A stretch of 64,000 bases of DNA from Tetradesmus obliquus (taxonomy: Eukaryota; Chlorophyta; Chlorophyceae; Sphaeropleales; Scenedesmaceae): NCBI GenBank assembly GCA_030272155.1, contig CP126202.1:124001-188000 (forward strand), given 5' to 3'. Position 1 is the first letter of the stretch; each line of letters opens with the position of its first letter. Below are positions 1 through 64,000 of the stretch, piece after piece. Under the pieces are notes generated by a model that was given only the letters and a program-made list of their open reading frames with translations, was not told the origin of the DNA and made no database searches. The position numbers and the translations under genes were made by a program.

Positions 1-2646
1 TTTGTGCAGGCTGGTGCGCGGCTGTGCAAGGCGCTGGGCCCCAAGCTCCTGCCGCACCTGCCCGTGGTGACGCACACGTTTGAAACCCTATGCTCAAAAC
101 AACAACTACCGCGTCTGTCTGCAGGCTGGTGTGCGGCTGTGCAAGGCACTGGGCCCCGAGTTCCTGCCGCACCTGCCCGTGGTGACGCACACGTTTAAAA
201 AACTATGCTCAAAACAACAACTACCATGTATGTATGCAGGCTGGCGCGCGGCTGTGCAAGGCGCTGGGCCCCGAGTTCCTGCCACACCTGCCGGTGGTGA
301 TGCCGCCGCTGCTGGCTGCTGCGCGGCTGGAGCCTGAGATGAAGGTGCACGACCCGGAGCTGGAGGAGTACGAGGATGATGATGACGTGGAGCACATCCA
401 GCTGGGCGACAAGGTGCGGTTTGGAGGTTTATGGTTTTAGGGTGTCTGTTTTTGAGGTCAAGGTTTTGGGGACAAGAGTTGACTGGTGCACGACCCCGAG
501 CTGGAGGAGTATGAGGATGATGATGGCGTGGAGCACATCCAGCTGGGCGACAAGGTGCGGTTCGGAGTTTAGAGGGTTTAGGGTTTATGTTGTTGAGGGT
601 CGAGGGTTTGGGGACAAGAGTTGAGTGGTACACGACCCCAAGCTAGAGGAGTATGAGGATGATGATGACGTGGAGCACAACCAGCTGGGCGACAAGGTGC
701 GGCTTGGGGCCCCAGGGTTGGAAGGTCCGGGAATATGCGTCCAGGAACAAGTGCTTTTGGTTCGGTTGTTGTACCACATAGATGACAATGATGTGGAGCA
801 CATACTGTTTGGACGCGACGCGTGTTACAGCACCCGTGCTGCAAATTCAACTCTGCAGCATTGACAGGCTGCTGCGCTCTGCGCACCAGCGCGCTCACTT
901 GCCAGTTTGCTCTTTCACTCCTGCGCGCACACATCAACCGGCCCACTAGCTGACCGTGCGGCCTTGCTGCTGCTGCCGCTGCTGCCGATGCAGGTGCTTG
1001 CCATCCGCACCAGCAGCCTTGAGGAGAAGGCCACCGCCTGCAACATGATCGTGTGCTACATCGACGAGCTCAAGGAGGGCTTCTTCCCATACGCCAAGGA
1101 GGTGCGTTTTGGGGGTTTGTGGGCTGCCAGCTTTAATATTGGAGTTGAATCGACTGTTGGCATGACTTTCCAGTCCCCTGTACGGCTGTCGGGGCAGTCA
1201 CTGCGTCAACAATACGCTGGTGCACTCACGCATCACCTGCCAGACATTCGCGCTGCATGCATGCACCTTGGGGGCGTGTGCCTGTGACAAACCCTGCTGC
1301 CCCCTTCATGTATCATGTCCAGTCAAAAGTGCTGAGGCCTCACCTGCCTGCTGCTGCTGCAGCTGCTCCTAATGTTTCGCAGGTGACGGACCTCGTGGTG
1401 CCCCTTCTCAAGTTCTATTTCCATGAGGAGGTGCTTCTGCTTGATCCGCCACACGTGCTCATGATTGTCATATGCTGCTGCTTATGATACACAGGTGACT
1501 GACCTCATGGTCCCCCTGCTCAAGTTCTACTTCCACGAGGAGGTGCGCCGTGCGGCAGTGGCTGCGCTGCCGCACCTGCTGCGCAGCGCGCAGGCGGCGG
1601 CGGAGAAGGGCGTGCCTGGCGCCAGCAAGGTGAGGCGCGGTTGAGGTGCAACTGCAGCTGAGCTGGCTGGCTCGCAGTTCTGTGCAAGGGCTGTTCCGGC
1701 GTGGGGCCTAAACCCAAGAGTGCTATGCAAGGGCTGTTCCGGCGTGTCTGTTGCCTAGGCAGCAGTGCACACGTACTTGCAAAGCAAAGCCTTTCAAACC
1801 CGCGCATTCTACTGCACACATTTCCGCCCTTGTCCTGTGCAGGAGTTCACGGGCCAGATGGTCAGCTACATGTGGGAGCCGCTAGTGGCAGCAGTAAAGA
1901 AGGAGCCGGAACCAGAGCTGGCTGCCGCCATGTTGGACAGCCTTGCAGAGATCGTGGAGCTGGCAGAGCCGGGGCAGCTGGGCGGCCCCCAGGTGGAGGC
2001 GGCCTTTGCTGCTTTCGGGGCCATTCTGAGTGCAGCAGAGGCGCGCCGCAGCCAGCGCAGCAAGGTGAGCTTGCATGGTTGGTTGAACTGTTGTGTTCGG
2101 GGTGTCTGGGGCAGTCGGCTAGGGGTTGTGAAGCGCTTGCATGTAGTGTTGCGAGCCGGGGTTGGCTGCCGCCATGCCTGGCTGAGATTGTGGAACTGGC
2201 GGAGCCGGGGCAGCTGGGCGGCCCCCAGGTGGAGGCGGCCTTTGCTGCTTTCGGGGCCATCTTGAGTGCAGCAGAGGCACGGCGCAGCCAGCGCAGCAAG
2301 GTGTGTGCCGTGGTGCGGCTGTGCTGCTGTTGTGCTTGGGGTGGATGTGTGAGCAGGAGATGCAAAGCATGGGTGTGCGCAGAGTTGTAGTGGTGTACCT
2401 GCTGTGGCGGCTGATCGCTGCTGCGTGGCCCACATGTGCAGTTGGCGCTGCCAGCCAGCAGTTGCAGTGCTGCAGAGACGGGTGTGTTGATGGGCCTCCT
2501 CCCGTCTGCAGGAGTGCTGTGAACATAGATCAAGTGCATGATTGGCAGCTGCTGCCACCACAGCTGCTGCTGTTGCCTGTGACCGGACGGCAGCAGTTTA
2601 TGCTGAGTGGCTGACAGGCTCAACACACACTGTTCAAAGCCTCACA

Positions 2647-2711
<65 letters not shown>

Positions 2712-5700
2712 GGCTGTCACTTCAGCGTGCGTCTGCGGAGGACTTTGACGAGGAGGAGCAGGAGGCGCTGGCGGCTGAGAATGAGCAGGAGGAGGAGCTG
2801 TACGACCAGGTGGGGCTCAGTGGAAGATAGGGGTGTTGAAAAGGCAGAGTGTTGTGCGACTGGCCAAAGCTACAGACGTACATTTCAAAATAGATAGGGG
2901 TTGTGATCTGGGGGTTGATTTTTGTGAGGGACGGGGGCAGAGCAGGAGAGCTGTACGACCAGGTGGGGTCACAGTTGTGTCTAAACTGTGTATGTAGAGG
3001 TCAAGAAACCCTTCTTGATACATGGCACTGCTGAATAATCAGATTGCAGCACTGTGACTGTTGGCACCCTTGCACTGCTGCACGCATGCAAGCGGCCACA
3101 CTAGCGCATTGCACCAACGCTGCTACCCTTGGTGCACCTGCTGGTGTGGCCAGGTGGGCAGCTGCCTGGGCGCCTTGCGCAAGGCATGCGGCGCTGCTGC
3201 CCTCGTGCTGCTTGATGTAGCCCACCTCTGCCTGCTGCCCTCGTGTTGCTTGCTTGATGTAGGCCACCTCTGCCTGCTGCTGCCCTCCTGCTTGATGTAG
3301 TCCGCCTCTGCCTGCTGCTGAACCTTGCTCCAAACTCTGCGCCGGACCCTTGTCAGTGGGCAGCTGCCAGGGTGGCCTCCCCAAGGCCTTTGGCGACGTG
3401 GTGCTGCCGTATGTGGATTGGCGCATGCCCCTGCTGCTGAACCTGCTCACGCCTGATCTGCTGCAAAACCCTGCACGTCCATGCAGGTGGGCAGCTGCCT
3501 GGGCGCATTCCTCAAGGCATTCAAGGACGCCGGCGTCCCGCATGTTGAGGGCCTCATGCCCTCCGCTGCTCAACCGTGCTAATCATCACCCCTGCTAACC
3601 CCTGACCTGCTGCAAAACCCTGCACGTCCATGCAGGTGGGCAGCTGCCTGGGCGCCTTCCTCAAGGCATTCGGCGACGCGGCGCTGCCGTATGTGGAGGG
3701 GCTCATGCCCAGCATCGCGCCGCTGCTGGACAAGGCGCGGCCGGATGAGGAGCGCCGCATCGCGCTGTGCATCATCGACGACATGCTGGAGCACTCCGCA
3801 GCGGGACGCGCCAAGTACCTGGGGCAGGTGGGTTGCTTGGCGGCTGCTGCGGCTGCTGCTGATGGTGATGGTGATGATCTTATACTGCCTGGGCACATCA
3901 CAGTCAACAGCTGCTGCTGCAGAGCTGCAGGCATCTGCTCACGAGCCTAGAGTAGCCTGCGGCTGGCGCTAGGCATGCGGGGCCACCCAGCTGAGCAGCG
4001 GCCCCTCGGCAGGCACCTCAGTACCGCAGTGCACCAACGGTTAGGTCGACCTCCAATGTGGTTCTGCCATGAATCAACGCCTGTCCTCATCCTGCTGCTC
4101 CCTGCTGCGCTGCGCTGCCGTCACACCCCATCACCCGTCCCGCCTGCAGCTTATGCCAGTGCTGCTGGACGCAGCAGGCAGCAGCCACGCAGACCTGCGG
4201 CAGTGTGCGGTGTACGGCGTGGGCGTGGGCGCCTCGCTGGCGCCTGAGTTGTTCAAGCCGCACGCAGCAGCAGCGCTGGCGGCAGTTACCAGCATCATCG
4301 CAGCACCGGTGAGTGGGCGGCGAGGCGAGGATGTCTTTGCATGTGTAGAAGTGCAGGCTGGGTTGCGCGCCACCCTTTCCAGGGAGTTGGGGATACTCCT
4401 GTCCCGAGGGTTGCGCTTTGTGCCATAACTGTGCACCACTGGGCTGCAGCACAAGTGACGTGTAGATGTGGAGGCTGGGTTGCGCGCAACCCTTTCCAGG
4501 GAGTTTGAGATGTTCCTTTTCTTGGGGTTTGTGCTTTGGTGCCATGACTGTTGTGAGTGGGCTGCAGCACAAGTGACGTGCTTACTTGCGGTGCTGGCAG
4601 CGCTGTTGTGTGTGTGGTGCACTTCGCCATCTGCCTGCATATGTCAGCAGCTGTTTCGAGTTCTGTATAAGCACTGTGTGCAGCTGCGTGAATTTCGCTG
4701 GTTTTTCGACGGCATTGGAGGTCCCCTAGGATGCATATGTTATGCAAACTGACGCTCAAACCATGGAGCTCTTTTCCGCTTATTGTCTGAGGGGCAATAT
4801 CGTTGTTAGCACCGCACTGTCCGTTAGCAGCAGCTGTTGTGCTTGAATTAGTGCAAGCCAGCATGCTGCAGCTGCATTTGGCACATCAGATGTTACATGG
4901 AAGTGCATGCATGACTGGGATGTGGCGGGATGGAACGCCTGCCCCACCTGTTGGTGCTTGTGCTGTTGGTTGTGCATGAGTGCAGTTGCTTGTTGTGGTT
5001 GCAACAGGCTGCGTAGTGGATGTGCTCTGGTGCGCTGCTTCCCTGGGATGCATATGTTATGCAAACTAACGCTCAAACCATGGAGCTCTTTTCCGCTTAT
5101 TGTCTGAGGGAAGCAGTGTTGGCACTGGACACCTGCAGCTGGTTTACTCGCCTAGTTACATCTATGGTTGTTCACTTCAGTGTTGACTCGTTTTATGTTG
5201 GGTCTGGTGTGATGGGGCAAGTTGCCGTCATTGTCGCAGCTGTGGGTGCCTGCATCATGGCTCAAGCGCAGCCCGTTGTGTGCCGAATTGTGTTTGCCCA
5301 GTGGTTTGCCGTAGCATGTGTGGTCCCCTAGGATGCAATCCATTATGCAAACTGACGCTCAAACAATGGAGCTTTATTTTCCGCTTATTGTCTGAGGGGC
5401 ATACAAAATGGACATCATATTATTTGGTGTGTCTGTATGCGCACTGCACCATGGCAGCAGCATCAAATACTGTTTCACTTACATGTCAGTGCACACGGCC
5501 AGCGCACTGTGCACACAGTGTGTGCGCCACATGCCGTCACTCGCAGGACGCCAGGTCCGATACATGCACATAACATACATCTTGCCTGATCATTCCTCCG
5601 CATGGCGGCTGCGACTCCTTCCCCCAGCTTGCAAGACGCTAAGAACGGTGTCCGGTGACAACGAGCCGGCACACGTGTGCACTGGAGTGCAGCCTGCCTG

Positions 5701-7039
5701 ACTGATAGCCTGTGTTTCGCCTGTGGTTGTGCTTCCCGCAGGACGCCAAGAGCGACGATAACGAGCTGGCCACGGACAACGCGCTGTCGGCGCTGGCGGC
5801 GCTGCTGGAGCACCACGGCGACGTGCTGGACGCGGGGCAGGTGCGGCGGCTGGCTGCAAACATGGAGTTTGCAGAGTTGTCATGCAAAGCAGATGGATGA
5901 TGTTCACACTTTCCAGCATGTAAGCAATGGGTGCGAGTGGGCTTGGCATGTTGGCGGCGTCTGTTGCTGACATGTAGGGTGTGCGCAATGAGTGCGCACT
6001 GATTGCCAGCAGCTGTGGAGGAGCTGTGAAGGTCACACGGCTTCGTGTTTAGGTGTGGGTTTGTACGTGAGCATGTGCAGAGCTGCTCCGGTGTGTCTAG
6101 CCTGTTGTTGTGCTGTGATGCTGTGTGCAGTCCTGCTGTTTTCCCCTTGCCATTCACATTAACTTCAACGCTGCTGCTATTGCTGCCCCTGCAGATGGCT
6201 GAGCGGCTGGTGGCTGCGCTGCCGCTGCGCTGCGACTCTGTGGAGTCGCAGAAGGTCAACGAGTTCCTGGTCAAACGCCTGGAGGTGCGTTGACCAGGGT
6301 TTGACCAGAGATTGACTGAGCTGCCCTTGATCAGGGTGGTGTTGTGCGGAGCACTGCCTTGCACGTCAGCTTCAGCTGAGAGTCAACACAAAAGCTTTCT
6401 GGCTGTTGGGCAGCAAGCAATGCCACTGGACACAACTACTTTTTCTTAGCAGCCTATTGCTCTTGTCACACCTCAACTCCTGCCGCTGCTGCTGCTGCTC
6501 CTACTGCTGCTGCCACCAGGCCCAGGATGCGCGGTTGCTGGGCCCCTCCAACTGCCACCTGCCCAAGCTGGTGGAGGCCTTCGTGCAGGTGAGGCCTCCT
6601 GCTGGTGACACCACAGCTGGCTTGACAGCACAGCAGCGCAGCGGCCTTACCTTTAGTTGATAGCTGCAGAGGGCAGTGTACAGTATGCAGCTGCCACGGA
6701 GCTTGGCACAGCATGCCTGCAGCTTGGTGGCTGCATCTGCTGCTAGGGTGCTTTGTGTGTGGCTCGGCAGTTGCATGGGTGCCTGCAGCGGCTGCCGCTG
6801 CATCGGATGTGCTTTTTGCTGCTGATGCTGCAGCAGCTATGGTGCTGAGACGCGGCACTGCCAGCTGGACCTGGCTGATGAGGGCATGGGCATGCGCATG
6901 GCTGGGCTGCTGCTAAATGCCCCGACATGCTGCTGCTGCTGCTGCTGCTGCAGGAACTGGGGCGCAGTACTGGCCTGGTTGAGGAGGCTGCGGGCATGCG
7001 CATGGCTGGGCTGCTGCTGAATGTGCCGACATGCTGCTG

Positions 7040-7079
<40 letters not shown>

Positions 7080-7255
7080 AGGTGTTGGGGCGCGGCACCG
7101 ACCTGGTTGAGGATGCTGTGGGCCTGCGCATGGCTGGGCTGGTGCACAGCATGGGCCCCAGCTGCCCGGGGCTGGTGGACGCGGCCTTTGCGCAGCTCAA
7201 GGACAAGCAGAAAGCCAACTTCACTAGCTTCATGGCTGGCCAGGTGCCCAAGTAG
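1..7255 (+). CDS. IPO5: Importin-5 / KPNB3-type karyopherin beta, C-terminal part (5' end outside window)
   Basis: Nuclear import receptor of HEAT repeats that carries ribosomal proteins and other cargo through the nuclear pore with Ran. Eleven phase-0 exons join without a stop: 240-413, 994-1101, 1495-1629, 1843-2064, 2726-2809, 3636-3827, 4150-4308, 5742-5840, 6195-6284, 6520-6588, 7082-7255 (TAG). They encode 501 residues. Order and content follow the importin-5 family: the C-K-A-L-G-P-E-F-L-P helix and acidic EEYEDDDD stretch; SSLEEKATACNMIVCY; VPLLKFYFHEEVRRAA; the acidic EEEQEALAAENEQEEELYDQ linker; PDEERRIALCIIDDMLEHS; AVYGVGVGAS; and LGPSNCHLPKLVEAF near the end. The YDQ-VGSCLG junction resembles the plant form more than the animal form. 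The N-terminal half precedes the window. Introns contain exon echoes and three snoRNA-like elements. No TGTAA signal was found downstream. Family assignment is very secure; individual splice sites are inferred from phase and GT-AG. Confidence 0.93.
10..239 (+). repeat. Acceptor-side exon echoes of importin exon 240-413 (two copies, 115-bp period)
   Basis: Two copies of the acceptor plus the first ~60 bases of exon 240-413 begin at 10 and 125, each followed by the same intron filler ending in a CAG acceptor. They diverge from the real exon after the GTGGTGA corresponding to residues P-V-V. They read into a stop or out of frame if used alone. Confidence 0.9.
486..820 (+). repeat. Donor-side exon echoes of importin exon 240-413
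   Basis: Copies of the acidic end of the exon (HDPELEEYEDDDDVEH, then LGDK and the GTGCGG donor) lie at 486-563 and 628-706, with duplicated intron sequence between them. A third, decayed copy (DNDVEHILFG) is visible at 783-820. Confidence 0.88.
1383..1431 (+). repeat. Acceptor-side echo of importin exon 1495-1629; possible 48-nt micro-exon
   Basis: After a CAG acceptor, 48 nt encode VTDLVVPLLKFYFHEE, matching the start of exon 1495-1629 with mostly synonymous changes, then GTGCTT. It is in phase and could be spliced as a micro-exon that duplicates 16 residues. I see no proof that it is used. Confidence 0.8.
2164..2303 (+). repeat. Donor-side echo of importin exon 1843-2064
   Basis: About 140 bp closely repeat the end of the exon, from the AAAM region through EIVELAEPGQLGGPQ to RRSQRSK and the GTG donor. 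The copy carries internal deletions at its left edge. Confidence 0.9.
2649..2710 (+). repeat. (CTG)n microsatellite, about 20 units
   Basis: An uninterrupted CTG tract sits 15 bp upstream of the acceptor for exon 2726-2809, in the place where a polypyrimidine tract is expected. Confidence 0.97.
2942..2966 (+). repeat. Short donor-side echo of importin exon 2726-2809
   Basis: The last ~20 bases of the exon (ELYDQ) and its GTGGGG donor recur here, 135 bp downstream. Confidence 0.7.
3150..3600 (+). repeat. Three acceptor-side echoes of importin exon 3636-3827
   Basis: Copies of the exon start (VGSCLGAFLKAF) begin near 3154, 3356 and 3487, increasingly similar to the intact exon at 3636. The last one carries the same intron lead, ending CCATGCAG, as the real exon. 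The copies contain frame-breaking changes. Confidence 0.88.
3876..3931 (+). repeat. Fragment of the 181/183-bp satellite monomer inside an importin intron
   Basis: About 56 bp match the monomer of the 13.2-17.4 kb array (GATCTTA-ACTGCC-GGGCACATCACAG-TCAACAG, then GCAGAGCTGCAGGC) with only a few changes. It lies in the intron 3828-4149, 9 kb from the array. Confidence 0.85.
4343..4581 (+). repeat. Intronic tandem duplication, two ~119-bp units
   Basis: Two adjacent copies (4343-4459 and 4460-4581) share GGCTGGGTTGCGCGC, CCCTTTCCAGGGAGTT and GGGCTGCAGCACAAGTGACG. They are non-coding and lie inside the 1.4-kb intron 4309-5741. Confidence 0.88.
4723..4794 (+). ncRNA. Intronic C/D-box snoRNA-like element, copy 1
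   Basis: A 72-nt element in importin intron 4309-5741, on the sense strand. It has a terminal CCCCT/AGGGG pairing, a degenerate C box (AGGATGC), an internal D'-type CTGA, a conserved CTTTTCCGCTTATTGT guide-like segment, then a D-type CTGA. Near-identical copies lie at 5041, 5325, 43124 and 59999-60071. The C box is weaker here than in copies 4 and 5, so activity is uncertain. Confidence 0.62.
5041..5110 (+). ncRNA. Intronic C/D-box snoRNA-like element, copy 2
   Basis: Same element as copy 1, in the same intron and orientation. The terminal bases differ from the other copies on both sides, yet the flanks pair perfectly over 10 bp (CTGCTTCCCT with AGGGAAGCAG). That is what a kept terminal stem would look like. 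The guide segment and both CTGA boxes are intact; the C box reads GGGATGC. Confidence 0.65.
5325..5399 (+). ncRNA. Intronic C/D-box snoRNA-like element, copy 3
   Basis: Third copy in the same importin intron, 75 nt, with small insertions. CCCCT/AGGGG ends, both CTGA boxes and the TTTTCCGCTTATTGT guide segment are kept; the C box is degenerate (AGGATGC). It may be a decayed copy. Confidence 0.55.
5540..5680 (+). repeat. Degenerate acceptor-side echoes of importin exon 5742-5840
   Basis: GCAGGACGCCAGGTCCGAT at about 5543 and GACGCTAAGAACGG...GACAACGAGC at about 5634 resemble the exon start GACGCCAAGAGCGACGATAA. They are diverged, so the call is tentative. Confidence 0.5.
6843..7035 (+). repeat. 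Two acceptor-side echoes of importin last exon (7082-7255)
   Basis: Copies near 6843-6916 and 6955-7035 repeat the start of the last exon (LGRGTDLVEDAVGLRMAGL) and are followed by a shared ATGCCGACATGCTGCTG filler. Both diverge after MAGL. Confidence 0.87.
7043..7080 (+). repeat. (CTG)n tract forming the acceptor of the last importin exon
   Basis: About 12 CTG units run directly into the CAG acceptor at 7079-7081. A second CTG tract of about 11 units follows the stop codon at 7258-7291. Confidence 0.95.
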
Positions 7256-7256
7256 G

Positions 7257-7292
<36 letters not shown>

Positions 7293-8384
7293 AGACAGAC
7301 ACAGCTTTGTGTGTTGATGGAGTGGGCGTTCTGGGGTCTCATTTGATCTTTGGGGTGTGTAGGCTGGGGGCGGTTGTGAGTAAGGGTTGCATGTGTAGTG
7401 GATGTAGTGGCAGCTGCGATTGTGTGTGAATGTGTGTATGTGCTGCTGCCGCCAGCTTTGGACGCAGCTGGGTGCTGGCGATTGCTTCATGCACAGTCAG
7501 GTTCGTGTGCACAGTTACGTGCTGCGTCTGCAGCTGGTGGTGCGTGGGAGTGCCGACGTGCAGCACACCCTGTGTGTGTAGTTGGGTGAATGCAAGAGCT
7601 CAAGAATTGATGTGCAACAGCATATGCATGTGTGCGGCGGGTGTTTGCAGCTAGCAACACTATCAGGCAACTCACCCTGATGGTGCAGGCAGATGTGGCA
7701 GGGTTGGCGTTGAGTGTGTGCCAGACCAGAACAACATGATGAGCCGTTAATAGCTCAAGTAAGGGTCTGTCTGTGCATGTGGTGGGCTAATTAGTATTGG
7801 GTGCAGTGGCCATGGCACACTATCGTCTTTATCGCCTTGCGTCTGTCTTTGCTGTGATTGCTTACGCAAGATGTGATAGCTGTTCAAACTGTGTTTACAT
7901 GCCAATGCAAGCTTTTTACTGTTCAACAGCAAGTTGTACCCAGCCGCTGGGCGGTGTTTGACTGCCAGCAGTGCTGGTGTGCTGTGTACGTGGCACAGCT
8001 GCATGCAGTTCCTCGGTAGACTGATGGTCCTTGGGGTAACTGGCCATTGTGATACAAATCTGGTGCACGGTAAAGGTGTTCTGGCCTGTGGTCACACCCA
8101 AACCAGCTGTTAGGCTTCGGGCTCAGGTCTGCTGGTAACACTGAATCAACAAGCCCCAGATCATGCTAAGCCATCGTATTGCATATGCAATTAATAGGTG
8201 TTCAATCCAAGCAAGCGCGCAGGGTGCGGTTGTCTTGAGAGGCTTGTCTCGGCATCGCAGGGCACGTGCACAGTGCGAAAGCAGGCGAAGCTAGCAACAT
8301 CAACTAGCCGTCCACTGCCTATCTTGAAGGGTCGATACCTTTACGCGATCTATTGACTTTGTGATAGCGGTTGGACCTTAGAAA
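7256..8384. other. Intergenic: importin 3' UTR and kelch upstream region
   Basis: The (CTG)n at 7258-7291 belongs to the importin 3' UTR. I see no TGTAA signal and no convincing ORF. The region from about 8200 to 8384 would hold the kelch promoter and 5' UTR, but no TATA-like box stands out. Confidence 0.6.
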
Positions 8385-8861
8385 ATGGGCGGGCCCAAAT
8401 GGCAGCAGCTGCAGCAGGCTGGCGACTGCCCCGGCCCCAGGAGCAGCCACTGCATGGCATACGCCAACGGCCGCATCTACATGTTCGGAGGAGAACTGCA
8501 GCCTCGCGTGCCAGTTCCTGCTGCTACCTATGTGTATGACCTGGCAGACAGCACATGGAGCCAGCTCAAAACAGCAGGTGACGTGCTGGCTCTCAGCAGT
8601 GTGTTGAGCAGCGCCTGTGTAACTGCTGTATTATGCCGTTTGTTTTTGCAGTTGGGTTTTGAATGGTCTCAATATGCTGCACCCATCACCTGATTATATA
8701 TGGCCTTGCCGGCAAGTGCCCACACCAGCTGCCACACCCACTGCCCTGCAGGCGCCTGCCCTGGCCCGCGCGTGGCTGCCACCATGGCTGCCATTGGCAG
8801 CAAGATTTATCTGTTTGGAGGCAGAACAGGTTTGAAACCCCAGCATATCTACCAGCTACAC

Positions 8862-8893
<32 letters not shown>

Positions 8894-10247
8894 TGGCAAA
8901 CCGGCACTCCCACAGTACCACTGCTCTGCTAGCCACCAAACCGAGCTGCTTGCTGCTGCATGGGTCGCCAGGCCCAACTGCAAAGACATCAGTAATTTCA
9001 TAAGGCCGATCCGTGTTTCCAGCAGCTGCTCAGCTGGCTCTTGCTGGCTCTGCAAGTTGGCTTGTTTAACTTCTTGCACAGCTGACCACCAACTGTGCTG
9101 GCACCTGCCTGCCATGCTGTGCACATGCTTGTGCACCTGTCCTGCAGGCATAGACATGGGCGAGGGAGCCACCGGTGACCTGTTTGTGCTCGACACAGCA
9201 ACAGCAACATGGGCAGCCGCCCAGCCTAGCACTGACTGCAGCAGCAGCACCCCAGCAGCACCGCCAGCACGCAGCTACCACGCAATGGCCACAGCAGGCG
9301 GCAAGCTGTATGTGTTTGGCGGCTGCGGCGCTGCCGGTCGGCTGGCTGACCTGTGGCGGTATGACCCAGCGACAGGCGCCTGGCAGCAGCTGCCGGGCTG
9401 TGAGTCTGTCGGCGCGCGTGGCGGCAGTGTGCTGGTGGCATCGGGCGATGGCTCGCAGCTGCTGCTGATGGGAGGCTTCAACGGAGATGGTGAGCTGCTT
9501 GCAACAGAGCCGATGAGCGCTGCTGCTACGCTAGCCATACTGTTGCTACATTAAAAGCAGCAGCAGCACCAGCAGCAAGAGCAGCGGCAGCATGCACTGC
9601 TTGCAATCCATTAGCTTGCACTGATGTGTGTGTTGCTGCATCGCTGTGCTGTGCGCCCTGCAGAGATGCGCGACTGCCACAGCTACGACATCGCCGCAGC
9701 CACCTGGAGCTGCCCAGCTTGCTGCGATGGTGTAGACACAGCAGCAGCACATGTCAATGGCAGCTGTGCAGCAGCAAAGGGTGAAGCAAGATGTACCAGC
9801 CAGCATGTCAGCAGCCTGGCCATGCCCCTGGCACGCTCAGTGTTTGGCGCTGCTGTCCACACCGGCTGCAGCAGCAGCAGCAGTGCTGCCGCCACCGGTG
9901 GCTGCCCACACGCTGGCCACATTGTGGCTTTTGGTGGGGAGGTGTCGCCATCAGACAAGGGCCATGCAGGCGCCGGAAACTTCTGTGCAGCAGCATACTG
10001 CCTGTCCCCTCCTGGCCACCCATGCAGCGAAGCCTGCACTCATGCCACAGCAGCAGGGTCAAACATTGATGCAGCAGGCAGCCACCGCCACAGCGGCTGG
10101 CATGTGCTAGATGCTGCTGGGGAGGGCCCCGGGCCCCGCGGGTGGTTTGCTGCTGCTGCAGTGGCGGGCGGCGACCTGGTGGTGCATGGCGGGCTGGGCG
10201 GCGACAACAGCAGGATGGGCGATATGTTCAGGTTGTGCATGCACTGA
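8385..10247 (+). CDS. Kelch-repeat protein, nitrile-specifier-5 / At3g07720-like
   Basis: Four exons join in phase: 8385-8577, 8752-8829, 9148-9489 and 9664-10247 (TGA), giving 398 residues. The whole chain is a six-blade kelch propeller. It opens MGGPKWQQL, then CPGPRSSHCMAY and FGGELQPRVPV (about residues 34-44), PGPRVAATMAAIGSKIYLFGG (two pieces, to residue 88), RSYHAMAT...LYVFGGCGAAGRL (about 132-155), ARSVFGAAVH, AFGGEVSPSDKGHAGAG, and GPGPRGWFAAA...HGG near the end. This order and the E-V-S-P-S-D-K-G-H segment closely follow land-plant kelch proteins of the nitrile-specifier group. Those use an acidic/His motif at that place to bind iron; I infer the relation but not the substrate, since algae are not known for glucosinolates. 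A Cys/Ala/Ser-rich insert separates blades four and five. TGTAA follows at 10367. No exon echoes are visible. Confidence 0.9.
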
Positions 10248-10366
10248 TGGCTTGAGCCGACTGTGTTCCCGTCCTGTTGCACATAACTCGTGTTTGGTAG
10301 TCATCTGCAGAATTGAGCAGGTGATGACATTTAGAAACGACATGGGCGTATGCGTAGTGTTGCTCG

Positions 10367-10371
10367 TGTAA
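10367..10371 (+). terminator. TGTAA poly(A)-type signal for the kelch gene
   Basis: TGTAA, the chlorophyte polyadenylation signal, lies 120 bp after the kelch stop. Confidence 0.6.
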
Positions 10372-10582
10372 CAAGCTTCATAATACAGTATGGTGTGTTT
10401 CTCAAAACAGACTCTAGCATCACAGTTTGTGTGTTACACGACAGGAACACAGCCCGTTTTCGAGCCAATGACAGGCTCTTTGGGCAACCACTAGATCAAC
10501 AACCCTCTTGATTTGGCCAGTGACTCTGCAAGGGACCGCACTGCACCCCGGGACCATGCCAACCTGCCACCTGCCATAACCT

Positions 10583-10672
10583 GATTAGACGCTCCGGCCT
10601 GACATGAATAAATGTGTATACACATGTGTACAACGTATGTCTCGCTTCTGTAGCTCGATGGAGTGTAGCTTG
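10583..10672 (+). repeat. Left border repeat of the satellite locus
   Basis: About 90 bp matching 17400-17489 in the same orientation; both end TCTCGCTTCTG-AGCTC-ATGGAGTGTAGCTTG. This copy is followed at once by a satellite monomer fragment (10674-10732). Confidence 0.8.
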
Positions 10673-11039
10673 GAGGGCTAAAGGGCGCCTAATGTAGCCT
10701 TGTTGCCCGCCGGCATGATCTTAGACTGCCCAGTGTAGCATGTGAATTTGTGTCACTGTGTGAAAGGCTGTCAGGCATTGGTTGTAGTCTGTGATTTGCA
10801 GCGCTCTGCTGTTGCTGTGCACTGCTCTGTGGTTGCTGAACCCTGAGTAACACATGCCATGCTCGGTGCTTGCCTATAGCCAGCACACTCGCAGTGAAAC
10901 ACTGTTGGGTGTGAGATTAAAGAAAAGGTTGTTGGGGCACGTCCTTTTCGAATTCAGTCTGGCCGCCTTTGTGTGAAAAAGTGAAAAGTATCTGGATACA
11001 CCCAACCCCTACACACGCGTCTGCGATTACGAGCTTGAA

Positions 11040-11640
11040 CACCCCGTGCTTTCATGGAAGCTAATCTTTATGGTGGAGATTGAGGGAACGAGTGCGGCAT
11101 GGGACCTCAATCTCACACCTTGTTTGGTGGAGATTGAGGGAACACTCTGGTGGAGATTGAGTTGGCATGGCAGTTGGCATGAGTATGGTTTTTGGGCAGG
11201 CGCAGCCTCCTCAATCTCACACCTTGTTTGGTGGAGATTGAGGGAACGTCCCCCGCAGAGATGAAAGTGATTGCAGTGGCAGCGCCGCCAGCAGCAGCAG
11301 TGTAGCGAGGCTCCTGGCTTGCTTGGCATGGCAGTTTGCATGAGTATGGTTTTTGGGCAGGCGCAGCCTCCTCAATCTCCCACCTTGTTTGGTGGAGATT
11401 GAGGGAACGTCCCCCGCAGAGATGAAAGTAATTGCAGTGGCAGCGCCGCCAGCAGCAGCAGTGTAGCGAGGCTCCTGGCTTGCTTGGCATGGCAGTTTGC
11501 ATGAGTATGGTTTTTGGGCAGGCGCAGCCTCCTCAATCTCACACCTTGTTTGGTGGAGATTGAGGGAACGTCCCCCGCAGGTTTGTGAAGTGATGGCAGT
11601 GACAGTGCTGCCAGCAGCAGCACAGTGTAGCGAGGCTCCT
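11040..11640 (+). repeat. 161-bp tandem array carrying a strong hairpin
   Basis: Units repeat at 161-bp spacing (GTGGAGATTG at 11231, 11392 and 11553), with a shorter diverged unit before them. Each unit holds CCTCAATCTC...GAGATTGAGG with CACC/GGTG inside it, a 14-bp interrupted stem with a 6-nt TTGTTT loop. Hairpins lie near 11105, 11209, 11370 and 11530. Single half-copies occur at about 11072 and 11148. No coding function is visible. Confidence 0.9.
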
Positions 11641-13222
11641 GTTGCTTGCTTTGCTTGGCAGCATTTTTTTTGGCAGCATGTTTGTTTCTGGGTTCTTCTT
11701 GTATCTGAGCCAGGAGCCAGCGGCAAAGCCAGTTGTAGGTTGTGATGGAACAGCGCCAGAAGCTCATCACAGCAGTGACAGTAAAGGTGCTTGCTTTGTT
11801 CCTGCATCCACTGTGTTCCTACAGCGGTGATATGGTGGTACAGCGCCAGAAGCTCATCATGCAGCAGTGGACTTGTTTGCAGGCACTGTGTAGCCATGGC
11901 AATATCGACTCACTTATAGGGTGGGTTTTTTGAGCAGCAGCGGCCGCAGAAGCAGCAGCAGCGCTGAGTGACGGGATGTCGCCTGCCTTCTGACTCGCTT
12001 TGCCTGGAGATATGCAACGAAGAAGAAGATTGGAGGCGCTGGAGCTGGTCGCTGGAGCAGCAGCAGCGTTGGTCGTGGCCGTGTCTGGCCTTGTTCCTTT
12101 TGCACAGCCTGCTTGCTAACAGCAGCATGGTGTGGCAGGAGATGATCTTTGGATGCAGTTTGGGTGCATGCAGTTGCCCCTCTCTTTCTTGTGCCAGTGG
12201 GGTGACGACTGTAACTGTGTGTCTTAATCACATGTGTATCAAATCTCCCACTACATTATGTAGCATGTGAATTTGTGTCACTGTGTGAAAGGCTGTCGGG
12301 CATTGGTTGTGTCACAGACAGTGTTACGTCTGTTGGCCTGCCAGCCTGCCCCCTTCATAGGCTGCTCGTGCACACAGCCTCTTTGGTGGTGTGTTTCTCT
12401 GGCTTTTGTGATGCCGTCAGCTCTGTTAGTCTGTTATTAAGTTATGGCAGTTCACAGTCGCCACCCCCTGGAAGACCCCTTGTTATGGGTTTGTTTGCCT
12501 TTGTTGGCCTTTCCCACCCCTGGTTGATGGTGTTTTACATGGGTTTGTTGGCCCTTGGCTGGCCTACCCTAGGATGGCCTATTCTGTCAGTGGCTTCAAT
12601 GTCTTGACAGTTACTCCAACTGTATCAGGGCAGCGCCTTGTGCTTTCGTGTATGGCTGGGTGGTTATGGTGCGCGGTGTCACATTGGTCTGATGACCAGA
12701 TCAGGCGCAGTGTGTCATCTGCTATCGCGTGCGTGTTCAGGCTGGTACCCTGAGCTCTGCATGTCTGTGACTACTCGGTTTATTTTGTCAGCGCGCCCTG
12801 GCTTGCTGTCAGTTTCCTCAGGTTTGTGAGAGGTACTGAGTTTTTTTCTGGCAGCCTGCGTGGTTTTGCTTGTTGCATGGTCACAGGCTTCCCTTGTGGA
12901 GGGGGAAAGTAGTGTGTGCCACACGTAAAGTCTAATGTTCAGCCTGTGCCATGCAACTGCTGTATGTGCATAGCTAGAGCATCCAACATCCATCTCTCTG
13001 AGGCAGCAGTCTCACTGTGTTGTGGACTGAAGGCATTGACAGTGTTTGTAGATCTGTGAGTGCGGCATGGGACCCACAAAGAATCAGGTTCCCGGCTCTG
13101 ACAGCTGCTTACAAGTCACCACTGTGTGACTCTGTGCTTGAAGTTGGCTATGCGGGTTGTGTTCAACGAAACGACTGTAACTGTGTGTCTTAATCACATG
13201 TGTATCAAATCTCCCACTTCAC
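11641..13222. other. Intergenic mosaic of short repeated segments
   Basis: No gene recognised. A ~47-bp segment at 12205-12252 (ACGACTGTAACTGTGTG...) recurs at 13171-13217, immediately before the satellite. Bases 12259-12309 repeat 10734-10783. A GTGCGGCATGGGACC string occurs at both 11093 and 13059. The region looks like a rearranged repeat locus. Confidence 0.7.
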
Positions 13223-16200
13223 CAGGCACATAACAACCGACAGTTGTCTGTAGCAGAGCTGCAGGCCCCGCTACTGCTATGCCCGCCCTGACAGCGTCAG
13301 CCGTCACAGCAGCACCAAAGCAGCATCTAAGATGCCGGCGCTGCAACCGGGGATCAAGGGCACCAAATTCAGCCTTGTTGCCCGCCGGGCGGATCTTAGA
13401 CTGCCCGGGCACATCACAGTCCACAGATTTCTGCTAAAGAGCTGCAGACCCTGCTGCTGCTGTGCCTGCCCAGACAGCGTCAGCCGTCACAGCAGCACCA
13501 TACCAGCATCTAAGATGCCGGCGCTGTAACCAGGGCTAAAGGGCACCTATTGCAACCTTGTTGCCCGCCGGCAGGATCTTAGACTGCCCAGGCACATCAC
13601 AGTCAACAGTTGTCTGCTGCAGAGCTGCAGGCCTTGCTACTGTTATGCCTGCCCTGACAGCGTCAGCCGTCACAAAAGCACCATAGCAGCATATAAGATG
13701 CCGGCGCTGCATTCAGGGCTAAAGGGCACCTATTGCAGCCTTGTTGCCCGCCGGCAGGATCTTAGACTGCCCGGGCACATCAGTCAACAGTTTTCTCCTA
13801 CAGAGCTCCAGACTCTGCTGCTGCTGTGCCCGCCCTGACAGCGTCAGCCGTCACAACAGCACCATACCAGCATCTGAGATGCCGGCGCCGCAACCAGGGC
13901 TAAAGGGCACCTATTGCAGCCCTGTTGCCCGCCGGCAGGATCTTAGACTGCCCGGGCACATCAGTCAACAGTTTTCTCCTACAGAGCTGCAGACTCTGCT
14001 GCTGCTGTACCCGCCCTGACAGCGTCAGCCGTCACAACAGCACCATACCAGCATCTGAGATGCCGGCGCCGCAACCAGGGCTGAAGGGCACCTATTGCAG
14101 CCCTGTTGCCCGCCGGCAGGATCTTAGACTGCCTGGGCACATCAGTCAACAGTTTTCTGCTACAGAGCTGCAGACCCTGCTGCTGCTGTGCCTGCCAAGA
14201 CAGCATCAGCCGTCACAGCAGCACCATAGCAGCGTTTAAGATGCCGGCGCTGTAACCAGGGCTAAAGGGCGCCAAATGCAGCCTTGTTGCCCGCCGGCAG
14301 GATCTTAGACTGCCCGGGCACATCACAGTCAACAGTTGTCTGCTACAGAGCTGCAGGCCATGATGCTGCTGTGCCTGCCCAGACAGCGTCAGCCGTCACA
14401 AAAGCACCATACCAGCATCTAAGATGCCGGCGCTGTAACCAGGGCTAAAGGGCACCTATTGCAGCCTTGTTGCCCGCCGGCAGGATCTTAGACTGCCCGG
14501 GCACATCAGTCAACAGTTTTCTCCTACAGAGCTGCAGACTCTGCTGCTGCTGTACCCGCCCTGACAGCGTCAGCCGTCACAACAGCACCATACCAGCATC
14601 TGAGATGCCGGCGCCGCAACCAGGGCTGAAGGGCACCTATTGCAGCCTTGTTGCCCGCCGGCAGGATCTTAGACTGCCCGGGCACATCAGTCAACAGTTT
14701 TCTCCTACAGAGCTCCAGACTCTGCTGCTGCTGTGCCCGCCCTGACAGCGTCAGCCGTCACAACAGCACCAAAGCAGCATCTGAGATGCTGGCGCCGCAA
14801 CCAGGGCTAAAGGGCACCAAATGTAGCCTTGTTGCCCGCCGGCAGGATCTTAGACTGCCCGGGCACATCAGTCAACAGTTTTCTCCTACAGAGCTGCAGA
14901 CTCTGCTGCTGCTGTACCCGCCCTGACAGCGTCAGCCGTCACAACAGCACCATACCAGCATCTGAGATGCCGGCGCCGCAACCAGGGCTGAAGGGCACCT
15001 ATTGCAGCCCTGTTGCCCGCCGGCAGGATCTTAGACTGCCTGGGCACATCAGTCAACAGTTTTCTGCTACAGAGCTGCAGACCCTGCTGCTGCTGTGCCT
15101 GCCAAGACAGCATCAGCCGTCACAGCAGCACCATAGCAGCGTCTAAGATGCCGGCGCTGTCACCAGGGCTAAAGGGCGCCAAATGCAGCCTTGTTGCCCG
15201 CCGGCAGGATCTTAGACTGCCCGGGCACATCACAGTCAACAGTTGTCTGCTACAGAGCTGCAGGCCATGATGCTGCTGTGCCTGCCCAGACAGCGTCAGC
15301 CGTCACAAAAGCACCATACCAGCATCTAAGATGCCGGCGCTGTAACCAGGGCTAAAGGGCACCTATTGCAGCCTTGTTGCCCGCCGGCAGGATCTTAGAC
15401 TGCCCGGGCACATCACAGTCAACAGTTGTCTGCTACAGAGCTGCAGGCCATGATGCTGCTGTGCCTGCCCAGACAGCGTCAGCCGTCACAAAAGCACCAT
15501 ACCAGCATCTAAGATGCCGGCGCTGTAACCAGGGCTAAAGGGCACCTATTGCAGCCTTGTTGCCCGCCGGCAGGATCTTAGACTGCCCGGGCACATCAGT
15601 CAACAGTTTTCTCCTACAGAGCTGCAGACTCTGCTGCTGCTGTGCCCGCCCTGACAGCGTCAACCGTCACAACAGCACCATACCAGCATCTAAGATGCTG
15701 GCGCTGCAATCAGGGCTTAAGGGCACCAAATGAAGCCTTGTTGCCCGCCGGCAGGATCTTAGACTGCCCGGGCACATCAGTCAACAGTTGTCTGTTGCAG
15801 AGCTGCAGGCCTTGCTGCTGCTGTGCCTGCCCAGACAGCGTCAGCCGTCACAACAGCACCAAAGCAGCATCTGAGATGCTGGCGCCCGCAACCAGGGCTA
15901 AAGGGCACCAAATGTAGCCTTGTTGCCCGCCGGCAGGATCTTAGACTGCCCGGGCACATCACAGTCAACAGTTGTCTGCTGCAGAGCTGCAGGCCCCGCT
16001 GCTGCTGTGCCTGCCCAGACAGCGTCAACCGTCACAAAAGCACCATACCAGCATCTAAGATGCCGGCGCTGTAACCAGGGCTAAAGGGCACCACATGAAG
16101 CCTTGTTGCCCGCCGGCAGGATCTTAGACTGCCCGGGCACATCAGTCAACAGTTTTCTGCTACAGAGCTGCAGGCCTTGCTAGTGTTATGCCTTCCCTGA

Positions 16201-17399
16201 CAGCGTCAGCCGTCACAGCAGCACCATACCAGCATCTAAGATGCCGGCGCCGCAACCAGGGCTAAAGGGCACCTATTGCAGCCTTGTTGCCCGCCGGCAG
16301 GATCTTAGACTGCCCGGGCACATCACAGTCAACAGTTGTCTGCTACAGAGCTGCAGACTCTGCTGCTGCTGTGCCTGCCCAGACAGCGTCAGCCGTCACA
16401 AAAGCACCATAGCAGCATCTGAGATGCCAGCGCCGCAACCAGGGCTAAAGGGCACCAAATGTAGCCTTGTTGCCCGCCGGCAGGATCTTACACTGCCCAG
16501 GCACATCACAGTCAACAGTTTTCTGCTACAGAGCTGCAGACCCTGCTGCTGCTGTGCCTGCCAAGACAGCATCAGCCGTCACAGCAGCACCAAAACAGCA
16601 TGTGAGATGCTAGCGCTGCAACCAGGGCTAAAGGGCACCTATTGCAGCCGTTGTTGCCCGCCGGCAGGGTCTTACACTGCCCAGGCACATCACAGTCAAC
16701 AGTTGTCTGCTACAGAGCTGCAGACCCTGCTGCTGCTGTGCCTGCCAAGACAGCATCAGCCGTCACAGCGGCACCACAGCAGCATCTAAGATGCCGGCGC
16801 CGCAACCAGGGCTAAAGGGCACCAATTGCAGCCTTGTTGCCCGCCGGCAGGATCTTAGACTGCCCGGGCACATCACAGTCAACAGTTGTCTGCTGCAGAG
16901 CTGCAGGCCTTGCTACTGATGTGCCCGCCCCGACATCGTCAGCCGTCACACCAGCACCAAAGCAGCAACTGAGATGCCGGCGCCGCAACCAGGGCTAAAG
17001 GGCACCTATTGCAGCCTTGTTGCCCGCCGGCAGGATCTTAGACTGCCGCGGCACATCACAGTCAACAGTTGTCTGCTACAGAGCTGCAGACCCGGCTGCT
17101 GCTGTGCCTGCCAAGACAGCGCCAGCCTTCACAGCAGCACCAAAGCAACATCTAAGATGCCGGCGCTGTAACCAGGGCTAAAGGGCACCAAATGAAGCCT
17201 TGTTGCCCGCCGGCAGGATCTTAGACTGCCCAGGCACATCACAGTTGACAGTTTTCTTCTGCAGAGCTGCAGGCCCCGCTATTGATGTGCCTGCCCTGAC
17301 AGCGTCAGCCGTCACAACAGCACCATAGCAGCATCTAAGATGCCGGCGCTGTAACCAGGGCTAAAGGGCAGTAAATGCAGCCTTGTTGCTGGCCGACAG
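13223..17399 (+). repeat. Satellite array, 181/183-bp monomers, about 23 copies
   Basis: The string GTTGCCCGCCGG starts near 13377, 13560, 13743, 13924, 14105, 14286, 14469, 14650, 14831, 15012, 15193, 15376, 15559, 15740, 15922, 16105, 16286, 16469, 16653, 16836, 17019 and 17202, and decays at 17387. Most steps are 181 or 183 bp. The two lengths differ by CACATCAGTC versus CACATCACAGTC. A stretch 13979-14206 recurs at 14886-15113, five monomers (907 bp) later, showing a higher-order repeat. Small ORFs in it shift frame between 181-bp units, so I treat it as non-coding. Confidence 0.95.
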
Positions 17400-17489
17400 G
17401 ATTAGATGCTCCCGCGTCAAGTGAATTTAAAGTCATACACATATTTACAGCTTACATCTCGCTTCTGAGGCTCAATGGAGTGTAGCTTG
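17400..17489 (+). repeat. Right border repeat of the satellite locus
   Basis: Matches 10583-10672 in direct orientation, 6.8 kb apart. It sits directly after the last, decayed monomer. Confidence 0.8.
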
Positions 17490-19148
17490 CACGGCAGGGT
17501 GCTTACACCCCACTCAAACCTGCACAGCACTGCACACCCTGGAACATTACCGGTACTTCACATAAATAATGTGGCTGCTGCGAATGTTCAAATCCGAAAC
17601 ATACATCTGCTTGCAAGTCAGAATTGCAGTGAGGGACAACATGCACGTCACAGTTACACGTTGTTGTCGTCACCCATCCGCCCCACGCAAAAGCTGACAA
17701 GGTGAAGTATGCATGCTGCAACCACACACAGGTGCTGACTCAGCAACGGATGCTGCTCATCAAAGTGCTGCTCGTCACCACACAGCACTGGATGTACACT
17801 TCGTGAGCACATTCTGTATGTGCTTGTTGACCTTTGCCAAGCACAAGCGATCGTGTGCGCTGAACTACTGACATCTGCTTTCACCTCCTCATCCCCTGTG
17901 GCACACCTCCCGCATCAACAGCTCCCAATTCACACTGTTCTTGACAAATCAAAGGGCGACGCTACACACACATACACGTGTTATCATGCAATACTGCACA
18001 CCTGATGCACACTGAACACTGATTTCTGTCATTGCGCGCCAACAGCTGCCTGCATATCCACGCGTAGCCTACGCATATGCGGCATCAACATCGCACATGT
18101 GAATCCGTCCTTTCACAAGTCAACCAGGCTGGCAACACTCTGCGTCTGCGCAAATGCCCCTCACAGCCTGCACTCCAGCACTGCATCTTCATAACCGAAC
18201 AGTACTGTACACATCTGCTGCTCTGTACTTGTGGCCAACATGTAGCACACGCCCTGCACGGCACACTAATCTGCCTGTCCCATACACCAGACGACACAAC
18301 AGGTTTGGCAGCATCATGCAGGCAGCGCACAATACATGGTGTGATTGCAGGGCTCCTGCTAGCTCTGCCATGTACTGCTCACAAAATTTGCACCCTTCAC
18401 ATACTGGCGGCCACAACCTTCGTGCGCAACAAAGTGCCCGATACTGCACTGATGGCGGGTCCCTCAGCTGCACGCCCGCAAATCTCACAAACACTGCACA
18501 TGCTTACATGCAGCTACACCCAGTCTGCTGGCAGCTACAAGCATAGATTCACAAGCATGCACACCACCACGGCAACATCATATCAGGCAGTGCACACAAC
18601 ACGGTGGCGCAAGGGGCGTGTGTTCTTACATGCGGCCCACCACCAACATCACGGTTGCACGCGCACACCACCAACGTATCAACCGCTGCTCAACACAAGC
18701 AAAGTGAAGCGTGGTTGCAATGCACGACTAACGCCACCAGTGGTGTTATGACATGTGGCACCCTGAAACGCAACATCGGCCACAACAGGCTCGACCGATG
18801 CGCAGTAGTCTAGCTTTTTCTGCCGTGAACCCTACGCACTGATCAACAGCCACATGTGCTTTCAGTGGCTGTTGCAGGCAGCTACTGCCCCGGTCATCAA
18901 CAGTTTCACCCAGGCCTACACACAGCCTAACTCAAAGGACACCGTATACGCGCTGCTCAGCACCTATCCATTTTCAGCACAGCCCTCCCCTGCAAGTCCT
19001 CAACAGCCAGGCCATTCTGGCCAGCTGATTGCTGCCCCATACAGCCCCTGCCCTTGCTACAGGCAGCCGTTGCAGCCCTGACCTGCCACCAGAGCAAACC
19101 CAGCGCAACCTGGTCCGCAACAAGCAGCAGCAGCAGCAGCACCAGTGC
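17490..19148. other. Intergenic: right flank of satellite and 3' region of the coiled-coil gene
   Basis: A CA-rich sequence with several chance ORFs, the longest 224 codons on + at 18077-18751, that I cannot match to any family. The minus-strand gene that ends at 19149 would have its 3' UTR here, with a candidate signal at 18626. Confidence 0.55.
18626..18630 (-). terminator. Candidate TGTAA signal for the coiled-coil gene
   Basis: TTACA on + (TGTAA on -), 519 bp beyond the stop at 19149. It is a plausible UTR length but there is no other support. Confidence 0.4.
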
Positions 19149-22100
19149 TCACTTGCCCTCAAATGCCGCACGCATCGCTGCCATCCTGTCAGACAGCTGC
19201 CGCGTGTGCGCAGGCGAGGCCTTGGCGCCGCCAGAGCTGCTGCTAGCGCTGGCAATGCCGTCGCGGGCAAGCACATCATCAGAGCCCACACTGCCGCTGC
19301 TGCTCAAGCGCCGCATCGCTGCCAGCTTTGCAGCGACAGCGCTGTCAGCAGGCGCATCAGCAGCATCTCCAGCCGCAGCGTCGTCAGCACCTGGGCTGTC
19401 CTGCTGCTCCGCTGCAGCTGCCGCAGGCTTCTCCGCAGCAGCTACGGCTGCTGCCTTGCCGGCCACCCTGCTAGCTGCAGGCACTGCCTTGGCGACTCCA
19501 CCAGCTGCTACGCTGCCGTCCACAGCGTCCTTCCCGCGAGGCGCTGCCACATCAGCAGCTGACAGCCGCACCTCCACCATGCCATCTGTCGTGCTGCCGC
19601 CACTGCTGCTGCTGCTGCTGGCGCCGCCGCTGCTGGACGCCTTGCTGGCCTCCGCGGAAGCTGGCATCACTGCCGGCACAGCTGTGGTTGCTGTGGGTGA
19701 CGTGGCAGCTGACGAGGCGGCTGACCTGTTGGGGCTAGGCGCAGCAATGCTGGGGATCTTGCTGGGCACCTTGGCTGCAGCACTCGCCACAGTCACCTTG
19801 CCGCCGCCGCCGCTGGTGACAACTACAGCCCTCCTACCAGGCACCGCAGCAGTAGTAGCAGCAGCAGGCGCGTCCGCCGGCTGCTGCGGGATCTTGCTTG
19901 GGGCAGCAGCAGAAGCAGCTGCTGCTGCAGCGCCGCCGCTGCTGCTGCCGTCCTGCTGCTGCGCTGACAGGAAGCGTGACATCACGCTGCCCCTGCCGCC
20001 TGAGCTGGGCCTGCCCAGGGGCGTCTTGGGGCTGCCTGACTGCGGGCTGCTGCCTGCGCTGCCGCTGCCGTTCATTGCATTCATCGCAGCAATGCGCTCC
20101 TTGAGGCTGTTGCTGCGCGGCAGCGCCTCGCCCGCGCCTGCACCTGACTTGGCACGCACAACCGCAGGAGCAGGCGGCAGGCCCGCCTCAGATGCTGGCC
20201 TGCTAGCCGGCTCAGCAGCAGCAGGAGCAGCAGCAGCAGAGACGGCCTCGCTGGCATCAACAGCAGCAGCAGCTGCTTCCTGCTGCTGTGTGTCTGGCTC
20301 TGCTGCTGCATCACGCTCTGCAGGGGCCTCTGCTGCTGGCCCACTGCTGCTGCTGCCGCCCTCAGGCACAGACTCAGCAGAGGCTGCAGCTGCAGCCTTG
20401 GCAGGCTGCGCGCCGCCGCTGCTGCTGCTGCCACGCGTGCTGGTGCTGCGGCCCCTGCCCTCCTCATCTGCATCGTCACCAGGAGGCACTGCGCCAGGCG
20501 CTGAGCCCCGGCCCTCATTGCACGGCTCAGCAGCAGTAGTAGCAGCAGCTGGCTGCTCTGAAGCCATTGCAGCCACGGCGTGCTCAACAGCAGCAACAGC
20601 AGCTGCTGCAGCAGTAGCCGGCGTCTCAGCATCTGCCGCATCCTCAGCAGCAGCTGCTGCAGGCTCATCCGCTGCTGCTGCTGCTGCTGCTGCTGCCGGC
20701 TGCTCCTTGAAGCCCAGCCGTGTCACTGCTGCGCGGCGCTGGCTGGTGCTGCCGTTGCCACGCGCAGGGCTGCTGCTACGGCTGCGCGAGCCTCCACTGG
20801 CCTGCTGCTGCTGTTGTTGCTGCTGCGGGTGCATGCGTGCCTCCTGCTCAACAGCCAGCCTCGCCAGCGCTGCCTGGCGCTGGTTCACAGGGCCGGTTGC
20901 TGCTGCTGCAGCCTCCTCCTTGGCAGCAGCTGCCGCTGCCGCTGCAACAGCTGCCTCATCCGGTTCGTCGAGCACGCCTGCCGCAGCTGCCGCGGCGACC
21001 AGCGCAGCTGGGTTGACCATTGCTGCTGCCAGGTTGGTGCGAGGGGAGGGCTCTGCAATGGCAGCGCCACCAGTGCCGACTGACGTAATGACAGTGGGGC
21101 CGGCAGCGTTGCCGGCACCAGTCGCGTTGCGCGCGGCGGCAGCAGCTGCAGCGCGTGCTGCGTTCATCTGCTGCTGCTCTGCTGCCAGGCGTGCCAGCGC
21201 CTGCTGCCGCTGCGGGATGCCTGGCTGCAGCTCTGAGAGCTCCACTGCTGGCGCTGCTGCAGCAGCAGCTTCAGTGCTGCTCTCTGCCGGCGGTGGCGCC
21301 ACACGCGCAGCAAGCTTGAACTCGTTCACTGCAGCAGCGCTGGCTGCCAGCATCGCCTTGCCACCAGCAGCAGCAGTCATTGCAGCAGCCATTGGGCTGA
21401 GCTTGCTGGGTGACAGCAGCACTGCCTGCAGCTGCTGCTGCTGAAGATGTGCTGAGCCAGCTGCAGCCTTGGGTGAGGCGGCTGACTCAGCTGCTGCAGC
21501 AGCTGCCACTGCAGCGACAGCCACTGCCGCAGCTGCCTCGCAGGCTGAGGCCTGCTGCTGGCCCTCAGCGGACAGGCCGGCAGGTCCAGCTGCAGCAGAG
21601 CAGAGCAGAGGCGCGGCGTACGATACAGCAGCAGGTGAGACAGTTGACGCTGCATACTAAGTATGCGCTGTTCCTGCAAAGTCCCTGCAGTGCTGCTCCG
21701 CTTGTTGCTTGAGGCTGCACTGACCAGGTCCCACAAGGCGCTGAGCAACACCCTGCAAGCAGCTGTCCTGCAAGCCGTGACACAGTCTGCGTGCTGGCTA
21801 TTGCTTGCATGTCTTATTGCCTGCCTGCACGCCAGTTACTGCAAATACTGGCAGTATATTTGTGCCGTACTTGTGCCGTACACCGCTGCTCACCTGGCGT
21901 GGGTGCTGCTGTGGCGCAGGCAGGCGCGTCGGCCTCCTGGGGTGCCCCCAGCTTGAGGCTGGGCGTGGGCTGCCGCAGCAGGTTGCGCTGCAGCGCGTCA
22001 GCCAGGTTGGGGCTGCCCTGCGAGCACCAACAACAGCAGCAAACAGCACAGCATGAGCACAAGAGTGAGAGATGCCACGTGTCTGAGGGGGCCGCATGCG

Positions 22101-25100
22101 CTGCAGCGCGTCAGCCAGGTTGGGGCTGCCATGCATGTGCTGCAGCCCAGCGACACACAGACGTCTGAGCTTGTGTACTGTACCAGCGGCGCAGCATCCT
22201 TGTCCATTCAAATTGAAATAACAACCATCAATCTCAAGCAGTTGCTGTGAATGCACATTCCAACAGTGCCAAGTGTTCTCGCAAGGTCAAAAAAAGGTGT
22301 GACACAACACGGCCGCACCTGCAGCATGTCCACGTCATCCTCCTCGCCATCAGCCTCCTCCTCAGCAGTAGGCGCAACACGCAACACTGGCTGCTGCTGC
22401 TGCTGCTGCACCGCCGCAGCCCCGCCGCTGCTGGCCGCAGCGCCGCCGTTGCTGCTGGGGGGTGTGGGCAGCGGCGGCAGTGCTGCGCTGCCGCCGGCGC
22501 TGCTGGCCTCCTTGCTGCCGGGCTGTGGCTTGGCTTGGCTTGCTGCGCCGCGGCTGCGTGCTGACTTGGGTGCGAGCGCAAAGCTGCTGCCCTCCTGCTC
22601 CAGCTTGTGCTTGAGCTCAGCCATGTCGCGCGGCGTGATGGGCTGCCCGCTGAAGGTGCCTGACGGTACCAGGTGGGTGCGTGACAGCAGGCAGCAGCAG
22701 AAACAGCAGCAGCAGCAGCAGCAGCAGCAGTGGGAACAACTGAGTGAGGGCCTCTGGCTTCAACCAACTAGGCAGAAGCTGCAAATGAAGCAAGGAGAAC
22801 AGCGGCATAGACAGCAGCAGCTGTCAAGCGCATGCAAGGCCTGCTGGCATCCAGGCTGCGCTGAACGTCTAACCATCAAACTCAGCTGTGGTGACACTAC
22901 CGCCAGGAGTAAGATGGCCAGTTGCTGTGACAATGATAGCTGTTGACTGCACAAGAGCAGCTGGCGCTCACCTCGCCTCTCCTGCGAGCTGGTGCGCAGC
23001 ACCTGCGTGCTCATGCGCAGCGGCAGCGCCACAGCCAGCGCCTCCACCGCAGCCACCTCTGGCGATGCGCCCTCACCGCCCGCGCTTCGCTGCGTCATGC
23101 TGCCGCTGCTGCGGTGCACGAGCAGCGCGTTGGCAGCAGCAGCAGCGTGCGCCGCGTCAGCAGACGCAGCAGCCGGCATCTCCTGGCTCTCGCCGAGTGG
23201 CAGCAGCACGTCGCCAGCTGCTGGTGCTGCTGTTGCTGCTGCTGCGCCTGCCAGTGATGTTGGGGGTGACATGGAGATGGGGTGGCTGCCTGGCGCGCTG
23301 CCGCTGCTGTGCTCTGCTGTGAGGGAGTGGTTGTCCCAGGGCGCGTCCAGGCCCAGCGCTGAGCTGGCGTGGATATACCACTCCAGCTTGGCATTGAGCT
23401 CGCTGCAGCAACAGCAGCAGAGTGCAGTGGGACAAGGCACAGTGTTATGCACAGCGTAGGTGTGCAAGTGCAGTTTGCCTTGCGGCGGCAGCAGCAGCAG
23501 CAGCAGCAGCACAGCCGCAGCAGTGGTGCAAGGCACAGTGCTGGATCAAGTCTGCCTTGTGCAGCACCTACAGCTGCAGCTGCCCAAGCACCCTGAGCAG
23601 TTACAGCACACTGCAACTCATATAACACTGTTATAACGCCGCTCACTTGATCTCTGCGGACAGCAGGCGCAGCATCTCGTCCTTGTGCAGCACCTCGCTG
23701 CGCGCCGCCACCACGCCCTGCTGCAGCCGGCTGTTGTCCAGCAGCAGCTTGGTGGTCTCGTCCGCGGTGAGGTCGTTGATGCCGCGCGCGTTGCTCAGCT
23801 CCTCGCGCAGCTGCGGGGGCCAGGATTTGCGGTGCGGCAGGTGGTGCGGCAACGTGCAGGGGCACAGTGAGCATGAGTGCAGCTGCACGGCCACCATGTG
23901 ACAGGCACTGGGCAAACAGAATGCAGGCGCATACAGCACATACGCTGCATTGGCAGCACGTGTTATCTAGTCCATGCCGTGACAGAAAGGTCGCTGCAAG
24001 ACCATCTGCAGCCTGGTCAACCGGTGCAGGTGCAAGTCAACATGCAGGTGCAGGTCAACATGAAGGTGCAGCCATAGACATTGCAGCTGCTGCAGCGGCC
24101 CGTGCCTCAAACACCGCTCACCAGCTGCGCCTCCTTCTGGTAGGCCGCCTCCGAGGAGCGCAGCAGCTCGTTCTGCTTGTGCAGCAGGTCGTTCTCCTGC
24201 AGGCAGCAGCAGCAGCAGCACCACGCCGTTGGTGAGACACTGCTGCTGGATAAATGCACGCCTGCCCCGCCGTACCTGCTGCAGTTTGAGGTGCCGCTCA
24301 TCCACGAAAGTGAAACTGCTTGCAAGTGAAGCGCTAGAACTTGCCGCATGGTAAGATACTGGCGTGACACGTTGCGCGCTATCACTGCTGCTGCTGTTCC
24401 TGACCTGTTTCCTTCTTGCATTGCATCACAATTCCTGCCACATGCCTTGCAGGTTGCGTTATTGGCACACAATCGCACTGCTATCATTATTGCTGTACGT
24501 GATTGCCCGCCGCACCTGCTGCAGCGTGAGGTTGCGGTCCTCCAGGATGGCGATGCGCACGTCAGCCTGCTTCAGCGCGGCACGCGTGCTGGTCAGGCTG
24601 TGCTGCAGCGAGCGCCCATCCTGCAGCAGCAGCAGCAGCAGCAGTTTGCGTCAGTACACACACCACAGCCATAAACCTCTGCTGTCTGGGAATGCGCAGA
24701 CGCAACACAGCTGACGGTTGGCAGCAGCTGCCTCCTAGCCGTCCTGTGACACGCTGTGACACTGCAGTGAACAGTACTGGTAGTAGACATTTGTACAATG
24801 TCTCCCTGTGGACACACACTGTCACGGTGGCACCAAGCAAGCATGCATGCTGCACATAGGTCCCACTGAACAGATGTGTGCAGCTGCATGCCTCTGCTGC
24901 TGTCAGTTACAAACGCCCTCAACGGCAGAGCAGCAGATCCCTGTGTGCCCGAGAGCAGCTGTGCCTGCACCACCACTGCGCTGCAAAACACAAGGCCGCA
25001 GCTGTGTTCCTGCAAGCATCCGCTGCTCACAGGTGTGGATGCGCCGGATGCTGCAGAGGTGGGCGTGGCAGGGGCCGCGTAGCTGCGCCTCTCGTCCTGC

Positions 25101-25574
25101 AAGTGCACGGTGCGCTCCAGCACATGCGCCAGCTCCTTGTTCTCGGTGGTGAGCGTGAGGTTTGCATGCTCGAGTGCATACAGGTGCCTGTAGAGCTCCG
25201 TATAGCGCTCCAGCAAGTCCTTCTTTTCGTTGACCGCATGGTCTAGCTGGTCCTTCCAGAAGAGCACCTCCTTGCGGGAGCGCTCTGCAGCGGCCTGCAA
25301 GCAGGAAAATATTGTGTGTATTGTTGTGAGTGAAGTATTGGCAGCCAGGTGCATGCATGTGAGCAGGCAAGGAATGCATGTGTGCGCAGGTCAGCAGCAG
25401 GCGGTTACAGCTGCACAGATGCAAGCTGGCCTTGAAACTGCCTGGGCTCGTGCAGGCTGCAGGATGCATGTGAAAGGTGTTCCTGTGAGTATTTCTGCAC
25501 ACATGCGGTTCAACCAACGCTGCCAAGGTACCCACCTCTGCGTCCTTCTGCTTTTTACCGCCCCCGAAGACCAT
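19149..25574 (-). CDS. Large coiled-coil, Ala-rich protein of unknown function
   Basis: Nine exons join in phase to 1327 residues: 25536-25574 (ATG), 25031-25294, 24516-24620, 24122-24196, 23647-23810, 22972-23402, 22319-22659, 21894-22017, 19149-21589 (TGA). It starts MVFGGGKKQKDAE. Residues ~14-270 are a long coiled coil (ERSRKEVLFWKDQLDHAV, NEKKDLLERYTELYRHL, LTTENKELAHVLERTVHL, ENDLLHKQNELLRSSE, LREELSNARGINDL, LLDNSRLQQGVVAARSEVL, NELNAKLEWYI). The remaining ~1050 residues are low-complexity Ala/Ser/Gln sequence broken by short charged motifs: RQQALARLAAEQ, RQAALARLAVEQ, RRAAVTRLGFKE, then LKERIAAMNAM, AAKLAAMRRLSS, LSDRMAAMRAAFEGK at the C-terminus. I recognise no catalytic domain; a scaffold or cytoskeletal role is only a guess. 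The antisense strand of the last exon is also open because of GCN/CAG composition, but only this strand joins to the coiled-coil exons. Confidence 0.75.
22096..22135 (-). repeat. Acceptor-side echo of coiled-coil gene exon 21894-22017
   Basis: GCTGCAGCGCGTCAGCCAGG and the following TTGGGGCTGCC recur ~112 bp upstream of the intact exon in gene direction, again encoding SPNLADALQR after the acceptor. Confidence 0.82.
22701..22731. repeat. (CAG)n tract in an intron
   Basis: A CAG tract (CTG on the gene strand) upstream of the acceptor at 22660 of the coiled-coil gene. Confidence 0.9.
24268..24306 (-). repeat. Donor-side echo of coiled-coil gene exon 24516-24620
   Basis: On the gene strand it encodes DERHLKLQQ followed by GTACGGCGGG, matching the exon end EDRNLTLQQ and GTGCGGCGGG. 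No acceptor of the right phase precedes it, so I treat it as a decayed copy rather than an exon. Confidence 0.75.
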
Positions 25575-27108
25575 GATCGCTTGGCGCTGCTTTGTGGGTG
25601 TAAGGCAGCTGCTAAATGCAATATTCACAACAGTTCCTCAGCTTTCCAGAGGTTGATAGTCCTGCCTGTGCCAGCGGAAGACAACAACTTGGTTCAAACC
25701 GCCTTCGGCTGCACTGAAGCAAGCGATCGAGGATGAAAGGGTCTCACAGATTGCACCAAAAAGAGGATGCTCAAGGTCCTAGGCGGGCAAGCGAGAGCTG
25801 CCTCGCATTTTGCTGTTGGTGCTGGTCACAAGCGCTGCAACAAACATCAGCGGGGTGCATCACAAAGATCCCATCAAATAAAATTTCCTTCAATGGTGTC
25901 CCCAGCCATCATCCGTGCGCTATCGCCGGTTGATGTAGTGGCAAGTGTTACAAGTTTGAATCTGGCTGCATCAACATCAACTTGTCGGCCACTCAATGGC
26001 AATGCTGCAACGGTGGCGGCCATGTGCTTTTCTTCGTCTGTCATGAAGTACTCCAGTGCGCAGGACTACGCAACCGTGAACTGCCCTTGAATTGATCAGT
26101 TACATGATGGCGCAAGTCTGTACATGCATGTTCAATTCAATGCAACAGCAACAATGGTGTGAACAGCAACAGTGCTGCCTGCCCATCCCAACGGTGCAGC
26201 CGTGGCATTTTATTTGCGCACTGACATGCATATGAACAGTCACATTGCAGCACACCAGGCTGCTGCATCCGTAAAGCAACGGCCGCTGTGTGGCACATGT
26301 CCACTGGGCATGGCATGCGGCGATGCAGGCAAACCTCCACGCCACCACTATTATTGGTCGCAAGCCAATGCACTGGCAGAGCTGTGCATCATGCAGCCCC
26401 CCGCGCGAGGGTTGCCAGCAGCTGCTAGCCTAGCAGGCAGCGCTCCTGTCTGCTGCCCCTTCCAGCTGATAAAGCAATACAACAATAAAATAGTTTCAAG
26501 ATTAAAACCTCCCTCAGGCACAATCCCAGCGAGCTGATACTCCGCTCATGAGGATTAGCGTAATTGTACCCAGTCCTTCCAGCAAGAACTTCTTGCTTGC
26601 TTGAACTGCCTGGCAACTCAACACTGTTGCACCTAGCAGGTGCTCAGACACTGTGGTGCGCTTGCAAAACGATTTCACACTGCTATACAACAGCGCTGCA
26701 GCAGCAACTGCAGCATAAAGTAAATGCACCTACATGTACAGCCTGCATAACAACATGAAACATGCAGCGCTCTCTACTGCATGGTGTTGTGTCAGAACGG
26801 CAATGTGCAACAATCTCACCACTGGCTGGCAGCCACTGAGATTACACAAGCAAATGCTGCCTGCAATGACTCTGCCACATTTGCGCATACTGACTCACCC
26901 CTGCGATGCAATGCGCCAGCAGCTGCAACCGCAATCAATCCCAGCAAAGCCCCATGTAACATGCTGCAGAAAGATAAGTACATGTCAAACGTCAGATGAG
27001 GACTCCTCGGATGCATGCATGCATGCATAAATACACCCCCCGCATGCCACCTGGTATTTGCTGCCGGGCATGGCTTCAGGAAGCCAGCAACATGCAGACG
27101 CCAGCGCA
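25575..27108. other. Intergenic: upstream of coiled-coil gene, downstream of MYND gene
   Basis: No gene recognised. The 25575-25800 part would hold the promoter and 5' UTR of the minus-strand coiled-coil gene. The right part holds the MYND 3' UTR, with a candidate signal at 26842. Confidence 0.55.
26842..26846 (-). terminator. Candidate TGTAA signal for the MYND gene
   Basis: TTACA on +, 263 bp past the MYND stop at 27109. Confidence 0.45.
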
Positions 27109-27544
27109 TCACCTGCCCTTCACCCTCATCCCGCATGCTGCCATGCGCCTGCAGCCCTTCTTGTGGCTCCTCCAGCCAGCAGCCTGGCAGGCAGTGCTAC
27201 AGTAGCGGCAGCCGCAGCCAGCGCACACGTAGCGCGCAGCTGCAGCCTCTGACACACCATGCAGCTCCAGGCACCCCGGGTTGTTGCACACCACGGGCAG
27301 CGGCGCAACAGCGACCAGCGTCCTGCAAAAGCTCAGTGCATCATGGTACAGCTGCTGTACGTCTGCTATGTGCTCGCTGCTGACTGCTGCTGCAAACGGC
27401 TGTCCCTCAGGCTGCAGCCTGTTTTCTAAGCTGTGCAGCACTGCCGCAACCCTCTCTTGGCTCCATCGCTGCTGGTAGGCTGCACTAGCGCCTGCAAACT
27501 TGCGTGACTCGGGCAGCCGCAGCAGGTACTGCCAGCGCGCAGTA

Positions 27545-27581
<37 letters not shown>

Positions 27582-30500
27582 ACTTGCTTGTGCAGGCACG
27601 GTGGTGTTGGGAAGACCTGCGTATGCACTGCATACAGCAGCTGCCAAACACGTGACATGCTGACCATGAACCGCTGCATTCCTAGCCCTGCTGGCGCCGG
27701 AACTGGTGCTGCTGCTGCTTCTCGTGGCAGTCCTGCTGCTGCTGCTGCGCCTAGAAGCCCTGTTACAGCCTCGGACAGCGCAACAAAGCCACGTGCCAAG
27801 ATCACTGCCAAGAACGCAGTACTAGCCCTTGCCTGTGTGCTGTTACAGGTGCTGCTGCTGCTGCTGGCTGCTGCCTCCAGGGCTGGGCACAGGGCACGGG
27901 CAAGTGGCGACAGCACTGACAGCAGCGCACTGGCACTCACAATGCGCAGGCAACCTGCGTCCCCATCCCGCCCAGCAGCTGCTGCTGCCGCCGGCTCGTT
28001 GTTGCCTGCTGTCAGTTCTGCCTGCCGCACACACAGCTTCAGCACGCTGCACAGCGCCGAGCCCAGCGCTGCTGCTGCTGTGGGGCTGCACAGCAGCTCT
28101 GCCAGCCCCCTGCTGCCAATCCTGCTGCTGCCGGTCTCCAGCAGCTGCAGCAGTGGCATGCTGTTGGCCAGCTGCAGCTGCCCCGACCTTGCGCAGATGT
28201 CTGCAAACTGGAAGAAGGGCACCAGGTGCTTGCGCGCGAGCTGGCTGGTGAACAGCGGGCGCCGTGTGTGCATTGCGTCACGCTCGCTGCCTGGCGCAAG
28301 CAGCGTGCAACAGTAAAGTCAAGACAACCGCAGTGCAGAGCATAAGCACGATGTCGTCAGCGTGTGTTGCTCGAGCATGAGCAATGCTTGGACAATGTCC
28401 ATATGGCATAACAGTTGATTGGTATTAGGAGTAGTGTTGCTGTGTGTTGCTATGCTGGCAACAGCTTCCCTTCATGGCAGTTGCTGCTCACAGCAGAGGC
28501 AGCAGCTCACAACCCACGCAGCAGCATGGCCTGCTGCTTCGCCTGCTACATGCAATCACAGTGCAAGGCTGCAGTGCGAGTCTGGTGCATCGCCATGAAG
28601 CCTGCTGCAGTGATGCGAGCCCGCATGAGACATCCCAACACGACAGCTTGTGAGCCCCTCACTTGACAGATCAGCATGCACATGCAGCTGGTTTGAAAGC
28701 CGTTTGCATCCCTTACAGGTGCAGCTGAGAGCGCATGTTGCATATTGTTAACACAAATTCCACATCCACACACCTCAAACAGCTGCACTGTTCTCATTGG
28801 CTCAGGCACGCTCAGGTGCCTGTGTGCATTAAGTATATCTGTCCAGTTGTGTGACGACATTGAGTGTGTACTGTGGTGCCTATGGACATTCAATCCGTGC
28901 CAACCGCTGCGCGCAATATAGGCAGCAGCATGCAGCCAGCAGAGGCATATGCAGCTATGCTGGTAGCAGCCGGTGCCTTCGAACAATGACAGCAACGCAA
29001 CTCACCTGCCTCAAAGAGCTGCACCGTGTCCATCAGCTCAGGCACGCTCAGGTGCTCCTTGCGCATGAACGCATCCAGGCTGCCGCAGTGCACTGCCAGG
29101 CTCAGGCCCTGCAGCAGCATCTGCCCGCCACCCTGCTGCAGCAGCTGCATCTGCGGCTGCCACTGCCCGAGGCGCCACAGCAGGCTCATCTGCGTGTGCA
29201 GCAGGTGGAAGCTCCAGGTGGCAGGTCCAGTGCTGCTGACAGCTCATCCCTGACTCCGCACTTTTCAGCATGCATTGCTGCGTCGTCCATTTTGAGCAGT
29301 GCCTGCTGCTGCGCTGAGAGGCTGTGGTAGTGCTGCTGCCAGTAAGCAGCCGTGCGCCGCAGCAGCTGCATTGACAGCTGCAGCGCAGGAACTGACAGCG
29401 CTGCAGCAGTGCTGGTGCTGCTGTCTACGCTGTTCATGGTTACGCTGATGTCCAATGCTGGGAGTAACAGCGTCGTGTCTGCAATTGCTTGCTGAACCTC
29501 TGCTGGCGACATCGCAGCATCAGCAGCAAGGAAAGCATCGCCTGCTGCTGCGGACTCGGCAGCAGCAGCAGATCACCGCGCATGCATTTGCCAAGCTGCC
29601 GCCGTGGCCGCAGCCGCAGCCGACACCGCTGCGGCTGCTGCTGCTGCTGCTGCTGCTGATACTGCACATGCTGCTTGTGCAGCAGCAGGCAGCGCGATGC
29701 CAGCAGCCGCAGCACGAAGCCTGTCACCTCTGGCCGTGTGATGAAGTGGCAGCACAGCTTGCCGCTGGCTGTCACGCCAGACCGCATTGGCAGCATCACC
29801 CTCATCGCTAGCGCGACCAAGGACTCAGCACCTTTGCTGATGTCATCACATAGTTGTAACTGTAGCGCAACCACAGCCTCGCCAGCGCTGCTGCTGCTGC
29901 TGCTGCTGTCGTTTCTGCTGCTGCTGCTCCTGCCGTTGCTGCTGCTCCTGCTGCTGGCGGCTCTCCTCAGCAGTGCTGCTGCCTCAGCCGCACTCCCGCC
30001 CGCAGGCGGCTGCAGCAGGCCTGCAGCTACTCCGCAGATCAGCAGCTGGCACACGGTGTCCTTTGCCCATGGCCAGAAGCTGGCACTGTCTGAGTAGCCA
30101 AACGGGTGAGAGGTGAGCAGAACCGCTATAACCCTCATGAGCTTGACTGCAGCGGACAGGGGCCTGCAGACCAATCGCTGGCCAGATGCCGGTAAGAGCT
30201 TCACCGCCTGGCCTAGGAACTCTGGCAGATGCAGCTGCAGACCTGCAGCACAGGTGTTGGGCAAAATGGATAAGCGGAACGCAAGGGTGGCTGTTGATGT
30301 TGAGTAGCAGTGGCTGGCGTAAGGGCGCAGGTGTGGAAAAGGAGTGCAGGTTGGAGGCCATGCTTCTGGGCCAGCAATCCAAACAGTGCCAGCACCAGGC
30401 CTGCTGCCACAGACCAGGCACTGCCCCTACTACTGCTGCTGAGACTGCTGCCATCATGACCGATTCAGGGGGCTAATCAGCAGATATCAAGCCATCTGAA

Positions 30501-31317
30501 CCACTGAGTAACCAGCAACAAGTGCAAACTCACCTGACTGGATCAGCAGCTGCAGCAGCTGCAGCAGCGTCTTCTCTTGCTCTCCGTTTGCATCATCAGC
30601 AGCATTCAAGGTCAGCGCACAGTCCAGCACTGCACCCAGCGCTTCACATGCCAACAGGCACATCAGGAGCAGCAGCAACAGCAGGAGAAGAAGACAGTGT
30701 GAGGCGCGTAAATATCAGCACTAGGGCGAGCGCCTCATGTTCTTGGAATGTAGCACCAGAGCAGCATGGTGCAGCATGGTACCGCATGGTGCAGCATGGT
30801 ACCGCATGGTGCAGCATGGTACCGCATGGTGCAGCATGGTACCGCATGGTGCAGCATGGTACCGCATGGTGCAGCATGGTACCGCATGGTGCAGCATGGT
30901 ACCGCATGGTGCAGCATGGTACCGCATGGTGCAGCATGGTACCGCATGGTGCAGCATGGTACCGCACACAGCTGCTTTGCGCATGTGTGCTGACGGAAAT
31001 GCAGCGCCATGTTTCACCATGCAGGAACCCCCAGTGTGCATGCATGGTGTTATGCTGTGCTGCTGCAGGCTGTGTGAGTGCTGTGTGAGTGCTGTGCAGC
31101 TGGTAGTGACGAAGGTGCATGACACAGGCACATTCATAGCACCAGCTTGCTGTAAATTAGATGGAACAGCTGTGAAAATAGTTGAGCTGCATGCAGGCAA
31201 CAGATGGGAGCAAACCATTGGCTAGCTTGCTGCTGCTGCTGCTGCTGCTGCTGCCCACCTGAGGTGACCGCCAGCCACAGCTCGCCATACCTCAAGCTGG
31301 TGTCGCTAATGCTGCTG

Positions 31318-31351
<34 letters not shown>

Positions 31352-32116
31352 AGCAGCTGCTGCTGCTGCTGCTACCGCCGCCACTGCTGGCTGCTGCTGC
31401 TGCTGCTGCTACCGCCGCCACTGCTGGCTGCTGCTGCAGCACTGCCATCTGTTACATTGTTGTGCTGTACTGCCAGCGCCGGCAGCTGCAGCACTTCTGC
31501 GCGGTGCTGCAGCGTTGACAGCGTGCCCTTAGCACAGCAGCCGTCCAGGAATGATTGAGCTGGGCTTGCAATGCCTTGCGCCTTCACTTGGTCAGAGCAA
31601 GTCAGCATTGCTTGCACTGCTTCTGTAATCTGTGCAGCCTTGTGGGTGGTCTTGAGAAGCAGCGGTGCAAGCTTTGCACAGCAAGGATATGCTGGCGGCC
31701 GCCGCAGGAGCTTGACCTGCTGTGGCTTCTTCCACAGGCTGTTGAGTATGCCGGCAGCCTCGGCGCTTGCACAGAGAGCCTGCCAACAGCCACATCAAGA
31801 GACAGTATGAAGGCATTTTGACAGCTTGGTGGTGCTAGGCAGATATGTATGTGCCGGCTGCTGTAGGCACTACGGCTGAGCTCAACCAATTGAAGCAGGC
31901 AACATGTCTTCTGTAGCTGGGCATTGCAAATCCTGCTGCAGGCAGCGCAGCAATGCAACTGCTGCTTCTGCTGCTGCTGCTGCTGCTGCTGCCAGCAAGG
32001 GTTGAGCGCATCACAGGGCATACATCAAATCTTACATCTTCATAAAGTTGAAGCTCATGCAGCACAGCATCGGGTTCTGTGCTGCCTGGTGCCGCTGGAG
32101 CTCTGGCACCAGCCAT
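27109..32116 (-). CDS. MYND zinc-finger protein (structure partly resolved)
   Basis: A large protein ending in a MYND finger, a Zn-binding protein-interaction module. First exon 32036-32116 (ATG; MAGARAPAAP to LYED, then GTAAG donor). The second begins at 31779 (ALCASAEAAGILNSLWKKPQ). Further exons include ~30534-30640 (ending LLQLLIQSG), one starting at 30242 (LQLHLPEFLGQAVKLL), one ending at 29006 (VPELMDTVQLFEAG), 27617-28290 (SERDAMHTRRPLFTSQ to LLYAVHTQ) and 27109-27528 (YLLRLPESRKF to TGA). The finger is CNNPGC, then CAGCGCRYCSTACQ, then HKKGC, the expected Cys/His pattern. Chlorophytes carry many such long MYND proteins of unknown role. The frame changes near 29500-29640, perhaps a short intron, and at about 29190, where one base appears missing after T-C-C-T-R-R. 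That is either a sequencing error or a true frameshift, so coordinates in the middle are approximate. Confidence 0.75.
27548..27585. repeat. (CTG)n tract before the MYND exon
   Basis: CTG tract on + (CAG on the gene strand) in the intron before the terminal MYND exon. In another frame it would extend the previous exon as polyglutamine. Confidence 0.9.
28774..28830 (-). repeat. Donor-side echo of the MYND gene exon ending at 29006
   Basis: Encodes HLSVPEPMRTVQLFEV on the gene strand, a diverged copy of HLSVPELMDTVQLFEA, about 230 bp downstream of the intact exon. Confidence 0.82.
30763..30965 (+). repeat. 20-bp minisatellite, about 10 near-perfect copies
   Basis: Unit GCAGCATGGTACCGCATGGT, made of two similar 10-bp halves, in an intron of the MYND gene. 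It is open in several frames on both strands simply because the repeat lacks stops. Each unit carries a GGTACC palindrome. Confidence 0.97.
31226..31440. repeat. Cluster of (CTG)n tracts and Ser/Ala-coding repeats
   Basis: CTG tracts at ~31229-31253, 31319-31352 and two shorter tracts flank the MYND gene's YGELWLAVTSGG stretch. A 37-bp unit (CTACCGCCGCCACTGCTGGC followed by a CTG tract) is duplicated at 31371 and 31408. Because of this the splice sites here are uncertain. Confidence 0.8.
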
Positions 32117-34370
32117 GCCCCTGGTTGGACTGCTGTTCTCCTGCTGTGTGTGTGGTGTTCTCAGACAGCAACCGCAGCTTCTGTGTGTGTCAAAACATAT
32201 ACAAGTATAGTCAACAGGCGTCAAGCTGCAATATGCCTTGCGATTTGTCAGCGGGCGCGGCTTCCGCAAGCAGGTCCCGATTTGAATGGACACAAACGGT
32301 GGCACGGTAGGTACTAATTAAACCATACATGTGGTAACGGGTACACTCGACCGGTTCAAAAGGCGCTCATTGAGGGCAAGCCCTGTTGTGAGGGTACTGG
32401 GTGTTTGAAAAAGTGACATAACAACTGCAGGCCTTTGTCAGCAGGCCTGACAGGCCCAGAGGCCACAGGGCTCCAGCAAGTGCTCAGTGGAGCTGCATAT
32501 AGTGAGAACTCAGCAGCTAGCACGGTGTCCTCTGTTTTGCTCCCTGGTTGGCCAGCTTACTTTACGCCAGCATCATGCTTATCACTTAGCAGAACCACGC
32601 ACCGCTCAACCCTGAAGCTGCGTTTGATTCATTCCAAAAATCCGCATGGCAAACTGCAGTGTATAAGTGGTACAACGTGCAAGCAGGTCAATCATTACAG
32701 GTCAATCATTGCATGCAACATAGTGCGTACTCACATAGCAAAACTGCAGTGCACTGTACGTGCAGCCAAACAGGTTTAGCTCATGTTACACAGTGTCGCA
32801 CCATTTCCCATGAACGCTGCAACCTGCCTTTCGTAACCTAGCAGCCGTACCACACCTGAGATACGCCTGGCAAGGTCATCACCTCGAACAGGTATGCCTG
32901 GGCAGGCAGGGCAAAAGAACACTGATGAAATGCACATCACTAAGCCTGGACTCGAGAGCACCAGCAAAATATGGAAATTGCTGCTGCAAACACCACCGTC
33001 ATGATCGGCGCACACTGATACGAAGATGATGCTGAGGCGCCATGTTGAAGCTGTTCAAGACAGTTGGCAGTACAGCAGAAACTCAACCCCGGCACATGCA
33101 TGATGCAGCACTTCCTTGCTGTAACACAGCAGCACGCTGTGTCCCATTTGCCACAGAGGCTGTAACAATGCACACATCACACGCCGGCCTGCACTGACTG
33201 CAACAAGTACCAAGCTTCACACATGCATGATCAAACGATTGTGGTGAAACATGCATTAATAAAGACTCTCAGCGGAGGATCCTTGCCTTGGGCACGCCCC
33301 ATGACAGCAACACAATCGGCACGCATCTGGAACTCACCAATATTGTTGCTAGCCGCAGTGTAACAACAGCGACATCAGCAGAGGCCAAACAGCAAACCGC
33401 ATACCATTTCAGCACAGCAATCACGTGGACAGGCGTAGCACTCCGCATGCGAACACGCAGAATGGACCACCGCCAATGTCATGCCATACCAAACTATGCG
33501 CAATACAAGTGCCGTCATCAGCATCGTGTTATTTCACCAAGCCATAGCAATGCACATGACCAGCGTGCACTACAGCACTACGAAAAGCATACCCTACAAT
33601 CGTCTGTTGCAGACACCAAACACCCAACCCGTCACCCTCGTCGGCACCCCCGATCACTGCCAACCGATCAGGTACCAGACATCAATCGCGCAACACCAAG
33701 CCTTGCAGTAGAGGTGACGCCACGCTGCAGCACCTCAGCATCAGCAAATAGGTAGGCATTGTGCGTTGTGCAAAGTGTGCCAAGAGGCAGCGCCTCGTGA
33801 ATGAAACACCCACTCCCATACAGGACACAAGCAGTGCAGACTGAGCAGCTGGTGTGATGTGCCCCTGGCTGAGGCTGCACAAAACAGTGCAGATGCAGAC
33901 ACCACCAGCAATACAACCTGCGCTGTCAGGGGCAGCTGTTGTGGCAGCAGCCGCAACCGCACCACACCAAGCTCCTGCCACTGCCCATCAGCATCAGCTG
34001 CACTTTTCTATGTGCCACGTCAGCATCAGCTGCACTCGACTCCGCACCAACAAGCCCATACTGTGCTTGCAACATGTGGCGACAGCAGGCAGTGCGGTGA
34101 GCCCGCGGTGTGCACAGCGGCACAAGTGATACTCGGCTATGTACAGTGCATGACAGCTACCGACCCACAGTCACCCACAAGCGCAATGAATGTAACACAC
34201 AGAGCCAGCCGCCACGGCAACCTTTCAGACGCGTGATGCAGCAATCCGCAAACATCAGGCACAGCAGGCGCGGCAGCAGAGCTCAAAGAACGGAAACGCG
34301 ATCCCATCCCCGTGAGACAAAGAACCAGCCTGCACCCCAGGTCGCAGGCAACACGCAGCCAACAGCTGCC
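32117..34370. other. Intergenic: upstream of MYND gene
   Basis: No recognisable gene. The first few hundred bases would be the MYND promoter. The stretch 33250-34370 is CA-rich, with a 156-codon + ORF (33288-33755) that I cannot assign and two near copies of CAGCATCAGCTGCACT at ~33987 and 34021. Confidence 0.55.
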
Positions 34371-34374
34371 TCCG

Positions 34375-34640
34375 CATAGAGCCATACCCGCAGCTGCCGG
34401 CAGCAGCCACACACACCTGCAGATGCAACGCTGTAACAATGCAGCATAAGAAACCACCCTTACCTCATCTAATGCACCGACCACGCAGACACGCGCGGCT
34501 CACAGCAGGAGCTAACACAGCCCACAGCCATACCCGCGGCTGCTGGCAGCCACCAGACACACCACTGCAATTGCAAACGCTGCACCAATGCAGCGTAACA
34601 ATACCATCAGCCACCCTGGGTCTAATGCACCGACCACGCA
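34375..34640 (+). repeat. ~150-bp tandem duplication in intergenic DNA
   Basis: AGCCATACCCGC-GCTGC-GGCAGC occurs at ~34380 and 34526, and TCTAATGCACCGACCACGCAG at ~34467 and 34620. Non-coding. Confidence 0.8.
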
Positions 34641-34878
34641 GGGAGCTGCCTGCACCACAGCAGGCACGCCTGCTGCTGCGGAGGACATATACCAGGACGC
34701 ATGCACCACGCTGCACACGCGCGCCTGCTGCCTACATCACATCAACAGGATAGCCATCGAGCATGACGCGAGCAAACCACTGAACATGCCTACTTGACAC
34801 GGTGTGGTACCAGCGATCCCACACAGCAATAACCATCATAGCAGGAACGGGCGGCTCAATAGCACAGCTAGCCCAGTT

Positions 34879-35047
34879 GCTTCATGTGTCGGTTAGCACC
34901 TGACACGGAGCAGTGACACAAATTACTGGCTGCCAGCCTGTTGCTGCTGCTTCATGTGCCAGTCAGCGCTCCCTAGCTTCATGTGCCAGTCAGTGCTTAA
35001 CACGGAGCAGTGACACGAGTTACTGGCTGCCGCCCATTTGCTGCTGC
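34879..35047 (+). repeat. ~100-bp tandem duplication downstream of the phosphatase gene
   Basis: The block GCTTCATGTG-C-GT-AGC-C, then GACACGGAGCAGTGACAC and TACTGGCTGCC occurs twice (from about 34879 and 34977), with an extra half-copy between. Confidence 0.8.
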
Positions 35048-35238
35048 TGCTTGGTGCGCGCCTGCAAGGCAATGGAGAAGCAACATGAGGATGAGCACTA
35101 TACAACCCATCCTCGACTGCATGACTCGTGCCGTTCCATGTACCTCAGCAACGTTTAGGTCCTCGCTGGCACTTTCACACAGGGCTTCAACGAATATACT
35201 GCTGGGACTGAGCAGCTACGCTCTTGCTTCAGGTGAAC

Positions 35239-35243
35239 TTACA
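35239..35243 (-). terminator. Candidate TGTAA signal for the phosphatase gene
   Basis: TTACA on +, only 68 bp past the stop, so it would give a short 3' UTR. Confidence 0.3.
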
Positions 35244-35310
35244 ACAGCAGCACGACTGCCGGGTTGATGACCAACGAGCTGGTGCGCTGCTGTGCCATGT
35301 CTGCGGTGCT

Positions 35311-35404
35311 CTATCTGCAAGTGATAGCAGCACTTGCCTGTAGGTCGTCCACAATGGCCTGGTAGACAAAGGCATACTGCAGGTTGGGGAGATGGCAATG
35401 GTCC

Positions 35405-35436
<32 letters not shown>

Positions 35437-37578
35437 GCAGCAGCAGCGGCAGCGGCGGGAGACATGCACAGTTTCATCAGCAGCAAAAATATGGGGACAA
35501 GGCAGCGACCGATAAGCAGAGCGGCGCCGTCAGTATACACTGCACACATCATCTGCTCAGCCACTACAAGAGCTGCCTCCGCATATCATGCCACCAAGGT
35601 GCACAAAGTGACCTCCAGTGTCAAGGATGCAGTGCAAAGCCGCCGCACCTGCTCAGCGTCTGCACCATGCCCATGCGCTGCCTACACAACTCAAGACCGT
35701 AATATACACAGACCTCTCCAACGTTTGCATCTCCTGTTCGCCCCAGCCCCCGCCTGCTCCAGCGTCTGCACCATGCCCATGCGCTGCCTACATTATTGCT
35801 GCCTACATTACTCAGACACCAAAATATGCACAGAGATCTGCATTTCCAGTTTCAAACTGCAGAATTGTCAAGCCAGCGCCGCACCTGCTCCAGCGTCTGC
35901 ACCATGCCCATGCGCTGCCTAGACACCTCACGCCACAGCAACATACACGACCCCCTTGAATGTTTTACAGTGCTATGCAAGCCCACCCACCTGCTCCAGC
36001 GTCTGCACCATGCCCATGCGCTGCCGCCGCAGCTCGTGCACCAGTGCGGGCAGGTTGAGCGCCGCCTCCACCTCGCCCCGCTCAGGGCCCGCGCCGCCGT
36101 TGCAGCCCGGCCACGCGTCCAGCCGCTGCAGCAGGATGTCCACAGCGCAGAAGGTGCCCGTGCGCCCGATGCCCTGCACGGGGGCATACAAACGACAGAG
36201 AGACAATGTGAGGCAGCTTGCATGTGAGCGAGTACAGAGGTACAATAGTACGTCCACCGCGCATACGGTGCCCGTGCGCCCGATGCCCTGCGCGCAAGCG
36301 CAACACACATAGCCTTGGCTACACCGCTCGTTTGATCTGGCAAGCGTGCAAACGCGGAAGCGGGTGAGATCGTTGCGTCTGCACTGCGCACTCCTGCGCG
36401 AATCACAGCTCGTGCATGCTGGCACATGCAGCGGTCCTGCCGATGTAACACACTAAACACTACTCACAGAACCCCTACAGCCGACCAACTCACCGCGCTG
36501 CAGTGCACCAGCACAGGCGCTCCAGACTCCCGGGCAGTCGACAGCGAGCGGCACACCGCGCGCAGGCCCGCGCTGCTGCCTGGCGTGCCATGATCAGGCC
36601 AGGCGTGGAAGTGGTAGTGGCACAGCATGTGGCTGCGCTCGCTGCTGGTGCTGCTCAGCCGCATCACGCGCAGCGTGCAGTCCGGGCTGAACGGCACCAC
36701 CTGCTCCACCTGCAGCGGCAGCAGCAGCAGCAGCAGGAGCAGGAGCAACGGCAGCAGCAGCAGCGGCAGCAGCGGCACTGGAGTCAAAACTACAGATGGC
36801 TCAATTTGCCAAATGCAACTGGCTCCGGCTGTGCGATGAAGGTGTAATAAGTGGTAGCGCTGCTCCGTTGTGCTGTCAAACGTATGACACTGATCCAGCA
36901 TATGATCCTACGCGCAAGTGCACACCTGGAGCTGGTTAGACTGCCAATGCTGCTGCTGCTGCCGCCGCTGCTGCTGACATAGCTGCTGCCTGTCGTATGG
37001 TGGCGAGTGTGCGCACCTGCAGCCCAAAGCTCGGCTAACTGGTGGCTCCGACCAGAGCTACTGTGTACAGACCTACTGCTGCTGCTGCTGCTGCTGCTGC
37101 CGCTGCTGTTGCTGCTGCCGCTGGAGATGCCTGCTGCAGCATTTGCCCACCTGTAGCTTGAAGCCAGGCAGGCTGGTGGACCCAGACAAGAGTAACTGCT
37201 TGAAAACCTGCTGCTGCTGCTGCTGCTGTCGATGGCTGCTGCCGTGACATGTACAAGAACTAATTTAGACATGTGCCCACCTGCAGCTTGAAGCCAGGCA
37301 GGCTGGTGGAGCCGACCTGCGCGGGGAAGTACTGCGCGCACTTGTTCACGCCTGCAGCACGCGGCAATGCAACCACGGTGTCAGCGAGCGTGCAGACGGT
37401 AGCAGCTCACATGTATCAACATTGAGTTTGCCGGCACCTTCAGGCTGTACACTAAGCCCCAGAAGCCTGCTGCTGCTGCTGCTCATCATGCCAGGGGATT
37501 AGCCTGCTCACCGCACTCGTTGACGTTGGTGAGCATCACAATGGCAGGCAACCTCAGGCTGCACCCGATGCTGCTGCG

Positions 37579-37612
<34 letters not shown>

Positions 37613-38887
37613 ACAGTGCTGCAGTCACTCACCGCACTCGTTGACATTTGTGAGCATCACGATTGCCGGCACCTTCAGGCTGTACACCATGCCCCAGAAG
37701 TCGCCTGCAGTGGTGGGCAGCGGCCCCTGCGTGGCGATGTAGGCGCAGGGCCGCTCCAGCATGGGCAGCTGCACACGGATCATGCTGGCGTTGATGTACG
37801 CCTCATCACCCAGCACCACCCTGGCGCAGCAGCGGCAGCAGCAGCAGCAGCAGCACGCACTGAGCCACAACGGCATACATGCAGCTGCTTGTGCGACACT
37901 TGCCCTGCCAGCAGCTGGGTTGGTGGCGATGCACCTTGCAGCCATCCACAGCATTGGCTGCAGCTGTACCTGAACAAAGCCCAACAACTCTTCAAGATCT
38001 TCAAGAGAATCTCCTGCCGGCAAGTGCTGCTGCTGCCACCTTTGCTCCATTGCGTGGCTGCCAGCTCCACTGCAATTGCTGCATGCATGCCAGCCACGCA
38101 GCTTGCACAGCCCTGTCTCCCCCTGTCCTGTCCTGTCCAATCCCACTTGCAGCCGGTTCCTGCTACTGCCACTACTGCTGCTGCTGCTGCCCTTGCTGCT
38201 GCTGCCGCCATCAAGTCAAGCGCACCTATTGAAGTCGTACGGCAGCACGTTGCAGTAGCGGTTGCGCCCCGCTGCCGCGCGGCTCTTGGCCACGCCCGCT
38301 GGCGCCTGTATGGCATCATCCAGCGCGCACACGTGCTGGTACTCGCGCGACATCTGCTGCGGGTCGGCCCAGCGCTGCTTCAGCGCGCGGTGCGCGCGGC
38401 TGTACCAGTAGGCGGTGGACTCCTTGCCGCTCATGCCTGCAGCAGCACATGACACAAGGGAACAGCCATGACGCACGGGTGAGGCATAGGCACACGGCAG
38501 GTGGTTGCGGCTGTACCAGTAGGCGGTGGACTCCTTGCCGCTCATGCCTGCAGCAACACATGACACAAGGGAACAGCCATGACGCACGGGTGAGGCATCG
38601 GCACACGGCAGGTGGTTGCGGCTGTACCAGTAGGCGGTGGAGTCCTTGCCGCTCATGCCTGCAGGACATCAAAGATACGTAGATAACAGCAGCCAGTGTA
38701 AGGTACAGGTGTGCTGCTGGCTGTACCAGTAGGCGGTGGACTCCTTGCCGCTCATGCCTGCAGCAACACATGACACAGGGAAAGGCCGAGACGCCAGGTG
38801 AGGCATAGGCACACGGCAGGTGGTTGCGGCTGTACCAGGCGGTGGATTCCTTGCCGCTCATGCCTGCAGGATGCGACAGGCACAGCC

Positions 38888-38922
<35 letters not shown>

Positions 38923-39836
38923 GTGTGAGGCACCGAGGCGCATTAGTGGTGGCCTCCTCGCTCCTCGTGCTTGCACAACACAGCGGGATAAATAAGTCAG
39001 CAGCAGCAGCAGAAGGTGTGAGGCGCTGAGGCACAGGGCCGCTAGGCTTTTTGCTGCTCGTGCTTGCAGGAACGCAGAAGCAGCCAGCGAGCAGCCACAT
39101 GCACCTGCATGCCACAAGGTGGTGCGCACTGGCTGAGCGGCTTAGCTGGCAGTCTGAGCGTTGTGAGCCGCAGTTGCTGCTGCGCGCTGCCAAGAAAATG
39201 AAAACATATGAAATCATATGCACACGCGCCGCCTGACGGCTGCGTGGAGTGGTGCCGCGCGTATCTCCGAGTTAAACAGCTGCTTGCGGCGGCTGTGGTT
39301 GACAGTGCAGCAGCTGCATTCAGTTGTTTTGCGTAGGCCATGGGTTGCTGCAACGGCTGTGGGAGCTGCCCTGATGCGTCACTGCCTTGGCCTGCTGAAT
39401 GCGCATCCCTGCTGCTGATGAACAGCACCGGTACAGACGCCATCCACATTGCTGTGATGCACACGCTGCATTGCAATGAACAGCATCGAATGGCATGGCC
39501 TACTGCACAGTTGCTGCGCATATCGAGTGTTGAAGGGTTCCCACCTGCTTGAGGCCCGGAGTGAGATAGCTGCTGTGCTGCTGGCGGGATGCTAGACATA
39601 GCGTTCACTACTGCAGGCATGGCCTGCTGCACATGCTGCTCCACTGAGTTGACAGCTGCTAGGCACTGATCCTCTGCCAGTCGGAAGGGCTCCTGTTTCT
39701 CAACTAGGCTGCACATCCCACAGGCACCAGGCGCCAAGGCAGCACCTGCAGGATTCCCAGGCAGACGCAGCAGCAGGGTTGTGTGGGCGACAGTGTACCT
39801 GGGGGCTGTTCCATCATCACGGCTCCCATCAGCCAT
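35311..39836 (-). CDS. Classical protein tyrosine phosphatase
   Basis: Removes phosphate from phosphotyrosine. Seven exons join in phase to 408 residues: 39545-39836 (ATG), 38226-38436, 37633-37820, 37281-37351, 36494-36709, 35991-36173, 35311-35376 (TAG). The first ~100 residues show no domain. The catalytic domain has all classical motifs in order: [51 protein letters not shown]; the WPD loop HAWPDHGTP (Trp ~291, Asp ~293); the P-loop VLVHCSAGIGRTGT, with Cys ~324 and Arg ~330; and the Q-loop [12 protein letters not shown] (~383-394). The P-loop is split by an intron between HCSA and GIGRTG. It should be catalytically active. The last exon codes only 21 residues. Introns are crowded with exon echoes. 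True tyrosine-specific phosphatases are few in the plant lineage (Arabidopsis PTP1 is the usual one). Confidence 0.92.
35646..35920 (-). repeat. Three donor-side echoes of phosphatase exon 35991-36173
   Basis: The exon end ([14 protein letters not shown] plus its GTG donor on the gene strand) recurs at ~35646-35683, 35753-35792 and 35881-35920, about 110-130 bp apart. All lie between the intact exon and the last exon. Confidence 0.92.
36246..36295 (-). repeat. Acceptor-side echo of phosphatase exon 35991-36173
   Basis: Encodes [13 protein letters not shown] after an acceptor, a copy of the catalytic [13 protein letters not shown] start. If spliced in, it would still complete the P-loop but then run out of frame with the rest. 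Confidence 0.88.
37016..37190 (-). repeat. Donor-side echoes of phosphatase exon 37281-37351
   Basis: The exon end ([11 protein letters not shown] on the gene strand) recurs at ~37145-37185 and, weaker, at ~37016-37050, each with a GTG after it. CTG tracts separate them. Confidence 0.82.
37415..37565 (-). repeat. Donor-side echoes of phosphatase exon 37633-37820
   Basis: CTCACCGCACTCGTTGACGT at 37507 repeats the exon end and donor, and the GCCGGCACCTTCAGGCTGTA block at 37431 repeats its middle. Both sit downstream of the intact exon in gene direction. Confidence 0.85.
38505..38875 (-). repeat. Four acceptor-side echoes of phosphatase exon 38226-38436
   Basis: The exon start ([13 protein letters not shown]) with its CTGCAG acceptor recurs four times, ~100-112 bp apart, upstream of the intact exon. 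The first three are nearly identical in both exon and filler sequence, so duplication was recent. Copies lose homology after Y-S-R. Confidence 0.95.
38888..38922. repeat. (CAG)n tract in phosphatase intron
   Basis: Eleven or so CAG units. Beside it a ~100-bp GTGAGGC-C-GAGGC block recurs at ~38927 and 39014. Confidence 0.9.
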
Positions 39837-40850
39837 GATCAGACGCTCATACTGGACGGCTTTGCAAACGCAGGCGGCTGAACCAGCGGTCCTGCGCGAA
39901 GTTCATGCATCACGAGCGAGTCATGGCTGGCACGGCCAGCAGGCGCACCTGTGCAGAGTCCGAATCGTTTTAGATTGAACAAAATCTTATGGTGTGTCCA
40001 GAATTGCGTGCTGTGCAGCTATAAAACGGAGACGCTTCTCCAGTCTCGCTCCTCATGTTGCACAAGGTCGCAGACTGTGATTGATAGCAGATGCATGAGA
40101 TATCATACTCAGCAGCAGCAAGGCGGAATCCAAGTGATCGGTCCATGTGATGAGTCACTGGGCGGGGGTGACTTCAACCGCACTAACACACCTTCAAGAT
40201 GACAAGCTTACACCGCCCAGGGAAGCCTCTCATCTCCGACATATCAGCTTGAAGGGAAAGCTGTATTGCTTTGCAACTCACACCCTCGGAGCCACACCCG
40301 GCAGGAGGTGAGATGTGCAAACAGAGTGTAGTGTCAGGCTGTCAGAATACACAGCCTGCAGCCTGATGCAGCACCCCACAAGCCGACAACACGTGCCAGT
40401 ACATATATCACAAGCACTGCCTGCAGCAGTTCACGAACGAACCGCAACTGCGCTACTGCCGCTGCTGAGTGCTTTCACCGTCGCATGCTACTGCACTCAG
40501 CGCTGCCGCATGATGGCCAGCAGCCATGGCTGCTGTGCCATACATTCAATTGCCTGCCAACGTGCTGCATAGCAGCAGTCCAGTACCAACATTATATGTA
40601 AACACACACCACGCCTTTGTAGCAAACAGCACCTGCTGCATCCACCAGTGCTCTTGGCACAACCGCAGTACTGCCCGCTGAAAACACATGCGCTGGCAGC
40701 CAGCTGCGACGCACTGCAATGTTTGATTGGAACAGGCAAACGATTTGGGCCAGCGCCATGATGGTGCCCGCCTTGCGCCCCTTGCAGCAGCAGCTCATGC
40801 CATTCACATATCAAAAGCGTGCACCAATGCCGTTGCATCAGCACCGGCAG
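39837..40850. other. Intergenic: upstream of phosphatase gene
   Basis: No gene recognised. It would hold the phosphatase promoter and the SURF6 3' UTR. TTACA at 40208-40212 is a possible SURF6 poly(A) signal, but it is ~890 bp from the stop. Confidence 0.5.
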
Positions 40851-40858
40851 CTGATCCC

Positions 40859-41040
40859 TGCTTGGCCTTGGGTGCGTTGATGAAGCCCGCCTTGCGGGCT
40901 TTGAAGCCGGCGCACAGCAGCTGCTGTCATCCCTGAGCCAAACCCAACATCACACTCGACTGCACCGCGGGCGTCATCACTGCTTGGCCTTGGGTGTGTA
41001 GATGAAGCCCGCCTTGTGCCCTTTGAAGCAGCAGCTGCTG
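40859..41040 (-). repeat. Two stop-side echoes of the SURF6 terminal exon
   Basis: The C-terminal coding end (RKAGFINAPKAKQ on the gene strand) recurs at ~40859-40920 and ~40974-41040, 121-123 bp apart, downstream of the real stop at 41101. Confidence 0.92.
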
Positions 41041-41100
41041 CTTTCCTTGGAATAGAAGCGTGCACTGATGCACTGACGAGTTGCATCAACACCAGCGTCA

Positions 41101-44100
41101 TCACTGCTTGGCCTTGGGTGCGTTGATGAAGCCCGCCTTGCGGCCCTCGAAGCCGGCCCGCAGCAGCTTCTTGTCGCGCCGCTCCTTCTTCTTCTCCAGC
41201 TTCACCGCGGAGCGTGCCGCCAGGTTGTCCTTGCGCCTGCAGCACAAATAAATGGTTTTGTGACGGCCGTCAGTATGGCATGAAACATGGCGCAATGCGT
41301 GAGCGTGGCGCATTGTTTCACCGCGGAGCGCGCCGCCAGGTTGTCCTTGCGCCTGCGCATGGTGAAAATTTCCATGACGGCTGTCAGTACGACAAGTGAA
41401 GTGAAGTCAGGCACAATGCTTGACCGCAGAACATAGTGCTTGACGGCGGAGCGCGCCGCCGGGGTGTCATGCGCCTGTGGTGATGCACAGAAGCACGCGC
41501 GTACAGCCGCAATGCACACACAATACCAACAGCACTTGAGCGGGGGCAGCAAGGGTGTCCTTGTGCCTGCAGTGAAGGATGCAAGTGCGGATGGGGCAAA
41601 CACGTGCCCTCAATACAACCTGAACTCTGGCAAATGCGTCGCGCACACCCGGCCCGCTGTCATGCCTGCTGTCAGGCCACGCTCCCCACCACCCCACAAT
41701 ATCCGGGATCATAACAGCACACTCACTTGTCCTGGCGCGCCTTCTGCTGCTCCTGCTGCGCGCTGTTGCGCTCCGCCCAGCGCTTGGCCTTGCGCGCCTT
41801 CTCTTGCGCCTCCTTCTTCAGGCTGCGCCGCAGCAGCTTGGGGTCGTCCAGCACGCGCTCGCCAGAGGCGCGCGCCAGCGCGGCACGCCACGCCTCTGCC
41901 GCGATGGCTTCCTGCAGGTACAGGACGTGATTCAAAGAGCACTGGATCGTTTGCTGGTATACACAGCAAAGAAAAATGCTGCATAGCGCAGTCACTTTTG
42001 TTGCATGGTAGGGCCATTGCAGTGTTCGTGAGTGGTGGGGCAGAGCAGCAGCAGCAGCAGCAGCAGCAGCTTGGGGTCGTCCAGCACGCGCTCGCCAGAG
42101 GCGCGCGCCAACGCGGCACGCCACGCCTCTGCCGCAGTGGCTTCCTGCAGGTTCAGATATGGAAATTGGTTTGTGTGCATGTGAGTAGCATGCTTGCCAC
42201 TCGTAATGTTGAATGCTGGATGGCGAGGTGTTGCAGTGTAAGTGAGGGCACGCCGCAAGCGATGAGAACAAGTGGGGTGGATAAGAGCAGCTTGGGGTCT
42301 GTTGGCCACGTTGTCACGGCAAAGACCTCCTGTGTAGTGAAGGTGGTGGTTGAGATGTGCAGTAGTGGAAAAACCACTCCAGTTGCTCAGCAAAGCATTG
42401 CTGTATGTTGATGCGGTGGCATGGCGGGGCGTTGAAGTGCAGCATGCACCGTGCTGCACTGCCTGATTGCTGCAGGTGATGCCAGCCCTAACTGCTATCC
42501 CACTACTGCTGCACACACAACACAGCCTTGCAATTGCTCGGTGTACTCGGCGCACGCACCTTGTCCTGGCGTGCTGCTGCGTCTGCCAGGCGCGCCTGCT
42601 TGTCCTCTGCCGCCTTGAGCGCCTCCGCCTTGCTGGGCTTGGCCTTGGAGCCCTTGCGGCCCGGCACAGGCCGGCCTGCAGCAGCAACGAAAAGAAACAA
42701 ACAGATTATTCAGATATGCTGATTGAGCCTTGCTGGGCTTGGCCTTGGAGCCGTGGCGGCCTGGCACAGGCCGGCCTGCAGCAGCGCATTGCAGCAGACA
42801 AACACACAGCAGAACATAAGCACTGTTCTCAGCATGCTGCTGCAAGGAAAGGGGAAGCAAACGGCAGGCGCTGGCAGCAACAATGGCACAGGCACGCCTG
42901 CGGCAGCACACGCGCAACAGCAGCAGCAGTAGCAAGCAGACAGAATGCTGGCTGAACACTGGTTCAATGCCGTGGCACATAGCAGGTAGGCACAACAGGC
43001 AGCTTGCCAGACCAGCAGTAAAGCAGACAGCGCACACTTGACCATGTGCAACCACCAGGCCACCACACCAGCTGCTGAGCCACTGTCGGCAAAAGCACCG
43101 CACTGCTGCAGCAGCCAGCTACTCCCCTCAGACAATAAGCGGAAAAGAGCTCCATGGTTTGAGCGTCAGTTTGCATAACATATGCATCACAGGGGGGCTG
43201 GACAAAACTCTGGGCAGCTGCTGCCAGCTGCTTCTGCCACACGCGCTGCCACTGCAACAGCTCGACACACACAGTTAACACCCATCACAAGCTGTTCACG
43301 CTGCTACTGCAGACAAACATGACAACACATACACACGTCACAACACAATGCTGGACTGCCAGCAGCACTAGCATGAACCATGCAGCAATACGACAGAAGC
43401 CAAGACACACAGCATGCACAGCACTCCTGCAAGCCCACCTGTGTCTAGCTGCAGCTTGTTGAACGCCATCCCGGTGCCTTGCTGCTGCTGCTGCTGCTGC
43501 TGCCCCTGCTGCTGCCGTTGCTGCTGCTGCTCGCCCTTTGCCTTCTTTGTTGCTGGTGCACCCTCAGGCTGCTGCTGCTGCTGCTTCCTGCAGTCACCAA
43601 GCAGTGATACAAGCAGTAGAGGTACAACACTCGACCCAGTAACAGCTGTTGTGCACGAAAATGTGACGAGCAGCAAAGCAGGTGAAGTGCAAGTTGCGAG
43701 TGCTTCTTCCTACTGCTGAAACGCAATGTGCAAAGCAGTGTCAGCGGCTACCAGGACAGCTGATGCTGCAGCAGGCCCATGCGCCTCACCTTTTCTGTGC
43801 TGCGTCCTGCTGCTGCTGCTGCTGCTTCTGGCCCTGCTGCTGCTGCTGCTGCTGCTGCTTGGCCTTCAGCTTCTTGCCCAGCTGCTCTTGCCGCCACTGC
43901 TTGGCGTTGTCAGCTGCGCCCTTGGGCTGCTTGTCGGCCCCTTCGCCACCCTCCTTGGCATTGCGGGCCTTGCGCGCAGCCTGGCGCACGGTTGACGGGC
44001 AGTGATTGTGACAGTAATGACAGCCAGCACTGGGTTGGTAAGCTAGAAGGGACCTCAGCCAAGCCAGGCTTGAGAAGCAGGCAGGCCTGTTTATTGCCGT

Positions 44101-44781
44101 TTGGCTGGGGATGCTAAGAACATCTCTGCTGCAGGCGTCCAAGCTAGCTGACCTGCAGAGTGTGACACTTTGGGTGCCGTTGCTGCTGTGTTGTGATAGA
44201 AGGTACCTCAACAACTTCATGCCCTCACAGCTGTCAGCAGCTGATGCACAGTGCAACGCTCATGCCGAGCAGCAGCTGCCCATCATGCTGGCCTGGCCAA
44301 ACCCTAGCACGCAAATGTGCTTCACGGTCCTCCCTTTTCAGCTGCACGCCAAACAGCTGTCCTGCAAGCACCTGAACTTCATGACAGCGCTACATGCAAC
44401 GCAGCGCACCTCCATTTTGGCATGCAGCCGCTGCAGCAGCTCTTCCCTTGATGGCTGGCCGCCGGCAGACAGGTGCAGGGTGCCTAATGCTGCCAGCCCT
44501 CCTACTGGCTCCCCAGCTGCTTGTCGCTCTGCTGCTTCCTGTGCCTGCTTTTTGTGCAGCTCTGTTGTTGTTTTCACTGCATCTGGGTCCAGCTTGGCGC
44601 GCTTCTTCTGCTTGTACTGTTCCTTGAATGCGCGCTTGGTGGCTGCCCGCTCAGCGTGCTTCATATACTTTGGGTTTATGTGCTCCCTGTCGTCTGCATG
44701 ATAGAATTTGGGGTCCACGAGGTCCGCTAGATAGTCGAAGAAGCGGCAGTGCCCCGCTACTGCTGCTGCCATGTCCACCAT
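41101..44781 (-). CDS. SURF6: Surfeit locus protein 6 / Rrp14 homologue
   Basis: Nucleolar protein that binds rRNA and acts in early small- and large-subunit assembly. Six exons join in phase to 382 residues: 44410-44781 (ATG), 43790-43980, 43439-43587, 42560-42675, 41727-41911, 41101-41236 (TGA). The N-terminus has the Rrp14 region (CRFFDYLADLVDPKFYH, then PKYMKHAERAATKRAF). The middle is Lys/Gln-rich. The C-terminus has the family core: AEAWRAALARASGERVLDD, PKLLRRSLKKEAQEKARK, KRWAERNSAQQEQQKARQDK, RKDNLAARSAVKLEKKK, LLRAGFEGRKAGFINAPKAK. An upstream in-frame TTG exists, so I took the first ATG. Intron 42676-43438 hosts an snoRNA-like element, which fits a ribosome-biogenesis host gene. Four exons have echoes. 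It shares a 484-bp divergent promoter region with the next gene. Confidence 0.93.
41316..41477 (-). repeat. Two acceptor-side echoes of SURF6 exon 41101-41236
   Basis: Copies encoding RRKDNLAARSAVK lie at ~41316-41356 and, weaker, ~41441-41477, upstream of the intact exon in gene direction, 116-121 bp apart. Confidence 0.9.
42059..42150 (-). repeat. Acceptor-side echo of SURF6 exon 41727-41911
   Basis: About 85 bp encode EATAAEAWRAALARASGERV and then LDDPKLL, nearly identical to the exon start, then break into a CAG tract. A shorter third fragment (CAGCTTGGGGTC) lies near 42288. Confidence 0.92.
42725..42790 (-). repeat. Acceptor-side echo of SURF6 exon 42560-42675
   Basis: Encodes GRPVPGRHGSKAKPSKAQ after a CTGCAG acceptor, copying the exon start RPVPGRKGSKAKPSKAE. 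Confidence 0.92.
43124..43195 (-). ncRNA. Intronic C/D-box snoRNA-like element, copy 4
   Basis: A 72-nt element on the sense strand of SURF6 intron 42676-43438. Read on the minus strand: CCCCT stem, GTGATGC (C box RTGATGA, 6 of 7), D'-type CTGA, the CTTTTCCGCTTATTGT guide segment, D box CTGA, GGGG. The outer flanks CCAGC and GCTGG can extend the stem past a small bulge. This and copy 5 have the best C boxes of the five. Confidence 0.75.
43480..43503. repeat. CTG tracts encoding polyglutamine in SURF6
   Basis: CTG on + is CAG on the gene strand. It gives Gln runs in exons 43439-43587 and 43790-43980, where the family has a variable Lys-rich linker. Confidence 0.85.
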
Positions 44782-45265
44782 CCTGACGATATGTGAACTC
44801 AATGTTCGATCAATGTAGTTTAGGGACTTTCACAGTGGCAAAGTACAGCTGTGCAGCGAGTTGAAGATGTTTCGAAGCAGACGGCGTCGAGGCGTGCCGT
44901 TGTCTTGTGGTCAGAAACGAGACAGGAAGCACACAAACAAACAGATCAAGTCCAGAACGGCACGGTTGCTACACTGCAGGAAAGTGACACCTGAATGTGA
45001 CATGTCATAGCCCAGCTGCTGCTGCGCTTCTCCTGAGGTTCAGTGGCAGCTGTTCTTGTTGCAGTGCAGCAGTTGGCCGCATGCTTAGTGGTAGGCAGTA
45101 ACACCCTCACCTGCACACGCGTTCAGGATGTGAATCTTGCAGGCACACACTGCCAGGTCAGCTACTGCTGGACATAGCGTCACCTGCTGTTGCACATCTG
45201 CACAAAAGCACGTCACACCTTGGACACGCGATCATATCCCTACTAGATTGAACCTGCAGGCCACC
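44782..45265. promoter_or_regulatory. Divergent promoter region between SURF6 and the C2H2 gene
   Basis: The two start codons face away from each other across 484 bp, so both promoters and 5' UTRs must fit here unless there are further upstream non-coding exons. I see no clear TATA box. Confidence 0.5.
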
Positions 45266-46150
45266 ATGGCGCTGCCTGGTGTTGCTGTGCTGGTGGCAGT
45301 GCTGGAGCAGGAGATGCACAGCCTGCTGCGGCAGAAGCTGGCCCTGCAGACGGAGCTGCAGCTTGCAGAAACGCTGGCAGGCCTAGACACAGCCAGCAGC
45401 AGCAGCAGTGTTGGCAACGGCAGCCAGCTGCGGCAGCTGCAGCCTGGCTCAGCAGCACAGGCAGCGGGGCTGCAGCCGGCCCTGCTGCTGCAGCGGCTGC
45501 GGCAGCTGGTGGGCAGGAATCAACAGCTGGAGTCAGCTGTGCTGCAGCTGCAGCAGGAGCGAGACACTTTGCGGCAGCAGCTGCAGGCAAGCAGCGATGT
45601 TGCTGGTGCCGCGGCACAGCATGCAGCTGCGGCACGACATGCTACTGGAGATGACAGTGAGGAAGGCAGCATGGCTATGCCGCAGCTGATACAACGGCAG
45701 CAGCAGATGCTGGCGCAGCTGCTGCACGCTTGTGAGGAGCAGCAGCAGCAGCAGCAGCAAGGAAGCTTGCCGGATAGCCGTCAATTGCTGCAAACAGCTG
45801 CACAGCAGGTGGGTTGCGAGGACCACAGCAGCAGGTGTAGCTCCTGTTGTTCAACATGTAACTGCTTTTGCACAGATCGCTGCACACTGTTGAAGGGATG
45901 GCACGGCACGCAAACAGTGTTGCATTCAGCAGCACCCTTGGGCGCTTGCGCTCCTCCTGGTTATGGGTTGATTTGCTGTATGTATGCAAGGTCCACTGGT
46001 TGAAGCACATGATGGCATGCGACCATGGCGCACACTAGCATAACCACCATTATCTCACATGTCCATGGTTCATGCAGCGGTAACACTGACAGCTCACTCT
46101 TATGAATCTCCTTCGACCTTTGTGCTGCCCGCTGCTGCTGCTGCTGCTGG

Positions 46151-46200
<50 letters not shown>

Positions 46201-46650
46201 TGTTCAGGCTGGGGTGCTGCAGGCCACCCTACAGGCTCTGCACCAGGCCCTGACAGCACAGCCCACCAGCACCCCTCAGCAGCAGCAGCAGCAGCAGCAG
46301 TCAGAGCTGTTGCAGCAGCAGCAGCAGCAGATCCATATGCATGCCACAAAAGCTGCCGAAGATGATCAGGCGCCAGGCAGACATTCTGAAACAGATGTGA
46401 TTGATACAGCTGCTGCTGCTGCTGCTGCAGTTGTTGTGTTCAGGCTGGGGTGCTGCAGGCCACCCTACAGGCTCTGCACCAGGCCCTGACAGCACAGCCC
46501 ACCAGCACCCCTCAGCAGCAGCAGCAGCAGCAGCAGTCAGAGCTGTTGCAGCAGCAGCAGCAGCAGATCCATATGCATGCCACAAAAGCTGCCGAAGATG
46601 ATCAGGCGCCAGGCAGACATTCTGAAACAGATGTGATTGATACAGCTGCT

Positions 46651-46710
<60 letters not shown>

Positions 46711-48993
46711 CCAGCAGATGCCACCATGTACCAGCGCGGAACCCTCGACGCAGCTGGGCATCCTATCACGCCGGTTACTGCTGCTGCAGCAGCTGCTGCC
46801 CTACAGGCAGCTACGGCACACCAGCAGCAGCAGCAGCAGGCCTGGCAGCAGCGGCACAGCTGTGCCGTCTGCAGTGAGTCGTTCCCGTCCCAGGCTGCGT
46901 TGTGGGCGCACTGCCTGATGCCGCACCACTTGCTGCAGCTGCTGGTGCGGGCTCAGGCGCTGCAGGGGCGGGGCCTGCTGGGCCTGCCTGCCCTGCAGGG
47001 CTGGTGGAGGCAGCCCCTAGCCCAGCCGGCAGCAGCAGCAGCAGCAGCAGGGTCTGCAGTAGGAGGAGGAAGCGGAGGTGCTGTTGGTGCAGCAGGTGCA
47101 GATGGCAGCAGCAGTGGTGGTGGCGCTGCTGCTGGCGAGGTGCCAGCTGGGCGCGGCGGTAGCCCCTGCAGTGAGCGGTGGTTGGGGGAGGCCCAGCTGC
47201 TGGCACCCCTCATGTGAGTGTATAGCTGCTGACCCCTTCTTCCACATAAACTGAAGCTGCAGCTCATGCAGACGAGACAGATGTAGAAGTGTGATGTGAT
47301 CTGTGCAGTCATGTGTCTTCGCTTGCCATGCCGTAGACAGTGCCAAGTCTCTAATAAGGTCCCTTCTAGCTGGTGTAACGCGCTACCTGTATGCCTGCAA
47401 TCTTTATGGAGTTGTGGTGTGTCTCTCTGCTGCTGTGTGTGCAGGTCTGAGCAGCACCTGGCAGCAATCATCACTGCCTTTGAGCCTCCTACGCGCAGCA
47501 CCTCACCTCAGCAGCACCAGCAGCAGCAGCAGCAGCAACAACAGCTTGGTGCTAGCCGCAGTGCCAGCCCACAGATAGCAGCAGCAGCAACTACAGCCGG
47601 CAATGCTGCCGAGCCGCTTGCAGAGCCAGCTGCTGCTGGTGCAGCAGGGGGCGCAAGCGCTCATCGCGCCTCCTTGTTCACGCCTGCCTGCTGCTGCCAC
47701 CTGCGCAGCTTGGCACAGGCTGCGGCAGCAGTGCAGCGCGCCGCGGCGGTCGTGGCGAGCGCGGTCCAGTGCATGCCAGCTGCAGCAAAATCGGCGCTGC
47801 TGCACCGGCAGGCCAACAGACCGCAGCAGCAGCAAACTGACGCAGCAGCAGTGGTGTCAGATCTGCTGCTGTCCTTCATGGAAGAGGCAGAAGCATACCT
47901 GGACGCCTTTGCAGATCTGCAGCAGGCTGGCCTGCCTGTGCCTGTGCCCCAGGGAGCAGCAGATGCACTGCACCTATTCTGGCAGCACTTGGAGCACCAG
48001 TGCTGCAGCTGGCTTGCGCAGCGCTGCTGCCAGCAGCCGCCAGCAGCCATGCCTGCAGCCGAGCCTGCACTGCAGGTGTGGATGGACCCAGGGGTGCATG
48101 TGCTGCCGCCTGAGCTGCTGCTGCTGCTGGCGGATGCGCCGGCGGCGGCTGCAGCAGCCAGCGTGATGCTGGGCTTGCAGCAGCATGGTTCTGCTGCTGC
48201 AGGGGGCCTGGCAGGCTCTGGTGGTAGTGTTGGGGGAGCTGAGACGGCAACGCTTGCAGGGAGTCGTGTGTTGCACCAACAAGCTGCGCAGGAGACTGCT
48301 GAGCAGCAGCTGCAGCAGCAGCTGAGCGGGGGTCAAGTGTTATCACCGCTGCGAAGAACAAGAAGAGGCGGCGTTGCCTGGCGACGCGCAAATGCGGCCA
48401 TGGCAGAGCAGCAGCAGCAGCAGCAACAGCAGCAGGACTTGCAGGCCGCAGCTCATGAGGATGAGGAACAGGAAGAGGATCTGCTGCTGGCTGGGCTTGC
48501 AGTGTCACCGTTGGCAGCTGCTGCTGGCAGTGCCGGTGCGGCTGCCTCTGCAGCGCTCGCAGCAGAGCAGCAGCCTGCAGGAGTGGCATCAGCAGGCAGC
48601 AGGAAGCGACATAGGCACATGCCTATCCCTGTCCCTGATCTTGATCCGGCAGTGGCAGATGCTGTCGTGGCAGCAGCTGTTGCTGCTGGTACTGCTGCTG
48701 TTGCTGCTGCTGCTGGAAGTGTGCATCCACAGCAGCAGCGCAGCCCAGCAGCACGCCGTGCTAAGGATCGGCTGGGAACTAAAGCTGCAGCTGCCGCAGC
48801 AGCAAAAGCTAGTCCAAGAAAAGCAGCACAGCGAGACGAGGCAGCAGCGGCTGCTGCAGACGTGAAGCATGGGCATGGTAAAAAGCGTAAATCGGCAGGC
48901 TTTGTGCAGCGCGGCAACAGGATACAGCCAGCGGCAGCTGCGGCAGCTGCCCAAGAGGCTGCAGCAGCGCGTGTTGCCAAGGCCAAGCGGTAA
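45266..48993 (+). CDS. C2H2 zinc-finger, polyQ/polyA protein of unknown function
   Basis: Three exons join in phase to 953 residues: 45266-45808, 46444-47213, 47445-48993 (TAA). The N-terminus (about 1-180) is a Leu/Gln-rich probable coiled coil (MALPGVAVLVAVLEQEMHSL, QLESAVLQLQQERDTLRQQL). A polyalanine run of ~25 residues encoded by a GCA tract follows. One C2H2 finger, CAVCSESF with HCLMPHH (Cys ~321 and ~324, His ~337 and ~342), comes next. The C-terminal half contains LLLSFMEEAEAYLDAFADLQ and a basic end (GSRKRHRHMPIPV, HGHGKKRKSAGFVQRG, ARVAKAKR), suggesting nuclear localisation. The single finger and basic tail suggest nucleic-acid binding, but I recognise no orthologue. Exon 2 has a near-identical 236-bp copy just upstream. 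TGTAA lies at 49312. Confidence 0.72.
46131..46197 (+). repeat. (CTG)n tract upstream of the C2H2 exon copy
   Basis: About 20 CTG units with one GTG interruption, leading into the TGTTGTGTTCAG acceptor at 46207. Confidence 0.95.
46202..46437 (+). repeat. Acceptor-side echo of C2H2-gene exon 2 (236-bp direct duplication)
   Basis: 46202-46437 and 46438-46673 are nearly identical, including the acceptor, AGVLQATLQALHQALTAQ, the Gln run and ETDVIDTAAAA. Only the second copy runs in frame into the rest of the exon. The first hits a stop at 46487-46489 after V-V-V-F-R-L-G. Confidence 0.95.
46647..46711 (+). repeat. GCA/CAG tract coding polyalanine
   Basis: About 22 triplet units inside exon 46444-47213. 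The reading frame is GCA, giving Ala rather than Gln. Confidence 0.93.
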
Positions 48994-49963
48994 TCAGTAA
49001 ACCTGGGCAGTGTGCTGCCTGCAGGCATGAGCGATGAGCTACAGCCTGGTGGGCTGCAGGAGCCGATCTGGCAGTATCAGCAGCGCGTCGCCAAAGCAGC
49101 ACAGGGTGTGGGATCCAGCAGTTGCTCAGCCATGCTGCTCGGCCACATGAGCATTAGCCAGCACCTACAGTGTACTGCATCTGCCCTGACGGCAGGGGTC
49201 AACTGCTGACTCGCATCGCTGTGTTATTCCCAGCTGCCGTGGATGCTTCTGGCTGCTCTGGTGCCATATGCAAAATGAGCATGCATGGTCCCCTCGGGCA
49301 TAGCGTTCTGTTGTAACAAGCGTGCTGATGGGCTGCGGGTGTGATTTGCTCCAGCTGCGCGTGTTCAGCCTGCCACACCTTGGTTGCATGGCGTGGTGAG
49401 TTCAAAACGCCCTACAGCGTTGTCATGTCTCCTGCATTCTCCTGTCAAGCAGCGAGGCTGCGAGCAACATTGGTATTGATGCCTGGCTGTTGAGGGATTC
49501 GAGCTTGGTTATCTCAGGCCTGGCAACAATGTTGCTGAACTCTGCTTGTTTGGCTGCGAGTCGCACCTGTACAGGGTTTTGAGGGTTTTTGAAATGTAAC
49601 AATCTTGAAGAAGTATGATGTCCTGTAAGCGACATTCACAAGTAGTTGTATCACGTTTGAGTTGCTGGTACATGCACGAAAGGACGTCTGGAGATTCTTA
49701 GTGTCGGAAGCGCGGGAATCACTGCTGTGCAAGGCGTCAGGTGAGCAATGGCTGGACGTGCGAATAAAAAAATTGCTGATACTTCTACGCTGCAAGTGTT
49801 GGTCTCTCCCGTTATGGTCACTGTCAGCAGAGCGAGCGACTTGCATGACCGTTGACAGCTGATGCTGATGCTGAACTGCTTTGTGCAGGCTGCAAACCCA
49901 GCGCTGGCCCACAGAAAGAACATAATTCCGTCTTATTAAACGCCGAAGTATTGCCTGACAGCA
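48994..49963. other. Intergenic between the C2H2 gene and the next + gene
   Basis: No gene recognised. 48994 to ~49330 is the C2H2 3' UTR. The AT-richer part from 49400 would hold the next promoter and 5' UTR. Confidence 0.55.
49312..49316 (+). terminator. TGTAA poly(A)-type signal for the C2H2 gene
   Basis: TGTAA 319 bp after the TAA stop. Confidence 0.6.
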
Positions 49964-51514
49964 ATGGGGCGGACATCTTTGCAAGCAGCGGCAGAGCAGC
50001 AGACTCCCCAGCAGCTCATCCAACACCTGCTGGCAGACAATGAGCGCTTAAAAGCAGCACTGCAGAGGAGCTCGACCGCAAACGGACATGGCAGCGTATA
50101 CACAGCTGGCAATGCAGCTGCCAGCAGCATGGATGCTGCTCCTTGCAACAGTGAGCTTCTGCTCAGCAAGCGCAGTCCAAGCTGCACTGCCTTGCAGACA
50201 CCACTGAGCCCACAACAGCAGCAGCAGGAGCTGGGAAGCCTGCTGGCACGCCTGCAGCAAGGGTCCGTGGCAGGTGATGAAGAGCAGCAACTGGAGGACA
50301 TGTGCCCCAGCTCTCCTGACCAGGTGAGGAGAACATCGTGTGACGTCAGTGTAAGCTTGCTAGTTAGGCTGCTGTGCACATGGACGGAAGGCAGTGTGCG
50401 GGTGCATGCGGCAGCGCAGGATACTCGAATGTCTCTGCCTGTAACATGTGCTGGCATTAGGCAACTCTCTGGCCATCTGATGCCTCACATACACATCTGT
50501 ATCAGCACCAACAGTTGCGGCGACAGCAGCAGCTCTAAACATCCACTAAACAGCAGAATACATATGTGCTGACCACAGGCTGCTTCTGCTGTGCACATGC
50601 CGTTGCAGCTGGGTTCCTGCAAGCGCGCTGCAGCCCAGCTGCCCAGCCGCCAGTCAGCCATCTCTGTGTGGCAGCCCAGCCACCCTGCATTGGCTCCCTT
50701 CCAAGTGGCCATCGACAGGCACCCTGTTCACCCCTCCACCTTCCTGCGTGAAGCAAGCCCTGGCGGCACGTCATCCACCTGCATTACCAACAACCCCAGA
50801 GACCAAACCCCGCCTGCAGCGCCACATGACCTACCTTCTGCTGTGCTGCTCTCCCCAATTGGCTCGCAGCCACATCTGCTGCCAGCAGCTGCACCCAAGG
50901 CACCCCACGAGCCTGCTTCTCCTGCTGCAGCAGCAGGCACTGTTCCATTGTGGGCCATGCAGCCATCCAGCCCCGCGCGCCCTGCAGCAGTGCCTGAAGT
51001 TGCCACGCCAACAGCACGCATGCCAGCCACCAAGCCAGGCAAGGAAAGCCGCAGCCTGCGCGTTGAGCCCGCCATCATCAAGCAGCAGAAGAAGAGGAAC
51101 AAGAAGAGGCACAAGAAGGTGAAGCAGCAGCCTGCTTCACACAGCACACCGCATCCACCCAGCCCCAGCAACGGCAAGCCTAGCAACAGCAACAATGGCC
51201 AGTCCTCCGGCAAGAGCAAGAAGGAGAAGGGCCTGCTAAAGCCAGCAGAGGACACAGTGAGCCAGCTGGGTGCAGTGTCAGAGTGCAGTGAGCAGCTGGT
51301 GCTGCTGTGCGCTGGCGGCTGCCTGCCTGTCGCGCTACCCTCATCACCGCCACCCTCAGCGCCTCAGCAGCGCAGCAAGCACAAGCAGCAGCAGCAGCAG
51401 AAGCACGCGGCCACTGCAGGGCAGCAGGTTGGCTTGGTGCAGCGGAGCAGCAGCAGGCGCAGTGTGTGGGACAGGCTGGAGGGTGGCAGGCGCAAGTGGC
51501 TGCAGCTGGAGTAG
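49964..51514 (+). CDS. Basic low-complexity protein of unknown function
   Basis: Two exons, 49964-50323 and 50579-51514 (TAG), join in phase 0 to 431 residues. The N-terminus MGRTSLQAAAEQQTPQQLI, then LLADNERLKAALQ, could form a short coiled coil. The middle is Pro/Ser/Ala-rich. Around residues 286-304 lies a strong basic cluster (KQQKKRNKKRHKKVKQQ), followed by KSKKEKG, both typical of nuclear or nucleolar targeting. The C-terminus is SSSRRSVWDRLEGGRRKW, the best-ordered-looking part. I recognise no family. TGTAA lies at 51694. Confidence 0.65.
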
Positions 51515-51693
51515 GTGGTGCGATGTGCCGACTCGGCGAAGCTGCACTACAGTACAGCGGCATCAAGCTTGTGGAGGGTGTGTTCACCTGCTAGATGCAT
51601 GTATGACGCGCAGCCAATTACGCCACGCAGGCGTGACATGTGTCGGGTCTGGGTGTGGACCGTTTCTTGGTGCTCAGACCACAACAACAACAT

Positions 51694-51698
51694 TGTAA
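51694..51698 (+). terminator. TGTAA poly(A)-type signal for gene 49964-51514
   Basis: TGTAA 180 bp after the TAG stop. Confidence 0.55.
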
Positions 51699-52670
51699 AC
51701 CACCATGTTGCGGTGGCACACGCACGCAGCACAGTGTGTGACAGCTGTCAGGCTGCAGCCTGTCAGACAAGTACTGCACTACAAGTTGTAGTACAATACA
51801 TCACCACCAGCACTGCAGTGCCGCAGCAAGCTTGACTCAAGTCGGACTGGGCCGTGTTACTAGCTATTGCAGGCTGCTTTTAAACTTCACCTGTTGTAGT
51901 GCTTATTCATCTCATGGCTCGGCTGCAGGGCCACAGCTGGTGGTGTTGTACCAGTGGTACAGAGCTCTCGAGATCTCCAGATCGGGTGACACAGGTACAG
52001 AGTAGGAGTGACACATATCAGTGGTTCTATTACGTAGGCAACAGCGGCGCAATGTAAGAATTCGCAAATCATTGGTGTGCTGGATAATTCAAACATGGAA
52101 CTGACACAGCTGAACACCGCCGGCAACAGCTCAACCCACATACAGAATGCCAGCTACACGTAACTTCACATGTTACACGACTCACATGAAATCCAGCATG
52201 CTGCCCTGCACATTGAGAGTTGCACTCATGTGCGGAACTTGCAACCGTGCTGAAAACTCCTGAACTGACACATCCCGACTGTACTTCGCAGCAACGGACT
52301 CAGGAGGGGCAAGTTGATCAGGTGTTGATGACTGCCGCGCGGCTGGCTGACAGGCACACACATATGTGCAACACTTTGCTCAAGAGATCCCGTTCACAAC
52401 AGCAGCTTGAGCACATTGGACTGTGCATGCACACCTGAGATCAAGCAGGGCGCAAGCGCAGCATGCACCATGCGGCACACACATCACAGCTGCTGCTTGC
52501 AGTCATGCACTGCTCTCGTAACAGCCAGCAAGTGCATTGATACTGTGACAACATTGCTATCAAAAAATGACACGATAGCATCACCAGCAACTGCTCCATA
52601 CACAATTGAATCAACAATCGCCAGAACGGGCGCATGGTATTTGTCCTTTGCATCAACCAAAACAACGCCG

Positions 52671-52675
52671 TTACA
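52671..52675 (-). terminator. Candidate TGTAA signal for the leucine-zipper gene
   Basis: TTACA on +, 328 bp past the stop at 53003. Confidence 0.45.
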
Positions 52676-52982
52676 TACAACAGTACAGGCTCAGACGTGG
52701 TGCTGCTGCTGCCACAACTGCCAGCAGGCTCCCGCAGTAGAAGCCGTGCTGCCTCCTGCACATAGGTGCTGCCAGACAACAGGCACAAATTTCAGACAAG
52801 GTACACCAGTACGCCATGCCACCGCACAACTAGCTTGCTTGCTGAAGGACGTTGCTGCTGCCGGTACAGGCGGCTGCCTCACTGTCAGGCATGCTCAGGG
52901 TCGCAGGCCATCTGCTGTCGCCAGCACTGCCCCCGCCACTTTGGCTCAGCTCTGCACTCAAAGTGTCATCTATCACATCAGC

Positions 52983-53002
<20 letters not shown>

Positions 53003-53016
<14 letters not shown>

Positions 53017-56000
53017 CCTCCACCGCCGTGCCACCATCAGCAGCCGCTGACTGGGATGCTGCTGTCACGCACACTGCAGGCAAGGCTGAATGCAATGCTG
53101 CGCCTGGTACTTCCGCTGCTGCCTGGCTGCTGCTTGCCAGCTGATGTGCTGCTGCCACACGCTGCTCTTCTCTAGCCGCCGCAGCCGCCACTGCTGTGCC
53201 CCCCATAACCGCTGCACCTAAATCTGTCAAGCCTGCTACCTCTGCACCTGGTTCCTGCAAAAGCAGCAAGGGCATTATGTGCGTCTCTTCCTGCTGCAGC
53301 CGAACAGCCGCAGGAGCCATGCATGCTCTGCCTGCTGTTGGAGGGCTGCTGCCCGGCGCTACTGCTGTTGAGCTTGTTGCACCTGATTCCTGCGTCTGGG
53401 CTGCAGCAGCAGCTGCACATGGGCTACCTGCTGCTGGTGGGCTATGGCCAGGCACACAGCCAGATGGGCTGGCACCGGGCGATGCAGCTGGAGTGACCAA
53501 CCAGTAGCCCGCATCCTGGTCTGCTGCTGGTGACAACTGCAGTTCCCATGCGCCACACTCTGCGCTGCTGCTGCGGCCCGGTAAAGGGCTGTACTGCTCA
53601 AGCTGCTCCAGTGAGGCATCCGTATGGTGATTTGCCTGCTGCACTGCCTGCAAGCCTGCTGCTGCATATTCTTGTGCATACTGTGCATCAGCGCCAGCTT
53701 GTGGGCTGCTGGCGTCACAGCACCCCCAAGGCGCGCTGTCAGCTGCAGGGACTGCCGCAGGCCCTGCTGCTGCAGCTGCCGTGTACTCTAGCAGCTCCTG
53801 CAAGCCAAAATCATAGCAGTCAAGGCGCAAGCAGCAGCAGCAGTACTGTGGTGGCAGGGATCAAGCACAACTTGACCAGCGCTTATGTCGTTGACTGTTA
53901 AAACCTTTGTTGAGCACTTGCGTACAAACACAGACATGCTGCCAGCTTGCATCACTCTTCACTCACCTGTCACCTGTGGTGTCTGGTGCAAGGCGCACCA
54001 CAGACAGGCTCAACTGCCCACACAAGCAAGCAAAAGTATGCTCGTGCGCAATCCCCACTTGCCTCACTATCCACTCTCTGCGCACCTGCAGCGCCTGCTG
54101 CTGGCGGAGCACTTTTAAAAGACGCATGCACACGTCACACCTGACCCACCAACGCGCAACAGCAGCAGCACCTGACCCAGCGCCACCTGCAGCGCACTGT
54201 TCTGGCTGCGCAGACGCGCCACCTCCACACACCACTTGCTCAAGGCGCAGCTCCAGCTGGCCCCCAGCACCCGTACATGATGCATTACCGACCAACCACA
54301 CACCTCACAACATACCAGCAGGCAGCCAGCGCCAGTGCGCAACCCAACCCCACCTGCAGCGCTGCGTTCTGGCTGCGCAGGCGCGCCACCTCCTGCTGCA
54401 GCTCGCTCTTCTGGCCCAGCAGCTGCTGCAGCGCGCCGCTCAGCAGCTCCTCGCCGCCCTCCCCAGCGCTGCGCAGCCGCGCGTTCTCCTGCAGGAGGGC
54501 AGTTACAAGTGTGAGAAAACGAATGTTGCAGGAGATGTCATGTGTGTGTATAAACACTGCCGCTCAGCAGCTCCTCGCCGTCCTTGCCCGCGCTGCGCAG
54601 CCGCGCGTTGTCCTGCAGGCAGCGGCGCCCAGATTTCAAAGGAAGATGTAGTGTGACGGGCTGCTGCACCAGGCAGCGGAGACGCTGGGGATGAAGGATT
54701 GGCAGTTGCTGCTGTTTGGAGAGAACCAGTATTCCCGAACCAACTGTTTGCATCGGCTGTGTATACAGTGGCAGTAGCCGCTCTGAGAAGAACACAACAG
54801 CAACTGCATGCATGTCATACTAATGGCAAGCTCCCAAGGGCACCTTGCCTGGACTTAAGTCTTGAGTGCAGCTGCAGTACACAGCGGTAGATGTGCACGG
54901 CATGCATGCCCCGCCCTCCACCTAGAACTGCTGCTGATGCATGCCAGCCTAGCATGACATGCAGCTGCCTTGCAGGAGCACCCTCTCACCTTTCTCAGGT
55001 GTGAGCAAGTGACGTACAGCGTGCCCAGGGTGGTGCGCAGGCAGCGCACCTCCTGCCGCAGCCGCCCAACTTCTTGCTGCAGGACCGCTGCAGCAGCAGC
55101 AGCAGCTGCTGTGCCTGCGTTGCTGCCCCCGCCAGTGTCTCTGCTGCTACTGCTGCTAATGGTAGCTGTATCAGCAGTTGCTGGATTTGCTGCTGAGCTG
55201 TCTGCTGGTGCTCCCTGCTGCTGCTGGTCTGTGAGGCTGGTGCTGCTGTTGCTGTGGCTCAGCGGCTTTGTTGCACCATTCCCTGATCGCCACACACAGA
55301 GAGCAACACCAGCAAAGGTAGCGCCAGGGCCGGCGCTGAGCAATGAGTAAGCAGCACGGTCACAAGCCATGCAGGAGGTGCAGAGCATTGCACTCATGAG
55401 GAATTGAACAAGGATGACGCATGCAGTAACAGGCGTAGACTTCTGCTGTGCTGCAGCGTCGTTTCATCACACTGACAAGTTCCGCAGGTGCATCTCCCTC
55501 AGCTGCCTTCACCCAGCTCACCTGCTGCTAGCTGCTTGCCAGTACCTTGCTGCTCCGGCCGCCTGGCTACATCACTAGCAGCACCACCACCAGCTGCATC
55601 AAGCGCCGATGATTCACTGTGCCGGCCGTCCCTGCTGCTGCTGCTGCTGCTGACAAATTGTTTGCCAGTGTTCGCTGCTTCCTCAGGCGTGTCACTCCTG
55701 CTGGCTAGCGGAGTGTGCCGTGCGCTGCTGCCAGTTGTCACTGGCATGCACATGTTGAACATGACGCCCCGCAGTGCCCAGTTGCCCATCTGCTCAATCA
55801 CCTGCAGCACTGACAGCACGTGTTACCCATACAAGGAGTGAGTGCATCCACATGATGTGCTGGCTCGACTGCTGGAGTTAGACGCGACTGTACTGCACGC
55901 TGCAAGCTGATCGTATGAACCTCACCTGTGACAGAGACTGCGGTGCTTCAAGTGCTGCACTGTCCAGCCCATCCTGCTCAGCAGACGGCTCAATAAGCCA

Positions 56001-56253
56001 CCCTCCCAGTGCTGAGTACAAGGAGTTGAACAGCCCAGGAGGGCCTGCATACTGCTCACTGTTGCTGCCTGCGTGGCTCCCTGCAAATCAACACGCTTTG
56101 GCACATGTGAGGCTGCTTGAAAGGAAAGGGCAATGCAGGCTCAGGGCACAACGCTGGCAGCAGTACTGTTGATGTGTCAGTTGTTGACTGACCTTCGCTG
56201 CTTGGCAGAGCAGCGTAGCCTGAACGGCACCGCATTTGCATATCTTGACCCAT
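53003..56253 (-). CDS. Leucine-zipper-like coiled-coil protein of unknown function
   Basis: Six exons join in phase to 572 residues: 56193-56253 (ATG), 55926-56080, 55522-55801, 54990-55282, 54354-54488, 53003-53797 (TAG). The N-terminus (MGQDMQMRCRSGYAALPSSE, FNSLYSALGGWLIEP, QVIEQMGNWALRGVMFNMCM) looks folded but I cannot assign it. Residues ~235-315 form a coiled coil: VLQQEVGRLRQEVRCLRTTL, HLRKENARLRSAG, LLGQKSELQQEVARLRSQN, AALQELLEY. The RLRSQNAAL / ENARLRS pattern resembles the zipper of bZIP proteins, yet no classical N-x7-R basic region precedes it. The C-terminal ~260 residues are low-complexity. It is divergent with SDHAF4 across 378 bp. Confidence 0.7.
54178..54235 (-). repeat. 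Donor-side echo of zipper-gene exon 54354-54488
   Basis: Encodes VARLRSQNSALQ and a GTGGCG donor on the gene strand, copying VARLRSQNAALQ at the exon end, ~170 bp downstream. Confidence 0.88.
54555..54625 (-). repeat. Acceptor-side echo of zipper-gene exon 54354-54488
   Basis: Encodes NARLRSAGKDGEELLSGS after a CTGCAG acceptor, copying NARLRSAGEGGEELLSGA at the exon start. Confidence 0.9.
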
Positions 56254-56631
56254 GTCACCGGCGAGGAGGCAGCAGCATCAAGAAGCGGTGACTTGTGGCT
56301 CCGTTTGCGACACAACAGCTAGGCTGACCTGGACATTTCCCAACAGCCGGACCAGCACGTCATGAAACGTTTGAATGCAGATCGTTGGTTTGGAACCATG
56401 TTGTTACAGTAAATGCAAGGTAGGGTTTGCACAGGCAGCTGTCTTCCATTTCAAGCAAGCCATGAACCCGCACACGAGCACACACACCACGCATCGGGTA
56501 CAGACAAGGCCCAGGTCCATCAGTCAGGTGATTGAGCAAGCTTTTGGCAGCTTGGGTGGCCCGTTGTTGCTGTATCGCTGCGAGTAAGCATCCTCTCGGA
56601 CTTCTACCACACAACCATTTGTCATCGCACT
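56254..56631. promoter_or_regulatory. Divergent promoter region between the zipper gene and SDHAF4
   Basis: Start codons face away from each other across 378 bp. No clear TATA box or other motif was recognised. Confidence 0.5.
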
Positions 56632-57549
56632 ATGGCCCTACTCACAACCGGCCGGGGCCTGCTCTCACGCCTTTTAGTAGAATTGCAGCCATGCATGCAG
56701 GCAGCTGGCTCGCGGTTGCAGCAGCAGGCAGCTTGGCACACCACAGACAGCAGTAGCGCAAGCAGCAGCAGCAGCAGTGATAGTCAGCAGCAAGCCCCAG
56801 GTGCTGCCGACCCTTTCACGCGCTCACTGCAGAGCAAGACGGAGCAGGAAGTGTTCAGTTTGTTAGAGAAGGCCAAGCAGCAGCAGCAGCAACAGCAGGA
56901 GGATGAGGAGGAAGACGATGACCTCATAAGCGTGGTCAACCCAGAAACAGGTCAGTAGCTGATGGTGTGCCTCAGCGCTGGTCTGACGTTGATATGAGAT
57001 TGGTGGTGGTGCGGGAGCGACGATGAAGTGCAGCCGCATGGCATGCATCGTACCACAGTGCACACACGCGCGCTCCAGCAGCTGCCGCAGCATTGCAGCC
57101 ATGCATGGAATCTGCGGCACCCTTACTTGCCAGCAAGTAACACATGCACGCATGGCAGCAAGCAACCGAAGCTAATCAAACCAGTATCATGTCTGGGTGT
57201 GGCTGTACATGTGGCATGTTTGGCCCCCTGCAAGTCGTGCGTCAAGTTTTTGGCATGTTGTTCGTCCTGAGCTGGAGAGCTTGGTGTTCAATGGTATGTT
57301 CTCATCGCAGTGGGGTGGCAGTCAGGCATGCAATCGTAGCAGCAGCTGTCAATGTCGCGTGCAGCAGCGCAACTGCCAGTCACCTATGTTGGGCAGCAGC
57401 CACGTTGACGTACTGGTGTGTCTGCTGCTGCCGCCGCTACTGCGGCTGCTGCTGTTGCGGCTGCAGGTGAAGCGTATGGACCCCGCGGCAAGGAGCCCAC
57501 GCGCTACGGGGACTGGGAGGTCAAGGGCCGCGCAACAGACTTTGCATAG
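56632..57549 (+). CDS. SDHAF4: Succinate dehydrogenase assembly factor 4
   Basis: Mitochondrial matrix chaperone that binds the flavinylated SDHA subunit and helps it join SDHB in respiratory complex II. Two exons, 56632-56950 and 57467-57549 (TAG), join in phase 1 to 133 residues. The diagnostic C-terminus is all present: NPETGEAYGPRGKEPTRYGD, then WEVKGRATDFA, matching the family pattern G-P-R/K-G-x-EPTRYGDWE-x-KGR-x-x-DF. The intron interrupts it just after NPET. The N-terminus MALLTTGRGLLSRLLVELQP, with Arg and Leu and no early acids, suits a mitochondrial targeting peptide. A Gln run and an acidic stretch (EDEEEDDD) precede the conserved end. TGTAA occurs at 58141, 590 bp downstream. Confidence 0.93.
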
Positions 57550-59120
57550 GGCTATTGCAACACAGTACCACGTACATGTCGTTGATGGGGCACTGTTGGT
57601 GGGGCAGCAGGTAGTCAGAGAGTGGAGGACGTGGCCACATGGTCTTAGCTGCAGTGCTGCTGTGCAGTTCACACTGCCGGGTGCGACAGTTGCTGCCATG
57701 GCTGCCAGAGCAGCAGGCTGTGCTGCTCTGGTGAAGCCATTGCTGCATAATGGCAGCGCATGCATGTGCTGCCAAGGTATGTCAGAACATAATGCAGCGG
57801 GTTTGTGGGTCAATGATTGATCCAGCTGTACCGGGTGCGCAGCTTGCACCGTCCCGGTGCTTTGTGTCAGTTGTATAAGATTGGTGTCTTACTAGTTATG
57901 TGTACACATTGTACACAGGCATATGCTAAGCATGATTGCGTTGCTGGGTGTGCCTGCAGCTGCATGGCACCTAGCCTGGGCTAGTTGGTGCTCAGCCAGC
58001 GCAGCTTTTGCCATCATGGCAGTGCTGGACAAGGCCCAGTAGCTACGCTGCAGGGCCGCCCTGCATGATGCAGCAATGTTTGCTGTTTTTTCTCTGCCCA
58101 ATGAGCCTGTCATTGGCTCCCCAACGGGCAAGGTTACTCTTGTAATTTCCAAAATGTGAAGCAGGTGTGGTCACTGCGTCATCGACATGGCCATGTTGAT
58201 GCCATGGCATCACTTCATTGTTTGAGCGTGTCTGGGTTGGTGCTTGCAGGGTGTCTAAAGCTCTTGCGCTGCGACATTGTGTTACCTGCATGCTGCCACC
58301 TTGTGGGCCTGTTAAAAACGCTGCCACTGGCACCGACAGTGCCACCCAGAGTTTGTGATGTTTCAACAAATGTAACCACAGTAAGCTTCACCTGTCACCG
58401 CCTGCTGATGGACTTGAACACCGTACAACAGCGTTCAAAAGTTGCATGCATGCATTTGAAGTCCAAACCTCATATGCATTGCACATATTTACTACGGTGT
58501 TCTGGCCAGCACATCTCAACATCTGTGGTTCAGCAGCCATGGTGGCCTGGGGGGGCCCACTTCGCCGAGCCTGTGAGTACTCATTATGTTGGCATCGATG
58601 CATGGCATAAACTGCTACGCTGTGCGCTGCCAGACACGTGTCAATATCCCGCTGCACATGCGTATGCCACAGCACCACACCGCGCCACAAGCATCCTCGC
58701 TGCAATCCTGATGCGATTCTTCGCACACTATCTCAACTGTTGGTGCGCGTGCATGCAGCCTGCAGCACAACACCCATCACGAGCACAGCACCGTCCCAAC
58801 CTCTCTGTGCGCATGCCAACTGCCCACATCACAGCAGCACCAGTAAGACCAGTTAAACTGCAGCTGCGTGACCACCACTGTACAGCCACCGCAGCTTCAA
58901 CACCCACCACCGCGCAGCAAACACCTGCCCAGTTGCGCAACCAAACCCTCCAGCAGCGCACACGTGCCACGGCTGCTGCTTCGTGCACAGCTCTGCTGCA
59001 TGCTGCCTTCCGTCCACCTGACCCCAGCCCGTGCTCCGCCCAACACCCACCAACACCCCAATTCACACCCCACCAAAACCTGCCAACACCCCGTCAACCC
59101 CACCACGCCCCGCGGCCATG
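57550..59120. other. Intergenic between convergent SDHAF4 and PRP19
   Basis: SDHAF4 3' UTR up to a possible TGTAA at 58141-58145. Then unassigned sequence with a 363-codon + ORF (58156-59247) that overlaps the PRP19 3' region and has no recognisable domain. The part 59030-59115 is C-rich (CACCCC and CAACACC runs). Confidence 0.55.
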
Positions 59121-59122
59121 CA

Positions 59123-59262
59123 TCACCCCTGCATCTCGGCATCCCCACTCTCCTTCGGGCCAAACACGCGCAGGTTGTGGTCCCCGCCTCCCACCAGGAT
59201 GCTGCCGGCCTTGGGCCCCCAGGCCAGGCTCAGCAGGCCCTTCTTAGGCAGGTCGGGGAAGG
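59123..59262 (-). repeat. Stop-side echo of the PRP19 terminal exon
   Basis: About 140 bp encode the C-terminal blade again ([26 protein letters not shown]), then PKESGDAEMQG and its own stop, against [10 protein letters not shown] in the intact exon. No acceptor stands at the start of the copy. Confidence 0.92.
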
Positions 59263-59387
59263 GCGACGGCACACAGGCAACACTGCTGCTTGCACAGCTC
59301 TGATGCAACCACCCTTCCGTCCACCTCCGCCTGATGCGCACCCCACCCGATACACAAGCCGACCGACACCAAAACCTCACCGGTGCA

Positions 59388-60793
59388 CTACTCCTGCATC
59401 TCAGCATCAGTTGCTGCTGACCCAAACACCCTCAGGTTGTGGTCCCCGCCTCCAACCAGGATGCTGCCGGCCTTGGGCCCCCAGGCCAGGCTCAGCAGGC
59501 CCTTCTTAGGCAGGTCGGGGAAGGCCTTGACCAGGGCCCAGTCCTGCTTGGGCGCGTACACGCGCAGGTCGGCGCCGCCCACCGCCAGGAACTGGCTGCT
59601 GGCGTCAAAGGCCACGGCGCGGCAGGCCGGCTCGTCGTAGGGGCGCAGCTCCCTGCAGGAAAAAATTACATCAGCAGCAGGTCTGGCTCAGTGACCAGCA
59701 CAGTGCGACAGCGTGCGGTGGCCGGCTTGTTGTAGGGCTGCAGCTCCCTGTGCAGCCGTTTGTGAAACTGCAGAGTAATAGGTGGCAGCTGTGCCTTGCA
59801 AAAGCCACGCCCCGCAGCTCCCTGCGGTGAAGACGATGGAGCGGTACAATGTGTGGCAGAGTGCAGCCGAGCAAAGGGCGGTGCGATGAAGTGTGGTCAA
59901 ATGACAAGCGGTTGTCCTACCTGGCTTGGAATGCAGAAGCGGTGAACCCCAAGCAGCACCAAATCAAAATGCTACACAACCCTCGTGCAAACTGCTGCTC
60001 CCCTCAGACAATAAGCGGAAAAGAGCTCCATGTTTTGAGCGTCAGTTCGCATAATTTATGCATCACAGGGGTTGGGAGACCACATCAGCTGTGTGCAAAC
60101 AGCAACGTTGTTGCCACAGCATTTTCCGTCGAGAGCCACGCTGCCCTCAGCCAGCCCACAAACTATACACAACTGACACGCAGCAGCAGTACCCCCGCAG
60201 CACTCACTTGATGCACTTCATCTTGCGCAGGTCCCACACGCTCACACCGTCAGCAGCCACGTGGTAGCCGTTCTCACTGAAGCTCACGACCACTGTGCTT
60301 GTTCACGTTCAAAAACCAATCTCTGCCACACAAGACGTCCTGCCAGGCTGCTAGAAAAGACGTAGCGACTTAAAGCGACAAGGTAAACGAAAAATTTCGC
60401 AAAACAGTATTCCGCGGATGCACTCACTTGATGCACTTCATCTTGCGCAGGTCCCACACGCTCACGCCATCCGCAGCCACAGCCGCCACGTGGTAGCCGT
60501 TCTCGCTGAAGCTCACACCACTCAGGGGGGAGCCGCCGCCAGCCTCAAAGCCTGTGACAGCCTTCTGCTGGCGCATCTCCCAGATCTGAGCCTTGGCATC
60601 TGCGGTGCCAGTGACCAGCAGCAGGCCGTCGGGGTGGAAGCCGGTGCAGGTGTAGGCCGCTGCCGCGCCGGAGCACTGCAGGGCACCCAAGGAAGACAGA
60701 ACAAGCAGCAGCAGTACAAGCAAAGGCATCAAACAAGGCGGGAGATGGAGTAGAAGCCGGTGCAGATGCAGCGCACCGGCACCGCAAGGAGGT

Positions 60794-60835
<42 letters not shown>

Positions 60836-62323
60836 GCAAGACTAAGAGCAGGGTGTGACCAGCAGCAGTCCATCAGGGTGTGAGCCGGCGCAGGTGTAGC
60901 CTGCAATCACACCAAAGCACTGCCGGGGACACAAGGAAAAAGGAACAAGCAGCAGCACCAGCAGCATCGGGGCAACACAGGAGGCGGAGAGGAGGGTCGC
61001 GCAGGTGCAACCGATAGCGGCACCGGAGCACTGCATAAAGGAGCGGCAGCAGCTGTGCAACATGACACACGGCTAGGCTTGTGAATGCACGCAGTTCGCC
61101 GCGGATGCCAGTGACAGGGAAGAACCCTGTGTCACCCGCGCACCTGCTTCAGGCACGCCGTGTGGGCCAAGTCCCGCCAGGCCCAGCTGGCGTCGCTGGA
61201 CAAACACATCTCCGACCCACCGTCCCTACACCGCACAAACAATACCTTTTCATCTGCTGCACGCACCTGCTTCAGGCACGCCGCGTTGTTCAGGTCCCAC
61301 CAAGCCCAGCTGGCGTCGTCGCTCACGCTGACGGCGTACTTGCGGCTGGGGTGCAGCGCCAGCCCCCGCACCTCGCCGGCATGCTCCTCACCCACAGCAG
61401 CACACTCCCAGCTGCCAAACGCGCCCTCCTCTGCACAGCAGAAGCAGCAGCTGCAGACGTCAGGCGCAGCTCACTTGGCGCCACTGCACAGCCGCAGCTG
61501 GCATTGTAACTGATCATTGGCGGGCAAGCAGCCACAGCAACGGCACTGCCTGCGGCTGCTGTAGCTGGCACAGCACAGAAGCTGCGCCACGCAGCACAGC
61601 CTGCCATGCATACCACTGCCAGATGTGGCTGCTGGTCTGTCAGCGCAGCCGCCGTGTTGCCAAGCTGCCTCACAACCAGCCAGGCGCACAGCCGCCCCCT
61701 GCCAAGCCCTCCTCCCCCGTGCACCTGCGTCGCCCGCCGCGCTGTGCTTCCAGAACTTGACTGTCTTGTCATTGATGGTGGTCAGCAGAAGGCTGCCTTT
61801 GCCCCATACCGCTGCATTGTGCAAGACCTGCCATGCACACACCAACCCCCTGCCAAAACTGCCCGTTGCAGTGACAATCAACTTGTGCCATACGCGCCAA
61901 CACACACATTTGCAGCGGCCAGCCACACGGAGTCACCATCACACGGCCCTGTTGAGCATGCATCTAAGCTTGCTCTCACCTGCGTCCCCCGCCGCGCTGT
62001 GCTTCCAAAACCTGACTGTCTTGTCATTGCTGGCGGTCAGCAGCAAGCTGTCCTCGCCCCACACGGCAGCAGTCACGCGCTTGGAGTGGCCGGTGAGTGC
62101 AGGCAGCTGGCGCTGCGCTGCCAGGTCAAACAGCTGCACCGTGGCGTCAGCGCCGCAGCTGGCCAGCAGGTTGGTCTGCGGCGCGGTGGCAGCAGCAGCA
62201 ACAGCAGCAGCAGCAGCGGCAGCAGGGTTGTGAAGCAAGAGCAGGCACATTCAGCCACGTCAAACAGCTGCACGGTGGCGTCAGCGCCGCGGCTGGCCAG
62301 CAGGTTGGTCGGCGGCGCGGTGG

Positions 62324-62360
<37 letters not shown>

Positions 62361-64000
62361 GGCAGCAGCAGGGTTGTGAGGCAAGAGCAGGCACATTGAG
62401 CCACGTCAAACAGCTGCACGGTGGCGTCAGCGCCGTAGCTGGCCAGCAGGTTGGTCTGCGGTGAGGTGGCAGCAGCAGCAGCGGCAGCAGGCAGGGTGTG
62501 AGGCGAGCGCAGGTGCGGTGAGCAGCAGGCAGGGGGGTGATGGCTTGTGACGCTGTGCCGACGTGCCACGCGCACATACAGCAGCACAACAGCTGCTGCT
62601 GCAGAGGGGCACAGAAGGCTTGAAAGGCTGCATTACACTCGACACGTGCCCTTCCTGGTCTGCGACACATGTCAGCTGTACCAACTGACTATCTCCCTCT
62701 ACTGCTGCTCTGTGTGCTGGTTACTGTCCTGCTGCCCTCCTTACAATCAGATGGGCAGGTCATAACACTTCAACAACACGGCCAGCCAATGTCACCTGTG
62801 TGGGGCACAACGCCAGCGCGGTGATGCCCCTGCTTGTGTGTGACAAACCTGTAACAACACCGAATGTAGCTCTGCTTCTTTCAGGCTGCTCTTCCAGTTG
62901 CTGCTGTCCTGCTGCTGTCTTCCTGTTGCTCTTTATAAAACAGATAAGAATGCTCGACGACGCGCAATCGCCAGCCAGCCGCACCTGTGTGGGGTGCAGT
63001 GCCAGCGCCGTGATGCCGGGCTGTGTGGTCTTGTGCAGCGGGAAGGAGCCCGTGAGCGTGTAGGAGCCCAGCTGCTCAACACTGGCGGTGCCCTCCGGCA
63101 CGGCACGCTTGCGGCGGCCAGACGACAGCGCCGCGTTGGTCTGCGCACACAAGGAGAAAAGCGGCAACGCGTGAGCAGGGGAAGGTACAGTAACAATGCA
63201 GTGAAGAACACTGGTGAAAGTTGCATGCTCCAAGGGTAAAGCAGACAGCACTTTGCTGCCCCCGGAGACACGGCCGCTGCAAGCGCGCCGCGTTGGTATA
63301 GACGCAGCAAAAGAGCGGCAGACAGAGAAAGCGGCAAGAGTGTGATGCAGTGCACAAGGCTGGTAGAGGCGCAAACATGTGTGGTACAGCCAATCAGGCA
63401 GCACACTGCCCGCAAGCTGCCTGTCAGATCGGCATGATCTGCTGTGCACAGCTCCTGCCCAAGCCACCAACCTGGGCAAGTAGTGCAATCGCATCATCGC
63501 AGCATCCCCAGCGCCTCCTGCCAGCTGCGCTGCAATATGTCCTACGATTACCGCGTCAACAAAACGACAAGGCAACCACACTTCCCCCCCACCTGGTCCA
63601 GCACTGCACCCATTCCTGGCCCAGCGGCCCCTGCTTACTGCGCTGTGATATGTTGCTAAAACCCAAGCCTCAACCGCCTGAACACACAGCACATGCGCCC
63701 TAATCTTCCCTCACCTGGTCCAGCACCGCAATGACGTCCTGCCCCAGGGCCTCCTGCTTGCTGCGCTTGGCCGGCCCGCCAGCCGCCTCCTCCTCCTCCC
63801 CGGCCCGCTTGCGCGCCTCAGCAGCAGCCTCCATCTCAGCGCGCATGTCCTCGCGCAGCGTCGTGAGAGCGGCACGTGCCTCGTCGCGCTCGCGGATGAG
63901 GCGCGCGATAACGCGGCAGGCAGCATCATGCTGGTACAGCGCGTGGCTCAGCTCCTGGCGCACCTGTGGGTACAGAAAATCGTGCGAAACATAGAGCGTG
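59388..64000 (-). CDS. PRP19: Pre-mRNA-processing factor 19 (PRP19), coiled coil and WD40 part; U-box outside window
   Basis: Ubiquitin ligase and core of the NineTeen complex, needed for spliceosome activation. Six exons in the window join in phase to 425 residues: 63715-63963, 62985-63140, 61980-62175, 61267-61430, 60428-60675, 59388-59652 (TAG). In order: the Prp19 tetramer coiled coil [57 protein letters not shown] blades [125 protein letters not shown]. This matches plant PRP19/MAC3 nearly blade for blade. The N-terminal U-box exon(s) lie beyond 64000. One snoRNA-like element sits in the last intron. Every exon from 63140 down has echoes. Confidence 0.94.
59712..59830 (-). repeat. Acceptor-side echoes of PRP19 terminal exon
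   Basis: GGCCGGCTTGTTGTAGGGCT and GCAGCTCCCTG at ~59719-59751, and CCCCGCAGCTCCCTGCGGTG at ~59810, copy the exon start and acceptor (ELRPYDEPA region). Confidence 0.8.
60000..60071 (-). ncRNA. Intronic C/D-box snoRNA-like element, copy 5
   Basis: A 72-nt element on the sense strand of PRP19 intron 59653-60427. CCCCT/AGGGG ends, C-like box GTGATGC, D'-type CTGA, guide segment CTTTTCCGCTTATTGT, D box CTGA. It differs from copy 4 at only a few internal positions. Confidence 0.75.
60206..60290 (-). repeat. Donor-side echo of PRP19 exon 60428-60675
   Basis: The exon end ([20 protein letters not shown], then KMKCIK and its GTGAGTG donor) recurs ~220 bp downstream. Relative to the intact exon it lacks a 9-bp repeat coding AVA. 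Confidence 0.93.
60740..61035 (-). repeat. Acceptor-side echoes of PRP19 exon 60428-60675, with (CAG)n
   Basis: Fragments encoding the exon start ([20 protein letters not shown]) recur at ~60751-60785, ~60856-60922 and ~60995-61031, in decreasing similarity. A CAG tract fills 60797-60837. Confidence 0.85.
61138..61205 (-). repeat. Donor-side echo of PRP19 exon 61267-61430
   Basis: Encodes [17 protein letters not shown] plus a GTGCGC donor, copying [17 protein letters not shown], ~130 bp downstream. Confidence 0.92.
61722..61825 (-). repeat. Donor-side echo of PRP19 exon 61980-62175
   Basis: Encodes [20 protein letters not shown], then AAGDA and a GTGCAC donor, copying [19 protein letters not shown] with AAGDA. 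The duplicated block includes the CATACCGCTGCATTG and 3' intron filler. Confidence 0.93.
62230..62480 (-). repeat. Two acceptor-side echoes of PRP19 exon 61980-62175
   Basis: Copies encoding [18 protein letters not shown] end (acceptor side) at 62309 and 62455, 134-146 bp apart, each with the same CAG-rich filler. The first ~50 bases of exon are almost unchanged. Confidence 0.95.
62788..62830 (-). repeat. Donor-side echo of PRP19 exon 62985-63140
   Basis: Encodes [11 protein letters not shown] plus a GTGACATTGGC donor, copying [11 protein letters not shown], ~190 bp downstream. Confidence 0.88.
63280..63302 (-). repeat. Short acceptor-side echo of PRP19 exon 62985-63140
   Basis: GCGCCGCGTTGGT recurs ~150 bp upstream of the exon start in gene direction, matching its first T-N-A-A codons. 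It is short, so confidence is moderate. Confidence 0.55.

Follow-up and report, generated by a model that had tools for sequence, protein, structure and literature searches.

The introns of several genes in a 64,000-nt stretch of the Tetradesmus obliquus genome (the window; contig CP126202.1, positions 124,001 to 188,000) contain partial copies of the adjoining exon, each carrying one exon-intron junction. These copies, here called echoes, raise the question of how they arose, what keeps them similar to the exon and whether they are used in splicing. The initial annotation had described them as same-strand, near-tandem copies obeying a strict polarity, with acceptor copies upstream of the intact exon and donor or stop copies downstream.

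Occurrence and polarity of exon echoes

Echoes were counted in the genome of T. obliquus OEZ86, in a sample consisting of the window and five 50-kb blocks, for which our own gene models gave 199 strong predicted exons with 395 testable flanks. The models were self-trained and the stricter version was kept, two earlier versions that drifted to tiny exons having been discarded. The match threshold was the 99.9% level of the null, with sense and antisense scored separately. A sense copy of the exon at or above this level is present at 84 of the 395 flanks and an antisense copy at 4. The sense copies comprise 34 downstream copies with the donor, 22 upstream copies with the acceptor, 8 with both junctions, 17 with neither and 3 that run against the polarity rule. 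On inspection, the three exceptions are an echo called an exon by the gene finder (54556-54612), a match in block C2 exactly at the threshold, and one copy from a 217-nt array of block C3.

Single-junction copies that follow the rule occur at 56/395 flanks overall (about one in seven), 27/114 in the window, 13/48 in block C1 and 1/97 in block C2. The window figure, which includes one predicted exon (1-66) that proves to be an echo of exon 240-413, agrees with the "about 25" exon sides of the initial annotation. The exon-edge echoes are real, present where they had been described and found beyond the window as well; their density is uneven along the sample, with block C2 very sparse. The polarity also stands (56/59 single-junction copies), but it is no extra regularity: a tandem unit spanning one splice site has to place acceptor copies upstream and donor copies downstream of the intact exon, a geometry that forces the rule.

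Echoes in the genes of the window

The assigned identities of the importin-5, PRP19, tyrosine phosphatase, SURF6 and kelch genes were confirmed. Pfam gave no match for the coiled-coil protein or for ten long open frames, and Rfam none within the window.

In the importin-5 gene, on the plus strand, two acceptor echoes with a 115-nt unit (5..188) lie upstream of the intact exon 240..413, and two donor echoes with a 142-nt unit (485..707) lie downstream; another copy of this exon edge precedes the window start (C12:123874-124073). Further along the gene are an acceptor echo (1362..1434) of the exon starting at 1495, a donor echo (2163..2303) of exon 1843-2064 that has an 8-nt deletion and is synonymous in 9/9 changed codons, a donor echo (2940..2968) of exon 2726-2809, and three acceptor echoes (3151..3561) of exon 3636-3827.

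The remaining echoes are on the minus strand. The last PRP19 exon (59388-59652) has an acceptor echo at 59720..59750 and a tail echo with its own stop at 59119..59262, which the public annotation calls an exon. PRP19 exon 60428-60675 is flanked by a donor echo (60200..60294) and an acceptor echo (60855..60938), and exon 61980-62175 by a donor echo (61722..61816) and two acceptor echoes (62254..62490). Single donor echoes accompany PRP19 exons 61267-61430 (61139..61195) and 62985-63140 (62781..62828) and the exon ending at 63715 (63586..63644). In the phosphatase gene, exon 35991-36173 has three donor echoes (35641..35919) and one acceptor echo (36252..36294), and exon 38226-38436 has four acceptor echoes (38500..38869); donor echoes are found for exon 37281-37351 (37140..37183) and for exon 37638-37820 (37507..37571), whose true donor is ~5 nt past the predicted one. 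SURF6 exon 41105-41236 has a tail (stop) echo at 40834..40925, with more copies both nearer and farther, and an acceptor echo at 41317..41356, with two weaker copies farther upstream. Acceptor echoes also belong to SURF6 exons 41727-41911 (42060..42156) and 42560-42675 (42727..42785) and to zipper gene exon 54354-54488 (54559..54619). The coiled-coil gene carries a donor echo (24266..24307) of exon 24516-24620 and an acceptor-side echo (22097..22134) of exon 21894-22017, in which the AG is lost (AT).

Tandem arrays

The echoes build even arrays of up to 6 copies, spaced mostly 92-166 nt apart. For the comparison of echo and exon, 56 pairs were chosen, and 3 with an intron part that was short, negative or out of range were skipped. 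The best-copy offset of the resulting 53 pairs is 95-166 nt in 32, 167-222 nt in 3, 223-299 nt in 15 (6 of which also have a closer copy) and at least 300 nt in 3. Repeat pairs inside introns and between genes show similar offsets, and the high local duplication rate proposed earlier fits these pairs as well as the arrays. The polarity of 56 to 3, the even array spacing and the offsets shared with intronic and intergenic pairs all support a tandem origin, so that the original reading, duplication across a splice junction, is very probably correct.

In the proposed course of events, tandem duplication of units of some 95-166 nt would be frequent in the T. obliquus genome, and genic events spanning one splice site would be tolerated, since splicing of the intact exon stays correct. 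Each would leave behind a partial exon, upstream with its acceptor or downstream with its donor or stop, and recurrence would give arrays.

Drop in similarity at the splice junction

It should be mentioned that in 8/53 pairs the junction is wrong or is not a donor: predicted exon 1-66 (itself an echo), the SURF6 and PRP19 tail copies running through the stop, an exon start 30 nt late (1525), a donor ~5 nt early (37638), one stop-type copy in C1 and two C3 pairs. Counts were repeated on the remaining 45 clean pairs, and the conclusions hold. The site tables (junction mismatch steps and inner-edge counts) exclude C3 rows, and one C3 array was left out of the codon-position (18 arrays), splice-score and decay-simulation counts.

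Binned mismatch between echo and exon in the 53 pairs is 6-10% in the exon and 14%, 49% and then 58-68% in the intron; the 45 clean pairs give 9.0%, and 14%, 53% and then 60-72%. Similarity falls sharply at the splice site, from a mismatch of ~9% in the exon part, where detection of echoes via this part makes high identity partly an effect of ascertainment, to ~60% from intron base 10, the 6 intron bases included in the query having biased near-junction identity upward. In the 15 pairs from homology-confirmed genes, which include four of the 8 flawed pairs, mismatch is 0.095 in the exon and 0.50 in intron bases 7-40 (the latter counted without 1525). A measure of how far similarity reaches past the junction was not used, the best alignment lying on another diagonal in 33/53 pairs.

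Between echoes of the same exon (60 pairs, 19 arrays), identity is 0.888 in the exon part and 0.603 in the spacer, compared to 0.443 for unrelated spacers. Young pairs are alike throughout (0.99 in the exon part and 1.00 in the spacer for C1 19247; 0.96 and 0.82 for importin-5 240-413); similarity over the whole unit is thus present in young copies, and the spacer is lost in most pairs. When neutral decay was simulated at 5-8% per copy, spacer identity stayed at 0.83-0.89, and the observed mean is 0.58 (52 pairs) or 0.55 (45 clean pairs). The observed spacer loss exceeds that of single-rate decay of whole units, under which the spacers would be much better preserved. In 10/17 arrays (ties included), the exon part and the spacer name different copies as closest to the intact exon, and in a four-copy phosphatase array two echoes match the intact exon at all 35 exon bases and the third at 0.94 of them, with spacer identities of 0.40-0.56. 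The exon parts of echoes trace back to a more recent common origin than the spacers do.

Coding constraint and splice sites

Pooled mismatches of 62, 45 and 155 by codon position had suggested coding constraint on the echoes, an idea dropped once changes were assigned to single copies. Echo-specific changes then number 36, 37 and 54 at the three codon positions in 18 arrays, and 31, 34 and 48 in the 15 clean arrays, where 41 are synonymous and 71 are not; codon patterns between pairs do not differ significantly (p 0.29). Since single-echo changes spread almost evenly over codon positions, the echoes are not translated, and they drift neutrally. Use as cassette or mutually exclusive exons was rejected, with an AG at the inner edge in 13/31 echoes against a background of 0.45, a GT in 5/20 against 0.27, and no coding constraint. 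In-frame extension by echo donors was likewise discarded, the offsets modulo 3 being 18, 24 and 11.

In the clean arrays, echo donors keep the GT in 38/41 cases and the G at base 5 in 37/41 (26/26 in intact donors; G follows an intronic GT in 27% of cases), with an identity of 0.71 at base 4 and 0.56 at base 6. Echo acceptors keep the AG in 31/36, with a tract of 66% pyrimidine. Retention of the informative positions in echo donors is the one hint left of the earlier idea that echoes persist as decoy sites influencing splicing, which on sequence grounds appears improbable. The 6 intron bases in the query inflate near-junction identity, echo sites score below intact ones (5.0 vs 6.2 for donors, 4.2 vs 5.9 for acceptors, the echo tract being poorer in T), the partner site at the inner edge is not above background, and coding constraint is absent. 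A broader proposal, in which exons would maintain arrays of edge copies in their flanking introns, exchange keeping the exon part uniform and the copied sites competitive as a standing supply of decoys that, in a sizeable share of introns, shape splicing and feed intron growth, is doubtful.

Exchange and competing origins

The younger origin of the exon parts may be accounted for if gene conversion or unequal exchange between the exon and its echoes keeps resetting the exon part, and diverged spacers escape the exchange. We infer such exchange from the pattern of similarity and not from an exchange event observed directly, and consider the arguments for and against it evenly balanced. Against exchange, some shared exon parts are just 22-40 nt, short for homologous exchange; the donor consensus is kept in echoes, which exchange confined to the exon leaves unexplained; and exon-part mismatches are not significantly clustered (p 0.12), whereas conversion tracts might cluster them.

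The main rival is plain tandem duplication followed by neutral decay, in which the turnover of intron-type sequence (TG- and CTG-rich) would be several-fold that of exon-type sequence, the splice site would be a mere border between the two, and copies would not have to exchange sequence. This is consistent with the continuum from young pairs that retain both parts to older ones that lose the spacer first, and with the smaller number of intron-only pairs (31) than of pairs with exon sequence (51). To match the spacer identity, the simulation needs ~0.2-0.3 substitutions per copy plus indels, compared to 0.04-0.06 echo-specific changes per exon site. The required rate difference between adjoining non-coding stretches of one repeat unit is ~4-5-fold, and the phosphatase array, near-identical over its 35 exon bases, is hard to reconcile with it; we regard this explanation as possible but rather unlikely.

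A conserved exon next to free intron sequence, with functional-looking splice sites, is also the pattern of two diverged alleles, and the OEZ85 and OEZ86 assemblies may share a pipeline. Echoes derived from a diverged haplotype or related genome, by recombination or assembly error, nevertheless seem quite improbable. The best-scoring genome matches of the importin-5 and PRP19 exons do not include a duplicate of either, echo-specific changes lack coding constraint, and evenly spaced arrays of up to 6 copies are not expected from haplotype switches. Moreover, alignments of the importin-5 and PRP19 exons to relatives are continuous and show none of the deletions also expected from random joining errors. 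As an overall explanation we modestly prefer tandem duplication across a junction, with later exchange that is anchored in the exon part.

Relation to known systems

No description of exon-edge echoes in introns was found in the open-access (PMC) literature, subscription papers being outside the scope of the search. Small within-gene tandem duplications are reportedly common in eukaryotes (internal gene duplication; Gao and Lynch 2009); echoes differ in being partial exons, arrayed and confined to introns, and occur at roughly one in seven of the sampled flanks. In minisatellite-like arrays with concerted evolution, tandem units are more alike than independent drift leaves them. Echoes, as tandem units with a copy number of 1 to 6, are also more alike than drift predicts, but only in the exon part, the spacer diverging, so that the whole unit is not homogenised. 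Introners have greatly altered the intron content of several groups, microalgae among them; echoes, by contrast, are local copies of the adjoining exon and not dispersed elements, and for importin-5 and PRP19, the two genes searched, the best matches elsewhere fall in simple or intronic repeats and not in exons or echoes.

In the potato RdRp gene, the duplicated stretch spans an intron-exon junction (PMC4974935). That case resembles ours as a within-gene tandem duplication of a stretch holding splice signals, whereas echoes sit in an existing intron, span one junction and make no new intron, and the mRNA should be unchanged. The suggestion that the echoes record intron gain found no support: an echo edge coincided with a predicted exon edge in only two cases, each involving a tiny predicted exon considered a gene-finder error, and the new intron of the Rogers model, with its ends in two copies of one exonic segment, was not encountered. 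Overall, the initial interpretation is supported in part; it did not foresee that similarity drops sharply at the splice site, that echoes drift neutrally or that public annotation calls them exons.

Implications for T. obliquus

The practical weight of the echoes is that they mislead public gene models of T. obliquus, which call them exons; the OEZ85 assembly carries an exon repeat absent from the OEZ86 sequence. The mean intron of T. obliquus, 462 bp, is the longest of the five algae compared in Table 1 of PMC5966456. If the density of echoes holds genome-wide, many introns would contain several competing natural splice sites, a ready-made experiment, and the duplications that lengthen introns by spanning a junction would form a graded series. 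Echoes would then serve as a natural record of intron growth and of how splicing picks the right site.

Genes and repeats in the sampled sequence

The window, C12:124001-188000, belongs to a genome of 104.66 Mb in 17 contigs. The protein joined from the PRP19 exons matches OEZ86_004386 of the scenedesmacean chlorophyte Tetradesmus obliquus at 100% identity across 96% of its length and aligns with solved PRP19 chains (best E 2.7e-116). The protein from the joined importin-5 exons aligns as a single stretch to human importin-5 (E 6e-78), and Pfam matches confirmed what the phosphatase, SURF6 and kelch genes encode. All ten modelled exons of importin-5 (window 240-6588) have lengths divisible by three and phase-0 borders, one of the ten having been entered in this count with its start 3 nt late. 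A small gene finder trained on the importin-5 exons was run over the window and a further 250 kb, consisting of the 1.00-1.05 Mb block from each of contigs C1, C2, C3, C4 and C9.

Other repeats are also found in the window. A satellite at 13225-17402 comprises ~23 copies of a 183-nt unit and has a higher-order period of 364 nt; related units lie near C4:926884-927670, and a partial unit is located in an importin-5 intron at 3876-3932. A 20-nt unit containing GGTACC is perfectly repeated in tandem at 30764-30966 (~10 copies). A dispersed element of ~75-88 nt with CCCCT/AGGGG-like ends, found in both orientations at 4712-4796, 5041-5125, 5314-5401, 43118-43195 and ~59985-60072, looks like a small terminal-inverted-repeat element.

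Frequency and polarity of exon echoes

The initial annotation described echoes, same-strand partial copies of an exon edge with its splice site inside the adjoining intron, and proposed that acceptor copies lie upstream of the intact exon and donor or stop copies downstream. For 199 strong predicted exons, the 800-nt flank on each side was searched for matches to the exon, with simple repeats masked and the threshold set at the 99.9% level of a null built from the flanks of other genes. Across the window and the five blocks, 84 of 395 flanks reached at least this level on the sense strand and 4 on the antisense strand, confirming the echoes in the window and extending them beyond it. The polarity rule was borne out as well, by 56 single-junction copies to 3. 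A tandem unit that runs from the exon interior into the next intron leaves the intact exon as the first copy and places further copies, with the donor, downstream; for acceptors the geometry is the mirror image. The polarity is thus a matter of geometry, and the rule establishes the tandem origin of the copies but nothing beyond this.

Echo density is uneven among blocks. Rule-obeying single-junction copies were found at 27/114 flanks in the window, 13/48 in C1, 3/28 in C3, 5/56 in C4 and 7/52 in C9, and the C2 block is nearly without echoes (1/97). This block (C2:1000001-1050000) contains 49 strong predicted exons and has the highest GC among the blocks, 0.62.

A single copy was present on 34 of 53 exon sides and two to six on the other 19, with copies in arrays mostly 92-166 nt apart. 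The offsets of the best copies on these 53 sides are bimodal, 32 being at 95-166 nt, 15 at 223-299 nt and 3 between; in 6 of the 15 more distant cases a nearer copy is also present. Near-tandem pairs have a median offset of 122 nt within introns, 120 nt in intergenic sequence and 134 nt where exon sequence is included. Given the like offsets of intronic and intergenic pairs, duplication of this kind is not peculiar to exons.

A step in similarity at the splice site

In 53 pairs of exon and echo, mismatch was 6-10% in the exon bins, 14% over intron bases 1-5, 49% over the next five and 58-68% beyond. After removal of 8 pairs whose junction was found to be mis-set, the 45 clean pairs gave 9.0% in the exon part, followed by 14%, 53% and 60-72% in the intron. 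Simulated spacers (the intron part of the repeat unit) at 5-8% change per copy were 0.83-0.89 alike; the observed mean spacer identity was 0.58 in 52 pairs and 0.55 in the 45 clean pairs, just 3 of which reached at least 0.8. Between echoes (60 pairs, 19 arrays), identity was 0.603 in the spacer, with unrelated spacers at 0.443, and 0.888 in the exon part, a value that is partly ascertainment because echoes were detected via this part.

On the preferred reading, tandem duplications spanning a splice junction arise often, and the exon parts share a younger common origin than the adjoining spacers, as if exon and echoes exchanged sequence inside the exon part. In 10 of 17 arrays, a few of them tied, the exon part and the spacer point to different copies as the one most like the intact exon. 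In the clearest discordant array, C1 22373, one copy has identities of 0.95 (exon) and 0.40 (spacer) and the other 0.84 and 0.90. The main rival to such exchange is that intron-type sequence turns over faster. Less probable is an origin from a diverged haplotype or a chimeric assembly, because the importin-5 and PRP19 exons have no second copy among the best matches listed genome-wide, these exons are without deletions, and the echo arrays are regular.

Splice sites and coding capacity of echoes

In clean arrays, echo donors keep GT in 38/41 cases and G at base 5 in 37/41, the background for G at this place after an intronic GT being 27%. Donor-side identity was 0.71, 0.90 and 0.56 of comparisons at bases 4, 5 and 6; since the query held six intron bases, the near-junction level is biased, and the contrast among these three bases is not. 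AG is kept in 31/36 echo acceptors, whose tract is 66% pyrimidine versus 72% in intact ones. Echo sites score below intact sites, with tracts poorer in T (0.314 versus 0.388, p 0.03). One possibility for a donor consensus kept despite diverged spacers is that such donors once served as the intact site, the first copy having been lost. At the inner edges of echoes, partner splice sites did not exceed background, so a reading of echoes as cassette exons was rejected. Echoes should be absent from mRNA.

Pooled mismatches favour the third codon position (62, 45 and 155 by position). Changes could be assigned to a single copy in 18 arrays, where echo-specific changes number 36, 37 and 54 by position (48 synonymous, 78 nonsynonymous) and intact-specific ones 6, 0 and 13; a recount in 15 clean arrays gave 31, 34 and 48, and 2, 0 and 11, respectively. 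The third-position excess in echoes is slight (p 0.03), and 11 of 13 indels shift the frame. Echoes drift close to neutrally.

Echoes in gene models and within the species

Searches of the open PMC literature listed no account of exon-edge arrays. According to Table 1 of PMC5966456, introns of T. obliquus UTEX 393 average 462 bp in length and number 7.8 per gene, and those of four other algae average 230-302 bp.

The public OEZ86 model of PRP19 (window 59119-59652; proteins P0053-P0055) contains a 25-residue repeat, missing from transcript-derived proteins of relatives, that corresponds to the tail echo (59119-59262, minus strand), a copy of the last exon (59388-59652) with its own stop. In the phosphatase (window 35641-38869; proteins P0173, P0174 and P0175), the models of OEZ86 and OEZ85, another T. 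obliquus assembly, carry different exon-edge repeats. The OEZ86 model has an extra peptide of 17 residues matching the acceptor echo near 38761, and OEZ85 has a repeat of 22 residues with an 11-residue link. The segment doubled in OEZ85 is single in the window and in the UniRef T. obliquus protein A0A383W4E4, which carries neither repeat. Drawn solely from protein models, this comparison indirectly suggests that echoes are present in the second assembly and variable within the species, and the differences among the phosphatase models point to a turnover of echoes within T. obliquus.
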